Source: Rhyzopertha dominica (Eukaryota > Arthropoda > Insecta > Coleoptera > Bostrichidae). From it: a stretch of DNA of 64,000 nt. The position numbers were made by a program, and so were the translations under genes. Below, one piece after another: positions 1-64,000 of the stretch. Below the pieces are notes generated by a model. It saw nothing but the letters and a program-made list of their open reading frames with translations, was not told the origin of the DNA and searched no databases. The DNA lies in contig QCXZ01000138.1 of NCBI GenBank assembly GCA_025024175.1, positions 53,477,092 to 53,541,091 on the forward strand. The letters run 5' to 3'. Each line of letters opens with the position of its first letter. The first letter of the stretch is position 1.

Positions 1-1740
1 TCGACACACAGATGTATTTTGAGCTGCAGACTGCAAAAACTTGATCAGAGATGTTGCATAGAAATGCCTTTTGTGTAACCCTTAAAACGCCTTCAAAATC
101 TTGATAAATAAGGGTTATGAACATTAAATATATATGCAGAGTTTTGAATAGGTCTAAATAATATGTCGATTATAGGTTAATGCAGTTAACTGTAGCAATT
201 AGATCAGGATTTTTAGTTGTAAAATCCAGTTTGATAATGCAGTAGGTTCGAATTATCTACTCTGATTTTTCCTCATTAGTTATTTACCGCCGTGTTTCTG
301 AAAGGCATTCTAAACCTTTGCTGGTGAGTCTTACTCTCATTAATAAAATCTGACACAGCAAATATAAAATGAGACAATCGTTCGCGCAAGTTCAAGATGT
401 TGTGTGTGTCTTAGAATATGGCGCTAATACGTTAATAGGGAAATGTCTTTTAATCATATTATATCTATGGAACTGAGAGATTGAACATCGCTCTATTGGA
501 AGCAGACTCTTCATTTTTATAATATAATATAATAATATAATAGTGAACATGTCTCTATTAAAATAAATTCAAGGCATATACATTTTTATTCTCAGGAATT
601 CGTTTACTACCGACATGCTAAACATGACTACTGAACTAAATGGGTTAGGATAACCTTGAGCAGGTGTATATTCTTGTAATTATTATTACCATTAGTTTAT
701 CACGAAAAGAAGGTAATTCTTAACAAACTTAATAACAAATATCTGTACCTTAAAACTTTACCCTTCACGGCCCCTATCTTTTGTATCCATGCCATTGTTA
801 ATACAGCATCAGAAGGTGAAAATTTCCAAGAAGCTTGTGGCTTTCAGTTATGTTCTGAAATTTTGCTGGGACAGCTAAAGTGTAGCGTGTCATGTTAATA
901 CGGGAATATAACGTCAATAACATTGTTAATACATATTTACCATTACAGTGCGTGATACATACTGTGGAAAGATATTGTTTTAACGCTAAGCTCAGAAATT
1001 GGTGTTTTTTTTATGGAAAAATCTTGAAAAGTTCTCGAATCAGGTTAGTTCTTTATTAATGTCGACTGTCGCTGCTACAGCTGCTGGTTACTGATATTTC
1101 AAATTTTTTTATCAACTGGGCTTGGAATTATTTCGCGTAGATGAGAACGAATTAATGTTCTATGAAAATCGTTTAGATTAGTCACTGACGGCTGCACAAA
1201 ATGAATGATGTGTTACCCCCAGTCCTCGCGTTTTCGAGCCCACACCGTCAAAATGCATGAGCCCCGTCAGTACGATGAAACATACGTACAGACGGGCACA
1301 AGTGGCTTAAATTATTGCAAATCCAACATGCGCTGCATGACAAGTTTTGCGAGCTACTTATAGACTGACATTTAAATATTTAATAGACATCAAAAGCTTT
1401 GCGATTTTCGCTAGAAACTTTCTTCCCTAAGGGCGAAAAATGCAACAATTACATAGATAGATCTAGCCCATTTATTTTTTTATTTAGCAAGATTCCTACG
1501 TGATCGTATCAACATTCTAAACTGAATTTTATTCTGTTGCTTACAATAATTTACCAATTGATTTTCATTCTTAACTAGCGACTCCAATTGTTTTATTTTC
1601 TATTTATTTTCTTGTTGGTGTGTTCATTTCTTAGACCCGATTTTGTTTTCGAAATCCTATTTCGATTTTAAATTCTGTACTCGATTGGTGGGCTCGATTT
1701 CGATTCCCAGACCCGAAAGGAATGATCGAGGGTGACTAGT
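1..1740. other. AT-rich noncoding stretch, left edge
   Basis: No open frame of note, no RNA gene and no repeat structure apart from a short AT microsatellite. It lies upstream of the complexin coding exon and would belong to the 5'UTR intron or to sequence 5' of the gene; which one cannot be decided from the window. Confidence 0.5.
519..542. repeat. AT microsatellite (AATAT/ATA units)
   Basis: A short run of irregular ATA/ATAT units. A similar run lies near 3514-3534. No function is suggested. Confidence 0.6.
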
Positions 1741-1762
1741 TTTTATTGAGACACCCGGTATA
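1741..1762. mobile_element. Mariner-type transposon terminus (relic)
   Basis: The segment ends in GAGACACCCGGTATA. This resembles the inner-to-outer end of insect mariner/MITE termini, which commonly finish in ACACCCTGTATA-like sequence. I could not find the partner terminus within a few hundred bases to the left, so only one end is claimed. Confidence 0.35.
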
Positions 1763-1789
1763 TTTACTGGACATTAATAATCCATTACC

Positions 1790-2260
1790 TTAATAATGAC
1801 TGTTCGTGCTGAACCTTCATAAGGGTTAAAATGGGGCATCTGCGTCTTATCTGCTGCCCGGAGCAGTTCTCAAAAGTTTAAAAGCGAAGTGAAAAATCGT
1901 CGTTCTCGTGAAACAAGGCGAATGACGAATCTTTGAGGTCGGAAACTTTATGTCATTTTTCTCCTTCCGTCCAATACGTCTCTAATAAATCACCCCACCA
2001 TCGGCAATATATTTCGCCACCTTTTTGTTCCTATCCGGAATACTCGAATCGATTATATTAAAAGCGGGCTCGCAAATTCAGCTACAGCGGAAGCTCGCTT
2101 GTTTTCAATAAAAGTCGGACGGTCGCTGTTTATATAAAAGTTTATCTCGCCCATATCCATAACCTTTTACTCGTCCCCGCTTTGCAGACGCAGTATGTTG
2201 TTATTATGGGTGCTTATCCGTAGTCCAGTGCTTATTTGTTTGCCTTGGCTGGGCATTGTG
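1790..2260. other. GC/CpG-richer unique block
   Basis: A block of unique, CpG-containing sequence that contrasts with the AT-rich surroundings. It has no long open frame on either strand. Blocks of this type recur through the window and are candidate conserved noncoding or regulatory sequence, but nothing in the sequence proves function. Confidence 0.3.
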
Positions 2261-5200
2261 ATTCAATGGGGATGTTGGATTTAATCTAGAAGTCTGAACT
2301 GCAGCCATTAGTGGATCCTTGGCAACTTATCCGTGTTTCAAGGTTACTATAAGCTGCTTCGTTTATTTTTACGGTTCCAGCGTAGCATTTCACTTCTAAA
2401 ACCCTTGAACTAGAAGCTTGATGGATCTAACGGTGAAATACCAATTTTGTACTATTTCATAAGTTGTGGTGTCTGAAGTCTATACTGAAGCTTCAGCTAA
2501 TTGTGTTCTCAGTACCTCCTAAAGGGTATGTTATCCCAAAGACGTTGTCTTTTCTCCATGAGTAATGGCCAAGCACATTTGATATAGCGATTTCTTTTTT
2601 GATCAGTGGTTAACATTCAGACCACTAATCTTGCACTCATTTTGTATGTGGTGCACCACAATATATGATAAGCCAGCATTTTAGACAATGTCCTCGATGC
2701 GTACTTGATATCTCAGGGAATACATTTATTATTAATCAGTACCATTTTTACATCGAATATTAATGTATATACATTCAATAGTGACAACTGAGAACTTATG
2801 TGTTTTAATTTTCTTTACTCACGCAGCGCGCTTCAGTATTTCAATCGTCGATTTTGCCCCAGATTTTTGTTTTGGCGAAAATAATGCCGACAGTAAATGG
2901 GTCAAAGGACACGAGCCGTTATGTGCAGTTGCCGCGAAGATTTATTGGTTCGAACGTTTTGGACAGTACATTTGTTTCACTTCAGAGTGGATTGCAAGCT
3001 GAGCTGTTTCGCCGTAAGGCCCTTTGTATCCCGGTAAAGTGGTTACACGGGAGAAGTGCATTTCTAGTAACGTGAAAATCCCTTTGGATACGCTACTGGA
3101 TGATGGCAAATCGATTTTACAAGATTCGAAGGTTTGCGTTGGTTTTACGAAATTTGAATCGTAAACAAATACAATAAGACTGCCCAAAGTGGTATATGCA
3201 TCTGCATTGTTCAGAAATAAAGGCCGTGAATAAAGAAGTCTCATAACCGAAAGAGGTTTATGAAAATATGATGTATGTATTGGGTGACTCGAGAAAAAAG
3301 TATAATGTTGGTTCTTTTAATGTAGTTTTACGTGCAACTTATTTTCTACATCCTTTGTGATACCTGTGGGTATTCCGACTTGCCTATCCTTGTATACATC
3401 TTGAATTAAATTTTGTGTATTTATTATTATTTCTGCTAATTAATTTTACGTTTTGGTCCTTTTTCCCTGGTAGTTTCATTCAACTTAGTTACTTAACATA
3501 TAACTTAAATAATGTAATAATAATAATATAATATTTTTACGTTATAGATTTATTCCAAACGTAACTAAATCCGTACTACATATTCTGAGAAGATTGAGCA
3601 ATCGAATCAATCATTTCTAACCAACTATGGTTCATGTACCCCAGTCACAAAACGGACAGACTTATATCTTTGCTGCAAAATAATATTAAAAATTTATCTA
3701 CGCATTTTATCCTCATCACGAGATTTTATGCCGTGGATGTAAAAGTCCGAAATATTGTCAATAAAAAAGGGTTACCAATTTGGTCCATGACGTGCTGTTT
3801 AAGGACAGCATTAAGGCCAAATTTACAACAGACATATTACGGTTCAAAAAAGAAAAATCACGAAATCCGCCTTGCTTTAAGAGGGTGGCAGGAGAGCCAG
3901 ACTTCTGTATAATTTTTCCAAAGAAGCCAACTCATAAACGTAGATACAGCTTGTACAACAGCTGGACATCATCGACAACTAAATTAATCGTTAAACATAA
4001 ACCCAATGCTCGTGCAAGCTGTGATCGACCTAATTGATACCATTCACCGCATTCCTAAGCATCAACACCCACTTGATGGCCCCTAAAAGTGTATACACAC
4101 GAGAGCGAGCGAAAAGANAATGTCGCAGATATGGGTCGAACAAATATAGATGTANAAATGAAATGTTTTTATGTGTGGGGAGCGTAAAAGTTTTATAGGT
4201 AATCAATGAGTTTCAGCGGTGTGCTCGCACCACAAATGTGAAATACTTAGTATTTTATGCTGTTGTAAAAGCCGAGGTGGCAAACAGATGAAACAGCGTG
4301 CCAAATAGAAAACGAAACAAGCGAGTTTAATCGATTGTTCGGGTTATCGGATAGGTTCTTTTTGTCCCCGGGACGGCTTCGTCTTGCTTATTTTTATTGC
4401 GGCTTATGCATATTAATAAAGTACTATTTTGGTACGTATTTTGCATTGCTCGATAAAAAAAGAATAACGTCTACGCAGCACGTCTTTAATCATTTAATTT
4501 AATCAAATCAGGGTTGTTATGTCTTAAACAAAACGTTTTAAACACTACGTTTCATAGACTACAACCCATATGTCATTTAAAAAAAATGTTCGAAAGTGTA
4601 ATGTCGGTTAAAACTCATTGTTATAAATCTTATCCTGAGTTTTTTTTATAACAATCAAGCAACGCGCGTATTAAGTCATTAAAAATTATTTTCGTCAACA
4701 TTCATTGCCTCAATTAATATGTTGAATGCCGTTGAGCAGTTAGACAAGCTGATGTAAACATGATTTAAGTTTAATAATCTGTTGGTCTTCATCACAAAGA
4801 TGTCTCGGAGATGTACAGTATTTAAGTTGATACTTCACCCAATGCAATGCCATTAGGGTGCCCCAAAATGATTCTTTACAAAAATTTTCTGCTGCGCTTC
4901 TAAATTTTATAATAAAAACCGTAATATTCCTAGTAAAACTTAGAATAAAAGACACTCCTTGCATTTTTGTCTTTATTTGGGTAAAGTGAAGCTCTTTTTG
5001 CTTCAGCCATGACACAACTTTGACAATATCTAATGCACGTGAGCCCACGGCCATAGTCCTGCATGCTGCACAAAGCCAAACAAAGGACAAACATTCAAAC
5101 AGCTCTAACACCATCGATAGCTTTAATTAAACCGGTTAGCCGGCTATGTATTGTGAACCTCAAACGCATTACTGTACCCAAAACTCCGCCTTCGCAAATT

Positions 5201-6149
5201 TAACAAAAAATTACTTCAATTTCGTCATTGCTACCGGCACTTCCCAACTTTCAACGTTTCGTCGTACCTATACCACAGCGTTTGACTGCGTCGCAGTTAT
5301 TTATTTTGACTTTCGTTGGAAATGTTTAATTAAAACGCTGAAACATCCTCGTTTGTTCCGTTAGTGGACATCGATTTTGCTTGACAAATTGCCGGGAACG
5401 CAGCTTTTGTGCTTGCAAAACCAACACAAAGCTTCAATAGCTGCGAGCGCATCGGCCATTTTGAGCAGTGCGGGTCTGATATGCACACAGGGGTGTCAAA
5501 ACCCTGTTTGTTAGAAACGAATGAAGTGTAGCTTTGAAACAGTGGCTTTTAGTTTTTACTACTTCCAATTACTTCTTGTAATTTAGAAATAAAGCTGTGC
5601 CTTTTAAGTATCTTACCACTGTCTGTTCATATTAGGTATTTTTATTGGCTCTAGTAGTACCAGCTTCCATTGTATCAGAACCTAAAGATCTAATCTAGTC
5701 TAATCTAAATTCAGATTACTAGAATAAAATAAATATTGTTTTGTGGTCCACTATTTAATAAAAGCAGTGGTTTATGGTGTTGCCCCCTTTAATAATTTAG
5801 ACATTCGATTTGATTATGTACTCACTTGCAACTTTGTGATAAATTTAAGGCACTCGTTTCCAAACGAAGTAAAAATGTATCTCAGCTGCCTTTCAACTTA
5901 ACATCAAATTAAATTATCCTGAATGCAATGCCCTTAAATGCAAAACAAAATTTCTTAAAACATGACAATTTTCATACGCGTTCAACACTGGTAATATACA
6001 ATGACTTTATTTAACCTGTCCATTGACTTGTGATAGTGAACTTAATATTTCAGACGTGGACAAGTCTTACGTCGCACTTTGGGGGTAATTTTGTAAAACC
6101 ATTGCCCAATGATTGTTTAAGTCCAATGGAAAAGCCCACCATAAAGACC
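2261..6149. other. Noncoding stretch, no recognised gene
   Basis: Several frames of 60-124 codons occur here, the longest at 4740-5114 on the minus strand. None shows a recognisable domain, exon-like splice sites or codon bias, so I read them as chance frames. A short AT microsatellite sits near 3514-3534. Confidence 0.45.
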
Positions 6150-6156
6150 CTAGTAA

Positions 6157-6480
6157 GGCCAAATTACTGTTATAAACCTGCCAAGAAAGAGTGTCTCAGA
6201 TGCTGCTGTAAATAGTTTAGCGAAAGGGATGAACTTTGCTGTAACGCCACGGACCGTTCCAAAAGTGGAGATAATGTCATCTGTGGAATCTTGTATAAGA
6301 CTGCTTCCGAAAGATCAAGCGGATAAGATTAGGATGGATGTATGCCACGCTATTAGAAATGCACATACGCCCAAACCTAATGTGACATCTGAGGACATGA
6401 AGGCCCTTAAGGATTTGAATACAGATAAGTCCATTATAGTTACTAGAGCAGATAAAGATTCAATCACAGTAATTGATTGA
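6157..6480 (+). pseudogene. Penelope-like RT, N-terminal fragment
   Basis: An open frame runs from about 6157 to a TGA ending at 6480; an ATG lies at 6229. It contains the family's N-terminal pattern: a K-G-M-N-F-A-x-T-P block, a proline-rich 'TPKPNVT' segment, and 'ALKDLNTDKSIIVTRADKD', which matches the A-L-K-x-L-x-x-D-K-x-I-V-x-x-A-D-K signature preceding the palm of Penelope RTs. The frame ends where the internal deletion joins it to sequence normally found after the palm. Codons after the join are in another frame. Confidence 0.75.
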
Positions 6481-6605
6481 GTTTGCCTTATGTACAAGGC
6501 TTTTCGGAAAAATTAAAGAGGATGCTTAGAAAACACGATATTTTAGTTGTTGATAGTACATATAATAATTTAAATAAAATTTTAAGTCTACTAAAGATAA
6601 AGTAC

Positions 6606-6912
6606 ATTTAGAGAGTGAAGGTGTTTATAAAATTACTGGTTCTTGCTGCAAGTGTTACATAGGTCAAACTAAAAGAAAAGTAGGTACTTGTTTGCAAGAA
6701 CACATACGTGCTACTAGGCTGCAACAGATAGATAAATCTTCCGTAGCTGAACACTCTTATTTGACCAAATACATGATTGTCTTTGATAAAACAAAAATTT
6801 TACATAGAGAAAAATATTGTCACAAACGTTTAATAAAAGAAGCTATAGTTGAGACTTTCAAAATTTTGTTTGAACTCATATGTCAGGCAAATTTTGAGGT
6901 TCTTCGTCTTTG
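6606..6912 (+). pseudogene. Penelope-like GIY-YIG endonuclease domain
   Basis: The frame reads a GVY triad, then after a Cys-rich 'GSCCKC' loop a YIG triad, then 'QTKRKVGTCLQEHI', 'SSVAEHS', 'FDKTKIL' and 'RLIKEAI'. This is the CCHH-type GIY-YIG nuclease at the C-terminus of Penelope-like elements, which nicks target DNA for retrotransposition. Compared with the minus-strand copy, the C-terminal part after 'KEAI' is shortened. The frame closes at 6912, just before the terminal hammerhead-like motif. Confidence 0.8.
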
Positions 6913-6952
6913 ACAAAGATTACAGGTGTAATCAAAAAGTCAGACTAATAAC
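6908..6952 (+). other. Degenerate hammerhead-like motif of Penelope tail
   Basis: It begins TTGACAAAG and has a 6-bp stem, GATTAC/GTAATC. The GAAAC core seen in the sister copy has decayed to AAAAAG here, followed by a TCAGACTAATAAC tail. The decayed core makes catalysis unlikely. Confidence 0.5.
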
Positions 6953-7015
6953 TTTTTGTCAGTGTTTTCAAGAGACAGCGATCTTTCCGAGAAAATATTA
7001 TCTTTTACTTTAAAA

Positions 7016-9480
7016 TATTCATGATAATGTTTACTTAATTTTTTTAACTGCAACCAATTATCACATCTTATCATATCTCGCAAACGACAGCTCATTTGCA
7101 AAGTTGATTAACACTATCTAATTAAGAACGCCACTTTCTATAGCGTTTGTATTTACACTTTTTATGTAAAATATTTAGTTTGCCATGAACTTTTGCAAAT
7201 ATCGAAAAGGTGCATTATTTTAGGCTCCCCATTTTGTGTAACCAGTTCATAATTAAGAGAGAACTTTCAGATTGAATTCGTGTTTGCCTTGCAGTATGAC
7301 ACAGCAAAAAAAATATATAATAACGTAAAAGAAACGTTATCTGGCGGTGTTAAGGCAGCTAAAAGATACAAAACAGATCGTCCCTTTTCCTTAACAAGGG
7401 CAGCATTTCATTAAAAGTGTCTCACGGCTGCCCGTGCATCATAAAAGCGCGCAGTTAAGCGGTTTCTTCTGTCCATTAAAACTTTTTCTCTCCACCAAAG
7501 ATAATCCGCTGCGAAGATCCTGTTAACTTGGTACAACCGCTTACACCCGTTTTAATTAAGCAGCCAATCCGAATCCAAGGCTCCTTTTTCAGGGAGCGCA
7601 GAGGAATTTGTAAAACTCGTCCAGCAGAATGGAAACCTTTGTTCGCGTCCGTCGTCGGGAAAGTTTCTTATATCGTTAGGAGTGTACGCGTCACTCCCGT
7701 TACACGGGAATTTTTTATTCATGTATACGGGAGGATTCCTGAGCCGTGGAACTTTCTTATCAGTATTGTTGTTTATATACGTTACGGCAGTGGTTTTAGT
7801 CCGGTAACTATGTAAAATTCATGAACGAAATTTTTATTCCGAAGTTTCCGAGATTGGTTTAACTCGCAGCAACCCTCTCTCCATTTTCGCCTGTATTTAT
7901 CGAAAAGCTTGAGAGGTTGGGGAAGGGGGTATACAGGGTTTCGAAGAAGAAAACCGGGAAGGCTATTGGAAAGTTTGAGGTTGCAAATTCATTGCTATAA
8001 GATAAAAATAACGTCACATTTAAGATACAATATAAAGTGTTTGCAACTACAAAGCAAGGGATTGTTTATCAAATTAAATAACTTTAACTTCTGGAGTATT
8101 TTGCATCTGAAGTGTCCAATAGTAGTCAGCTAGAATATTCGGAAGTGTATTTGCAATGACATACTGCATGTCTAAGCTTTATATGACATTAAAAGTTTTT
8201 TAACTAAATTCTTGTAGTCCTTTCTTAAGAATTTTGCCAATTCTGTCTGACACCTTAAACATAGAGAAGTAAAGCAGTCTATCTATAGTTTCGAGAGTTA
8301 GTTGTTGGGAACTAAGGTGATCTAACAAGATTGCTGAGAAGAAGAAAAGGAATCCAGATTTTAGGTTTCAGTTTTGATGATTTAAAGGTATCTGTTCAAA
8401 GGCTTCCATAAATGTTTGTCACTGTTGGTGATAATGGGGACCAATAGCCAGAAATTTGTCGGTAAAATTGACTATGATTCCAGGAGGATCAATTTTCGAA
8501 CTAACTAAATACGTTATTTGTTATCCTCTTCGTAAAAACGGTGCCTTCTAGCAGTGAATTTTTGCTGCGCCCATTGTGCAGTTAATGAACACACCTCCAT
8601 TCTGAACAACTCCAAAACGCAGTAGCACGTCAAAAATTTTTAATTAGTTAATTAAAGCGTGCCGCTACACGCCATAGAAAGCGATCTGAAAGCGGGACTT
8701 TGTTTTGCAGTCCGGCATTTGTTTTCAGCGACCTAGATGTCGCTTTTGCCAGTCGGGCGCCAGACTGGCGACCTCGTCGTTATACGCTCTGTTTCGACGC
8801 CCGCAGATGTAATATGCGTATTTGTGTACGCGGTATATAATCTATTGCAGAGTTGGGCGAAAAGTTAATATTGCTTATTAAGCTTTATGAGATTTTTACG
8901 TGTTCTTGCACGCATTAAAAGTTGGGCATAATGGTTTATTGCCGGTGCGCTCCCCCTCTTCTGTGGATTAAATTTCAACTACCGGATGCGAATTTAACTT
9001 TGGCCGGCAAATTGGGAATTGCTCGCTGGAAAGTTGATTTAGTTGCTTCTTGCCATGGTAAAAGTTAAGGGACCCGGCAGGAAAAGAGGCATTGAAAAGA
9101 AACTGGGTTTTGTCTTGCAGTATGTGTATTTTGGATACTGGTGAATTTGTTTGATGAGGAAGAATGTACACATGAAAATGAAATGTGACAGGTCCAGAAA
9201 AGGAAACATAGCAGTACAGCAGTCATATGAAGTTTGGATAAATATTAAGATAAAGGGTCAACACTTCAAAACAACTTACTTAAAATTGACCTATATTGAA
9301 TTTGTTCGTCTTTTGCCAGTCATTTTAGGCAAAGAAATTAGGGAGAAGGTATCATTCACATAAACATACCTCATACAGAAGAAGTAACTTACTGTAAGAA
9401 CCATTAAAACTGATCGATCCATTCAACAACCTTTTGAGNTAGGTTAGATTATACTTATATAATTCTGCGTATTGTTTCAG
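7016..9480. other. Noncoding stretch upstream of complexin exon
   Basis: Mixed AT-rich and CpG-containing sequence, the latter mainly about 7330-7960 and 8570-8830. Short frames such as 7528-7815 have no recognisable domain. The stretch ends in a splice acceptor: a TTCTGCGTATTGTTTCAG tract finishing at 9480. It would therefore be the 3' part of the complexin 5'UTR intron. No upstream UTR exon or promoter could be recognised. Confidence 0.45.
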
Positions 9481-9493
9481 ATAAACAGCAAAG
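9481..9493 (+). other. cpx: Complexin 5'UTR part of first coding exon
   Basis: Thirteen bases lie between the splice acceptor (AG at 9479-9480) and the start codon. The context before the ATG is CAGCAAAG, followed by G, a favourable insect initiation context. The acceptor shows that transcription starts in an exon further left. Confidence 0.75.
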
Positions 9494-9548
9494 ATGGCGG
9501 CGTTCGTTGCGAAACAGATGGTCGGCAACAAGTTAAATGCAGTTAAAG
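9494..9548 (+). CDS. cpx: Complexin, first coding exon (18 codons plus one base)
   Basis: Complexin is a small cytosolic protein of nerve terminals that binds the assembled SNARE complex, clamps spontaneous fusion and promotes calcium-triggered release. The exon encodes MAAFVAKQMVGNKLNAVKG, with the last glycine codon split. This matches the conserved N-terminus of arthropod complexins (M-A-A-F-x-A-K-Q-M-V-G-N-x-L-x-A-V-K-G), the segment before the accessory helix. It ends G|GTGAGT at 9548/9549, phase 1, which fits the known glycine junction. The acceptor before it is at 9480. No later complexin exon (accessory helix, central helix, C-terminal CAAX or amphipathic end) is seen before 64000, so the following intron exceeds 54 kb. 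A match this specific with both splice sites intact argues for a live gene. Confidence 0.93.
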
Positions 9549-10689
9549 GTGAGTCTGAAATTATATTATTATACATCGCTCAGTTGCTGCACCTACCAAG
9601 TCACCGGAGTTTATGACATTTTATTTCGCTTTATAAAAAAAAAGCTCAAAAAGTGTGCTAGATGAAGTAAATGCATTTAATTTTAACAAAAACACCATAC
9701 AACAAACGGGTTCTTAAATATTCATTCATACAAAATTCGTCTAGTAACAACTGGCTCCACCATTGAAGCGTCAGTTTAGTGCCCTTAAATACATAATCAA
9801 TGGGGATATTGAACATAGAGATGACCTATTTGGGCAAGAAAAGTTTTACGTTATTAAATTATTATTTTGTAGTAATAATCGTATCAAATAAACCGTATCA
9901 TCAATTTATCAGCGCTGTATCCCGGCCAATATCGTAACACTTCGCCTTCCACAAACATGTAAACCGAAACAATGTCCAGAGTATATTCCCATCCCCCCCA
10001 TTTAGGTCGGTCTCGCGTATAAAAGCACAGTCTGCACCCTAAATAGAAACAAATGGCCCCGTATACGTTTCGCCTCGCGTCTTTCGCTTCCTTTCGATTC
10101 CTCTAAGTCCACCCAATAAGAAAGGCAAATACAATTTGCCAAAGTGTGCCATGCCGACTGAGCGGTCCATTGACTTGCTAATACGGGAGTGTGTTGCTTC
10201 TCCTATAGGAACTGAACTGGAAGAGGCTAATCCTGTAGAATTAAAAACGGGAGGACGCGGTTTCATTGTTGGGGTTTTGCGGGAAAAGGAGCTCGGAGCT
10301 GGTGTTTGGGAATTGGGTTCCGTGCTCGGGGTATTAAGAAGTGAGTTGCCTGCTCGCGACGTTGACTAATTCAACAGAAGGAATAAATCCTTTGAATTTT
10401 CTTTTCATTAAAACTAACAGCGTTAAGCTTCCGTAGTTTTGGAATCTACTGTTCTCGATCAAATTCGTTGGTCGTTTTTTTTTAGTTTAAATACTAGTTT
10501 TCTTCACAGGAGTGAATACAAAATCTTGGGCTACATGGTAAAAATTAGTGCAGATATTAATAAAGTTCCCAATTTCTCGTGATTGCATTTTATTGAATGA
10601 AAGTTATACTTTTCATTACTTTATACGTAGCAATTCAAGACAACATGATTTACGCGTGACAACGCCCACGCGTCAGTGACCCGGACGAG
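9549..10689. other. Intronic stretch, no recognised gene
   Basis: Includes a CpG-containing block at about 9960-10370 with overlapping frames on both strands. None has a known domain or splice context. Confidence 0.4.
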
Positions 10690-10723
10690 TATAAATACCC
10701 GAGCAGGCTAGGACACTTCAGTT
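10690..10723 (+). promoter_or_regulatory. TATA plus initiator core promoter (retroelement-derived?)
   Basis: TATAAATA at 10690-10697 is followed by the arthropod initiator TCAGTT at 10718-10723. The initiator A is at 10720, placing the TATA box 30 bases upstream, the expected spacing. Sixteen bases downstream of the initiator begins a hammerhead-like motif shared with the Penelope-like copies, so the most economical reading is the terminal repeat and promoter of a Penelope-type element. A host promoter cannot be excluded. Confidence 0.55.
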
Positions 10724-10735
10724 TCAGAGCTACTT

Positions 10736-10783
10736 CTGAGGAAGACACCGACATGAGTGTCGAAACGTCCAGGTCTAATAACC
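10736..10783 (+). ncRNA. Hammerhead-like ribozyme motif (Penelope-type)
   Basis: CTGAGGA at 10736-10742 matches the hammerhead core CTGANGA. One A follows, then a stem GACAC (10744-10748) / GTGTC (10757-10761) with an 8-base loop, then GAAAC at 10762-10766 and the tail GTCCAGGTCTAATAACC. The same order and tail (GAAACGTCAGACCAATAACC) appears in the minus-strand Penelope-like copy near 20959-21003. Penelope-like elements are known to carry type I hammerheads in their terminal repeats. I could not pair a convincing stem I, so activity is unproven. Confidence 0.45.
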
Positions 10784-11097
10784 AACGTGGGAACCAGCCC
10801 GGAAAACAACATGTCGCCAGTATATTTTTGTAGGACTTTGGATACATTAGAACAATCATTGCTAGGTTTACTTCGTCCTATATGTGCCATTATAGCATCT
10901 CCGCTTAACGCTTTAAGAATCGTCGTAATGCTCTGCAATAGCCAAACCATATAATGAATTTGTGAACAAGTTCTCCATATTTGAATCAGTCAAAATTTAC
11001 AAATTTGACTATCATAATATGGAGCTTTAATGCTTGTTTACGTTTCGTATAAAACTAAATTTATGGGCTGGTATTATAGGTCGTTGATCCATCTTTC

Positions 11098-11208
11098 ATG
11101 AATGGAAATGTAAAAGCAGATATCTACCTAAACCTACTGTGCGATAATATTGTACCCGACATTGTACATTTATTTTCGTATGAGGATGACTGGAGTACTT
11201 TTGACTAA
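11098..11208 (+). pseudogene. Possible DDE transposase scrap
   Basis: A 36-codon frame, ATG to TAA, includes 'NGNVKADIYLNLLCDNIVPD' and 'DDWSTF'. This resembles the segment of Tc1/mariner-type transposases leading into the W-x-F-Q-Q-D block (G-N-V-x-x-x-x-Y-L-x-x-L-x-x-x-I-V-P), truncated before the second catalytic Asp. The similarity is short and may be chance. Confidence 0.3.
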
Positions 11209-11243
11209 AAGACGAAGACTTGTTTAAAGGCAATGAAAAATGA

Positions 11244-11600
11244 ATGTTTATTGATAGTACTTTATCTTTTAATGAGCATATAGATCATGTATATAAACAC
11301 TCAATACAAGCGCTAAAATGTTTATATTCTTTCAAATTTCAGCTTGGGCAACAAGTTAAAATAAGACTGGCCAAAGCATTGGTGTATCCCTACATAGAGT
11401 ATTGCGCACACATTTCCTTACTCAGCAAAATAAAGACAAAGTGCAACGAGTACAAAATGCTTGTATCGGATTTATTTATAATATCCCGTACACCGAACAC
11501 ATTAAACCGTACTTACATACGTAAAGATACTTTTTCTATTTCTCTACACTCCACAAAAAAATTGAAGGATGTTTTTCTTATTTTGCGCCGTCTTTGTTGA
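11244..11600 (+). pseudogene. Non-LTR retrotransposon RT C-terminal fragment
   Basis: The 118-codon frame starts with 'FIDSTLSFNEHIDHVYKHS' and 'ALKCLYSFKF', then 'VKIRLAKALVYPYIEYC'. This is the pattern following the palm in Jockey/CR1-group reverse transcriptases (D-x-x-L-S-F-x-x-H-I, then L-x-x-A-L-V-x-P-x-x-x-Y-C). Everything upstream (endonuclease, RT palm) is missing. It runs on the same strand as the CR1-like element at 14130 but is much more decayed. Confidence 0.6.
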
Positions 11601-11620
11601 ACAAATATTTACAATTTTTG

Positions 11621-14129
11621 CATTCATCTTTGACTAAGTTTAATAAAATGGTATGTAGATATGATGTCATAAAAGTAATCTAATATATTTTTATTTGTAC
11701 TATGTATAATTTATCGTGTATACGATTATACAGCATTTAATTTCGTTATCTGTTAAATGAACTTAATTATTATGTTGTTAGTGTAAGAAAATATGAGTGC
11801 AATTTAATTCGTAGGGGAACAGTGGAAGACAGGTATTACCTGTTTCCGTTTGTATAAACAAATAAATTAACGTAAATCTTTCAATAGTAGGTTCATTTTG
11901 AAAATGGAGTGTTAAAAAATTAATCGTGTGAAAAATACATTAGTAAATTCTTGCAATGTGATTTACAACGCATTAAACTCGCATAAAATATAAATTATCT
12001 AGTTTTGCTATTGAAGTGTATTACTTTATCTGCTCTCACAATTAAGATGATGCTTATTATTTTGTTCTGCGTTGCATATACGCATTAAATTTTTTTTAAG
12101 AAAAATTGATGTAGGTATCTGTTCTTACAGATCATACCAACACTCTTCGTAGTTCGCAAAGCCTCCATTAGATGATTGATAAGCGATTTTCACATAATGA
12201 CCCCCAAGTCGTGTCCACGTGAATAAAATGAAGCAACGCGACGACATGTATATATTGTGCTGTACTTTGTGGTTTGTGGCCACGTAAACATTTTAATACT
12301 CCCCTGAAATTGACGAATAAACTTTTAAATCCATCCAGAGCGTTACGTTGAAAAAACAAATTTGTTTGTACACGGATTTAAACAACCCTTAATTTTTAAA
12401 TCGTCGGAAAAATACCGCTCCCGCTCTAAAACATCTGGCGGTAATAATCCAGCGCGCTCGATGTCAGACGCAGCCACATTTATATTTTACGCGAGGATTT
12501 AGTGGGAAACTGCAGTTATAATTGAGTTTTGCCGGTGAAATACTGGAGCTTTTGCCGTTTAAATCATTCGTCGGGCGAGTGAAAGTCCGTCCGTAATCAA
12601 ATTACAACATCAGTGCTCAAAAATTGCTACGAATCCAATCAACGTAAAGGTTAATGCGCCGTGCTAATGAACACCTCCTTAAATGCGACTTGGAAATAAT
12701 TTAGCGACTGAAATTTTTAAGCCAAAGTGGAACGCTAATGGGGTCCCGAAATTATACTTTCAATATTTAAATGGACGGTGAAATATTTCGAGACGGTGCG
12801 ATGTGGCGAGCGGCGAGGAAAAAACGTTTTCGGAAAGATAAATGGCATATACTTGGTGTGAGTGTCCAATAAATAACAGTTAACTTCAGTTAAAATGAAA
12901 GACACTAGAAAAGAACAGATTTTAACTTTGAAATACTCAATAATAGTTACTTTCAGTGCAACCAGAAATTTAAAAGAAGCTAGCTAAATCCTGCTTCATT
13001 TTATTTAATAAAATACACAAAAATGCAGCTTCACAAGTGAGAAAATGTTTTGAACAAAAGGTACAAGCTTTAAGCTCTGCTGATTATCGTCATCAATTGT
13101 AGTGTTTTCAATGGAAGAATGGAATGGAATGGAAGAGGACCTCAGTCCACTTTATCTTTTATGTTTGTGTATATCAAATCCTGGTTTATAACAGATCAAT
13201 TCGTAATCAAGAAGAACTTTTTGCAAGGATAATTGTAGCATTTACACATGTATAAATATTCATGGAATCTTTCATAGACTTACATTTCCATCGTGTGAGT
13301 TACCAAAATTGGTAATTTTCAGGGTACTTCTGTTCTGAAGTTTCTCGCTTGTGTCCCTTTGCAAAAGAGCAGCCTGCACACTAAATGTTTGCACGTTACC
13401 GCATATTTCCGCAATTTTCGACGAATTTAGATGCATGCACAGTTTAAATGCACTGACTCAGCTTCAAACAAAATCTTTTTCCTAGTCCCGTCTATAGGAG
13501 CACCGCGGCAATTATCCACAACTTCACAAAATCCACACGGAACAGTCGAAAGTTTTCGTTCCATTCTAACCACAAACTTGAGGCTGCTCGTAAAGTGTGG
13601 CTTCCACTCTGCTAGTGCTGTGCTCTCTTTTTTTTTGTTCCTCTTCCACAGAGATAATTTGAACCCTCCAAAAAGTTGCTAAACTGTAAGATATACGAAA
13701 CGGAACACAACTTCCACCGCGGACGGCCAAAGAAACTTTCCCCTCAAAGAGCAATTAGGTGCGAAGTTGGCGTCGGCTACCATCATGAGTTCGCAGCTAA
13801 AGGCGGTATCAGCAGTTTGTCTCTTGGAGAGGACGCAGTTGTTTGCGTGCGGATCAAATTGGACAAGTTAAGTTGGCTTTCGTTGGAGTTACAGTGTTTT
13901 TTTTTTTAGAAACTTAACGACCTAGCGGGATAACCTCCTAGCTCACGGCATGATGGTGTGTAGAATTTTACATTATTCGTTTGTCTTAGGGATATTCCTA
14001 TCAGTAGTTTTGAAAACATATCGATCATTGCACGATTTGATCTTGACGTTGTAGCAACAATTGTTCGAGTATCTCTGTAGATTCCAGCATCTGTACGTTC
14101 TGAATTCTTTTAGTTTTACTGTAATATAC
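11621..14129. other. Intronic stretch, no recognised gene
   Basis: AT-rich flanks with a CpG-containing block about 12370-12840. Short frames at 13431-13909 on both strands overlap one another and lack recognisable domains. A small GGAATGGAAT-type run lies near 13111-13137. Confidence 0.4.
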
Positions 14130-14142
14130 AGATGATAACTTT

Positions 14143-15609
14143 TTGTCGCTGCCCTTTTGCGTAACTGCCATCACCCATATCATAAATTACTGCCTTATCA
14201 ATGGCTTAGTGCCAACTATTTGGAAGAAAGCCTTAATAACACCATTGCCTAAAGCAAACCGAGATGTGACAATAAACGACTTGAGACCTGTGAGCGTTTT
14301 GTGTACACTTAGCAAAGTCTTGGAAATCGTCGTGCAGAGGCAGCTTTCCGCACACCTTAACCGGAACGGCATACTACCGGTTAATCAGTCTACTTTTAGG
14401 AAACACCACAGTACAGCTACAGCTTTGACTAGAATAACAGATGACATTGTCCGTCAGATTGATGAAAACAGAGTTAGCTTCCTATGCATTCTTGACTACT
14501 CAAAGGCTTTCGACTCGATTGATCGTGAGCTACTTCTATCTAAGCTACAATACTATGGCATAGAGGGTACTGCGTTCAATTGGTTTACCAGCTTTCTGTC
14601 CGATCGAGTACAGGCGGTTAGAATCGATGGCGTGACATCAGACTGGATTACGATAGCGTATGGGGTGCCTCAGGGTAGTGTGCTAGGCCCCTTAGCTTAT
14701 AGCGTATACATTGCCGACTTTCCTCGAATGATGCCTGAGAATTGGGGAATGCATTGCTATGCGGACGACATTCAATGTTACGTGTCGTGCTTTCCGGAGG
14801 AAGCCAATCAGATTATAGGTGTAATTAACGAGACTCTTCAATCGATCGTTGACTGGTCGGTCATTAATGGTCTTCAACTGAATGCGAGGAAAACTCAGGT
14901 GATGTGTATCGGCTCTGTAAATTGCATTCGGAAAATGCCACAGTGTCTTAGTGCGATTCTACTGAACTCTGAAGTGATTCCTCTCTCCAAGGAAGTGAAA
15001 AACCTGGGTGTAGTAATAGACCCTCATCTGTCCTTTGAGCAACATGCTGTGCGTAAGTCATCAATGGGGTGGTGGAAATTGAAATGTCTGTGGAAGTACA
15101 AGAACACATTATCACCGGAAATAAAATGGAGACTTGCCAATGCACTGGTACTCTGTCACTTAGATTATTGTAACACAGTGTACTACAAATTTCTGAGTAA
15201 TTCAGTGAGGGACAAACTTCAATTATTGCAAAATGCATGTCTACGGTTCTCATTTTTAATAGGTTACAGGGACCATATCACCCCACATTACAGACTGTTT
15301 AAAATACTAAAACTTAATGAGAGATATATACTGTCGTTTTGTGTGTTTTTACGGAGGATTATTTCTAGTGGGTTGCCAACATATCTTCGCGAACGTCTGA
15401 CTCGGAGATCCGATATTCATGATGTAGACTTGCGTTTTGTACATAGTCTTTCTATTCCTAGACATAAAACTCAGAAATTCAAAAGTAGTTTTGAATATAC
15501 TGCTGCCATATTGCATAATCACTACACTGGCATATTCTCTGAAAAATGTAGCCTTATAACGCTTAAGAATAAAATATCTTGTAAACTGCTAGAATTATAT
15601 GAGAGGTAG
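14143..15609 (+). CDS. Reverse transcriptase (ORF2 fragment) of CR1/Jockey-group LINE
   Basis: The frame is open for 488 codons from a TTG at 14143 and has no authentic start, because the element is 5'-truncated. RT blocks appear in order: 'LITPLPK' and 'DLRPVSVL' (residues about 30-55), 'FLCILDYSKAFDSID' (motif A, about 110-125), 'GVPQGSVLGPLAYSVYIADF' (about 170-190), the catalytic 'CYADDIQCY' (YADD, about 205), then 'LQLNARKTQVM' and 'NLGVVIDPHLSFEQH'. A typical intact ORF2 of this group has an apurinic endonuclease domain before the RT; it is absent here. Catalytic Asp residues are present. It makes no functional element by itself but could in principle be translated from a host transcript on the same strand. 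Confidence 0.85.
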   Translation: MSLPFCVTAITHIINYCLINGLVPTIWKKALITPLPKANRDVTINDLRPVSVLCTLSKVLEIVVQRQLSAHLNRNGILPVNQSTFRKHHSTATALTRITDDIVRQIDENRVSFLCILDYSKAFDSIDRELLLSKLQYYGIEGTAFNWFTSFLSDRVQAVRIDGVTSDWITIAYGVPQGSVLGPLAYSVYIADFPRMMPENWGMHCYADDIQCYVSCFPEEANQIIGVINETLQSIVDWSVINGLQLNARKTQVMCIGSVNCIRKMPQCLSAILLNSEVIPLSKEVKNLGVVIDPHLSFEQHAVRKSSMGWWKLKCLWKYKNTLSPEIKWRLANALVLCHLDYCNTVYYKFLSNSVRDKLQLLQNACLRFSFLIGYRDHITPHYRLFKILKLNERYILSFCVFLRRIISSGLPTYLRERLTRRSDIHDVDLRFVHSLSIPRHKTQKFKSSFEYTAAILHNHYTGIFSEKCSLITLKNKISCKLLELYER

Positions 15610-15717
15610 GGATATTTATATATCTTTCGTGTATCTATCTATGTTTGCTTTATACTCAACTGTTGGTTTTTTGGATTAAATTAATCTGCTAATTTTATAT
15701 GGAACTGCCCTTAATGT

Positions 15718-15735
15718 AAAACGGCTAGCCGTTTT
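15718..15735. repeat. 18-bp perfect palindrome in LINE 3'UTR
   Basis: AAAACGGCTAGCCGTTTT is its own reverse complement. It lies 108 bases after the RT stop codon and 38 bases before the AATAAA signal. LINEs of this group often need a 3' stem-loop for template recognition by their RT; this is a good candidate for that structure. Confidence 0.6.
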
Positions 15736-15802
15736 AGAGGGCTTTTGAACTATGTATACCTTGTACATTGCTCAATAAATAGTATTATTATTATTATAAT
15801 AT

Positions 15803-18800
15803 CACATAGCATAGCATGACTCAAGTAATATTGCTAACACAGAGATGATAGTGATTGGTTTGTAGCTTTCTACAGACCTCTTAGTGCCCTTTAATAGACA
15901 GGAATAACTTTTGACAGTTTTAATAAACGAATGAAATACAGTTTGTTCGATAGAGTGGTTTATAATAAACGTAACTGAGTTATAATTAATGTATATATAA
16001 TAATGTACATAATTTTGGACTCTCTTCTTTGGTCGTCATGATCGCACTGACCTTTTTCCTTTTATCAAGTAATATATATGTTTGTTTTAGATCAGACCGA
16101 TATTTTTTTACAATGGACACTGAAAGCATTCACCGTCGTAATACAAATGATTGCTTAGCCCAAAAGTGTAGGGACAAATAGAAAATAAGACCTCGTTGCC
16201 TGCCCTGTTTTGCACGGTGTGCGTATTCTACCGTATAAAGAAAATGTANCCTGGACGAATATTACAAANCAGAATATTTAAGAAAACCGAAGGCTTGACA
16301 ACGGCANCATACCGCANTTCAACCTTAAAACCCTCCGACACGTACCAGCGCAGCGTCTTGGGAATGCCGCAGATTTCTTGTCTCTCGTTTTTTCACTTTC
16401 TCTGTCACGATCATTGAGCACGACTTGTGGGTATTTCCCAAAAGGAAAATTAAACAGTGATAAATCCGAACCTTCCCAAAGCTGGCTCCTGACAAGACAA
16501 ATTGTTTATTTAAAAGTATTCGTGAAATCCTGACAGAGCGTTAGTCCAGCACCTTCAGGCTGTTACTAATTCAGACGTGTTTTCTTTAGCCAGAAGAGAA
16601 TGAGTTGCTTAGATTCGTGAAGTTCCTTGTTCACGTCCATCAATGCAAATTGGTGAACCGGCACGAGCAAATTTGTTGTCTCCGGATGAAGATGTCGAGA
16701 AAGCATTTGTCGAAAGGCCTAAGTCAATAATTCCGCTGAAGGGATGGGCATGGTCCAATTAATATGCGGCTGGGAGAGAGTAAACAAGAAGTAATATCCA
16801 TAATATTATTGGACACCCTAATAACAAAATTAAATGAGCTTTACTTTGGAGTGGGAAGGGATGATTTATTAAGGTTTGTAATTTGGTGGAGTACATTTAA
16901 ATCTACGCTTTCGGATTTAAACCATATAGAACCCTTGACCATGGGTAAATATCACTATTCAGCGAAAGCTGCACCCTCCAAAATTCATTGTAGAATTTTG
17001 GGAAAATATGCATTTGAAAATGTCGATCCAGATAAAAATGTTATCGATTCTGAAAGATTATGCGGTCATTGTATGAGTATGGGGACAATCCATATTTGGA
17101 TATATACAATTATTATTCGATCACTGTTCATATGCTTTNTGTTAAAATAAAATGGGAATTATACACTTTTTGTAGCCTGTGCTGAAAAAAATCTAATATA
17201 CAAAAATCTGTATCATTTGCCTGTTTAAATTGAAACGCCGGGGTGTTACCAAATTAGCTTGAAAGAGGAATGAGCTGTGCTGAACTTATTATGAAAATAT
17301 TCCTCGAAACGTGGGTCGTGATGAAGCTTTTAACGTTTCAACAGTAAGTATTGTAGAACCAGAAATATGCGAATGCAATTTAATAGTCTATTTAACTTTT
17401 CCTAATTTTTACGATACTTAACTACAGACTGCTATAAAACTGTTTGCCTGCCAGGCGATTATTGTATTTGAAATCATTCAACCGTTACATTGAAATGTAA
17501 CGACTATAAGTCTGTTTGCGTTTGACAGACTTGCAGATATTTGAATAATAGATTAGATGTTAAAAACCAAAAAGCATCATAGGTTATTTTTAATGATTGT
17601 TTTGATACTGATACCCAGCTAATTGATTAGCCGTATATTATAACATTTCTAAGCTAAAGTCCTGACATTACTTGCAGGTATTAATTATGATAACGAAATA
17701 TTGAAATGCAACCTAGTCCTCTGCTCTAAACCAAACCAGATTAACCTGAGAGGGTTAAAATACACCTACACCTTCTCACTATTTTCTGTAGGGTGTGACC
17801 CCATAAAGGAATAACAGCCCCCTGGAGTCTTTAGCCGAAAATGCTTGTTAAATTGGTCCGTTCGTTGGGAACCTTTCCTATCTCTAGACGGTCGTTTTTG
17901 TGGTATAGCGCATTAGCACTTGCTGAGCTGGAATAAATTAGACCACTAACGGAAAAAGCAGCAATGTAAAAAAGGAGAAGTAAAATAGAGAACTTTTAGT
18001 ATTTGCATTATATTAAGAAAACTGAATCCAAACAATACTGCAGCTCTAATCAAGAAAGTGGTTGTCGCTTCATTGCATTAAATACATATTACGGCGCATT
18101 TAAACTTTAATTATAGTTAACTGTGTGTAAGCGTTCAGTCTGTCTAAATTAGTACGCCCAGTAAATGAGCAGCATTTCAAACGTTTTATCATGATGCCGA
18201 TATTTCACAGAAATCCCCGTTCCCCATTACGCTGCTATCAAAACAGTAAAAGAAAGAGTTCATTAAGAAAGAAATATAGGTCCATAAAAACGAAACGCCC
18301 CATTTAAAATCGTTAAGTGATAACAAATAATACATTCGCTGTCAATTTGGCTTGATAAAGAGACTGGGTTCCTACTGTGCGTGATGCTTTCGGCGCTATT
18401 CAAGCTTTCGTGTAAATTTTCCTTTTTCTTTTATTTCGATTTGCTGGGGCAAATGAAGAAATTAAAAAAAAATACAATAGAAAATCAGAACAAGGGAGTG
18501 TTTGCCGTTTTTCACTTGGACTCTTGTACCAGGGCACAAGCGAATTATTCACACAGTTGTCTAACATTTTAGGGATAAAATTGACCAAATAGCTCGACCG
18601 TGACAAATTTGAAAAGCTCTACCCAAGGTTCTACTGCAGTTACTGTCAATTCTGATCATAAGCGCTGGTTAAATTATTAGTACATGCTTTCATTTGTAAT
18701 ATTAATAAGTTACGGGTGTATTGTAAACCTATTCTTATGAGCAGTATTTATTTTCCGAGTCTCGTAAAATTAGGCATAAATGATATACCGCAAATTAATT

Positions 18801-19249
18801 TAGAATGTATGTAAAATTCATGATCTTGTTATTTTAATGTGAATGCAACGGTCAGAACTTAGACATCTAATCTAGAATATAAATGAGCTTTTTTAGAATA
18901 TTTGTTGTTGTCTTATGTTGAAATTGCCTGTCTAATATTAAATATTTTTTATAAATTTCAAGTAATCTCAAGATTGTAACACATAAAATTATTAAATAGG
19001 CAAAAAAGTTTCATTATTGTCTAAGGGGATGTTCCTAAATTGTTTAGGGATATCTGAAAATGGTCGAGGATTTCTCAAGATTTTCAAAAATTTTCGAGGG
19101 AATATTCTGGCATGTACGGGGATGTGCTTGAAAAAAAGGGATGTCTGGTGTACAAAATTCGCTCAGAGGTTTGTATATTTATGGTCTACTAGATTTTCTT
19201 CAGCAGAGGATTGTTGACAGCAAAAAGTACGGGCCTTTTATCAGCCACC
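15803..19249. other. Intronic AT-rich stretch, no recognised gene
   Basis: The frame at 16764-17150 (+) reaches 128 codons but has no recognisable domain or splice signals. Four single-base ambiguities lie at 16249-16317. I saw nothing else. Confidence 0.4.
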
Positions 19250-19620
19250 CTTTCGAAGCCCTTCTGTTCTTTCTCATGGACCTGTATTAGCAGATAAACA
19301 CCCCCAGGGCCCTCGAGGCCAGTATGGCTCGTGGTTTTCGGGTTTTATAGAGTGGCGGATTGCGTAACGACACGGAAAGGGCCCGCGGCCAGACCACGTA
19401 AGCCTGCATGCGCCTGTTTCGACGTGTGCAGGCCATTTTTCTGCCGTCCGGTAAGTGGAAAATGTGCAATCACAGGAAGAACAATGCCGCCGGTCGGGCG
19501 GAGATGTGTAACGTCCTTTTTGTACCGCTTTATTGAGGGGAAACTCGCCCACGACCCCGCAGAGGGCATTGTGTAAAGTTGCGTTTTCAGCTAGTATTGT
19601 GCTGGGGAGAAACAATGCGA
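19250..19620. other. GC/CpG-rich unique block
   Basis: A sharply GC-richer block with overlapping frames in several phases of both strands, the usual effect of low stop-codon density in GC-rich DNA. No domain is recognisable in any of them. It is a candidate conserved noncoding element only by composition. Confidence 0.3.
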
Positions 19621-20899
19621 GGTATTAAACAGGTGGAAGGAAATCTTATTTTCTAACTGGAACTGCCCGCTTTTATTATGTCACTGGGCTGTTCCGTTTC
19701 AGCGGGCAATAAGAAGCTCTTCCTGGAAGAGGAAACAGGCGGAAAATTTTACAAAGGAACTGTTGGAAAACGAAGTATTCTGACGTGAATAATATGAGTC
19801 AGACATATCCCAACGTATTGCTTCCTTTAGTCATGTTTCTTTCCACTTGTTTCGCTTTTCGTGCCTGCGCGCTGATTATTCTTCGTTCATTCTTGTAAAG
19901 TGCCCAAATTGTTAGCTGATCTTTTCTATTGTTTGTGTGCTAGATTTCTCCGATTTCTTATTATGTCGATTCTTGTCACGCATTTGATGCATCTCAGATA
20001 GTTATTTTGAAATATCTTGAAACAGATCTGATTTAAATAAACGCTTTATACGTCACAGTCAATGATATCTGACCTTTTTCTCAGTCAACCCGGTACGTGA
20101 TCCCTTTATACGTCGCTTATTTTCCGACGCGTGCGATCGCAATTAGATTTGGCGCGTTTCAGGCTTGCAGAAGTTCTGTTTTGAAGCGGGACCGCTTCGC
20201 TACACATCCTCGCTCTATTAGGCTCAATTACCCTAACAGGATTAGGCGATGTCGTCGCCTTGGGTGGCGGGTTTCTTTCGAGATTTGCCGTTGAAGTTGA
20301 ATCGTAGCTCAACGCATCCACTCTCCATCTGTAATTGGATAAAATCGAGCCGGCAAACTTAATACAATAAAGTAGTGTTCGGATAACAGCTGGGATAATT
20401 GCAAAGCGAGTACGGTGAGCGGCACAGCCGACCGAGGCGCTGCTACAAACGTAACTGAGTTACGTGTAGATTACTAGTTAGATGGAGTGGTGATTGGTCC
20501 TTTGATTAACTGCAGCGTGGAGAGGAGGATTTTACGAAGAAGCGACGGTTTTAGGCCCTATTATCGCCGGGGAGTAAATTGAATAGGCTCTCGAAAAAAG
20601 CAGCAAAGCTAGTTGTCAAAGAGGTAGATTCAAAAGGAGCTTAACATGTGATCATGAAAGAACCGTTATTCGGTATTATTAGGACCATATATCTCACCTT
20701 CAAACCATTAAATATTTCTACTAAGATCGNCTGTATGCCCTTTTCACACGGAAAGACAGAACATCCAAGATATTTGACCCCATTCTTCTCTTTAACTCTT
20801 AAACTTTTAAAATCGTTGTAGGCAAAGAATTCTAAGAAGTCAACGTTTTTTCTAAATTTTTCATTGTAGAACGAAGGCCCATACATTGGGCAAATGTTT
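19621..20899. other. Intronic stretch, no recognised gene
   Basis: Contains a CpG-containing part about 20090-20460. The minus-strand frame 20641-21006 runs out of the Penelope-like tail into unrelated sequence and is not a gene. Confidence 0.4.
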
Positions 20900-21915
20900 T
20901 TCATTAGCAGATAATATTTCCCCCGAAAGATGCTTGTCTTTATAAAACATTGACAAAAGGTTATTGGTCTGACGTTTCGATTACACCTGTAATCTTTGTC
21001 AAACACGAAAAAACTTCAAAATCTGACACAAGATCAAACTAAATTTTAAAAGTAAGTAAACAAATCACCAAGGAAGCGAGACGTCTTATAAACAACGTGT
21101 CAACCTGATAAAATATGCACCTAACGACGAAAAAAGAACTAACTACATACTAGATATACACGAACTACAAAATAGCCTTCCAAATGTCACCTAACTCATA
21201 ATTTCCACAATCCCTATTAAAATTATTTGTATCCTGCAAATTTCTAAAGCTTCTTTTATTAGACGTTTGTGATAATATTTTTCTCTATGTAAAATGTTTG
21301 TTTTATCAAAGTCAATCATGTGTTTAGTCAAATATTAGTGTTTAGCTACAGAAGATTTGTATATCTGTTGCAGCCTAGTAGCATGTATTCAAACGCGTAT
21401 CTACTTTTCTTTTAGTTTCATCTATGTAACACTTGCCGCAAGAACAAGTAATTTTGTAAACACTTTCACTCTGTAAATGTACTTTAGTAGAACTTATTTT
21501 TTTAAATTATTATACTTACTATTTCTAAGCATCCTCTTTAATTTTTTTGAAAGACCTTGTACATAAGGCAAACTCAACTTTAATTTACTTTGTCCTGGCT
21601 GAGCATTTACTTGATTTGAATGAGCACTTTTATTAAAAATTGACCAAATATTCTTATTGCCATAACCATTTCTTATTAGCGCTTATTTAAGATGATATAT
21701 TTCTTTTTGTAAAGAACTTTCGTCTGAGATTCTTTGTGCTCTAACAAATAACGTCCTTATAAGACTATTCTTTTGAGAGGGGGTTGTGAGATGTAGCATG
21801 TAAATATTTGTCTGTATGTGCTGGTATTCTGTAAACCTTGTATCCTAACTGCCAAGAGTTTATTCTGTGAATTTGGACATCCAAGAAATAATAACGCAAA
21901 TGCGTTGACTTTTAC
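20900..21915 (-). mobile_element. Penelope-like element, copy 2 (minus strand)
   Basis: Reading the minus strand from about 21900 down: a 'FLDVQI' strand, 'GYKVYRIPAHTDKYLHATSHNP' (the Y-R-x-P-x-H-T-D-x-Y-L-H signature after the RT palm), a linker with 'NKNIWSIFNKSAHSNQVNAQPGQ' to 'SLPYVQG', then the GIY-YIG domain (about 21486-21180) and the terminal hammerhead-like motif (20959-21003). Stops and a degraded YIG (YID) show it is dead. It aligns with copy 1 across the linker, nuclease and tail, and supplies the post-palm part copy 1 lacks. Upstream RT motifs are not recognisable beyond 21915. Confidence 0.8.
20959..21003 (-). ncRNA. Hammerhead-like motif in Penelope-like tail
   Basis: On the minus strand: TTGACAAA, a 6-bp stem GATTAC/GTAATC with a 4-base loop, GAAAC, then GTCAGACCAATAACC. 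The core differs from CTGANGA at its first base and at the sixth. The GAAAC and 3' tail match the motif at 10762-10783. It is the best evidence that the isolated motif at 10736 is Penelope-derived. Confidence 0.5.
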
Positions 21916-23408
21916 GCGTCATTGTAAGCACTTGGCGTTTAGTACTTTCACAATGAAAAAAGTATGTTAGTAAAATTATTCGACCAATAAATTATTGCGA
22001 TGTTTGTTTTTTATAATAAAGTAGTAAAAATACTAAACAATGATAAGTAACGATAAAAGTTCACACTGTGAACCCAATAAACTGTTAATCATACAACACA
22101 TATGTCTCTGATTATTTGAAATTCTTATAACGAAGTATATTATTGGATAAGCAGAAATTTCATTCTGAAAAAAAATCCTCCATTTTGAATTTCAGCTATT
22201 TAGTGCAATTTTCTTAAACAGCAAAAAATGTCTTACTTTTAGGGTTTAGCCCACTGTGGTGACATTATTATCTAGAATTTGTGCAATTATTTTGTTTAGA
22301 AGACTGGCTATACATATTATTAGGACTGCGGGTTCCACATGCTCATTTCTGACTTAATTTCCTTTATTTATGCACCGAGATACACTTAATCTAAACACAT
22401 CTAGCCAAAACACTACTATTTTAACACTTCTATTTCAGTAAATCACTATACTGTACACAGTAGCACTAAACACACCTCTTTTGCTAAGTCTTTCGCTAAT
22501 TTTTGTAAATTCGAGTCTATGTTTAGACATTTCATTGGCAAAATGCTGTGCCGCATAGAAAAATTAATTGCTTTTTGTATCGCCAGGGCTGCGTCGCTTC
22601 AGAAACTTTTCCACCGTTATTTGTTCCGCTTTCCCCCCGCATCGACGCGTCTTATTTTTCCGATCAGCGAAACGACGCACCGAACGTGATACTCGTACAT
22701 TTAGCCTATCGGATGTCCTGATGTAAACTTTTCAGGACTTCATCGTTCGGCATGCCGCGCGCCCGTACGCCGTTACGGCAATGGTGCCAATATTCGGCGC
22801 CCCATCGGAAAGAGATTCCATGAATCTAGTTTAGAAACAAAAGAAAAATCGACGCTCTCTTTTAAATTGCGACGCGTTCGTACGGGTGCGGGGCAGGGGG
22901 GCTGTTTAGATTGTTCCGTGCCGGGTTTCGTCTTCTGTGACTTGACACCGTCACGTCTGCCCGATCGGTGATATTCCCTGAAGGGGGAAGAGGGCTGCAT
23001 TGGTTTTTAAGCTGAGACTTTGTATCCACAGGTGTATTAAAATGAGAATTGCCATCCATTTAAATCGTTATTACACAAACATAATCAAACGGACGTACGT
23101 ATTAAGTGCTTAAAAAAAGAGAGAAGTACATAAGTATTTTCAGCTGAAAAAAGAGATTTCTAAACTACACATAATTCTAGCATTTACAAGTACTTCATCA
23201 CTTCCCTGGGCCTAGGTAGGTTACATCAGCCATTTTTGGTGCAATTGAAAAGCCAATGCAAGATGGTCACTTAGTAGTCTTATTCCAAATCCAGATTGAT
23301 CTGCAATATCTCAATGCCAACAGTGCCTGTTCCTATATCGGATAAATTTCTGCCTGTACGTTATTATAATGCTTTGATTATTTCGTTGGCGCTGCAGAAC
23401 ACTCATGC
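21916..23408. other. Intronic stretch, no recognised gene
   Basis: AT-rich to about 22560, then a CpG-rich block about 22560-23010 with overlapping minus-strand frames lacking domains, then AT-rich sequence up to the recursive splice site. Confidence 0.4.
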
Positions 23409-23439
23409 CTAATACTGATTTCCTTTGTTTTAGGTAAGT
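23409..23439 (+). other. cpx: Recursive splice site 1 (AG|GTAAGT, junction 23433/23434)
   Basis: A branch-like CTAAT (23409-23413) and a second CTGAT lie just before the tract TTTCCTTTGTTTTAG, which is fused directly to GTAAGTC. The 3' and 5' splice sites share one junction with no exon between, as in ratcheting points of long insect introns. The branch A is about 21 bases from the AG, the expected distance. It is on the complexin strand, 13.9 kb after the exon donor. Confidence 0.75.
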
Positions 23440-23473
23440 CACCAGATTGAAATGTCATGGGCTTGATTTAACA
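23434..23473 (+). other. cpx: Candidate recursive exon 1 (40 nt, stop-containing)
   Basis: A second 5' splice site, ACA|GTAAGTA, lies at 23473/23474. Use of it would include a 40-nt exon. Joined in phase 1 after the complexin exon, it meets a TGA within six codons, so inclusion would truncate the protein and invite decay. Competition between the two donors is the behaviour described for recursive exons. Confidence 0.5.
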
Positions 23474-23882
23474 GTAAGTACCTTTGTTTGTTGCAAATAT
23501 AATGCAGGTAATTCTATATTAAATGCTGTAATAATCACCATGGGTATATAAAAAGCAAGGAATTGCACCTACTACACCCAAAAAACCTAATAACATAAAA
23601 TGAGGTGTAAAGGTTAACAATGTTTAGTCACTTGCAATCTGAAAACTGTTACTAACTAGCTCGCGTTGACTTGCTTCGCCAGGTCAATTAGAACATTTAA
23701 AAGACTGTAACATTCTATAGGAATAAACTTATGGAAATTGTGTTAATCTAGAGATGACGTTTCGGCAATATACCACACTTGAGAAGTCTTATATAGTTAA
23801 ATCTGTATTGGTTTAAGTAAAAGTTTCTCTTGCTTTTTAGAAGAATACTACAAAAAATGTATCAGAATTTATAACAGTTTGA

Positions 23883-24038
23883 GTACCTCAGTGCTCCGTA
23901 TTGGGACCTGTATTATTAATGCCCATGCATGCAGCTAATTTTCTTTTTACATGGAAATGTGCTGAAGGTACAACGTTTGCGCAAGACATTGATCTGTATG
24001 TTATTTTACTGCTCTGTTTTACACCCCTAGATAAATAA
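23883..24038 (+). pseudogene. Non-LTR RT fragment A
   Basis: The frame reads 'VPQCSVLGPVLL' (from G-V-P-Q-G-S-V-L-G-P) and, about 25 residues on, 'FAQDIDLY' in place of the catalytic Y-A-D-D block, then a stop. It is a relic of a CR1/Jockey-type RT with the catalytic pair reduced to Q-D. Confidence 0.6.
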
Positions 24039-24312
24039 TATACTTGTCGTTTAATTACTAAGAAAAGCATGTTAAGTGCTTCATTTAGGGTCAAAAATAA
24101 ATAATAATACGTATCACCATCCAGATCATGTAATAATACAGCATGGATTGCTTGAATAAAACAAGAATTAGATGTACACGTACCGAAGACAGAGCGATTT
24201 TACATGTATTTTGCTATACCTATTGTTTATGTGGAGAATTCGAGCAAGTTACGTTGCAGCTGGACATTTTTACTATATTTAAGGCAATCCCACTTCAATT
24301 TAGGTATTATAA

Positions 24313-24432
24313 GGGATTCCTCAGGGTTCACTTGTGGGACCACTTTTATTTTCTGTAGATATCGCAGATTTTTCTGCAACGTTTGAGGTACCGCAGCATT
24401 CATCACTGTGCAGACGATACACAACTGTAGTA
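24313..24432 (+). pseudogene. Non-LTR RT fragment B
   Basis: The frame reads 'GIPQGSLVGPLLFSVDIADF', and after a frameshift 'CADDTQL' near 24405-24425. It covers the same RT motif block as fragment A 275 bases upstream but is different in sequence, so these are two separate insertions or a duplicated relic, not one element. Confidence 0.6.
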
Positions 24433-24439
24433 TAACTTC

Positions 24440-26899
24440 AGCGGGTTAAAGGGTTTACTAGGTGAGCAGTATATTTATAGTTATCCGTAAATACGGGTAC
24501 TTGCTGATATTTCTTGTGTGTTCTTAAGATTTTAATATTTGTCAGTGTAAAGGCCTGTGCACTTGTTATGCCTATCAACTAATTTTTCCAAATATTTTAA
24601 AAGAAATTACTTAAAACTCCTTAGCCTCTTCTGTAGGATACATGGTAAATTTCCTTAATTCCGGGAGGCTTGTATATAGTCTGGGTCAGGCATCTTTATA
24701 AGTTTTCCAATCTCATTTTCCTTTAAGTCTGTTAAATATACTTCTTGCTTGTGTAATAGAAGATTTAACGTCATTACTATCAATGAGTTAATTGCATCTT
24801 AAAAGGAACGGTTTTGAGCCCTAGGGAACAGANAATAAAAAGAGTAATACCTACTTCTTTAACGAAGCTGNATGTATTCTGATGTTGCTACTTTGAATCC
24901 GCATCTCCACATGTAGCAAAATAAACTGGCATTTGACTATTTGAAATAAATTTCAGCACTCTTTGTAAAGATATTGATAAGCAAAAGCACCGATATTGGT
25001 CCNTGTATGCTGGCGGCCGAATGCATGCAGTCGCTATACCGTCCATTTGAATTGCAAATGCGATCCGTAGTGCAAAAAGGACCTAACCTGCCGTCGCGTA
25101 TTATCCTCCTGCATTGGTTTGCCATAAAACCAGACATATCTTATTGCGTTCTCGTCAGATATATCTTGCCCCCGTGCAATTCCAGTATCGCACGGCATGC
25201 AGACCACTTTTCATGCATTTAAATGCACAGAGCACAATTGATGCACCAGCATTTCCATTGTATTTGAGTAAATTGCAGTTTAACATACAAAAGACGTCGC
25301 CGTCTACTGGCACGTTACTCTCTGCTGGCATGTACTAAACTCATAAACAACTCAGGGATGCAATTTAAAGTTTCGGAATAAGCAGTTTGCATCTGAAATT
25401 GTGAAATACCGCGGGAAGGATCAAACGCGAGCAACGTTCGATGCAATTTGGCCGAATCGGTTTTGGTTATTGCCTGTAACATCACTTGAGTATCGTGTGG
25501 TTAGCCCAATTACACCGTGCGTGTATTGATAATGTTTGTGTTTATGGTGTTATCGAAACTGCGTATTATAACAAATGCAAATGGTATATTTCTGCAGTAC
25601 AGAAACGAAGTGACACCACCAATTTTCTTTCTTCTAAATTTATTACAAAGCAACCTNACACTTGCATTAAAGCATCAGGTGGGTTGTAGCGAAAGAANAC
25701 ATGTTTATCGTATTTTTANGGTTATATTACAACACGACTAANAATTAGTTCATTGTAATGCGCCACNAGCTTTATAATTTACCANCGCTAATTACTTAAT
25801 GCAGTTCCACAAAATGATTGCAGTATNAATTTGTGTATTACCATGAACTTCATTAAATATGTCTTCCACTTTGTTGCCTCGTATCGCAGGCATTGTAGCC
25901 CTCATGTGGTATTAAACCTTTTGTACAAGTTTCACCTAGATGGACGCTATCATCAGATATTATCGCAGCAATATACTAATTGCATTATTAATATTGTGGT
26001 GACATCGATGGCTTCTCATAATGGGAGGAGTACATGATATGTGCCGAATTACATTAGTCTCTTGTTAAGATCATTTTTTCTCACCTTCCAATATATATAA
26101 ATTTTGATAGCCGCGCATGACCAATAATTCTAATCCTTGTTCATCACTGTATTCTGGAATAGTAGTCTGGATCACAATTACCTCAAGTATCATCTTGCCA
26201 GCACATGCTGTAAAGGCCTATATGCTCTCCGCTACTCGTATTGTCAGACGATACTTGGGGTAATTGCGGAGTGTTCCTTCCACGCCCAAATTGCAGAGAA
26301 TTCCGCTGTTAATAAGCCAATTAATAATCTCTATTGCTGTTATCTCAATTAGTTCTCTCTCAAAAGCGTACACCTGGATAATCTAGTGCTTCCCGTAGCA
26401 AATCCGTGGTGCGTAAATTAACTTGGACCAGGGTTGCCAAACAGCAGCCACAGCAGTGTATGAAATCTGGCTTCAATTATGCTTGTGAGAAATTGGGATG
26501 ATTTTTATAAGAAGATTTACTCCAGAAGAAGCCATCAAGGCTTGAGATAAGGATGGATTGTACAAATTGATATATTACCTACAATTGTGCTTATCTTTAT
26601 CTACAGAATAAATAGGTGGTTAGAAAATAGTTTTTAATATATTTGTGACAACCCTTTACTAGAAAAATTACAGTTTCTACCCTATGTTATGTTATGAAGG
26701 TAATTTTAAATAGTTTGTTCAGCAATCGTTAATTTAAGAAAGTCTTAAAAAAGTTTTTGCTTAGAAATAGTTGGGTAACATAAGAAAAGGGGTTACCTAT
26801 GATTAGGAAAGGTTTTTTCTTCCTCTTAGAACGGTAGGGCGAAAATCTGCAAAATTATTTACTGAGTACATTCTCGATGGCAGAAAAAACACGTCGATT
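24440..26899. other. Intronic stretch with clustered ambiguous bases
   Basis: No recognisable gene. Seven single N positions fall between 25657 and 25827, which suggests heterozygosity or weak consensus there. A GC-richer block lies about 24995-25230. Confidence 0.4.
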
Positions 26900-27480
26900 G
26901 TAGATGGCGATGAATGCGTACAACTTCGTTTTCACCCGTCAATACCTAAGTGTACGCGAAGGGCCCTTATATCACGAATATGCCTCGTAAGTAGCAAATT
27001 AGGCGTTTCGCCAGCGACTTCCAAATACTTTCGAAAAAAGTTCTCGCCATCTTCGATCCAATAAATTGCACATATCGTCACGCCCGCGGAGCGTTCCCGG
27101 ATGTGCCCGAAACCGCCCTAGAATATGCAATAATCCGTCCAGCGGAGCAATTGTCGCCGCATTCCGCATACCTACCGCCGTAGGAATTTCATTCAATGAG
27201 CATCCCGGAGCCGGGTGAATTAAAACCGGAAAAATGCGGCCGAGCATTCCCATCGCGTCTACTTCGCGAGAATTACGGGATTTCCTGGGCCGCGGCGGGT
27301 CCGACGGCGCTTAATTTATTTGTTTAAGAAACAGTTCTCGCCGTCGGTAAATCCGGGAATTTTAAACGCGGGATGGCTTAAGCCAGCGCGCTCGCTGATT
27401 CAAAACCGGAAGATTTAGGGGTGCAGCGCATTAGTGGGCCGTGATTTTATGAGTTTACCGGACGGGAAAATGCAGTGTGT
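26900..27480. other. GC/CpG-rich unique block
   Basis: One of the most GC- and CpG-rich parts of the window. Frames such as 26999-27253 (minus) have no recognisable domain. It could be conserved noncoding DNA; no motif proves it. Confidence 0.3.
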
Positions 27481-28399
27481 GTGTGGAATATGGAGCGTGA
27501 CCAGAAAACTTTGTAGCCATCTTCTTAAAACTCTCTACCTACGTCTTAATCTGCTAATACAGAGCAAAATGTAGACGTTTACAGAAAATAAGTACTTTAA
27601 GTCATTGTTATTTTTCACTTGTCATAGTCAACTGTCAGTTGCAGCTTCCTTAATAATTTCTAAGTTAGTGAAAATAATATCAGCATATTATATATTTTAG
27701 GTATCTCAAGAAAATGATATAGCGATGAAAAATATATACATTCCAAAATCAAATGATAACAAAAAATTACCATTACACTACTTGAATCCACAACGAACTA
27801 AGCATTTGCTAAAATTGTCAAGAAATGAAAAACCAAAGAGGGCATGCCAACAAATGAACCTTCTCAAATTTAGGCCACCCTGTACAATATAACATAGTAA
27901 AAGGGAAGTATGTATCATATATATTTACATAATACAGTGATAATCATGAATTGAAACGAAACTGCTAAGTAAACCAGGCATATGTTGAAATTTAAAAGTC
28001 TGAGTCTAATACAATGATAGGTTATGAACCTTACCCGATCAAGAACTTTGTCTCTGACAACTTTTTAGACTCTCTTCAGTATTTTAATTGACTAATGTAA
28101 GGCAATTTTAAAGATCTTGTTTTCAATTACCTGCAATAATGATATGTTTACACATATTACACGTTGGTATCCATGTTTTGTTCAGTGTCGTGGATTACTT
28201 TTGGAAAAGTATACAAATTATCATAACTACCTGTTTATCAACATTTACATAAACTAGTTTGGTTTGGAACTTGACAAAGCGGTAAAGTTGTAACCCAAAA
28301 GTCGTATTTCTTTATATACATATCCCATCCACTAAATGAGCAGACCTGCCCGAAAACTGGAAGAATATTATGCTAACAGGAGGGTTGGAAGAAAGCCCA
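27481..28399. other. Intronic AT-rich stretch, no recognised gene
   Basis: AT-rich. A GGCCACCCTGTACAATAT string near 27873-27890 looks like one end of a mariner-type MITE, without a visible partner. Confidence 0.35.
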
Positions 28400-28970
28400 A
28401 CCATTACCCTAAGAATTCCGCCCCACAAAACCCCGATCACAGTAAGCATCCCCGCCTAAACCAAACCTAACGTCCGAACATAAAGGAGGTTTAGGGCTTA
28501 AGCCAAAGGATTCGGTTTTACGGTCGCGACGTTAGCCCCGTCCACATTACACTTCCTGAAAATGAAATTGAAGTGTGTGCGCGCGTTCAGATTCCCGCTT
28601 AAAATTCCATCTAGCCGTCNGGGCCCGTTCGACCCGCGGACCCTTTTTATGTTAAACCAACTCGGACAGATTGTATCAAATATTGGCATCCAGTTCNGAC
28701 ATTATCGGTTGCCTAACACGGGTGGGTCCTCTTCCGGGCATTTTCGTCCGGGGGGCGGATGATATTCGAGATAAGGTCAGTTTAAACTGCCAGAGACGCT
28801 CGGGGTCAGGCCGGGATGTAATCTTAGCCGAAGGGAAATGGACGTAATTTAGGATGGCGGGTGATTCATGGCTTAGGTGCAAGAAAGGGTTACGGTTGAT
28901 AAATCATTAATAAATTGCCGTTGGACGACGAGAACTGGTCGTTTTTGTCACGGTAACGCTGGTAAATTGC
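28400..28970. other. GC/CpG-rich unique block
   Basis: CpG-rich sequence with overlapping short frames in both orientations, none recognisable. Two single N positions lie within it. Confidence 0.3.
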
Positions 28971-31841
28971 CCGGGTGAAACGTAGAATTTTGAGAGTTCA
29001 GTAAACTGAAAAATTATGAAAAATCCTTGTTCCTGAAGCATTGTTATCAAGCCCTGTTCTCTAAAATTTTATGCGCATCTTGGCGGTATTTCGGGAAAAT
29101 TTCAAATGAGTCATTTAGTTTACGAAGTACGACATAGGCTGGCATAGTCCTTCAGTACAGGAATCTATTGCCCGGTCATTTGTTGAAAATTGGTAATGCA
29201 TCACCGAGGAAATGGAAAGGCCATTAAAATAACGTAAATTTAAAAAATCTGTCATAAATGGTGGCGTTTACATGGTTTGACAATTTCTAATACGCCGACA
29301 GGGGTTATCAAAAGTAAAAAAGTATAAGATTCCTTGATTTATAGAGTATCTGCAGTTAATTATGCCATTATTTATGCAGTATTTAATCTGACAAAAGGAG
29401 CAGTAAGTTTATGAGATAAAATCGGGCGAGACAATTCTGTTATATCGGTGATTGCATTTCGTGTTTGTTGTGTTAACAAATTTTGGTTGCAGATCTTTAC
29501 ATTTATTATATTACAAGATCAAGTGATAATTACAGAAGCATAATAGTACAATACGTACAAGACACTACACATTAATTGCTTTAATAACCTTTACAATTGT
29601 GTCAGATTTCAACCACAAGGACCAGAAATTTTTCTGCGCAGTTACAGTAAACTAGAACCGGCAATATTGAGGTAGCAATGTGACAGAGTGGGAACAAACT
29701 CTATGCTCAATAAATATGAATAAGAAAGTTTCACGTGACGACTGGCGGAAGATCACAAGTAGATTGCAATTATAGTGCTTTCTAATACCCTTTTCAAAAT
29801 TCCTTAGGGAACAAGGAAGAAAAATTGCAACAGATTTATATTGTGTTCCTCCTATCGTTAATTAATTCTTATCAATTCAGTCATTGGAACATGCAAATTT
29901 GATCTCTTTGGTAATGTTTACAAGTGTCCAATAAAACTTAAATACTGGCTACAGAGAGCACATAAGATGGTCGTAGTACATTAACTTTAAGCAGACAAAT
30001 ACGAAAAGTAGTATACGACAAATATATAAATCCTTATTATATACAAACATAGTGACCTAATTGCAATAAAAAGTAAAACCATTGATACAATATGGTGTAG
30101 CTGAGGGACCTACGTTGTAATACGTTGTAGGCCTATAAAGAAGGAATAATTGTAGTAGTTAAGTATTTTAAACCTACAATCAAAGAACTTATCTTTCAGG
30201 ATTTAAAATTAGTATTCACGACGATGGAAGATTTTGCTGGAGATGCATTCTGAATTTAGAAACAATGTGAAGTCTTATTTATTTTAAATTGAGTTTAGGT
30301 TGCTTTAACTTTGGAAGTATCACAACTGATTCTATGGAGAATAGTGGTCAAATCCCGACAGTTGTTTTCAGCCGCTCAACAGTTTTATATTTATCACACA
30401 CGTCGCAGTAAATTAGCGCTAACACTAATAGCCTATAAAAAGGATGACAAAATAATTAATTTATCTTCGTGAAGTGTCACATTTAAACAATCAGGCATAT
30501 CACTTGATGAGCATATTGAACTAAAGAAGAGTTCCATTCATCCTCACGTTATGAGGTTATTTGAAATCGGAGAACGTTGACAAAATACTGTTCGCTAAAA
30601 CAGCAAGTTTTTTCCCAAACACTTTTGCATTTTCTAGTGTACAGTTTATGTGAATGCAGCAACGAAGCAATCAATTTACCGCTCTTATAGAACGAAATAA
30701 TGTTGGTCTTTGCAAATTCAGGCGACTGCACTATATTATAAAAACGCAGAACTTGTATCTACGATGTTGTTCGGGATACACAATCGCAGTTACAGCTAAT
30801 GACTTGGAAGACTAGGAATAAGTTGTCTGATAACCAACCCCAGCCGTAAATTACCACTTTGTGTTCCAGTAATTAACATAATTTAATTAATTCCGCGTAA
30901 TGAGCAAGGCCCCACAGCGAGACGATTCACCTAAATCACAAGTTAACCCAATTATCTTTTTAATTGGGCCTGTGCAGTTTATCGGTAAACCTGAAGGGAC
31001 GAAGTTTATATATTCTTGCTTAAGTTTGTTCACTACAGGTCAATTATTTTATGCATAACTCCACCAACATTTTTTCTTTACAACATGCCAACGAGCAGAG
31101 GAAAAGCACATCGGACCGTAAATTGCATGTAAAAGATGTCTTAATTTCTTTTAATTGATTTAGTAGTTTCTTGATTTAGTTATAAACTTGATTACATTTT
31201 CTTCAGACAACGCCGTGGATTTCCTTGCCTGGTAATTAACACCGTTAATTTGAAAAAGATATCAATTTGTGGTAACCATTGACGTTGACATCTTTTTGCC
31301 AATACTTTTAACTAAAAATAAAAAAACTGAGTGTTTTATATAACGTGTAATGTAACTTCTCTAACAGAACAGTTCTTTTCACTCTAAAACATTACTTTTG
31401 ACAACCGATGTAAAGCTAATCAGAGCTGTTAACTCTGCTGGGGTCTGTGTTTTATTGCAAAGTTACCCTGACTCATTTAACAGCTGGTGTAATTGCAATC
31501 TTTTTAATAAATTTAAGATTTTTACACAAAATTAGAAATTAATAATTCCGTGTTCTGTACCTAAAATACTGTGCCAGAATATAAATTATTTTAGAGATTT
31601 AGGTTTATTATTAATGGATAGGCTTCTTGAAAATATGATGATATAGGAATGAAACTTTATAGAATGTTTGGCTTTTTTAAAAGACATAACATTGAATTTC
31701 ATAATCCCAGGGTGTTAGTTCTTTGTATAGTTAGAGAATAAATTATTAAATTATTTAAAAAAAAATTATTAGGCTTTACATTTAAACCATTGTCTTACTG
31801 GCTTATTTCCATTTCATGTGATTGTTATACCCTTCAATTCC
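28971..31841. other. Intronic AT-rich stretch, no recognised gene
   Basis: I saw no open frame of interest, no RNA gene and no repeat structure. Confidence 0.4.
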
Positions 31842-31878
31842 AATTGGAGAATTGATACCATAGATCAATTCTCCAATT
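31842..31878. repeat. Perfect 15-bp hairpin with 7-base loop
   Basis: AATTGGAGAATTGAT (31842-31856) is followed by ACCATAG and its exact reverse complement ATCAATTCTCCAATT (31864-31878). There is no flanking transposon signature. It could form an RNA hairpin in the intron or be a small inverted duplication. Confidence 0.75.
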
Positions 31879-33367
31879 TGTTGTATGTTGCGTTCTGTTG
31901 GCTGCAGGCGTAATCTCACACTTTCGGTCCTCTTTGCCTAAATAACTATTTTTATAATAAGTAATGTAAAAGTATTTTTGTAAAGTATCTCAAAATTATA
32001 ATATACGAACCAGAATTCTTATTATTGAAGCATTATACTTAACAAGATTTGGGATAGCCCTGAGATATAACAATAGACAGGTTTTCATAGAGCAAAACCA
32101 TTAATTTTCATTTCCTGGCCAATCTCGCTAAACATTATGTCGACCGCTCGATGTCTCCAATAAAAGGTACAAAATTTATTTCACGCCCGATTAACCATCA
32201 TGCGATCCCCATAAATTTCAAATTATCTCCAACCCACACGTGCAGCCCATCGACATGTTTAACCAACCGTCTAAACTCAGTTTACATTCTCCTGCGTAAA
32301 ACTTTACACATTCGCATCAAGCTCCATAAACCTGGGGACGTTAAATCACATTCAAAAGCGCGTGTCCTTTATCTCTGAGGGCCAGGGAGGCGCCAGCTAT
32401 TCATCTGTCGAAGGCTGCCGACCTTCCGGACTTCTTTTGACGAACGGCATGCATATTCCGGTAATTATTGCGGCCTGCAGATCGGCCCATTGTCTGGTAA
32501 TGCGCTGCATGAATTAATGATCCGTGGTCGAGTCGTAAACACCACCATCTGGGAGACGCTGGCGTAAAGATAGGGGGAACAAAGGGTTTTATGGGTTCTT
32601 GCGGAGCGGAATTTCGGGAGAGCTGCAAATTATTTAAAATCCACGGCGCCTTAGCGTTCTCTTTGACTCGCGCTAGTCGAAAATCCCAGCAATCAATTTA
32701 GAAAGGTGTGATTTGTTAGTGATTAATTTGCTGTAGTAAAGAATTGTTTGTTGTAAATGCCAAGAATTTCTTGCTTGTTGTTTGCGTTTGCAAAAACCAC
32801 TAATGCGCCTTTCTGAGAAATTTTATTTACTCTTAACTTTTTACAAACAGTGCGTCTTTGTTAACTGACTTGAGAATTGTCGGATAGGCAGTGTTGGCTC
32901 TAAATCCCATTGACATTTAATTATTATTATATCAACCCAACAATTTTAAAATTAGATTGAAGCATTGTGACCCCTTATAGCCCTGTACATTTTTAACACA
33001 CCTTGTAAAAGAAATACATGCATCGAAAAAATTAAATCTGTTTGCCCAGCGCGCCGCTCATTTTTGTTACATAAGTATTTGTTGACCCCCAACATTGATG
33101 GACTGCATAGTTATACAACACCCGAACCAGCTAGAATTCGCACTATTAGTCATTTTCGTTTTCAACTTCGAGGAAGGAGGTTGGGTGCCTGATACGGATA
33201 GCTTTTCGTTGATATCTGGGAGGAGCCAACAAACGTAAGTCTGTTTTGCTAGTCGATTCTAATCTATTATTCCATAATTTCTTATTTAAACTTAGTTCAA
33301 CTGAATTCAACCAAACGCGGACATCCATGGTCCAGGCAATCATTTCCATGGACCCACGAAGATCATT
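31879..33367. other. Intronic stretch, no recognised gene
   Basis: A CpG-containing block about 32130-32690 sits between AT-rich flanks. Frames at 32151-32378 and 32401-32628 have no recognisable domain. Confidence 0.4.
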
Positions 33368-34510
33368 ATATAAATTAAATCAAGTCATATATTACAAACT
33401 GTATTCTGTTAGATCACTGCAATATTAGATTCAGTATTCACCAATCGCAAACAAGTTAAGAGGTGCACAANATCAGTTCGTGTCCCGAGCAGTACGATTC
33501 TCTAGAAGGATCCGTGAGGTTCGATCATTCCCGAAGTTAACGAACACATCCATCCTTTCCCAGTTAAACCGGGATATCTACAGATCGTGACCACGTTGAC
33601 CTGGCGCAATTGCATACTGCGGGTGCTTTGTTAGCTGCAGTGGCATGATTGTTGGGATATCCCGCTTCCCATATTTCCCTGCCGTTCGTAATTAGGGGAT
33701 GGTTTGGAAACTGCAGCCAGTTCGGCTCGGGAATTTTACTGCTCCGCTTTAGACTCTGTCGCCCTCCTTTCTTTGATCGCATCACTCATTACTTCCCAAT
33801 TTTAACTTGTTCACTAATTAATCAAAACTTGAAATCCCTTTGTCGCGATGGACTCTCATTGGCGCCTTGGTGTATCACTAGCTCTGTCTACCAAAGGCAC
33901 GATAACTCACTCACAGAGGGGCTCTGCAAGGCTAACCGATGGAGATATCTAGATGAGGACCCACGCCCATTGAGAGCCAACAAAATTATTTGTCATCTTG
34001 TTAATCTTACAGGTTTCGTATGCTGGTTTTTTTGTGCACTCCAGTTTGCACTCTTTGTTTTATGATATCACTGGTTATTCATTAATTTAATAATAATATA
34101 AAGCTAATATCAATCATTAGCATCTGCTGTTCCCGTGAATTTTGTTTTGTCTTTCAAGGTAAAGCAAAATATTGCAGTGATCCTTAGATNATCTCTTAAA
34201 CACATTAAATAGTTCGTTGACTAGATTAGTACTGCTTTCTTTTATATTTTATAGGCTATAATTACTGTACTTTTAGAACACAAAGATGTTTATAAACATT
34301 ATGTGTTTTAGACTGCTAACCGTCCATTTATATTTTTAATTTGTCACTGTATTGTTGTTATGGACAACGAGCAGGGAGGACAAGGTGAAGTTTCTATAAA
34401 GCGAATATAATTGTAGAAGCTTTCTCCTCTTCAGCCTACACGTGTGTGATCCAGCGGTGTCCTGAAGTTGATATTTCTAAATATTTGGATCACCGGCGTC
34501 TTCTGTTAAA
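33368..34510. repeat. Tandem segmental duplication, copy A
   Basis: It starts at ATAAATTAAATCAAGTCATAT and ends at ATATTTGGATCACCGGCGTC plus a few bases. It matches the next 0.9 kb throughout, except for a 249-bp segment (33481-33729) present only here. An inner 140 bp (33843-33982) is identical to copy B, while flanks differ by several percent. The 138-codon frame at 33649-34065 crosses the copy but has no recognisable domain. Confidence 0.85.
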
Positions 34511-35409
34511 ATAATAAATTAACTCAAGTCATATATATTGCAAACTTTGTTCTGATACACCACTGCAATATTAGATTCAGTATTCACCAAACGCAAACAA
34601 GTTAAGAGGTGTGCAAAATCAGTTCGGGAATTTTACCGCTCCGCTTTAGACTCTGTCGCCCTCCTTTCTTTGATCGCATCACTCATTACTTCCCAATTTT
34701 AACTTGTTCGCTAATTAATCAAAACCTGAAGTCCCTTGGTCGCGATGGACTCTCATTGGCGCCTTGGTGTATCACTAGCTCTGTCTACCAAAGGCACGAT
34801 AACTCACTCACAGAGGGGCTCTGCAAGGCTAACCGATGGAGATATCTAGATGAGGACCCACGCCCATTGAGAGCCAACACAAAATTATTTGTCCTCTTGT
34901 TAATTTTACAGGTTTGGTATGCTGGTCTTTTGTACACTTCAGTTTGCACTCTTTTAATTTATGGTATCACTGGTTATTCATTAATTTAATAATAATATAA
35001 AGCTAATATTAATTATTAGTACCTGCTGTTCCCGTGAATTTTGTTTTGTCTTTAAAGGTAAAGCAAAATATTGCAGTGGTCCTTAGATAATCTCTTAAAC
35101 AAATTAAATAGGTTGTTGACTAGATTAGTATTGCTTTCTGTTATATTTTATAGGCTATAATTTCTGTACTTCTAGAACACAAAGATGTTTAGAAACATTT
35201 ATGTGTTTTAGACTGCTAACCGTCCATTTATATTTTTAATTTGTCACTGTAATGTTGTTATGGACAATTAGCAGGGAGGACAAGGTGAAGTTTCTGTAAA
35301 GCGAATGTAATTGCAGAAGCTTTCTCCTCTTCAGCCTACACGTGTGTGATCCAACGTTGTCCTAAAGTTGATATCTGTAAATATTTGGATCACCGGCGTC
35401 CTCTGTTAA
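34511..35409. repeat. Tandem segmental duplication, copy B
   Basis: Direct copy of A, lacking the 249-bp segment. The join falls at a TCG trinucleotide present at both edges of that segment in copy A, which fits a microhomology deletion in B. The identical core is at 34740-34879. Confidence 0.85.
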
Positions 35410-38029
35410 AGTAACAAATGATTTTTTGTTATTGAGCCAATGAAGAAAAATTTAAATGTAGGTTAATTCAAACATTTGTATCCCTGTCACTATCGATTGT
35501 TAATTAATTAGTAGATTAAATAATGTATTTAATAAATAAACTAATAAACTAGTGCCTACACAGAATTGGTAATATTATTTCGTCTGATGAATACTGACAA
35601 ATGTTATACAAATAATCAAACAACGTTAATAGTACAGATTTAGAAACAGATACTACAAATAAGGACACTAATAAGATGTTAAAAAGTTTATGCTTGTATC
35701 TAGTCAAAATTGGATTTTTGGGGAACCACATTACTAAAGACTACTAAAATCGGGTTAAAAACTTTTAACAATTTTGTAGGCCAGTGCCCATTTTGTTTGT
35801 TTTTTATTCCATATGACATAATTATTGGATTGTGTAGATAATAAGGACTCAAACGGCACAATAAATGCTTATAGTTCTATTAAAATATCGACGAACTCGA
35901 ATTATCGTCATTCAATCATCTCAAAGTAATTTTTACTTTAAATTTTATGTGATAGAGCAATTAGAATTAAATTAGCAGAGCGCATTGCTTTTGATTATAC
36001 ATTTGAAGTTTTCTTAAGAAAATATGTAAGGTTTTCTGCCTACAAGCAAACAAGCAATCACAAAATTTACCCAATACCTAAATATACACAGTAACTACTC
36101 AGAAACCTTGTCAAATTACACAGACCACAGTCAAGTATCTAAACGAATTGGCCTCGTTTAATCCCCAACTCACCCTTATCGAGCAAGCGAAGGAAATCTG
36201 CAAGTCATAAGGGTAACGCCATCGTCGACAAAAACGAATGTTGAATTATGTATATGTAAATGTTTAATGGATCGACCTATCCTGATGGATTTATAGATTG
36301 CCGGACTCGAGAGTTCCGGCAGCGCCGCGATCATGAAAATGTATGCCGTTTTTATTTCTTTCCATTGTGTTTGGATTCGCTACCCTTCGTCCATTGCGAT
36401 TGGCTTTTACGCGTTGACCACCCTTTGGTGGGAAGTATAATAATTAGAAAAATAACGAAAAAGGATATTGAACTTGAGTGTTTTGTGACTAGCAGTGTCA
36501 AAAGTCCTTAGGAAGGCGTTTATGCCATTTTCTCAAGGAAAAAACTACTACTATGGTGCAGTAAAATGAACGGTTTGGGCGATATGCTAGCTAGTTCACT
36601 TACCGTACTCACTCATTTGATGGCTTTATTTGAACCCTTCGAATGTTCAGAATAAACATTATAGAAAAAACACTCGACAAGGCGATGTAGCATATTTTTA
36701 CAGGGTGCTCAGTTTTTGAATACCGAAACAAACTTGCTTATTTCTGAACTACTAACATTTTTTAATCAATTTTGGTTGCAATATTTTGCCTTTATATTTA
36801 TAAATGATATCGAAAAGTGCTTTAAACACGCGAAATACTTCAAAATTCAAAGTAATTACAACTCTGTTAAACTTTATTAGCTATTTTTATTGGCAACAGT
36901 TTACCTAGAGCTGTACTACTAACTTTCAGCTCTATGCTGGTAAATGAAATGTCTATTTTGACTGGATTAGGCACTAGAGTCAGTTAGTTTGATACAAAAT
37001 TTTGTGGCATAGCGCGATTTATTGCTCTTTAAATAAAACGCATCACGAGATTAAAAAAGGCGACCGACTGCTGCATTCGCTATAACATGATTTAGTACTT
37101 TCATTTGGAACGCGGTAGCATTCTGTTTGTGTATGGATGATGTGTGTTTTAATTCAGTGCAAATGATTTGTTATTGATTGAATTCATCATTTCACCCACG
37201 GTACATCAATTAGTGCTTGCGGCAGCTGCAACCAAAGTGCAAGCTAGCTATTCATAATTGATAAAACTAATTACAAAATGCCACCCCTTTTTGCCCACCA
37301 GTTGGAGGTTCTTGCGTGATACTGAAAACGGCAAGTCTTTACGCGTTATTACAGTAAGCATAACTTTTTAGACTAAATCTGCTGTTGAAACATTTCACTG
37401 GAAACCTTTATATTTATTTATAGAGCATAGAAAAGTATTTAATGTTAATATTAGGACAATATCATGTCTAATTACTGTTACAAGTGTATTGAAACTGGGT
37501 ACTTCCCAATTTTTCGACGAGTTCGCAAAACAGTGAACTACCTAATCGCGTTCGTATAGTCCACAAGCCCAGAGTGAAGATTACAATTTAAATATTTCTG
37601 CATTTCACCCTCGAACGCTAAATTCCTACCGCATTCTTAATCAAGTGCACCGCCTCCCCTGAAAACTGCTGCTGAAATTCAGTCCGGTCGGACGTGCGGT
37701 CTGCCAATTAGCGCTGTAAACTTTTACAGCGCTTCCGAGACGAAACTGTATGAACAATTTTTGCGACAGGACTCCGGGGTGCGGTAAAGGACACGCTTTT
37801 GAAAAGGGGTTGGCCAATAACGGGAACAGTAATAAAGGGGTTGACTGTGGACTGCACCCTTGCCTAATAATTATAGTATGCGTATTATCGGGGCGGTAAA
37901 AAGCTGTTTTTANCGTTAGGAATTATTATTATTTCAAATATGGCAATCAATAGTTTGACAATATTAGTGTATTGCGTAACAGAGCAATTAAGTAAACTCT
38001 GATATTACGATTCATAATAGGACATGTGT
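35410..38029. other. Intronic stretch, no recognised gene
   Basis: AT-rich with a small CpG-containing part about 36170-36430 and another about 37500-37860. No gene recognised. Confidence 0.4.
36702..36790. mobile_element. Mariner-type transposon 5' end (relic)
   Basis: TTACAGGGTGCTCAGTTTTT, followed by GAATACCGAAACAAAC, resembles the outer terminus of insect mariner-superfamily elements and MITEs, which often begin TACAGGGTG. I found no inverted partner nearby. Confidence 0.4.
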
Positions 38030-38060
38030 GTACATTCTTTTCTTTTTGTTCTAGGTGAGT
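38030..38060 (+). other. cpx: Recursive splice site 2 (AG|GTGAGT, junction 38054/38055)
   Basis: The tract ATTCTTTTCTTTTTGTTCTAG is fused directly to GTGAGTACTG. This is the strongest pyrimidine tract of the three sites. It lies 14.6 kb after site 1 on the complexin strand. Confidence 0.75.
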
Positions 38061-38086
38061 ACTGAGCTTCCATTCCTTAATTAATC
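38055..38086 (+). other. cpx: Candidate recursive exon 2 (32 nt, stop-containing)
   Basis: A second donor, ATC|GTGAGTA, lies at 38086/38087. Joined in phase 1 after the complexin exon, the 32 nt hit a TGA at the fourth codon, so retention would be non-productive. Confidence 0.45.
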
Positions 38087-41000
38087 GTGAGTATATTGTT
38101 AAAGTAATTGTCTAGAATAATTACCGGGGGTACCTAGCTGTTATTCCCAATCACAATTTGGTTGCATGGTTTGATTACAATATGGACCAAAGGATTACAA
38201 TTACAGGCTTAAATCAGATGCAACCGCAAAAGCTTTAGTAATGCTCATGCAGTAGAATTGCATTAATTGACATACATACCTGACATGTGCTGTATGTGTG
38301 GAACAGATTGTAGAATTTTATTTTTCAGAAATAAGCAATGAGGAAGCTTTTCGACAGATTTTAGTTCAGATTTCTTGAACCGAAGACAACGTCTTAATTG
38401 GTTGAATCATTATATGTTGCTACTATACACTGAAGGTCATTTTGTGGTCAAACATAACTTCAAATTTTTCACTTGCTGATCTACATTGATAATGTTACCT
38501 TTAAAGTTATAATCAAAGGGGAACAAATTATGATTTCTTGTAAGTAAATGTACATCACGCACTAAGGAATGTAAGTTTTACAGTATCTTTGGAATTGATT
38601 TAAATATTTGAAAATAAAATACAATCGTAAATAATAATAATCAAGAAGAAAGTTATACCGGATCACTGATAAAGATTAAGAAAAGTAACGGTCCCAAGAA
38701 GGAATTATACCGCTTCAAATCCAGCTTTTTTTTATCCTTTCTTTATTTCATTTTTAAAGGCATCAACCTTTGTGTTCGCTCGGAGAATATAACCACAGCA
38801 GTGGGCGAAACAGCCAACTAACAGCGGCCGTGAAAGCCTTAATTACTATATCAATATACTTATCACAAAACCCTTTCTAAATGAAGATACAAGACTCTCG
38901 GCAAACGCTATATCGTTGTATATAGTGCTTTCTTTCTGGGCCACAATAAAATCCTAACAACCTGATCTGGCGTTTATCTGGAACAATACTCGCACTAATT
39001 GATCCGTGATGACGACATATTCGCCGCATATCACGAAACGTGCCGACGCAAGCACAAACAAAAACGGCACTATTCGAACCGCGCTCCTCATTTTTCNCCT
39101 CGCATTTCACCAACTTTAATAATAGAGCCGTTTAATCCACTAATTGTATTCCGAAACAGCCGTCGAATTCCATCCCCCGTGCCACTTCGTCCTGGAAATT
39201 TATTATAATCCAACCGCCATCGGCATGCAAATCCAATTCAACGGCACTTTTAACGAACGCGCGGCAAACAAATTAATTCCGCTAGATAATCGCCCACTGA
39301 ATGCCGATTACTCCCCGATATCCTTATTTAATAACGCGGTTCCGATATTTGGTCCTTTGGCAATATCCTCGGCCTCCATTTACGTTCTTGCCGTGTTCGC
39401 CGGCAAATTAGGGAAGGAGACAACTTCCAGAAGAGTTGCCGGGGATCTCTCAAGTAAATTCGTGATGGCGCCATAACTTTGTGAAACTGCTTCTTAGTTA
39501 TTACAAATTTGGAGCTTTTTCTCGGCTAGGTGGTTTGATCTGATAGATTGCTATAATAGGCAAGGGTTGCCAACCGTAGTTTGCAACGTAGAACCCTTGA
39601 TATCCAAATTGGGAACGATTTATTGCCGTTCTAAGTTGGGCTTGCTTATTGTTGGTATATTTTTTATTTCTTATTAATGATTTTTCTGTAGATATTTTCA
39701 ATATAAATATAAGGGATATTTAGTTAAAGTAGTTCCAGATCCGGTGCTCTGATTCCACGGTATTTTAACTTTTGCTGAAGAAGATGTCACCAAACATTAT
39801 GAATGGTCTTATATGCGCCAGGATTTTCTTTATAAAAGCGTTGAATATTTCTGCAGCTTTTAATTTACGTTTTTCCTGAAATTATTGACAAAAAAAATAG
39901 CCATAACCTCATCAAAGTTTTACTGGCACCATCAAAAAATCCCTCCGCAATCTTCTGAGTACGTGCTCCGCACATCCTGCTACACTCCAGCATTCTTATG
40001 TTCAGGAGTATCCCGTAAAAATACTACGGTGGCACGTAGACATTACTCTTTAATTTATCAAGCCTCGAGATGTTAAATATTGCCGGGCTTCTCTCCCGGG
40101 CTAATTGGAATTCCACATAGAAAGGCTCGACGCTCCACCAGAGATTGTGCCCGTGAAATATTATCCAAATTATACACATTATTTCGAGCTGATTGTTGGA
40201 ATAGTTGCGAAACCAGCTCGTTTGAAGAGATGTATAGTGGCTGGCGGAATGGCTACCCGTTACCTTTGCGAGAACTTTAATCAAACTGCTTTGTTATGAA
40301 GCTGTGCGTGTAGAGGTCACGGGCAGACAGTACCTACGAAATCTATGACACCACGTTCCAGTAGCTTCTGCTATTGTCTAAATTCGTCATTTAAGTAGCA
40401 GGGAAATAAGTCGAATTAATAAGCCAACTTCTCTGTCAATATTACTGCATAAAGATAGTTTTCATCCATAGTATCATGTTCAGTTACTTTAGAAACCAGG
40501 TCAGGCTGATGTCAACGATCGATTGTTGTTTCCTGAATCTCCTCACTCAATTTTTTTTAATGTCCTTTTTACGGAAGAAGCTACATATCATAAGAATGCT
40601 TTTGTGTGAGAATCTTCATTGAATTTTTGGGACGTCCTTACGTTCTTCAATACACCACAGTGTATCAGATGAGAATTCCTGTACAGAGAGAAGCTAGCCG
40701 ATTAAAGAAAAGATCGAAATGTTTGGTAGGGATATTGGGAGTTACTGCGCTAATATACAAATAAAACATTCGGTTACTCAATAAAGATTGTCAAATACAA
40801 ACTCAAATCATAAACGTTGGTATACTTCGACAGCATTTTAATAAAGAAGCAGGTTATTTTTGTTGTAGGTTTTCTTTATTATCATTTATTGACTTAGTAA
40901 CTGCACTTGAATATCTGCTCTTCGTTACGCGAAAATAAATCTGAGTGGTTCTATCACAAGGGTAAACAAATAAATGAATGAATCAAGATGAAATGAATTG

Positions 41001-44000
41001 ACTGTAGCTCATTTGGTAGCGACCGATTTAGAAACCTAATCTTAGCTAGAATTAAATTGAAGTACAGTTTATATAAAAATAGCATACGACGGATAGTGAC
41101 AAAAATCCATTGTGCGGAAATGAGTGATAAACAGATTAGCGGTGGATACGGCCGGTCCGGGCCAATTAACAGTCCGAGCGCAGCAAATCCATCACGGAAG
41201 GACATTGGACTGGGGCTGCGTGTCAGCAAAAATTGCATTTTGTCGTTGTTAATCCGAGGGATAATGCACGAGCGGCGTGCCGACTAGTATTCATGGACCA
41301 GAGCGCGACGATTTAGGACACGAAATATATCACCTGGGTAATTTCACAGTAGTGAACACGAGACGCTTAACTCAGAATTGGACTCGTAAAAGAGGTCTGA
41401 TCGTGCCAAAAGGGCCAAACGATGGGATTATAATGCATAATAATCGTAAAGGGATTGTATAATACGCGTTAGATCGGCGGCAGTTAATGTATGGTCGTAA
41501 TTTTGCTATGCATTGCGGTGGCACTTAGGCAAGTGGTGTATCGTGTATTCTTACCCATAATTTTAACCACACAACGTACAGATGCTGGTCGATTTAAATC
41601 GATAATTGGCGATTATTGAAATACCAGAGCTTTATGTATGGGCTAAAATAAAATAAAGATTTTGTTCATTCTAAATTTTAAACACTAACTGACTACCTCA
41701 AACGAAAAAACTTAAAGAAGCAGTGTATCTAATTGTAGCACCAAATGACAAATTATTAATTCATAAGATAAAGTGTTAAATATGCTTTTGTATTTAGGTA
41801 GCAATGACCTGACCATGTGATTATTCCAATTGCATCTTATGTTTCCAAAACGTGGGGCCATCGAATAAAATACTCTAAAATAAGATCTTAACTAGTCTCG
41901 TTATCTTCTCTGCTCGATGTGCGGGGGGTTGCCCCGTATAAAAAGCTGTAAATTATTAAAGAAGGGGAATAGTATGTCCAAATACATGCACTTTGAAGAC
42001 CCGATAGAGAAACTACTGGAGTAGTTTGACACTCCTATGATTCAATTGGAACCTATTCCTTATTTACCCACGAAACTTATTGAAATTTGCCGCTTCTCTA
42101 CCTTCTGCTCCGGCCTGATATCTTCGGTGTTATGAGTGATATAAAAGGACCTGTTTTTTTGTAATTTTGTGTTTCTTCTCGTGGAAATAGTGATATGCGT
42201 CAGTAGTAGTTAATACTGTAAATCTGCACCTGTACTGTAGGAATTAATGTGTTCCAACTAACTGAAGTGGCTCCCTATTTGATGCCTTATTACTACTGAT
42301 AAAGTCCTTCTTTAGCGTGTTTTTTTAAACTAAGTATGGTAAGCATTCGGAAATAGCATGGTCGTACAAAATCAATAATTTGAAGACAATAGACGTCTTT
42401 CTATGGGTTTCCTCTCGAACTTTTACGACCTTTTTGCCAGCCTGGTGAATTTATGACCCAGACAAAACAAAATCAACAGCATCCGACTCGTGAGGGCAAC
42501 GCCTAATCTACTTTTTAAAGCGCGAATGCCCCTTCCGCCAAGTGATCTAATTACACGCGTGCGTGCCCTCAGCCCCTATACAATAAAGCAGTCAACAAGA
42601 AAATGGGCCCTCGTACAAGAAGTATCACCTTAAGTCAGGATAATAGCGCCTAAATTAATGCTATTACGTCTTATCTTGAGAATATGCAGCTGTAATTTAG
42701 TGTAGTTTGCGGCCTGCTGCATGAATATTTAGCGCGAAACGCTTACTGTAATTATGTGTTGGGAATAATAACTGACGGGAGGGCGATAAGATAACGCGAC
42801 GCGTATGTGCGGTTGCATAGGCTGCACGCCGGACTGAATTTCAGCAGAGGGATGTCACACCGGGCTCGAATAGGTTAAATGTTCAGATTTAATGAAATTC
42901 CCGTCAAGTCCACTGTATTCAAAATTGTTTTACAGCGTGGAAGCGGTGTTTTTATTGAGGGTATTCGTTCGGTTCATTGCTCGGCTTCAAGCGGTTTTAT
43001 TTTAATACAGCACACTGTGGGAAATGCCAGGGGGGTGCAATAGGCTCCGATCAGATATTTTTACGGCCCTTTAAAGGGAGTTTTTGATTGCTTGCAATAG
43101 GCGAATTCGTGTGGAAAATTGCAATTAAAATAAGGGAAAGTTACGTGGGATCAGCAATGAGATGCAGCCAATGAAAATTTGTCTAGTTTACCCACTTTTG
43201 GCTTTGTGATTTCATCCTTTAAGCTATCAACTTAGCTAAAATAGATGCTAATTCTCAAGCTTGACTGCAATTCACAGTCATCAGAACAATTGTAAATTTA
43301 CTGTTCACCAGCGTCCTTCAACATGTTACAAAATTAGTGTTATAATTTCCATTCACCATTCATTGGACCGAAGCTTCATACCTGATTGCGAGTAAATCCG
43401 GCGCGATACCAATTCATACTTCTATATAAAGTCACGCCGTTTCAGCTCGAAAACGAATTCTATCCTGGAAGCCGGGGTCCAGAATTTAATTAAAACGCCG
43501 ATTCCCTTTGAGGTATTCCGTGCAGTCGTGGATTTAGAGAGCGGCATCGGGTGCATACTTTTAACTGCAGAATTTACCGTCCGCTCGCAAACTTTGACCA
43601 TTCCAAGCTCGACCACGTTGTGCGCCGCCAGAAAAGGCCAAGGCCTACCGTCCGTCTTCAAAACAGCCGAATGTAAATCATCCCGCTTAATTCGAGCTTA
43701 CACGTCCCCCAATTCCCGAAGGCATCGACCATAACCACCAGAAGTAGGTTACAAGAGATCGAAGTCGGTCGAGCTTTTTGCAACCCCCTCGCAATGCGGT
43801 CTGGATTCTCTCTGCTGCGGGTCGGCACATCGCGTTGGCCCACTGCCAAAATGTGTAGCGCCGATATTGAACCGGATAGGGGGATCCGCTTTACTGCCCT
43901 TGCGTTTTAGGCCCGTAAAATTTATGCCTAGGTATATGTGTGTTGGTTATTACGGCCGCACCCCGGGTGAGGTACGAAAGCACGCTGTGTTGTTAGGAAG

Positions 44001-44096
44001 CGGAAGTGAATGGAATAGTATATACAAAAGTAGTAGTAAAACAATAAGCAAATCCACGTTGGATTCGAGAAGGACATTTTCAAACTATCTACTCGA
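38087..44096. other. Intronic stretch, no recognised gene
   Basis: CpG-containing blocks lie about 39000-39480, 40080-40320, 41090-41480, 42420-42860 and 43390-44000, separated by AT-rich sequence. Frames up to 110 codons occur in these blocks in overlapping phases and show no domain. A tRNA-like string near 40985 fails for lack of a B box. Confidence 0.4.
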
Positions 44097-45175
44097 CGAA
44101 TTGAGCTGAATCCAATTATACTTACTGATTTGGACCTCCTGTATTTCGGAATGGCCTCAGTTGGTCGCTAGCTACAACGGTTCGCTCGGAAAGTGTCCTT
44201 ATTTAGGCCGCCCGCAGTCCTAGCTCATTTTAGAGCATATTTTTGAAATCTGCAGCTTTAAATACATCAGTACGTCGATTTTGAGCTAAATCTATTTTTT
44301 GTCAAAAATCACAAAACATCCAAGGCTAGCCCCTTTGTTCTTTTTTGACCTTAAAATTTGTTCGTCTCCGATTCAACTGAATACAAGTATACTTATTGAT
44401 TTGGACCTCCTGAATTTCGGAATGGCCTCAGTTGGTCGCTAGCTACAACGGTTCGGTCGGAAAGTGTACTAATTTAGGCCGCCCGCGGTCCTAGCCCATT
44501 TTAGAGCACATTTTTGAAATCTGCTGCAGCTATAAATACATCTGTACGTCGATTTTGAGCTAAATCTATTTTTTGTCAAAAATCACAAAACATCCAAGGC
44601 TAACCCCTTTGTTCTTTTTTGATCTTAACATTTTTTCGTCTCCGATTCAGCTGAATATAAGTATACTTACTGATTTGGACCTCCTGAATTTCGGAATGGC
44701 CTCATTTGGTCGCTAGCTACAACGGTTCGCTCGGAAAGTGTACTAATTTAGGCCGCCCGCGGTCCTAGCCCATTTTAGAGCACATTTTTGAAATCTGCAG
44801 CTATAAATACATCTGTACGTCGATTTTGAGCTAAATCTATTTTTTGTCAAAAATCACAAACCATCCAAGGCTAACCCCTTTGTTCTGTTTTGACCTTAAA
44901 ATTTGTTCGTCTCCGATTCAACTGAATACAAGTATACTTATTGATTTGGACCTCCTGAATTTCGGAATGGCCTCAGTTGGTCGCTAGCTACAACGGTTCG
45001 CTCGGAAGGTGTCCTTATTTAGGCCGCCCGCAGTCCTAGCTCATTTTAGAGCACATTTTTGAAATCTGCAGCTCTAAATACATCTGTACGTCGATTTTGA
45101 GCTAAATCTATTATTTGTCAAAAATCACAAAACATCTAAGGCTTTGTTCTTTTTTGACCTTAAAATTTTTTCGTT
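44097..45175. repeat. Four-copy ~271-bp tandem repeat
   Basis: The marker GATTTGGACCTCCTG recurs at 44127, 44398, 44672 and 44943, giving periods of 271, 274 and 271. The fourth copy is cut short and runs into the transposase frame. Variants at several positions group copies 1 with 4 and 2 with 3 (for example GTCCTTATTT versus GTACTAATTT), an A-B-B-A order. The repeat is not coding. Its junction with the transposase suggests amplification inside or at the edge of the DNA transposon. Confidence 0.85.
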
Positions 45176-45185
45176 TCTCAATCGG

Positions 45186-45657
45186 AATATCGGGGAATCA
45201 AATTGTTGGGCCTTATTTTTTTCGCGATAGATTAAACGGGAATACTTATCTAAATTTTTTAAGAAACATTTTACTAGTACTTCTCCAAAATGTAAATTTA
45301 CAAGTAAGACAAGATCTATGGTTCCAACAAGATGGGGCACCTGCGCATTATCATAGAATAGTGCGAAATCATCTTTATTTGGCTTTGCCTAACCGATGGA
45401 TAGGAAGAGGTTCAATTAATTCTTGGCCACCGAGAAGCCCGGACCTTACTCCTTTGAATTTTTTTCTGTGGACAATGGTAAAAGAGCAAGTATGCCAAAC
45501 ACCAATCGAAAGTGTGGAACATTTAGAAAATAAAATACTTAATGCATGTAGATCCATCACTCCGGAAATGTTAGTGCATGTTAAAAGATGGTTTTGGGCA
45601 CGAATTCAAGCTTGTGAAAACAGCGGAGGGCGACATTTTGAGCATTTATTGCATTAA
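45186..45657 (+). pseudogene. Mariner-superfamily (DDxD-type) transposase, C-terminal half
   Basis: The frame holds 'IVGPYFFRDRLNGNTYLNFL', 'LWFQQDGAPAHYHRIV' (second catalytic Asp in QQDG), 'WPPRSPDLTPLNFFLW' and 'ITPEMLVHVKRWFWARIQACENSGGRHFEHLL'. This is a common insect IS630-Tc1-mariner branch. Spacing from the second Asp to the third catalytic position is 41 residues (DD41D-like), but that position is Asn where the family has Asp. The N-terminal half with the DNA-binding region and the first catalytic Asp is missing, replaced by the tandem repeat. It is inactive on both counts. Confidence 0.8.
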
Positions 45658-45882
45658 TATTATTGAGTACACATTTTTCAAAAATAAAATTTGTTTTACA
45701 ATACCGAATTTATTTAAAGCAAATGATTGAAGTTTAAGTCAAAATTTACGAATTTATACAGCTCCACGTTTTATATTTTTTAAGACGATGAACAATTATC
45801 AATGTTACCTCTGCAATTGTATTTTGGGTTGCATTTTTAATTTCGTCAGGGTCATTATCATTCGTGAAACATCCTGTATAAA
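45658..45882 (+). mobile_element. 3' flank and terminus of the mariner-type element
   Basis: After the transposase stop comes AT-rich sequence, ending in TCATTCGTGAAACATCCTGTATA at about 45860-45882. That is the mirrored form of a TATACAGGATG terminus typical of this superfamily. No matching 5' terminus was found at the left edge of the tandem repeats. Confidence 0.45.
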
Positions 45883-48800
45883 GGACCACCTTCCTCAAGG
45901 CGATTGTTATAATATCTCATTACGGTCCGAAGACCTCCTTCAGCAGCATCTGTCGACTAGTTTCCATTCAAACATCCAGCTGCACGTGGTGCGCACCCCA
46001 TTCTTATAACAAATGAATGCAGATAGCGGCAACAGAGACTGAACAATGATGAATTAAGATAAACCGACCTCGATAAGCGTTTCTGACTGGACAGACACAG
46101 AAACAACGTGATAAATGAAGAGCGAATCGGTAGAACCGGACGGAGAGCCAGCCGTCGCTACAGCTGCCCTTGGAAGTGGACGGCGACGATAACGCTATCC
46201 AATTGTGGCGTCCGACGCTTATGGAGCTTGCATGGCTGGCTGGGTTCGATATTATTAACGTGATCCGTACGAGTCGTTAGCCGCTGTCGCCCTTCGGAAA
46301 GGGGTACTGCTTAGTTGTGTGTAATTAAAGGCATGGCTATGCAGACGCTATAAAGGTCAGTCTTGAGCTATGTTTGGTAGAAGGGTTCAAAACGGAGCCT
46401 ATCGACCAGCTAAATAGTGATCTTGAATTAATTTGCAAAGCTAAGGTTCATAATATGTTGAGAGTTATAGGTATGATTAAAGAGAAAGACACGAATTCTA
46501 ATTTCAACAGGATAAAGATATGATACTTCACTTCCGTCTTTAAATTAAAAGGCATGGAGGATTTCTTAAATGCGCAGCAGTCCAGGTAGCAAACAGATGC
46601 TTAGAATACATGGGTTGTATTTAGATAGCTTTCCCTTAATTTATCAGTGTCGCTGTCCTAAACTTAAGCAAACACATACACTGAGTTAGTTGTATCTAAT
46701 GGCTCTTAGAATTTCAAACCGTTTGCTGCTTTCTATTTTTTCTTTTCCAACATAAGACTTGTAAAACGCAGACCGACCGACATATGTACTTTTATATTTT
46801 TGCGGGATTTGATTAAATAACGTGGCTGCATTAGTTTCTTTTAGAATGCCATCGAGTACATCCGCCACTGCTACTGATGAAGATATTGGCATCCATGATC
46901 GAGAAAAGAGTGTCCCCAGGTCATCAAGGTCCACCAACTATCAGCAAAATCTACACTATCCACCAGATAATAACGGACGTCCCCAGTTTTCCGAGGAAAA
47001 CGAACAAAATTTCCACAATCTCGTCACGTTCCTCGCGTGAAGAGGACGTGCGGTAAATTTCCGAGTTTGACTTTTGGCCGCGTATAACTCCATTCATTTG
47101 GAGATAGCCGTTTATTAAAACTTGAGCCCGTCGCGTAATCCCGGGGCCCGGGTTATGTAAATTAACGATTTGGGCGGTCGGCCGGCGGCGGCAACTCAGT
47201 ATTTAACACGTAAAGTGAGATGTAAGGGACGTAAATCGCATACGATGTATACGGCCGTGCGGGGCTTGATCTGCATTTTTATCGCCGCGCCGTGGTGGGC
47301 TTCGCGACTTTATGTCAAGTTGGGGTATTGTAGTGGCCATGTTGGACAACGATCGGAATGACCCAACATCAATATTGACTATCGGCGGTTTGGAATAACG
47401 GCTTGGACAGTAAACATGTCCGGTCAAACAGAATCTTGTCCATTCGGTCGAAGTTGAATAAAATCTACATCGATTATTGTTTACATAACCAGCTAAGCAT
47501 TATTGTAGTCGAAATACCTAAAAACTAAATATCAATAGAGTGTTGGCATCTTAAAATATAGGCCAATCTGTGAAAGTAACGTTACTTACTGTAATCAGTA
47601 TGTACGATAGCCAACGTTCAAGTAGTCATTAATGTTCGCTCTCTTTTTAAATGCTGTAGGTTTTAAGGTTTAAGGTTTTAATCGTTTCAGTTTATAGCTA
47701 TTTATCCATAGCTTTTCCTTTCATATAAGAATACTGAGACTATCATTTACATAATATAGTGTACATGTTTTATAGGTTGCATATTTTTCCGAGAGTGGCG
47801 TAAATTGTTAATTTTGAACCTCATCAAATACTTAATCGTTTGTCACAAGGAGACACTGCTGAAAAACGTAGTTTTCTTTATTGTTACTACACATCCTTCC
47901 GGATTACATTAAAAACTTGCAAAAAACTTCTCTAAGATAATCAGGAAAAACCTGAAATGTAGAAAATCATACTTTAAACACACCTGCTTCCATCCAAACC
48001 TCTGAATACCCAGAACTTGCTATAGGGATGACATAACGCTTTGAACAAGACCGAATTTCCACCGCGGCTCTCCCAATTACCCCTTCCCCTTCTTTCAAGA
48101 ACACATTTAATTGATGCTTTCCGTCGGTTTTAATAAAACTTCCTTTCCCGATGTGCCCTATCAACGGCAGATGACGTCGACCTTGTTTACGCAGCCTCCT
48201 CGATTACAAACGGGAACTTTCCCGTTGGTTTATGANGAAGGGGGCCCTTGTCGCGCCCTGAGTGACATCAGACGGTTATATTAACTGTACGCATCGTAAC
48301 GACGTTTCGACCTATTTTGGCGGAAGACACGCGCGTGGAAAATACGTCTTCGTGATGTATGTTCGTTCCCGCTTCATTTAAACTCGAGTGGGCTGGCGAT
48401 ATTGCTCGTTATGGGCGAAAACCGCGGAATTCTAGGGCATCTTAGGATGGGGGGCTAGTAGAGTTGTCGTGACGTCATGCTACCACGCTTTTGATTAAAC
48501 TTTTATCTCCAGTGTAATAAAACAAAGAGTGTGATGTTTATAGAATCAAAGTTGTTTGTAACTCCATCTAACAAATGTTCTTCTATCACTCAGAAGGATA
48601 TCGGGATTTAATACATACACAAATATCTACCCTCAAAACATTCTTGTTTACGGCAAGGCTATATTTTACATTTATATGTTTGAGAAAGAACGTGTTATAT
48701 TCAGCCAATATACACCCCGTTTCTCCAATTAGCGAACCTGCCAATGGCTCTTTTCAGATAATTTTCCTGGAGATGAATGCACTTCAGTTTAAATTGCCAA

Positions 48801-51460
48801 TAACGCAACGCTTGATATCAATTCAATTTATGCATACGTCGTAGAATTCCGTTCCGAATTGCTGCCGACAGAAAAATTGCATTTTGCAGCCTTTGGTATT
48901 GTAGTTGACATCTAATTTCCTAGCCATCTACTAAATATGGCCATCCTAAGGCGAAATCACAGAGAAGCGAGACAACAGAAAAACTATATTGCAAACGATC
49001 TCGATAGCAGCTGATCTAAAGTTTTTACTAATAATTCTGTTTTGACGAATGCATTTATTAGAGTAAATTAAGTACAATTTAAGTAAATCACCGAAGAACA
49101 AACTAGAATCGAACCGTAAGAACTGATTTATTACTATAGTAACAAACTCAGTTACTGTCGTAACATAAATGCTATTTACTTCTAAACACTGTTCCCTAGA
49201 ACTTTTATGCTGAACTTGTTTTCAAAACAGCTGAATTGCCGCTTACGATAACACACAGAGCATCTGCTAAGGACGTGCCGTTGGGATACGTCCTTTCGGT
49301 TAGCGCAAAATAGAGACGTCCTGGAAATGGCGCAGCGTTCAGCTGAATAATCGGATTCCGCTGAAGCCGTCGTCGAGTTTTCTCCGTGAATTTTCTGATC
49401 AGATAATCAACTGGAGAGACGATGGCGGAGTCAACAGAAGTTAATAGCGCGGATTATTAATTTTCGGTTCGGCTGAAGTAGTAGTCGAGCATTCTCGACC
49501 GCCTGCAGCGGAATTATCATCTTGAGAGCGACGTGGTCTTATTTTTGTGACGGCGATTAGGAATAGTTGAGAAGATTTGGTTTTCTGCAATGAGTAGGCG
49601 GGTATGATGCTTTTATTGCGTTAGTCGGGAACCTTATTAGGAATTTAATTCTATGCAGTGTAAACTGTAAAAGTTTCTGGTTTAATTGGATCTTTTTGTC
49701 TCTAGGTACATTTTTTGCCATAAAAAATATAATATTATTTAAGCGCAAGAGATTATTTTTTCATGTTGATCCACTACTTCAAAAAATTCCTGAATTTAGA
49801 AGAGTATAAACGAATTATTTTTATCTGAAACCAGAACGATCTTTCAAGTCCCACGGCGGTATATTCCCCGGCCATGCCCTTTGTGAAATATATTTTACAC
49901 GTTTGCAGATTTTATAGATCACATATTTCGTGATAATGCTCATCAGGAAAATAACCGATGCGCAAAATGCCATTATATTTCACGCTAAACAATGGCAATA
50001 AATATATTCTTGCATTACACAGTATCAAAACAAACTGCATATATATTTTATGTGTACATATATACTCGCTTCAAATGAGCATTCGTGCTGGTAGCGCTTA
50101 ATTAAGAACGTACNCGATGTTCANCGGCACAGGCCCCTCATACTAAGCAACATGAAGGACCTAAATGTTGTGAACCGGAAAGTTCAGTAGCTGCATGCAC
50201 ACATATCCTTTGCCCACTGAAGCATGACCTAAGTATATGCGTGGAGGGTCACATCTAAAGGATTGCTCTTTCGAAGGTAGAGCAACATCACAGAGGGAGT
50301 ATAATGTTTACTTCTCGAATGCCTAGTGTGGTTTAAAAGCATTCCACTTTTAAGGGTAGGCTATAAATACAAGAATGATGTTAGTTTACTTGTTGCGTAG
50401 AAACAGGTTTTAAAAAATCAGTTTATAAACAAGTAATTTATGAAAGCTTTATTTATGCCAATATGTTTCCACATATTTTTTGTAATATTTGGTATTATCT
50501 TCTTGTTATATATTGCATAGCCTGAGCCGAAAAAAAGGTCGCATTTCACCTGTTATTGGACCTAAAGGATCTAGTAATCTGGCTAAAAATGTTTTTTAAA
50601 GTCCTCTCGTTTATATCGGGTTTCGTCAGATTCACGGTGCAAGTCAATGTTGTTGTAATTTTTATTTGATAAATAGATTACTTTTTCGTGCAACTGTTGT
50701 GGTGTTTCGATAGGTTAACTGGATCTAGGATTAAATCGAGCTCTAAAAGGTTGATGTTATATAAATTAGAGATTTCTTCAACGACTACTTTTTTAGTAAC
50801 AAACGGCCCTTACTTTATGTATATGGCTCTTACTATTGCATGGCTGGGTAGGTACCTACTGACTTGGCAATCAATGTGTTTTGTCGTGATCTCAATAATT
50901 ATATTTCATACTTCAGAAAGCACATTTATCAGCAACATCCTGTCTGTAATTCTCGGGCCAGAAGGGACGTTTCTGTAATTATCTGTCATTTAAAAATTAA
51001 TTAACCGCCAGATGAGTTTGTGCGCTAAAAATGCGATCCCTTTGAAGCACGACGTCCTCATTTTCAGGCCAATAACTGAAACTGCGCTCTCGGTTATTTC
51101 GGTACCTGGATCTGATGGCGGTTAGAAAAAATTGCCCCGGAGTTACGCCACGTAGAGCGCCATCTGCAACTGCCGGCGGGATAAGCTCCGGTGCAATTTT
51201 AGAATTTTATGTTCGTTTTTTTATCCGCCTTAAACGGCCACAAATAAAACTTACCGGCACTAACCGTAAGTAACCGCACCGAGGTTTTATTAAGGATATT
51301 TCTCGGGTATGTGACATCGAAAGCGTTTCAAAAGGAAGTACTTTTAAGTTTTATGCTGGGCGTTCTTTGCAATTTTCGTTATGTCCCATAAATGTTGCCA
51401 TATTTCACGGGCATTTTGTTCATTACTGGTCCTTGTTTTCAACCCGAAAGGCCGTTTTAC
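45883..51460. other. Intronic stretch, no recognised gene
   Basis: CpG-containing blocks lie about 46020-46300, 47040-47430, 48000-48480, 49240-49550 and 51000-51300; the rest is AT-rich. No host exon was recognised on either strand. Confidence 0.4.
46686..46937 (-). pseudogene. Possible RT C-terminal scrap
   Basis: The minus-strand frame contains 'NAATLFNQIPQKYK', followed by a basic helix and a stop. This resembles the A-x-x-L-F-N-x-L-P-x-x-I-K block near the C-terminus of non-LTR reverse transcriptases. The match is short and could be chance. Confidence 0.2.
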
Positions 51461-51491
51461 ATTTAATGTTTTTCTCTTGTTACAGGTAAGC
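51461..51491 (+). other. cpx: Recursive splice site 3 (AG|GTAAGC, junction 51485/51486)
   Basis: The tract TAATGTTTTTCTCTTGTTACAG is fused directly to GTAAGCG, with a TTTAAT branch-like sequence just before. It is on the complexin strand, 13.4 kb after site 2. The donor half has C at +6, slightly weaker than the other two. Confidence 0.7.
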
Positions 51492-51530
51492 GTTTTTGTT
51501 CCGAGCTGAGTGTGGGTCCAAACGTCAGCA
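51486..51530 (+). other. cpx: Candidate recursive exon 3 (45 nt, frame-preserving)
   Basis: A second donor, GCA|GTAAGTT, lies at 51530/51531. The 45 nt keep phase 1 and contain no stop in that phase, unlike the other two. If included it would add 15 residues after the conserved N-terminal glycine. No known complexin carries such an insert to my knowledge, so inclusion is only a possibility. Confidence 0.4.
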
Positions 51531-54500
51531 GTAAGTTGAAAGGGTTTCTTTGTTGACGGGACCTTTTAAAATGAGCACGAGTCGGCAAGCAGTTTAGAAG
51601 GTTAGATGATTATTATTTCTCACCAGGAAAGAGGACTTACGATGATTCATATACGTTTGAGTGTGATTGATCAAATATAAAACTAAAGGAACTGTGCAAC
51701 TTAAATTTAAAAAGGACTGGTAGTATTATTGTGAAAATAATACACGTTCATGCAGTCACTCTATAGATTTATATTAACAAAACAGAAATCGTTGTAGAAA
51801 TAAGCTGAACAGTCATTTACCGCTTACTTGTGTTGAAAATGGTTAAGGTTTTCCATTATAGTTTAATTAGAACAAAAGCTTCAGATTATTTAGGCTCATA
51901 ATATATGTATTAGACAACAAACAAAGTATTGGCTTCTTTCCCAAGAGATTTAACAGTTTCGCGATTCGGTACAAAAAAAAATTTTTTTTCGTACTTGACG
52001 AACAACATTTCTCAAATGCTTTTTCCGTTGAGCGACTCTTTACAATAAATCTGGGCCTCCGAAAGCTTGTCCTCCACGAAGTCAAACATTTATTAAACAC
52101 CCTTTCATGCAACAGCAAGGAAAAATGGGGTATTCCTGGCAACCATCAAAGCACTCTGTACCAATCTCAATTTAGAAACGGCGCCTTAGTTTTCTTGTTC
52201 GCAGCTCGAATGCTTGATATCGAAAAGCGCGCGCTGTCGACGCCGTTTATGAGTATTTAGCGAATTTCCCAAGGCGCGCCTTTTTCACCGCAGCGCAATT
52301 TTTTAGAGTTACCCCGTTTGGCTCGCTAGCCGGGACGGGATTTATGCTAACAATTCCGTTGACAGCCCTTACGAATGTACAACGCTCACCGAGCGCTTAT
52401 TGGTTCAATAACAAATATTTACAGCTTGAAGGCAAATCCGGACTTGTCGGATAGGCGGCGTTTCGCGACGCCTAATTTATATTTGCTGATTTTATTGCTC
52501 TGCTGAAATAGCTGTTTATGTTATTTTTCAGCCAGTAAAAGAGCAGAGATCTCTATGATATCTCTGTTTAATTAACGAGATTACTTAAGATAAGAAAGTT
52601 GCTTTTAAATCGTTGCTAAACAAGCACAACCTGTTACATATAGCATTTTTACGGACCTTAACCCCATAATTCAAGGCCAAGGCGTTAGGTACCTCATTCT
52701 ATCTATTCGTAGCATTAAAAATTAAACGGCGGCACGTGGTGAAGGGCAAGGCTTTTCAATTTACGAAGTTGCGCGGTCCCAGCGCTATTTTCGGGGTTGA
52801 CAGGTTAAAAATGAGTATGTTTTATACATGTGGTAGAGATCGCTTCAGGCAAGGCCGGGTATGATGTAGTACAACTTTGGGATTGTAAAAGTACGGTGAA
52901 AGTGAAAGGAAAAGGCGTGCTGTGCGGTCCAAGCACTTTTTTATGCATTGGAAGTTTTCAGGTCGCTTAGTGTAGACTCTTTATAATAATTATGGTGTCC
53001 TTTATATGAGTAATACGCAGCGTAATCGCTGAATGCCACTTGTAGCTACGATACCTTGCAGAGGAAGTCATCGGCGCTTCCTCGTGATTTATGCAATATC
53101 TCCCGCCAGCGACATCTAGATCCGAACTTCCGGTCGCATCGTTACGCCCCTCTCTTGGTCCGCTAACAAACTTGGGAAAAAAGTTGTCAGCGCAGCTCTT
53201 TCATGCCGGCGTGGCATTTTTGTCAAATTGTGGCAATAAATCAAAAGCGGGGCACTTAAAACTGAAAACGCGTCCCTCGGGATGGGAAGGTCGAGCAGCG
53301 CGAGGGATAAAAATATAAAAGGATCTCGATAGCTCCTAATCTGCGTCTGACCCAAATGCACTTACCGTGTAACGGTCCGGTATTATCCTTTCTACTTTTC
53401 GCACGTGCCGCTCTCTCAAGTCCGTATCGTGTTATATATTTCCCGGATCAGTCAACTGGCGGTTTAAGCTGTGAAATGTAGGGCAATTACATTAATTTCG
53501 TATAGGCTGCGGTCTGCTGTACGTCTGAAATCTTGCCGCTGAAAGCTGAAACCAGCGGGAGGAGAGTTACGCTTTTGGGGTCCAACATTTCTCACTGATA
53601 AATTCATATCACATCTTGAAAATTAACTTGTAGAATACTTGTTAAATTAGTTTGTAGAAACTGCAGCGTGGTGAAGTGAATGTTTCTTTCATACATTAAA
53701 ACCCTTGAAAATACGAAAAGTTATATAGAGTATAAAACGTGTATAAGTAGGAACCCTAAATTTGGATTAAAACATTATTTCGCAAGTTTGAATTTCATAA
53801 ACTTTAACCTGATAACTTGACAAAAAAACATAGAGAAACTCATACAAAAAGTCCCCCTTAGAAAATTTAACAATGTAGCTTACCACAAGACCAGTACCAA
53901 ATGTACCAATCAGTTATGAACAAATACGATGTGATAAAAACTAAAAATATTAGTAACAATTTTTTCCAAAATTTTTTAATAATTTTAGAGCCGTCCAAAC
54001 TAAAACATAGGATAGAGCAATCGAAGCGTTTATTAATAATAGATGTCTATTTAAAATAAGGAAGTTTATATGCCGCATTTTCGGTATAACCGGTGTAACC
54101 ATCTTGAAGACTTTCATTTAGGAAAAAGTAATCGATTATTGTCATATACAAATTTTTGTATGTGTATCATTGCCAAAATTCATAATGCTTACTTACATTT
54201 ATTTAAACGAAAGAATCTTTAAAAGTCGTAGTGTATGAAAATGGTTGTTAAAGCGCGTTGTCTTCGGTCCGTGCGTAAACGTACCTATATTTTGGCATAA
54301 CTTACAAACCTTACTGAAAACAAAAAAGAAAACAAAGGCTGTCATTTTTCTTAAAATTTTAAGAGGAGACATCATTTGTGAACAATCGCGTAGTATCAAA
54401 CTCTCGACGTTAGATCAATATTACCCCATTAATAATGTCAATTCGACGCAGTCTGCTTCCATATAAAAAGCAATTATTTACGGCATTCACCCCGCAAATT

Positions 54501-55253
54501 CCATCCAACGCACCCGACGTACATAATAAATAAACCGTTATCCTTACACAACAATCGAGAAAATGCAAGCCAACCGGGGCGGAAAATTATAAATAAAATG
54601 CTATTATACGACGCGTTTTCCACTAGCTTAGCTGGTCGAGTCGATAGCCGCTTTGGCAAAACGAGGACCATTATTTACAAACACTCATATTGTAGATCAC
54701 CGCTGAAATCCCTGCAGCACCGGCGGAAGTAATCTTTAAATTGCCGGCGTTTGTCTTTGAAATATGAAAGGGGAGATTTACGGCGGAATTATACATTTAC
54801 AATGCTTGAAATGTTGGATTTATCTGTTCCAATTGCGGGCGAGAAATAAATTGCTACGAAGTTGAATGGTTGAAATCTGCGCGTCTGCCTTAAGATTCGA
54901 GGCTTTAATGTATAAATTATTTCTACAATCCTCCAAGGTGATTAGTAATTGTGGCCGCAAAGATTTCTTTGTTTTGATACGGAAACATTTTTTACATGTT
55001 TTTGAACGAGACACTGACCTAATAGCTAATATTTCTTCTTAAGAGAGAAACTTGCAAACTTCTGCTGCAGGTGAGAGGTGGTTCCTCTGAAGTAACCACT
55101 GAATTCTCACGAAAAGCTCATCCGTTAATGAGAGAGCATTATACCGGACCCGAGCAGAGTTAACCAAGGGGAATATCAGATATAAAAATGCTTCTAAACA
55201 GAATACACGGCGGAAATACGGCGCAGCGGAAGCAGTTCGTCGCAAATTTATAT
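51531..55253. other. Intronic stretch, no recognised gene
   Basis: CpG-containing blocks lie about 52160-52510, 52680-53000, 53040-53580 and 54590-55253. Frames in them have no domains. The last block is continuous with the sequence right of the errantivirus, which inserted into it. Confidence 0.4.
55250..55253. repeat. Errantivirus target-site duplication ATAT (left)
   Basis: ATAT immediately precedes the left LTR, and the same four bases follow the right LTR at 62400-62403. ATAT-type sites are preferred by the 17.6/297 branch of errantiviruses. Confidence 0.85.
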
Positions 55254-55466
55254 AGTTAAATAATCTCTCCGTGAACTTGTGTTTTTAAAAAGTTTTTATT
55301 ACAAGTTACAGAGAAATGAACAGCAGCATAACAAGTCTAACACATGAATTATACTGAGTTAGGGATGTTTACTCCCTATGGCTTAAATACGTAGGTGTTA
55401 TCTAAATGTTCCTATTATCTAGTCCATGCACTTAGGGGTGGCGTCTGGGCTTTCAGACACGTAACT
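55254..55466 (-). repeat. Errantivirus 3' LTR (213 bp)
   Basis: Identical to the copy at 62187-62399. It begins and ends with the 5-bp inverted repeat AGTTA/TAACT. The last 16 env codons and the env stop at 55419 lie inside it. Confidence 0.95.
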
Positions 55467-57045
55467 CCTCTCCCCTTGGTCTTGAGCGTCCGCGCTCAAT
55501 TTTGGATAAAGTTGAACAAATTCTTTTGCTGAAATATTAACAACATTTCGCTTCTTACATAAATTTTTATAAACATTGTTCCTGAAATAACAAAGCACTA
55601 TGATGCAAATTACAATTACAACAAAGATTATAGCTGTAGCAGAATAGTGAGTATAATGTACAAGTGGATTGAAAATTATCGACTTGGATTTTATAAATCT
55701 GGCTTCTTCTTGGAGCTTCTGGAGGTCCTGGAGATGTTCTTCTTTTAGGAGAACTTCGTACCGATGAGTCAGTGTGATGTCTTCTACTTCTGGCAAGATT
55801 ATGGTTCTGTTGAATCCTGGCTTTCTGAATATTGTATTTTCTATAATTATGCTGCATGATGAGGATATGAGCACATTGTATTGCACTGTCAGTTTTTGCA
55901 CTTGGTATTCGCAGTTTTCTATGAGTTCTAATGGTTGTTTTGTGCTAACCATTAGGGCTATGTTTTCCATTTGTTGAATTATTCGATAGTCGTTAGTAGT
56001 TTCAGCTGCCTGGCATGTATTTAAATTTTCCAATGAGCATTTTTCATTCTTCAGCGTGTTATGGCATAGAGACTGATTGTGGAGGTTTCTGCAGTCGTTG
56101 GACCATAATTCGGACTGATTGGATTGTAGGAAATATTTGGCAGGTAATAGTATAATTTTGTTTTTAGTATTTGGGATCGGATATATTCTGGAGTAAATGA
56201 ACGATGTGGGTTTTAGGATCGGTATCTTCAGTACCATTATTACTGATTTATTTGTTATCATCAATAATATTTTTGAGTGGTCCAATACTTCAAACAGGTG
56301 TGTATTATTTGTGTATAAGATCTGATTTTCATCGTATTCCCTCATTAAGTGTTGATTAATATCTGCAAGGTCTGATCTGGTAAATAGTTCTAAATTAGGT
56401 GTCTCTAGTTTTGCTAAATTAATTGTGCGTTCTATACAATTAATGAAATCGCGGACTCTTATTGCATTAAAAATTTCATGATTGATTACTTGAAGGGTTT
56501 CGAATTTTGACTGAATTAAATTGATTGCTTTGGCAGTCTCATCCATATTGTGATTTAATTTTGAAATGTCTTCATTGTATCGTTGAGTAACGTGAGCTGC
56601 AAATGATGTCAATTCATTTAGTCTACTTATTTCCTGCTTTTGTGTCTTGGACAGTATTTCTAGGTTCTGATTAATATTTGCCAGGTCATCATTATCTAAA
56701 TTTCCAGTTATGAATTTTATAGTTTTTCCTAAGACGTTTACTAAGCCTCTTTTAACTCTAAAATGTGTTAACTTTTCCAGGATATTTTCTGAGCTTTCGA
56801 TTTCTCTTTTTAATGTTTGATATTGATTTCGTAAAAGAGTGTCATTTCTTGTCTTGTGTTCTATTATTACCATGTTTTGTGCTAATTTCCGAACAGCGCA
56901 TTCAAGTTGGGTTAAATTTATGGAGAAATAAAATTTGTGAAAGTGATCGAAAATTTTTGTTTCGCCTATACCTTCTTTAAAATATCCATTTGTGTTAATT
57001 GGTTTGACGTGAAGTTGACGGGATGGCGTCGTCCACACGATTAGC
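55419..57045 (-). CDS. env: Errantivirus envelope protein, main exon
   Basis: Envelope glycoprotein of the insect errantivirus/baculovirus F-like type, which mediates membrane fusion. Numbered from a GTG at 57038, the frame is 539 codons. It shows a furin-type RVKR at about 94-97, followed by a Gly-rich fusion-peptide-like segment (98-117), a long heptad-like region, several N-glycosylation sites, a transmembrane helix at about 465-485 and a 54-residue tail ending inside the 3' LTR. There is no ATG near the start and no signal peptide in this exon. A splice acceptor (TTCGTTACAG ending at 57046) lies just upstream, and a donor sits in the leader at 61961, so the start codon is supplied by splicing. 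The frame overlaps the pol end by 51 bases in another phase and appears unbroken. Confidence 0.9.
55467..55477 (-). other. Polypurine tract
   Basis: On the minus strand, AAGGGGAGAGG immediately precedes the 3' LTR. It is the expected primer for plus-strand DNA synthesis. Confidence 0.85.
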
Positions 57046-60000
57046 CTGTAACGAAGGGACTTTTCTTAATCTTTTTATTTTACGTACATGCGAGTTAGTG
57101 ATTTTGTTTTTGGCCGATTTACCTATAATTTTTGTTTTCTTTCTATTAGTTACGTTAATTTTCTCGTAAAGGGGATCAGTTTTTCCTGGTTTATTCTTTT
57201 TAACAAAAACTGAAGTATCTGTGTTAATTTCGGGTTCCGGTTCTCTATTTGCATTTCTTTGTGCTAGGACCTTTTGTTCTTTCTGGAAGGTTTTATCATA
57301 AACTTCTTTGAGAAATGGTATTAGTTCCTGTTTACGTCTATTGTTATATTCTTCATAAATAGTTAAATTTACATCGAAATCATTTTCATGTTCATATGGG
57401 CCATACAGCAGTGAAAACGGAGTAAAGCCAGTGGCTGAATGAATTGATTGATTGTAGATTAAGATTGCCGTAATCATTTGATTTTGGGGAGTTTCCTTAG
57501 GGTTTTTAAGTCGTAAAAAGGTAGAATGAAGTCTTTCTATGGGACTATTTGAATTCGGGTTGTTTACGGTGGTAAAGTGTAATTCTATTTTGTGCATATT
57601 GCAATATTCTTTGAGTGTTCTATTGAAGAATTCACGGCCTTCATCGCAGACGATTCGTTTTGGGTAATTATGGTGACTAAAGTAATGCCTTAACTTATTT
57701 AAGATAGTTATGCCTGTGCCATCTTTTACGTAATAAGCTTGGGCGTATTTTGAGAAAGAGTCAATTATTGTTAGGAATTTACAGTTTTGGAAAGTAAACG
57801 TATCTAAGTGAATAGTGTCAAATGGTTTCTTTGCCAACAATGGACCTCCCAGCTTAACATTATAGGGATTTCTCTCATATTTGGCTTGTAAGCAAAGGTC
57901 GCAAGTGTTAATTTCGTGAACTATCATATCTTTCATATTAGGCCAAAAGTATTCTGAACGTAGTTTTGAATAAGTTTCATTGATTCCAGTATGTGTTTCA
58001 CTATGATAGCTAGTTATTATGTCCTTCTGTTCCTCCTCTTTTAGAATATCTTTATGATACTTAGTGCTAATAAAGATTTTTACATTATTATTGAGAAATG
58101 TTTTGCTGAAATCTTGGACAGCTTTAATTAATTCTTGTTCTTTTGAGAATATTGCATATGTTATGTTTGGTCTAAATATTTCTTTGAACATTTGTTGTAT
58201 ATCACCTTGTAAATTTGTGTTTCTGATAAGTATTGTATAATGGTTTTTCTTAAAAGGTTGCTTAAAACGTATTTCATAGTATTTACCAAACATCAAAATT
58301 ATTCTATTCGAAAAGTTATTAACAGGTTGATCCGTAATTGGAATTATTTTTCCGTCATCTTCATTATGGACAGAGTGTACAGTATTATCGTCTGATTCAG
58401 GATTTGAAGGTAGAAGAATATCGTCTAAATCGATTACGATATTTGGGTCAGGGGTTATAATTTCGTTTATAATTTTCTCTATTTCTTCGTCTGTCGGATT
58501 GTATGTGGGATTTTGATTTATTAACTGCTCAAGCTCTTCGTCTGTTATATCTGGTGTTTCATGTATTTCGGGTAATACTGATTTTGTTTCTGTTTCATCA
58601 TTATGTATTTCGATACGGGATAGTGCATCGGCTACTTTATTTTCCTTTCCTTTTTTATAAACAATTTCAAAGTCAAATTCCTCTAATTTTAGTTTCCATC
58701 GGATTAATCTGGAGTTAGGTTCTTTGATTTTCGATAGCCAAACAAGCGGGTTATGATCAGTCTCTATAGTAAAATGCCTACCATAAAGGTATGGTCTGAA
58801 ATGTTTAGTCGAATCTAAAATTGCAAGTAATTCCTTTTCTATTGTACTATAGTTGCGTTCTGCGGAATTCAAAGTTCTAGAGTAATATCCTATGGGCTGA
58901 TTATTTTGACTAAGTACACCACCAATAGCTATGTTAGAAGCATCCGTAGTTAGTTTGAATGGCTTTGAAAAGTCTGGGTATTTTAAAATAGGTGCATTAA
59001 CGAGTAAATCTTTGCATAAGTGGAAACACTCTAAGTAATCAGGGTCGTTTGTATCTATTTTTGCTTCCTTTTTTAAGCACTTAGTCATGGGTGATGTTAT
59101 GTTAGCGAAATTTGCGATAAACCTGCGATAGTAGCCAATTAGGCCTAGGAATGCTTTTATCTCTTTTGTCGTTTTAGGTATGGGGTACTTCCGAATAGCC
59201 TCTATCTTAGAGGGGTTTGGTTTAATGCCTTCCGGTGTTATTACGTGTCCTAGAAACGCAACCTCTTTACAGAGGAATTCAGATTTATCTAATTGCACTT
59301 TTAGGTTGACTTCTTTTAATCTGCTAAATATTTGCCGAATATGTAATAGATGTTCTTGAAGTGATTTTGAAAAAATTACAACGTCATCCATATACACGAA
59401 ACAGAACTTATACAGGTAATCTTTTAAAACTTCGTCCATCATTCTCTGAAATGTGGCAGGTGCGTTTTTTAAACCAAAAGGCATTCTGAGGTACTCATAA
59501 TGCCCATTATTAACAGTAAACGCGGTTTTCTCTATTGATTCGGAGTCTAATTCTATCTGATGAAATCCCTGTGCAAGATCCAGGGTAGTGAAATAAACGC
59601 ATTTGCCTAAATTATCCAGAATTTCGTCAATTCGTGGTAATGGATATTTGTCTTCAACAGTGATTTCATTTAATTTTCTAAAATCTATAACCATTCTGTA
59701 TTTTCTTTTGCCACTCGCATCCATCTTTTTTGGTACAATCCAAACGGGGGCACTGTAGGGAGATATTGACGGTCTAATTATTTTATTGTCCAAAAGTTTC
59801 TGAATTTGATTTTGTATTTCTTCCTGCATAGCTCTAGGGTGTCTGAATGACTTTACATATACAGGGTTGTCACTTGTAGTTCTAATTTTGTGTTTGACTT
59901 TATTGGTGAATGTTAAATCAGTATTTTCGTAGTAGAAGACGTCTCTAAATTTAATACAAAGCTCTATTATTGCTTTCTTTTCTTCGGAATTAAGATGATC

Positions 60001-60687
60001 GGTCCTAATTAGTTCATGTACTTTGGGGAATTTTTGTTGTTTTATTTCGGGTGTCTCTACCTGGTATACATTAACTGGAACTGTTTCCACCCGTTTGCGA
60101 AAACTAACTTTTTCATTTTCCAAGGGGTTAGGTATGGAACAGATTCCATTGTGGGCCTTAACTATACATTCAGGGGTAATTACATCATGTTTAAGTTTTA
60201 ATGGGGGTAGAATTACCTCACCACTTTCTATATTTACAGGTATCTTTAATACTTTAGCGTTTATATTATCTAAGCTTACTTCTTTACTATTATACTCTAA
60301 GTAAAAAGGGATATTTATCTCATTTAGTTTCAAATTTTTTAAATCATAGTCAATTTGAGCTTTAAATTTTTCTAAATCTTTAGTACCTATTAGTACATCA
60401 AAACGTTTATGCCAGTCAATTACACGCAATTTTAATGGGGAATTAATTCCTAGTTCCTTTAGTAAAGGAAATTTTATATTATCTTGAGAAATTGATGTTC
60501 TGTTCATACTGGTGACTGAAAAAGGTTCCTTATAGTAAAAGTTAATAAAGTTTTCTGCTGCATTTGGATTAATAATTGAATCTGTCGCGCCGGAATCTAT
60601 TAAAACCTTAAGATTTAAATTTGGAAGGTAGAAAAAAGGAAGTTTTGACTGGTGGGCTATGTTATTTAGGTCTATTAAATTTGACAT
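56995..60687 (-). CDS. pol: Errantivirus Pol polyprotein (PR-RT-RNaseH-IN)
   Basis: An uninterrupted 1230-codon frame. Protease with DSGAT at residues 31-35; reverse transcriptase about 270-480 with 'TLDLAQGFHQIEL' and catalytic YMDD at 432-435; RNase H about 575-690 with D582, E617, D644 and D687; integrase about 880-1150 with HHCC zinc ligands H895, H899, C929, C932 and catalytic D962, D1015, E1051 (D-35-E). All key residues are present, so the enzyme set looks functional. The ATG at 60687 lies 21 bases past a candidate slippery heptamer (60714-60708); pol is probably made as a Gag-Pol fusion by -1 frameshifting rather than from this ATG. The end overlaps the env exon. Confidence 0.95.
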   Translation of the reverse strand: MSNLIDLNNIAHQSKLPFFYLPNLNLKVLIDSGATDSIINPNAAENFINFYYKEPFSVTSMNRTSISQDNIKFPLLKELGINSPLKLRVIDWHKRFDVLIGTKDLEKFKAQIDYDLKNLKLNEINIPFYLEYNSKEVSLDNINAKVLKIPVNIESGEVILPPLKLKHDVITPECIVKAHNGICSIPNPLENEKVSFRKRVETVPVNVYQVETPEIKQQKFPKVHELIRTDHLNSEEKKAIIELCIKFRDVFYYENTDLTFTNKVKHKIRTTSDNPVYVKSFRHPRAMQEEIQNQIQKLLDNKIIRPSISPYSAPVWIVPKKMDASGKRKYRMVIDFRKLNEITVEDKYPLPRIDEILDNLGKCVYFTTLDLAQGFHQIELDSESIEKTAFTVNNGHYEYLRMPFGLKNAPATFQRMMDEVLKDYLYKFCFVYMDDVVIFSKSLQEHLLHIRQIFSRLKEVNLKVQLDKSEFLCKEVAFLGHVITPEGIKPNPSKIEAIRKYPIPKTTKEIKAFLGLIGYYRRFIANFANITSPMTKCLKKEAKIDTNDPDYLECFHLCKDLLVNAPILKYPDFSKPFKLTTDASNIAIGGVLSQNNQPIGYYSRTLNSAERNYSTIEKELLAILDSTKHFRPYLYGRHFTIETDHNPLVWLSKIKEPNSRLIRWKLKLEEFDFEIVYKKGKENKVADALSRIEIHNDETETKSVLPEIHETPDITDEELEQLINQNPTYNPTDEEIEKIINEIITPDPNIVIDLDDILLPSNPESDDNTVHSVHNEDDGKIIPITDQPVNNFSNRIILMFGKYYEIRFKQPFKKNHYTILIRNTNLQGDIQQMFKEIFRPNITYAIFSKEQELIKAVQDFSKTFLNNNVKIFISTKYHKDILKEEEQKDIITSYHSETHTGINETYSKLRSEYFWPNMKDMIVHEINTCDLCLQAKYERNPYNVKLGGPLLAKKPFDTIHLDTFTFQNCKFLTIIDSFSKYAQAYYVKDGTGITILNKLRHYFSHHNYPKRIVCDEGREFFNRTLKEYCNMHKIELHFTTVNNPNSNSPIERLHSTFLRLKNPKETPQNQMITAILIYNQSIHSATGFTPFSLLYGPYEHENDFDVNLTIYEEYNNRRKQELIPFLKEVYDKTFQKEQKVLAQRNANREPEPEINTDTSVFVKKNKPGKTDPLYEKINVTNRKKTKIIGKSAKNKITNSHVRKIKRLRKVPSLQANRVDDAIPSTSRQTN
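57046..57057 (-). other. env splice acceptor
   Basis: Minus-strand CCCTTCGTTACAG, with the AG at 57047-57046. The exon would start at 57045, in frame with env. It lies within the end of pol, as in other errantiviruses that express env from a spliced RNA. Confidence 0.7.
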
Positions 60688-61015
60688 TCGTCCGAGGCGG
60701 TTACATGAAAATTTTCTGCCTCGTTTTGGGGGGTTTCCATGTACTGTTCTTCATAATTAATTTCGCTATACATCGGGATCTCATTTGTTTCTACATCCAC
60801 TTCATTGTTAAACAATTCCTCCGAAACAAATGTTGGTCTGGACGTGCTTTGGAAAATATTATTGTTTTGTCTGAAATTGTTTGGGACGGAAGTTTGAACA
60901 GACATTGGTGTCGGTTTGAATGTATTTCTTGACATTGCTGAGCCCGGTTTTGTTCCAAAATTTTGTTTATTCATAGGTAATCTTGAAGATTGCGGTATTG
61001 GTTTGTGGCTGAAAA
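60675..61015 (-). pseudogene. gag: Errantivirus Gag, C-terminal part (shifted frame)
   Basis: Gag-like sequence resumes near 61010 in the next reading phase, with 'TFKPTPMSVQTS', 'NNFRQNN' and 'FVSEELFNNE', the Asn/Pro-rich tail of 17.6-like Gag. It runs to a stop at 60675, overlapping the pol start. The codons upstream of about 61015 in this phase (up to 61136) are not Gag-like and are left out. No zinc knuckle is present, as is usual for these Gags. The shift relative to the N-terminal part is equivalent to one extra base near 60970-61015. Confidence 0.8.
60708..60714 (-). promoter_or_regulatory. Candidate -1 frameshift heptamer for Gag-Pol
   Basis: Minus-strand AAATTTT, read A-AAT-TTT in the Gag C-terminal phase, fits the X-XXY-YYZ slippery rule. 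The -1 phase is open from here into pol without a stop. A downstream RNA structure was not checked. Confidence 0.5.
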
Positions 61016-61917
61016 TAACGCATAGGTGGTATGTTTTGCATTTGCGGAGGTCGCGGATTAAATGCAAAACTTGGACCACTAAAGGTATTTCTAGCAGGTT
61101 GAGTATTCTTTTGCACATTAGGTCTATGCTTGTCATTACTATTTCTTAAATATTTCATGTATTTATGTTCTTGAATTTTGTTGTCATAAATTCTGCATTT
61201 ATTAAGAGCTTCTTCTAGGGAAACTAAATCAAAATGCATCAAATATTCATGATATGGGTCATTAAGCCCAGAACAAAATACTTGTAGCGTTTGTTTTTGA
61301 TAAAAATGTCTTTTGAATGCAATAATATTTTGATCTGTCTCATGCAGTTGCACGTACTGCATCAGATCATTTTGCGCTAATAAGACGCGATCGTAATATT
61401 CTAAATAACTTTCATTTTGTTTTTGTACAGTGCTCCTGAGAGCGGAGAGCAAAATTTCTTCGTTTCTTTGGTCACCGTATTTTCTTAACAGCGCGCTTCT
61501 AATACCTGACCATTCAGTTTCATTATGGAAATTTAAATAATCTCTGGCCTCATTTTTCACTTTCGCTAGCACAGAAACATTAAACAAGTAGACTTGGCTC
61601 AGCGTTAACTTTTTGTCTAAAAATTTTATTAAATTATCTACAGCGTTTACGAAGGTGGACAAATTTCCTCCCGGATAGAATTCTGGGAGTGTATTTGTAA
61701 GAGCTGTAAGCTCGCTAATTTGAATCGGCATCAATGATGGTGCCGTAACTTGGTTTGTAACTTGACCGTTAGTAGTCATTGTAGTATACGGATTGGGGCG
61801 TTGTTCTTTTAAATTTTTACCTTTAAACTTGCTTGAACTACTGGACGCACTGTTTGATATTAGGTCGGTTAAATTATCAACTAATTCAAGTTCTACGTCT
61901 GAGTCAAAGTCTGACAT
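60967..61917 (-). CDS. gag: Errantivirus Gag, N-terminal and capsid part
   Basis: A 316-codon frame from ATG at 61917. It has an acidic N-terminus, 'ELTALTNTLPEFYPGGNLSTFVNAVDNLI' (start of the capsid-like domain), and 'RNEEILLSALRSTVQKQNESYLEYYDRVL' and 'FCSGLNDPYHEYLM', the helical core of Gypsy-type Gag. The last residues before the stop at 60967 depart from Gag because of a frameshift. The true C-terminus continues in the next phase. In this copy Gag, and so Gag-Pol, cannot be made by normal reading, unless the shift is an assembly error. Confidence 0.85.
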   Translation of the reverse strand: MSDFDSDVELELVDNLTDLISNSASSSSSKFKGKNLKEQRPNPYTTMTTNGQVTNQVTAPSLMPIQISELTALTNTLPEFYPGGNLSTFVNAVDNLIKFLDKKLTLSQVYLFNVSVLAKVKNEARDYLNFHNETEWSGIRSALLRKYGDQRNEEILLSALRSTVQKQNESYLEYYDRVLLAQNDLMQYVQLHETDQNIIAFKRHFYQKQTLQVFCSGLNDPYHEYLMHFDLVSLEEALNKCRIYDNKIQEHKYMKYLRNSNDKHRPNVQKNTQPARNTFSGPSFAFNPRPPQMQNIPPMRYFQPQTNTAIFKITYE

Positions 61918-61961
61918 TAAATATCAGTAATAATTGCACGAAAGAAACTCAAAAGACTTAC

Positions 61962-61984
61962 AGGACTAGTGGAAGGAGTTTCAT
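61962..61984 (-). CDS. env: env leader exon: start codon and hydrophobic N-terminus
   Basis: An ATG at 61984-61982 opens a short frame of mostly hydrophobic codons that reaches a splice donor, CT|GTAAGT, with GT at 61961-61960. In unspliced RNA this frame stops at 61958 and acts only as an upstream ORF before gag. If the donor is joined to the acceptor at 57046, phase is kept and the first env codons are also hydrophobic, giving a signal-peptide-like N-terminus. The joined sequence is not written out here. Confidence 0.65.
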
Positions 61985-62169
61985 CCCGGTCCGGTCCAAG
62001 GTCTCTCGATGAATTTCCTCCTCGTCTCCGATAGACGTGGTGTGGGTACGGCTCTTGGGGTTGTCCCTCGACTTTTCGAATAGGATCTTCTCCTCGAGTT
62101 GCCCACAGGGTCGTGGATTGCGTCTAAGGTGTTGAAACACGCCGGTAACTTTTCGCGAACCGTGACACA

Positions 62170-62187
62170 ATCCTGTTCGCAGCGCCA
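62170..62187 (-). other. Primer binding site, tRNA-Ser type
   Basis: Minus-strand TGGCGCTGCGAACAGGA, overlapping the LTR by its first base. On the + strand this reads AATCCTGTTCGCAGCGCCA, the form of a tRNA 3' end: T-arm remnant, acceptor and CCA. It resembles insect tRNA-Ser, the primer class used by 17.6/297-like errantiviruses. Confidence 0.75.
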
Positions 62188-62399
62188 GTTAAATAATCTC
62201 TCCGTGAACTTGTGTTTTTAAAAAGTTTTTATTACAAGTTACAGAGAAATGAACAGCAGCATAACAAGTCTAACACATGAATTATACTGAGTTAGGGATG
62301 TTTACTCCCTATGGCTTAAATACGTAGGTGTTATCTAAATGTTCCTATTATCTAGTCCATGCACTTAGGGGTGGCGTCTGGGCTTTCAGACACGTAACT
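62187..62399 (-). repeat. Errantivirus 5' LTR (213 bp)
   Basis: Identical to the 3' LTR. On the minus strand it carries an initiator-type TCAGT at 62290-62286 (start A at 62288), without a TATA box at -30, and an AATAAA polyadenylation signal at 62233-62228. Confidence 0.95.
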
Positions 62400-64000
62400 A
62401 TATATTATCTCCTCGCATTGCACGGGGAAGAAACGCAAAAGCTCGCCTTGCAGGAGTAACTGCAGCGCTCCGTCCCTCTCGACATGTAAATCAATCTCGC
62501 CGGTAACAAACCGTAAAATCGCCATTCATCTCCCGATCTTCCGATCGACACGTGGAGTCGGAGAGCGTCGCCCATTTGAAATTCAAAACATTTCATTCTG
62601 CGTAAGAGCTTCCCCCAACTAAATCACGACTCTCGGACATTACCGGGAAAGCCGGTCCCCGTCAAGTATACAAATACTCGAATTAAATCGTGGAAATCGC
62701 CACTTGAAAGTCTAATATTCCGCTCCCGGTGCTTTTCCGAGCGGAGAGGACCGACCTACGTGATTAAGTCGGCAACCGTCGAATTAACGACGGTCAACTC
62801 ATGTTTGCATTTCGTGAGGAACGTGTAGTTTCGCTAGGCGGGGTTCCTGATATGACAGGTGACAGGTTGGACGGTTTATCAATTGGGAAGGTGCATTAAG
62901 TAGCTCGCTAAGGGCCAGATTGAACTTGTCATCGATCATTTCTCGCCTTACTGCTCCGTCGAAATCTGTGGCAGTTAGAGGCACGATGTGATCGGGGTCA
63001 CAATATACCGGGTCGCACCGAACTCCAGGACTGCATTCGGCACATCAAAGTAATGAAAAAACCTTAAATGTTCTTATCTGACTATTATTTGTTTTCAATT
63101 TATAGCGAAATTAAAAAAACGAATTACATCTAATCGTCTTTGAAAAATATGGATACAAAGTTTGTGTCCATAGTTATACATATTAACACATGCTTGTTTA
63201 AGGCTTGAGTATGTTTGGCCTTTGTAATGGCAATGCAACAGCTGCTGTAGAAGAATATCGTAGCGTAGTATCTTTTATATTTAGGGCTAAGTCGCGTTCT
63301 TTAAAAACTCAAAAAAGCTGGAAATTGTCGATGGTAATAAGGATGTGTTAACAAAAAATCCGTACAAATGCAATAAACTTGTTAAACTTTTGGTTAGAAA
63401 ACTGATTAAAAATAGCATTTACAAAAAGATAAATTACTTTAAACCATATAATTCGCCCCATAATGAGCCACTAATCTCACTTTTGTAAAAATTCTAGCCA
63501 TTAATGTATCAAAATATCCTTTTTTTATAACGGCTTAAGAATTCTTCGCCGTAGTTCTTCATTTGGATTATTTTTGTATCGTAATATCGTGCTAGTGACT
63601 ATGTTTGTTTTCTTCAAATGCAGAAAATATTCAAACCAAATGTTTTATAATAGATTGTTGCTTTACCATTGCTAAGCATACTGTTGATTTATTTTTGTTG
63701 GCTTCTTTTCCTGTGGCCAATGTAAGTTAGATGTGTGGTTAAGGTAACGGGTACATTCTTCAGCATCCAAGTAAGGAACAAAAGAGAAGTACTATGAAAA
63801 ATGCCTCCTAATAGAGTAGCGTATGGAACAAACGAAAAATTGTGTTCCTTATTTTACATGCTCAACTGAATTTCTCTTACTACATCCGCCCTCTTGAAAA
63901 CGAAATAACTTTTAAAGACTCCCCCGCTGCAGATGGGATATAATAACATCGAAACCTACTTCGCAATCCAACACCAGATTAAGATAATGACGTCCTCCGA
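62400..64000. other. Intronic stretch, right edge, no recognised gene
   Basis: A CpG-rich block runs to about 63060 and continues the block left of the provirus; the rest is AT-rich. Minus-strand frames at 62405-62596 and 62799-62984 have no recognisable domain. No complexin exon was seen. Confidence 0.4.

Follow-up and report, generated by a model that had tools for sequence, protein, structure and literature searches.

The complexin (cpx) gene of this beetle contains an intron of 75.5 kb, which raises the question of whether so long an intron is removed in one step or in pieces. The initial annotation of the stretch of DNA analysed here (64,000 nt, hereafter the window; G000:C137:53477092-53541091 in the 479 Mb genome assembly) had pointed to three sites in this intron at which a splice acceptor is fused directly to a donor, and had read them as ratchet points. 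Recursive splicing of long introns, along with RS-exons, is established in flies (PMC6110457, PMC8605326). According to the parts of these papers covered here, high-confidence recursive sites occur in 63% of fly introns >40 kb, with pieces typically of ~9–15 kb (PMC6110457), and the fly RS-exon is short (~50 nt), with the RP donor generally the stronger one; usually, though not always, the stronger donor prevails and the exon is left out of the mRNA (PMC8605326). On the features described below, the sites in the cpx intron are very probably genuine recursive splice sites, from which the intron would be removed in five pieces.

The identification of the gene as complexin held. Four coding exons on one strand (9494-9548, 85059-85219, 97871-98000 and 98733-98803) join to an open complexin, and the best match of the joined protein among 182 proteins from the matches listed (120 each of 483 and 358 hits) was Anoplophora P0014, at 97% over 140 aa. 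The first coding exon (9481..9548, + strand) comprises the tail of the 5′ UTR (9481-9493) and an ATG at 9494. It codes MAAFVAKQMVGNKLNAVKG.., with which many insect complexins likewise begin, and ends in phase 1 with AAAG, its last codon being split with exon 2. The exon boundary can be read directly as GTTAAAG/GTGAGT, with the intron-opening donor GTGAGT at 9549..9554 (+ strand). The intron runs from 9549 to 85058, its 3′ end lying beyond the window, and is followed by exon 2 at 85059 (C137:53562150). An acceptor, ATTGTTTCAG/ATAAAC, precedes the exon at 9481 and implies at least one further 5′-UTR exon upstream. The gene also has an alternative first exon, MNILG, at 65582, with the same start in the Harmonia and Anthonomus complexins (P0121 and P0125), and an alternative C-terminal end that is a read-on from the third exon; two C-terminal forms of complexin are usual in flies. 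Scans of the window with Rfam (at the gathering threshold) and for tRNAs gave no matches.

The three fused sites were present at the exact bases and on the strand that had been assigned to them, each consisting of a pyrimidine tract and an AG fused to GTRAGY. The first candidate ratchet point (23409..23439, + strand) carries a branch-point-like CTAAT and a pyrimidine tract that ends in TTTTAG/GTAAGT (TTTGTTTTAG/GTAAGT, with the junction at 23433/23434). The second (38034..38060, +) reads TTTGTTCTAG/GTGAGT, with the junction at 38054/38055 and without a YTAAY at -18 to -40, and the third (51463..51491, +) has a branch-point-like TTAAT and reads CTTGTTACAG/GTAAGC, with the junction at 51485/51486. 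Among the 360 AGGT sites on both strands of the window they took ranks 1–3, with scores based on general splice-site frequencies for donors and acceptors and not on a species-specific matrix. The earlier claim that the opposite strand holds no comparable site also stood, as only two AGGTRAG occur on that strand of the window, both with poor pyrimidine tracts.

Ahead of any look at the rest of the intron, we forecast one or two further sites between 51486 and 85051, with 65 and 75 kb as example places. When the remainder was scanned, a fourth candidate ratchet point was found outside the window at 76150 (C137:53553241, + strand; CTTGGTTGCAG/GTGAGC), and no ratchet site was found near 65 kb. Within the intron, which is flanked by coding exons on both sides, sites having both a tract and an RS donor number four on the sense strand and zero on the antisense strand. 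Position 55070, considered as a further ratchet site, was rejected with a score of 14.1 and no GTRAGT at 20–60 nt.

Across 327 kb around the gene, 2023 AGGT sites were scored on both strands, and the top seven all fell on the cpx strand, in the rank order -79383, 38054, -10706, 51485, -27075, 76150 and 23433 (window coordinates, negative values lying upstream). The cut at seven was set by the score of the lowest site from the initial annotation (17.0). Two of the three upstream sites, -27075 and -10706, lie 37 and 20 kb upstream of the first coding exon and most likely serve a 5′-UTR intron. Site -79383 may belong to the same 5′-UTR intron too, because the nearest recognised coding gene upstream, which by eye we take to be Skeletor-like, lies on the opposite strand from cpx. 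The eighth site (-93751, + strand, score 16.9) and the ninth (-163122, - strand, 16.4) are both without a GTRAGT-like donor at 20–60 nt; that -93751 scores nearly as high as the seventh site (16.9 vs 17.0) and yet has no RS donor counts against the interpretation as recursive sites.

A second donor downstream of each site, which the initial annotation did not contain, is better evidence than the spacing of the sites. All seven sites are followed by a GTRAGT 32–48 nt downstream (32–45 nt for those in the intron), whereas only 32 of 2019 control AGGT sites (1.6%) have one at 20–60 nt, and exactly one GTRAGT lies within 400 nt downstream of each of the seven. The distance to it is 32 nt for -79383, 43 nt for -27075 and 48 nt for -10706, and for the intron sites 40 nt (23433), 32 nt (38054), 45 nt (51485) and 33 nt (76150). 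The donors after 23433, 38054 and 51485 had been noticed by eye before counting, and the other four sites were chosen on the ratchet score alone; the cleaner test, on these four, gave a second donor in 4/4, for which the chance is ~6e-8 at the control rate. Six of the seven sites also have a branch-point-like YTAAY, beginning at -23 to -28, against 275 of the 2019 controls (13.6%; P = 4e-5), and the looser YTRAY gave 6/7 against 413/2019 (P = 4e-4). The lack of a YTAAY at 38054 (the second site) counts against.

The acceptor and the second donor together delimit a putative cryptic RS-exon after each intron site, all on the + strand. RS-exon 1 (23434..23473) is followed by a GTAAGT donor and RS-exon 2 (38055..38086) by GTGAGT, and inclusion of either would cause a frameshift and a stop. 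RS-exon 4, after 76150, has an in-frame stop. RS-exon 3 (51486..51530, followed by GTAAGT) alone among the four is both in frame and stop-free, and its inclusion would add KRFCSELSVGPNVSS. With an exon end of AAG, the rebuilt donor AAG/GTRAGY scored 10.97–12.44 and the donors of the RS-exons 5.84–9.09, the rebuilt donor being the stronger at 4/4 intron sites; these values come from a general donor matrix. If the upstream exon is MNIL, the rebuilt donor at 76150 is only narrowly ahead (9.51 vs 9.09).

To profile this arrangement genome-wide we used a ratchet pattern tuned on the cpx sites, which in the 327 kb matches exactly those seven and nothing on the other strand. The pattern had 1442 matches in the genome versus 599 for its mirrored form, the composite of the ratchet with a GTAAGT 20–50 nt past the donor hexamer had 293 versus 14, and a donor shifted to 60–90 nt gave 41 versus 11; because the mirrored control preserves base content without matching all composition biases, these ratios are rough. 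Five of the seven cpx-strand sites are among the 293 composite matches, and the remaining 288 are independent of them. A site having two such donors was counted twice (2 of the first 100 places), so that the first 100 places listed comprise 98 distinct sites. Among these sites, 33 pairs of neighbours lie within 100 kb of each other and 31 of the pairs are on one strand, which is the expectation within transcripts; the median RS-exon length in the 98 listed sites is 44 nt, with 26–56 nt allowed by the pattern. Given these counts, the layout of a ratchet plus a cryptic exon appears to be common in this genome, with cpx being one case among many.

The near-regular spacing of the sites, which the initial annotation had regarded as hard to explain by chance, proved to be weaker evidence than claimed. 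The first three gaps (13,885, 14,621 and 13,431 bases) are indeed even (p = 0.0013 for these alone, a post hoc choice). When the whole intron is considered, from the donor through the four sites to the acceptor at 85058, the pieces measure 13.9, 14.6, 13.4, 24.7 and 8.9 kb, and the Greenwood test of evenness for four random points gave only p = 0.029. The length of the fourth piece, 24.7 kb, and the lack of a site near 65 kb count against the recursive interpretation. We consider the even spacing to be modest, supporting evidence only, and the weight first given to it too strong. The 24.7 kb piece, which follows the third ratchet point, contains an LTR retroelement (55254..62399, - strand) of 7.1 kb whose 213-bp end repeats are 100% identical. 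This element is a young insertion that lengthens the piece (~17.5 kb without it) and is no part of the splice system. The MNILG exon at 65582, which lies within this piece, was also tried as a node in the spacing and gave a more even-looking series (p = 0.0005); it is a first exon and not a ratchet, and this number was not used.

If the sites act as ratchets in cells, splicing would proceed as follows. Once a site has been transcribed, the spliceosome would recognise the cryptic exon of 32–45 nt that lies between the acceptor and the later GTRAGT donor, and exon 1 would be joined to the acceptor AG. This junction would rebuild a strong donor, AAAG/GTRAGY, which would outcompete the weaker cryptic-exon donor; the next splice would then reach the next ratchet point with zero bases added. 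The last splice, from 76150, would lead to the real exon at 85059, the whole intron being removed in the five pieces of the lengths given above. The first of these steps, in which the exon is recognised first (the exon-definition view), could prove incorrect although the sites are genuine, since the Discussion of PMC6110457 also mentions a proposed route by intron definition in flies.

Two other accounts were considered and rejected. A long AT-rich intron offers many opportunities for chance matches to a short motif, AGGT is plentiful in the 64 kb, and a null model of base composition does yield some sites with such scores, with 0.09 (order 2 Markov) or 0.05 (order 4) expected per strand per 64 kb. 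Three or more of them occurred in 0 of 150 Markov simulations at each order, and a chance origin does not predict that the top seven sites share one strand, that each has its second donor at a similar distance, that six carry a branch-point-like motif, or that the composite pattern exceeds its mirrored form across the genome; we hold this explanation to be extremely improbable. Equally small is the likelihood that the splice sites were imported by transposons, although several mobile or repeated elements do lie inside the cpx intron. Searched against all 479 Mb, a stretch of 170 bp around each intron site found itself and nothing else (4/4), and since they are single copy the sites are not transposon-borne, such an origin being refuted for these four at that search sensitivity. 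When the seven sites were taken with 500 bp on either side and compared by BLAST with the 327 kb, the only sequence in which the three upstream sites were checked for copies, two other matches appeared (near -10706 and 76150), both standing >250 bp from the junction.

Somewhat less improbable, and still very unlikely in our estimate, is that they are alternative or poison microexons used in some mRNAs, for which the rebuilt donor would be incidental. Each site does form a complete small exon with an acceptor and a donor; inclusion of the first, second or fourth would bring in a stop and so reduce the amount of complexin, and inclusion of the third, open and in frame, would add 15 residues at a junction where the Cimex complexin isoform P0058 has an insert of 11 residues. 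An ordinary microexon would, however, have no need to start with GTRAGY, and the stronger rebuilt donor at every intron site is the configuration that in flies mostly leads to skipping, with exceptions, according to the portion of PMC8605326 covered here. In addition, RS-exon length is divisible by three in 35% of the 98 listed sites, which is the chance level, and words of the exon-3 peptide were found in none of the 182 proteins from the matches listed (120 each of 483 and 358). The interpretation of the fused sites as ratchet points, as put forward in the initial annotation, is thus the one we favour, with the discovery of a further, forecast site, the second donors (7/7), the branch-point-like motifs (6/7), the single-copy state of the intron sites (4/4) and the same-strand pattern in the genome all arguing for it.

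A combination of recursive splicing with exon inclusion is also conceivable at the third site, where the choice of donor at RS-exon 3 might lengthen complexin by 15 residues right after the N-terminal segment, an isoform switch as in Ubx. We rate this as unlikely; if true, recursive splicing would also serve to switch between isoforms of a regulator of synaptic fusion. The same low rating applies jointly to this switch and to the suggestion that the ratchet and cryptic-exon pair is stereotyped enough that the recursive introns of this beetle could be called from raw DNA.

Searches of the literature on recursive splicing, by title and start of abstract, listed no paper on complexin or on beetle RS-exons; an apparent mention of complexin proved to be the word 'complexing'. 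The term 'cpx' is absent from the main texts of PMC6110457 and PMC8906543 and was not found in the covered part of PMC8605326, and PMC8797185 and PMC3315501 contain 'recursive splicing' in their reference lists only. A modestly new point is that the ratchet plus cryptic-exon layout appears to occur throughout the genome of a beetle. For a gene as important to the synapse as cpx, the intron would offer a clean example, from outside flies and read from sequence only, of recursive splicing in several steps. The composite counts suggest that the fly layout is present hundreds of times in the beetle genome, such that comparisons of beetles and flies could test how old the mechanism is and by what rule one of the two donors is chosen.

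In other insects, the excerpt of a 2009 study reports an 8.0-fold enrichment of RPs over the complementary strand in the large introns of Tribolium (PMC2773006). The enrichment seen there in Tribolium, also a beetle, and in bee and mosquito involves the same kind of motif and the same strand bias as in cpx; unlike our analysis, that excerpt counts motifs, names no genes and does not treat the RS-exon donor. As in the very long introns of flies described in the covered part of PMC6110457, the cpx intron (>40 kb) has several sites, and its pieces are a rough fit to 9–15 kb, most of them lying near that range. The first site in flies lies at ~33% or 25% of the intron when there are two or three sites, respectively (PMC6110457, in part), and our extension of this rule to four sites expects 20%, compared with 18% in cpx. 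The single 24.7 kb piece, due in part to the 7.1 kb LTR element, is unlike those introns.

The closest parallels are the RS-exon ratchets of Drosophila genes such as kuz, Ubx and Bx (PMC8605326, in part, citing Joseph, Kondo and Lai 2018), which like the cpx sites have a tandem acceptor/donor in a long intron. Both also share a short downstream exon that has a weaker donor of its own and that in most cases breaks the frame or contains stops, and an orientation on the sense strand. The cpx case differs in belonging to another insect order and apparently another gene, in being predicted from sequence, and in the frequent G at acceptor position -7, which was seen in 51 of the 98 listed sites of the beetle genome.

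The window coordinates used here extend the same numbering beyond the stretch where needed. An alternative first coding exon of cpx, encoding MNIL(G), was identified at window coordinate 65582 (G000:C137:53542673) with the donor GTAAGC, and the same MNIL(G) start is found in ladybird and weevil complexins. This exon lies between the predicted ratchet points 3 (51485) and 4 (76150), so that both isoforms would make use of the latter. At the junction corresponding to that of cpx coding exons 1 and 2, the Cimex complexin isoform X2 (P0058) has approximately 11 extra residues, LFSSELKTAKG, possibly a coding microexon within the orthologous intron. The likeness of FSSEL in this Cimex insert to FCSEL in RS-exon 3 of the beetle cpx (the in-frame cryptic exon at 51486–51530) is probably due to chance.

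Three further strong predicted ratchet points with RS-exon donors were located 5' of the first coding exon, at window coordinates -79383, -27075, and -10706, the first being the top-scoring of all 2023 AGGT sites in the 327 kb scanned.

Across the genome, a G at position -7 of the ratchet acceptors (TTTGTTTCAG|GTRAGT) was observed in 51 of the 98 distinct sites among the matches listed. This G is also present in the ordinary acceptor preceding the first coding exon of cpx, and acceptors in general may thus tend to have it. Some ratchet-plus-RS-exon units are similar by eye, i.e., those at G000:C3:4150219 and 4159852, C3:5931309, C41:47568654 and 47607323, and C41:29228079 and 29300705, and look as if units had been duplicated, partly inside one locus.

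The window also contains repeats and mobile-element frames. A LINE-type reverse transcriptase frame (Pfam RVT_1) is on the cpx strand at 14143–15609, and four copies of a 271-bp tandem repeat (44106–45174) are found beside a frame labeled transposase-like by eye (45115–45657), for which a Pfam search returned no match. On the minus strand, an LTR retroelement at 55254–62399 has long gag-, pol-, and env-like frames (labeled by eye), and its 213-bp end repeats are 100% identical, indicating its recent insertion into the cpx intron.
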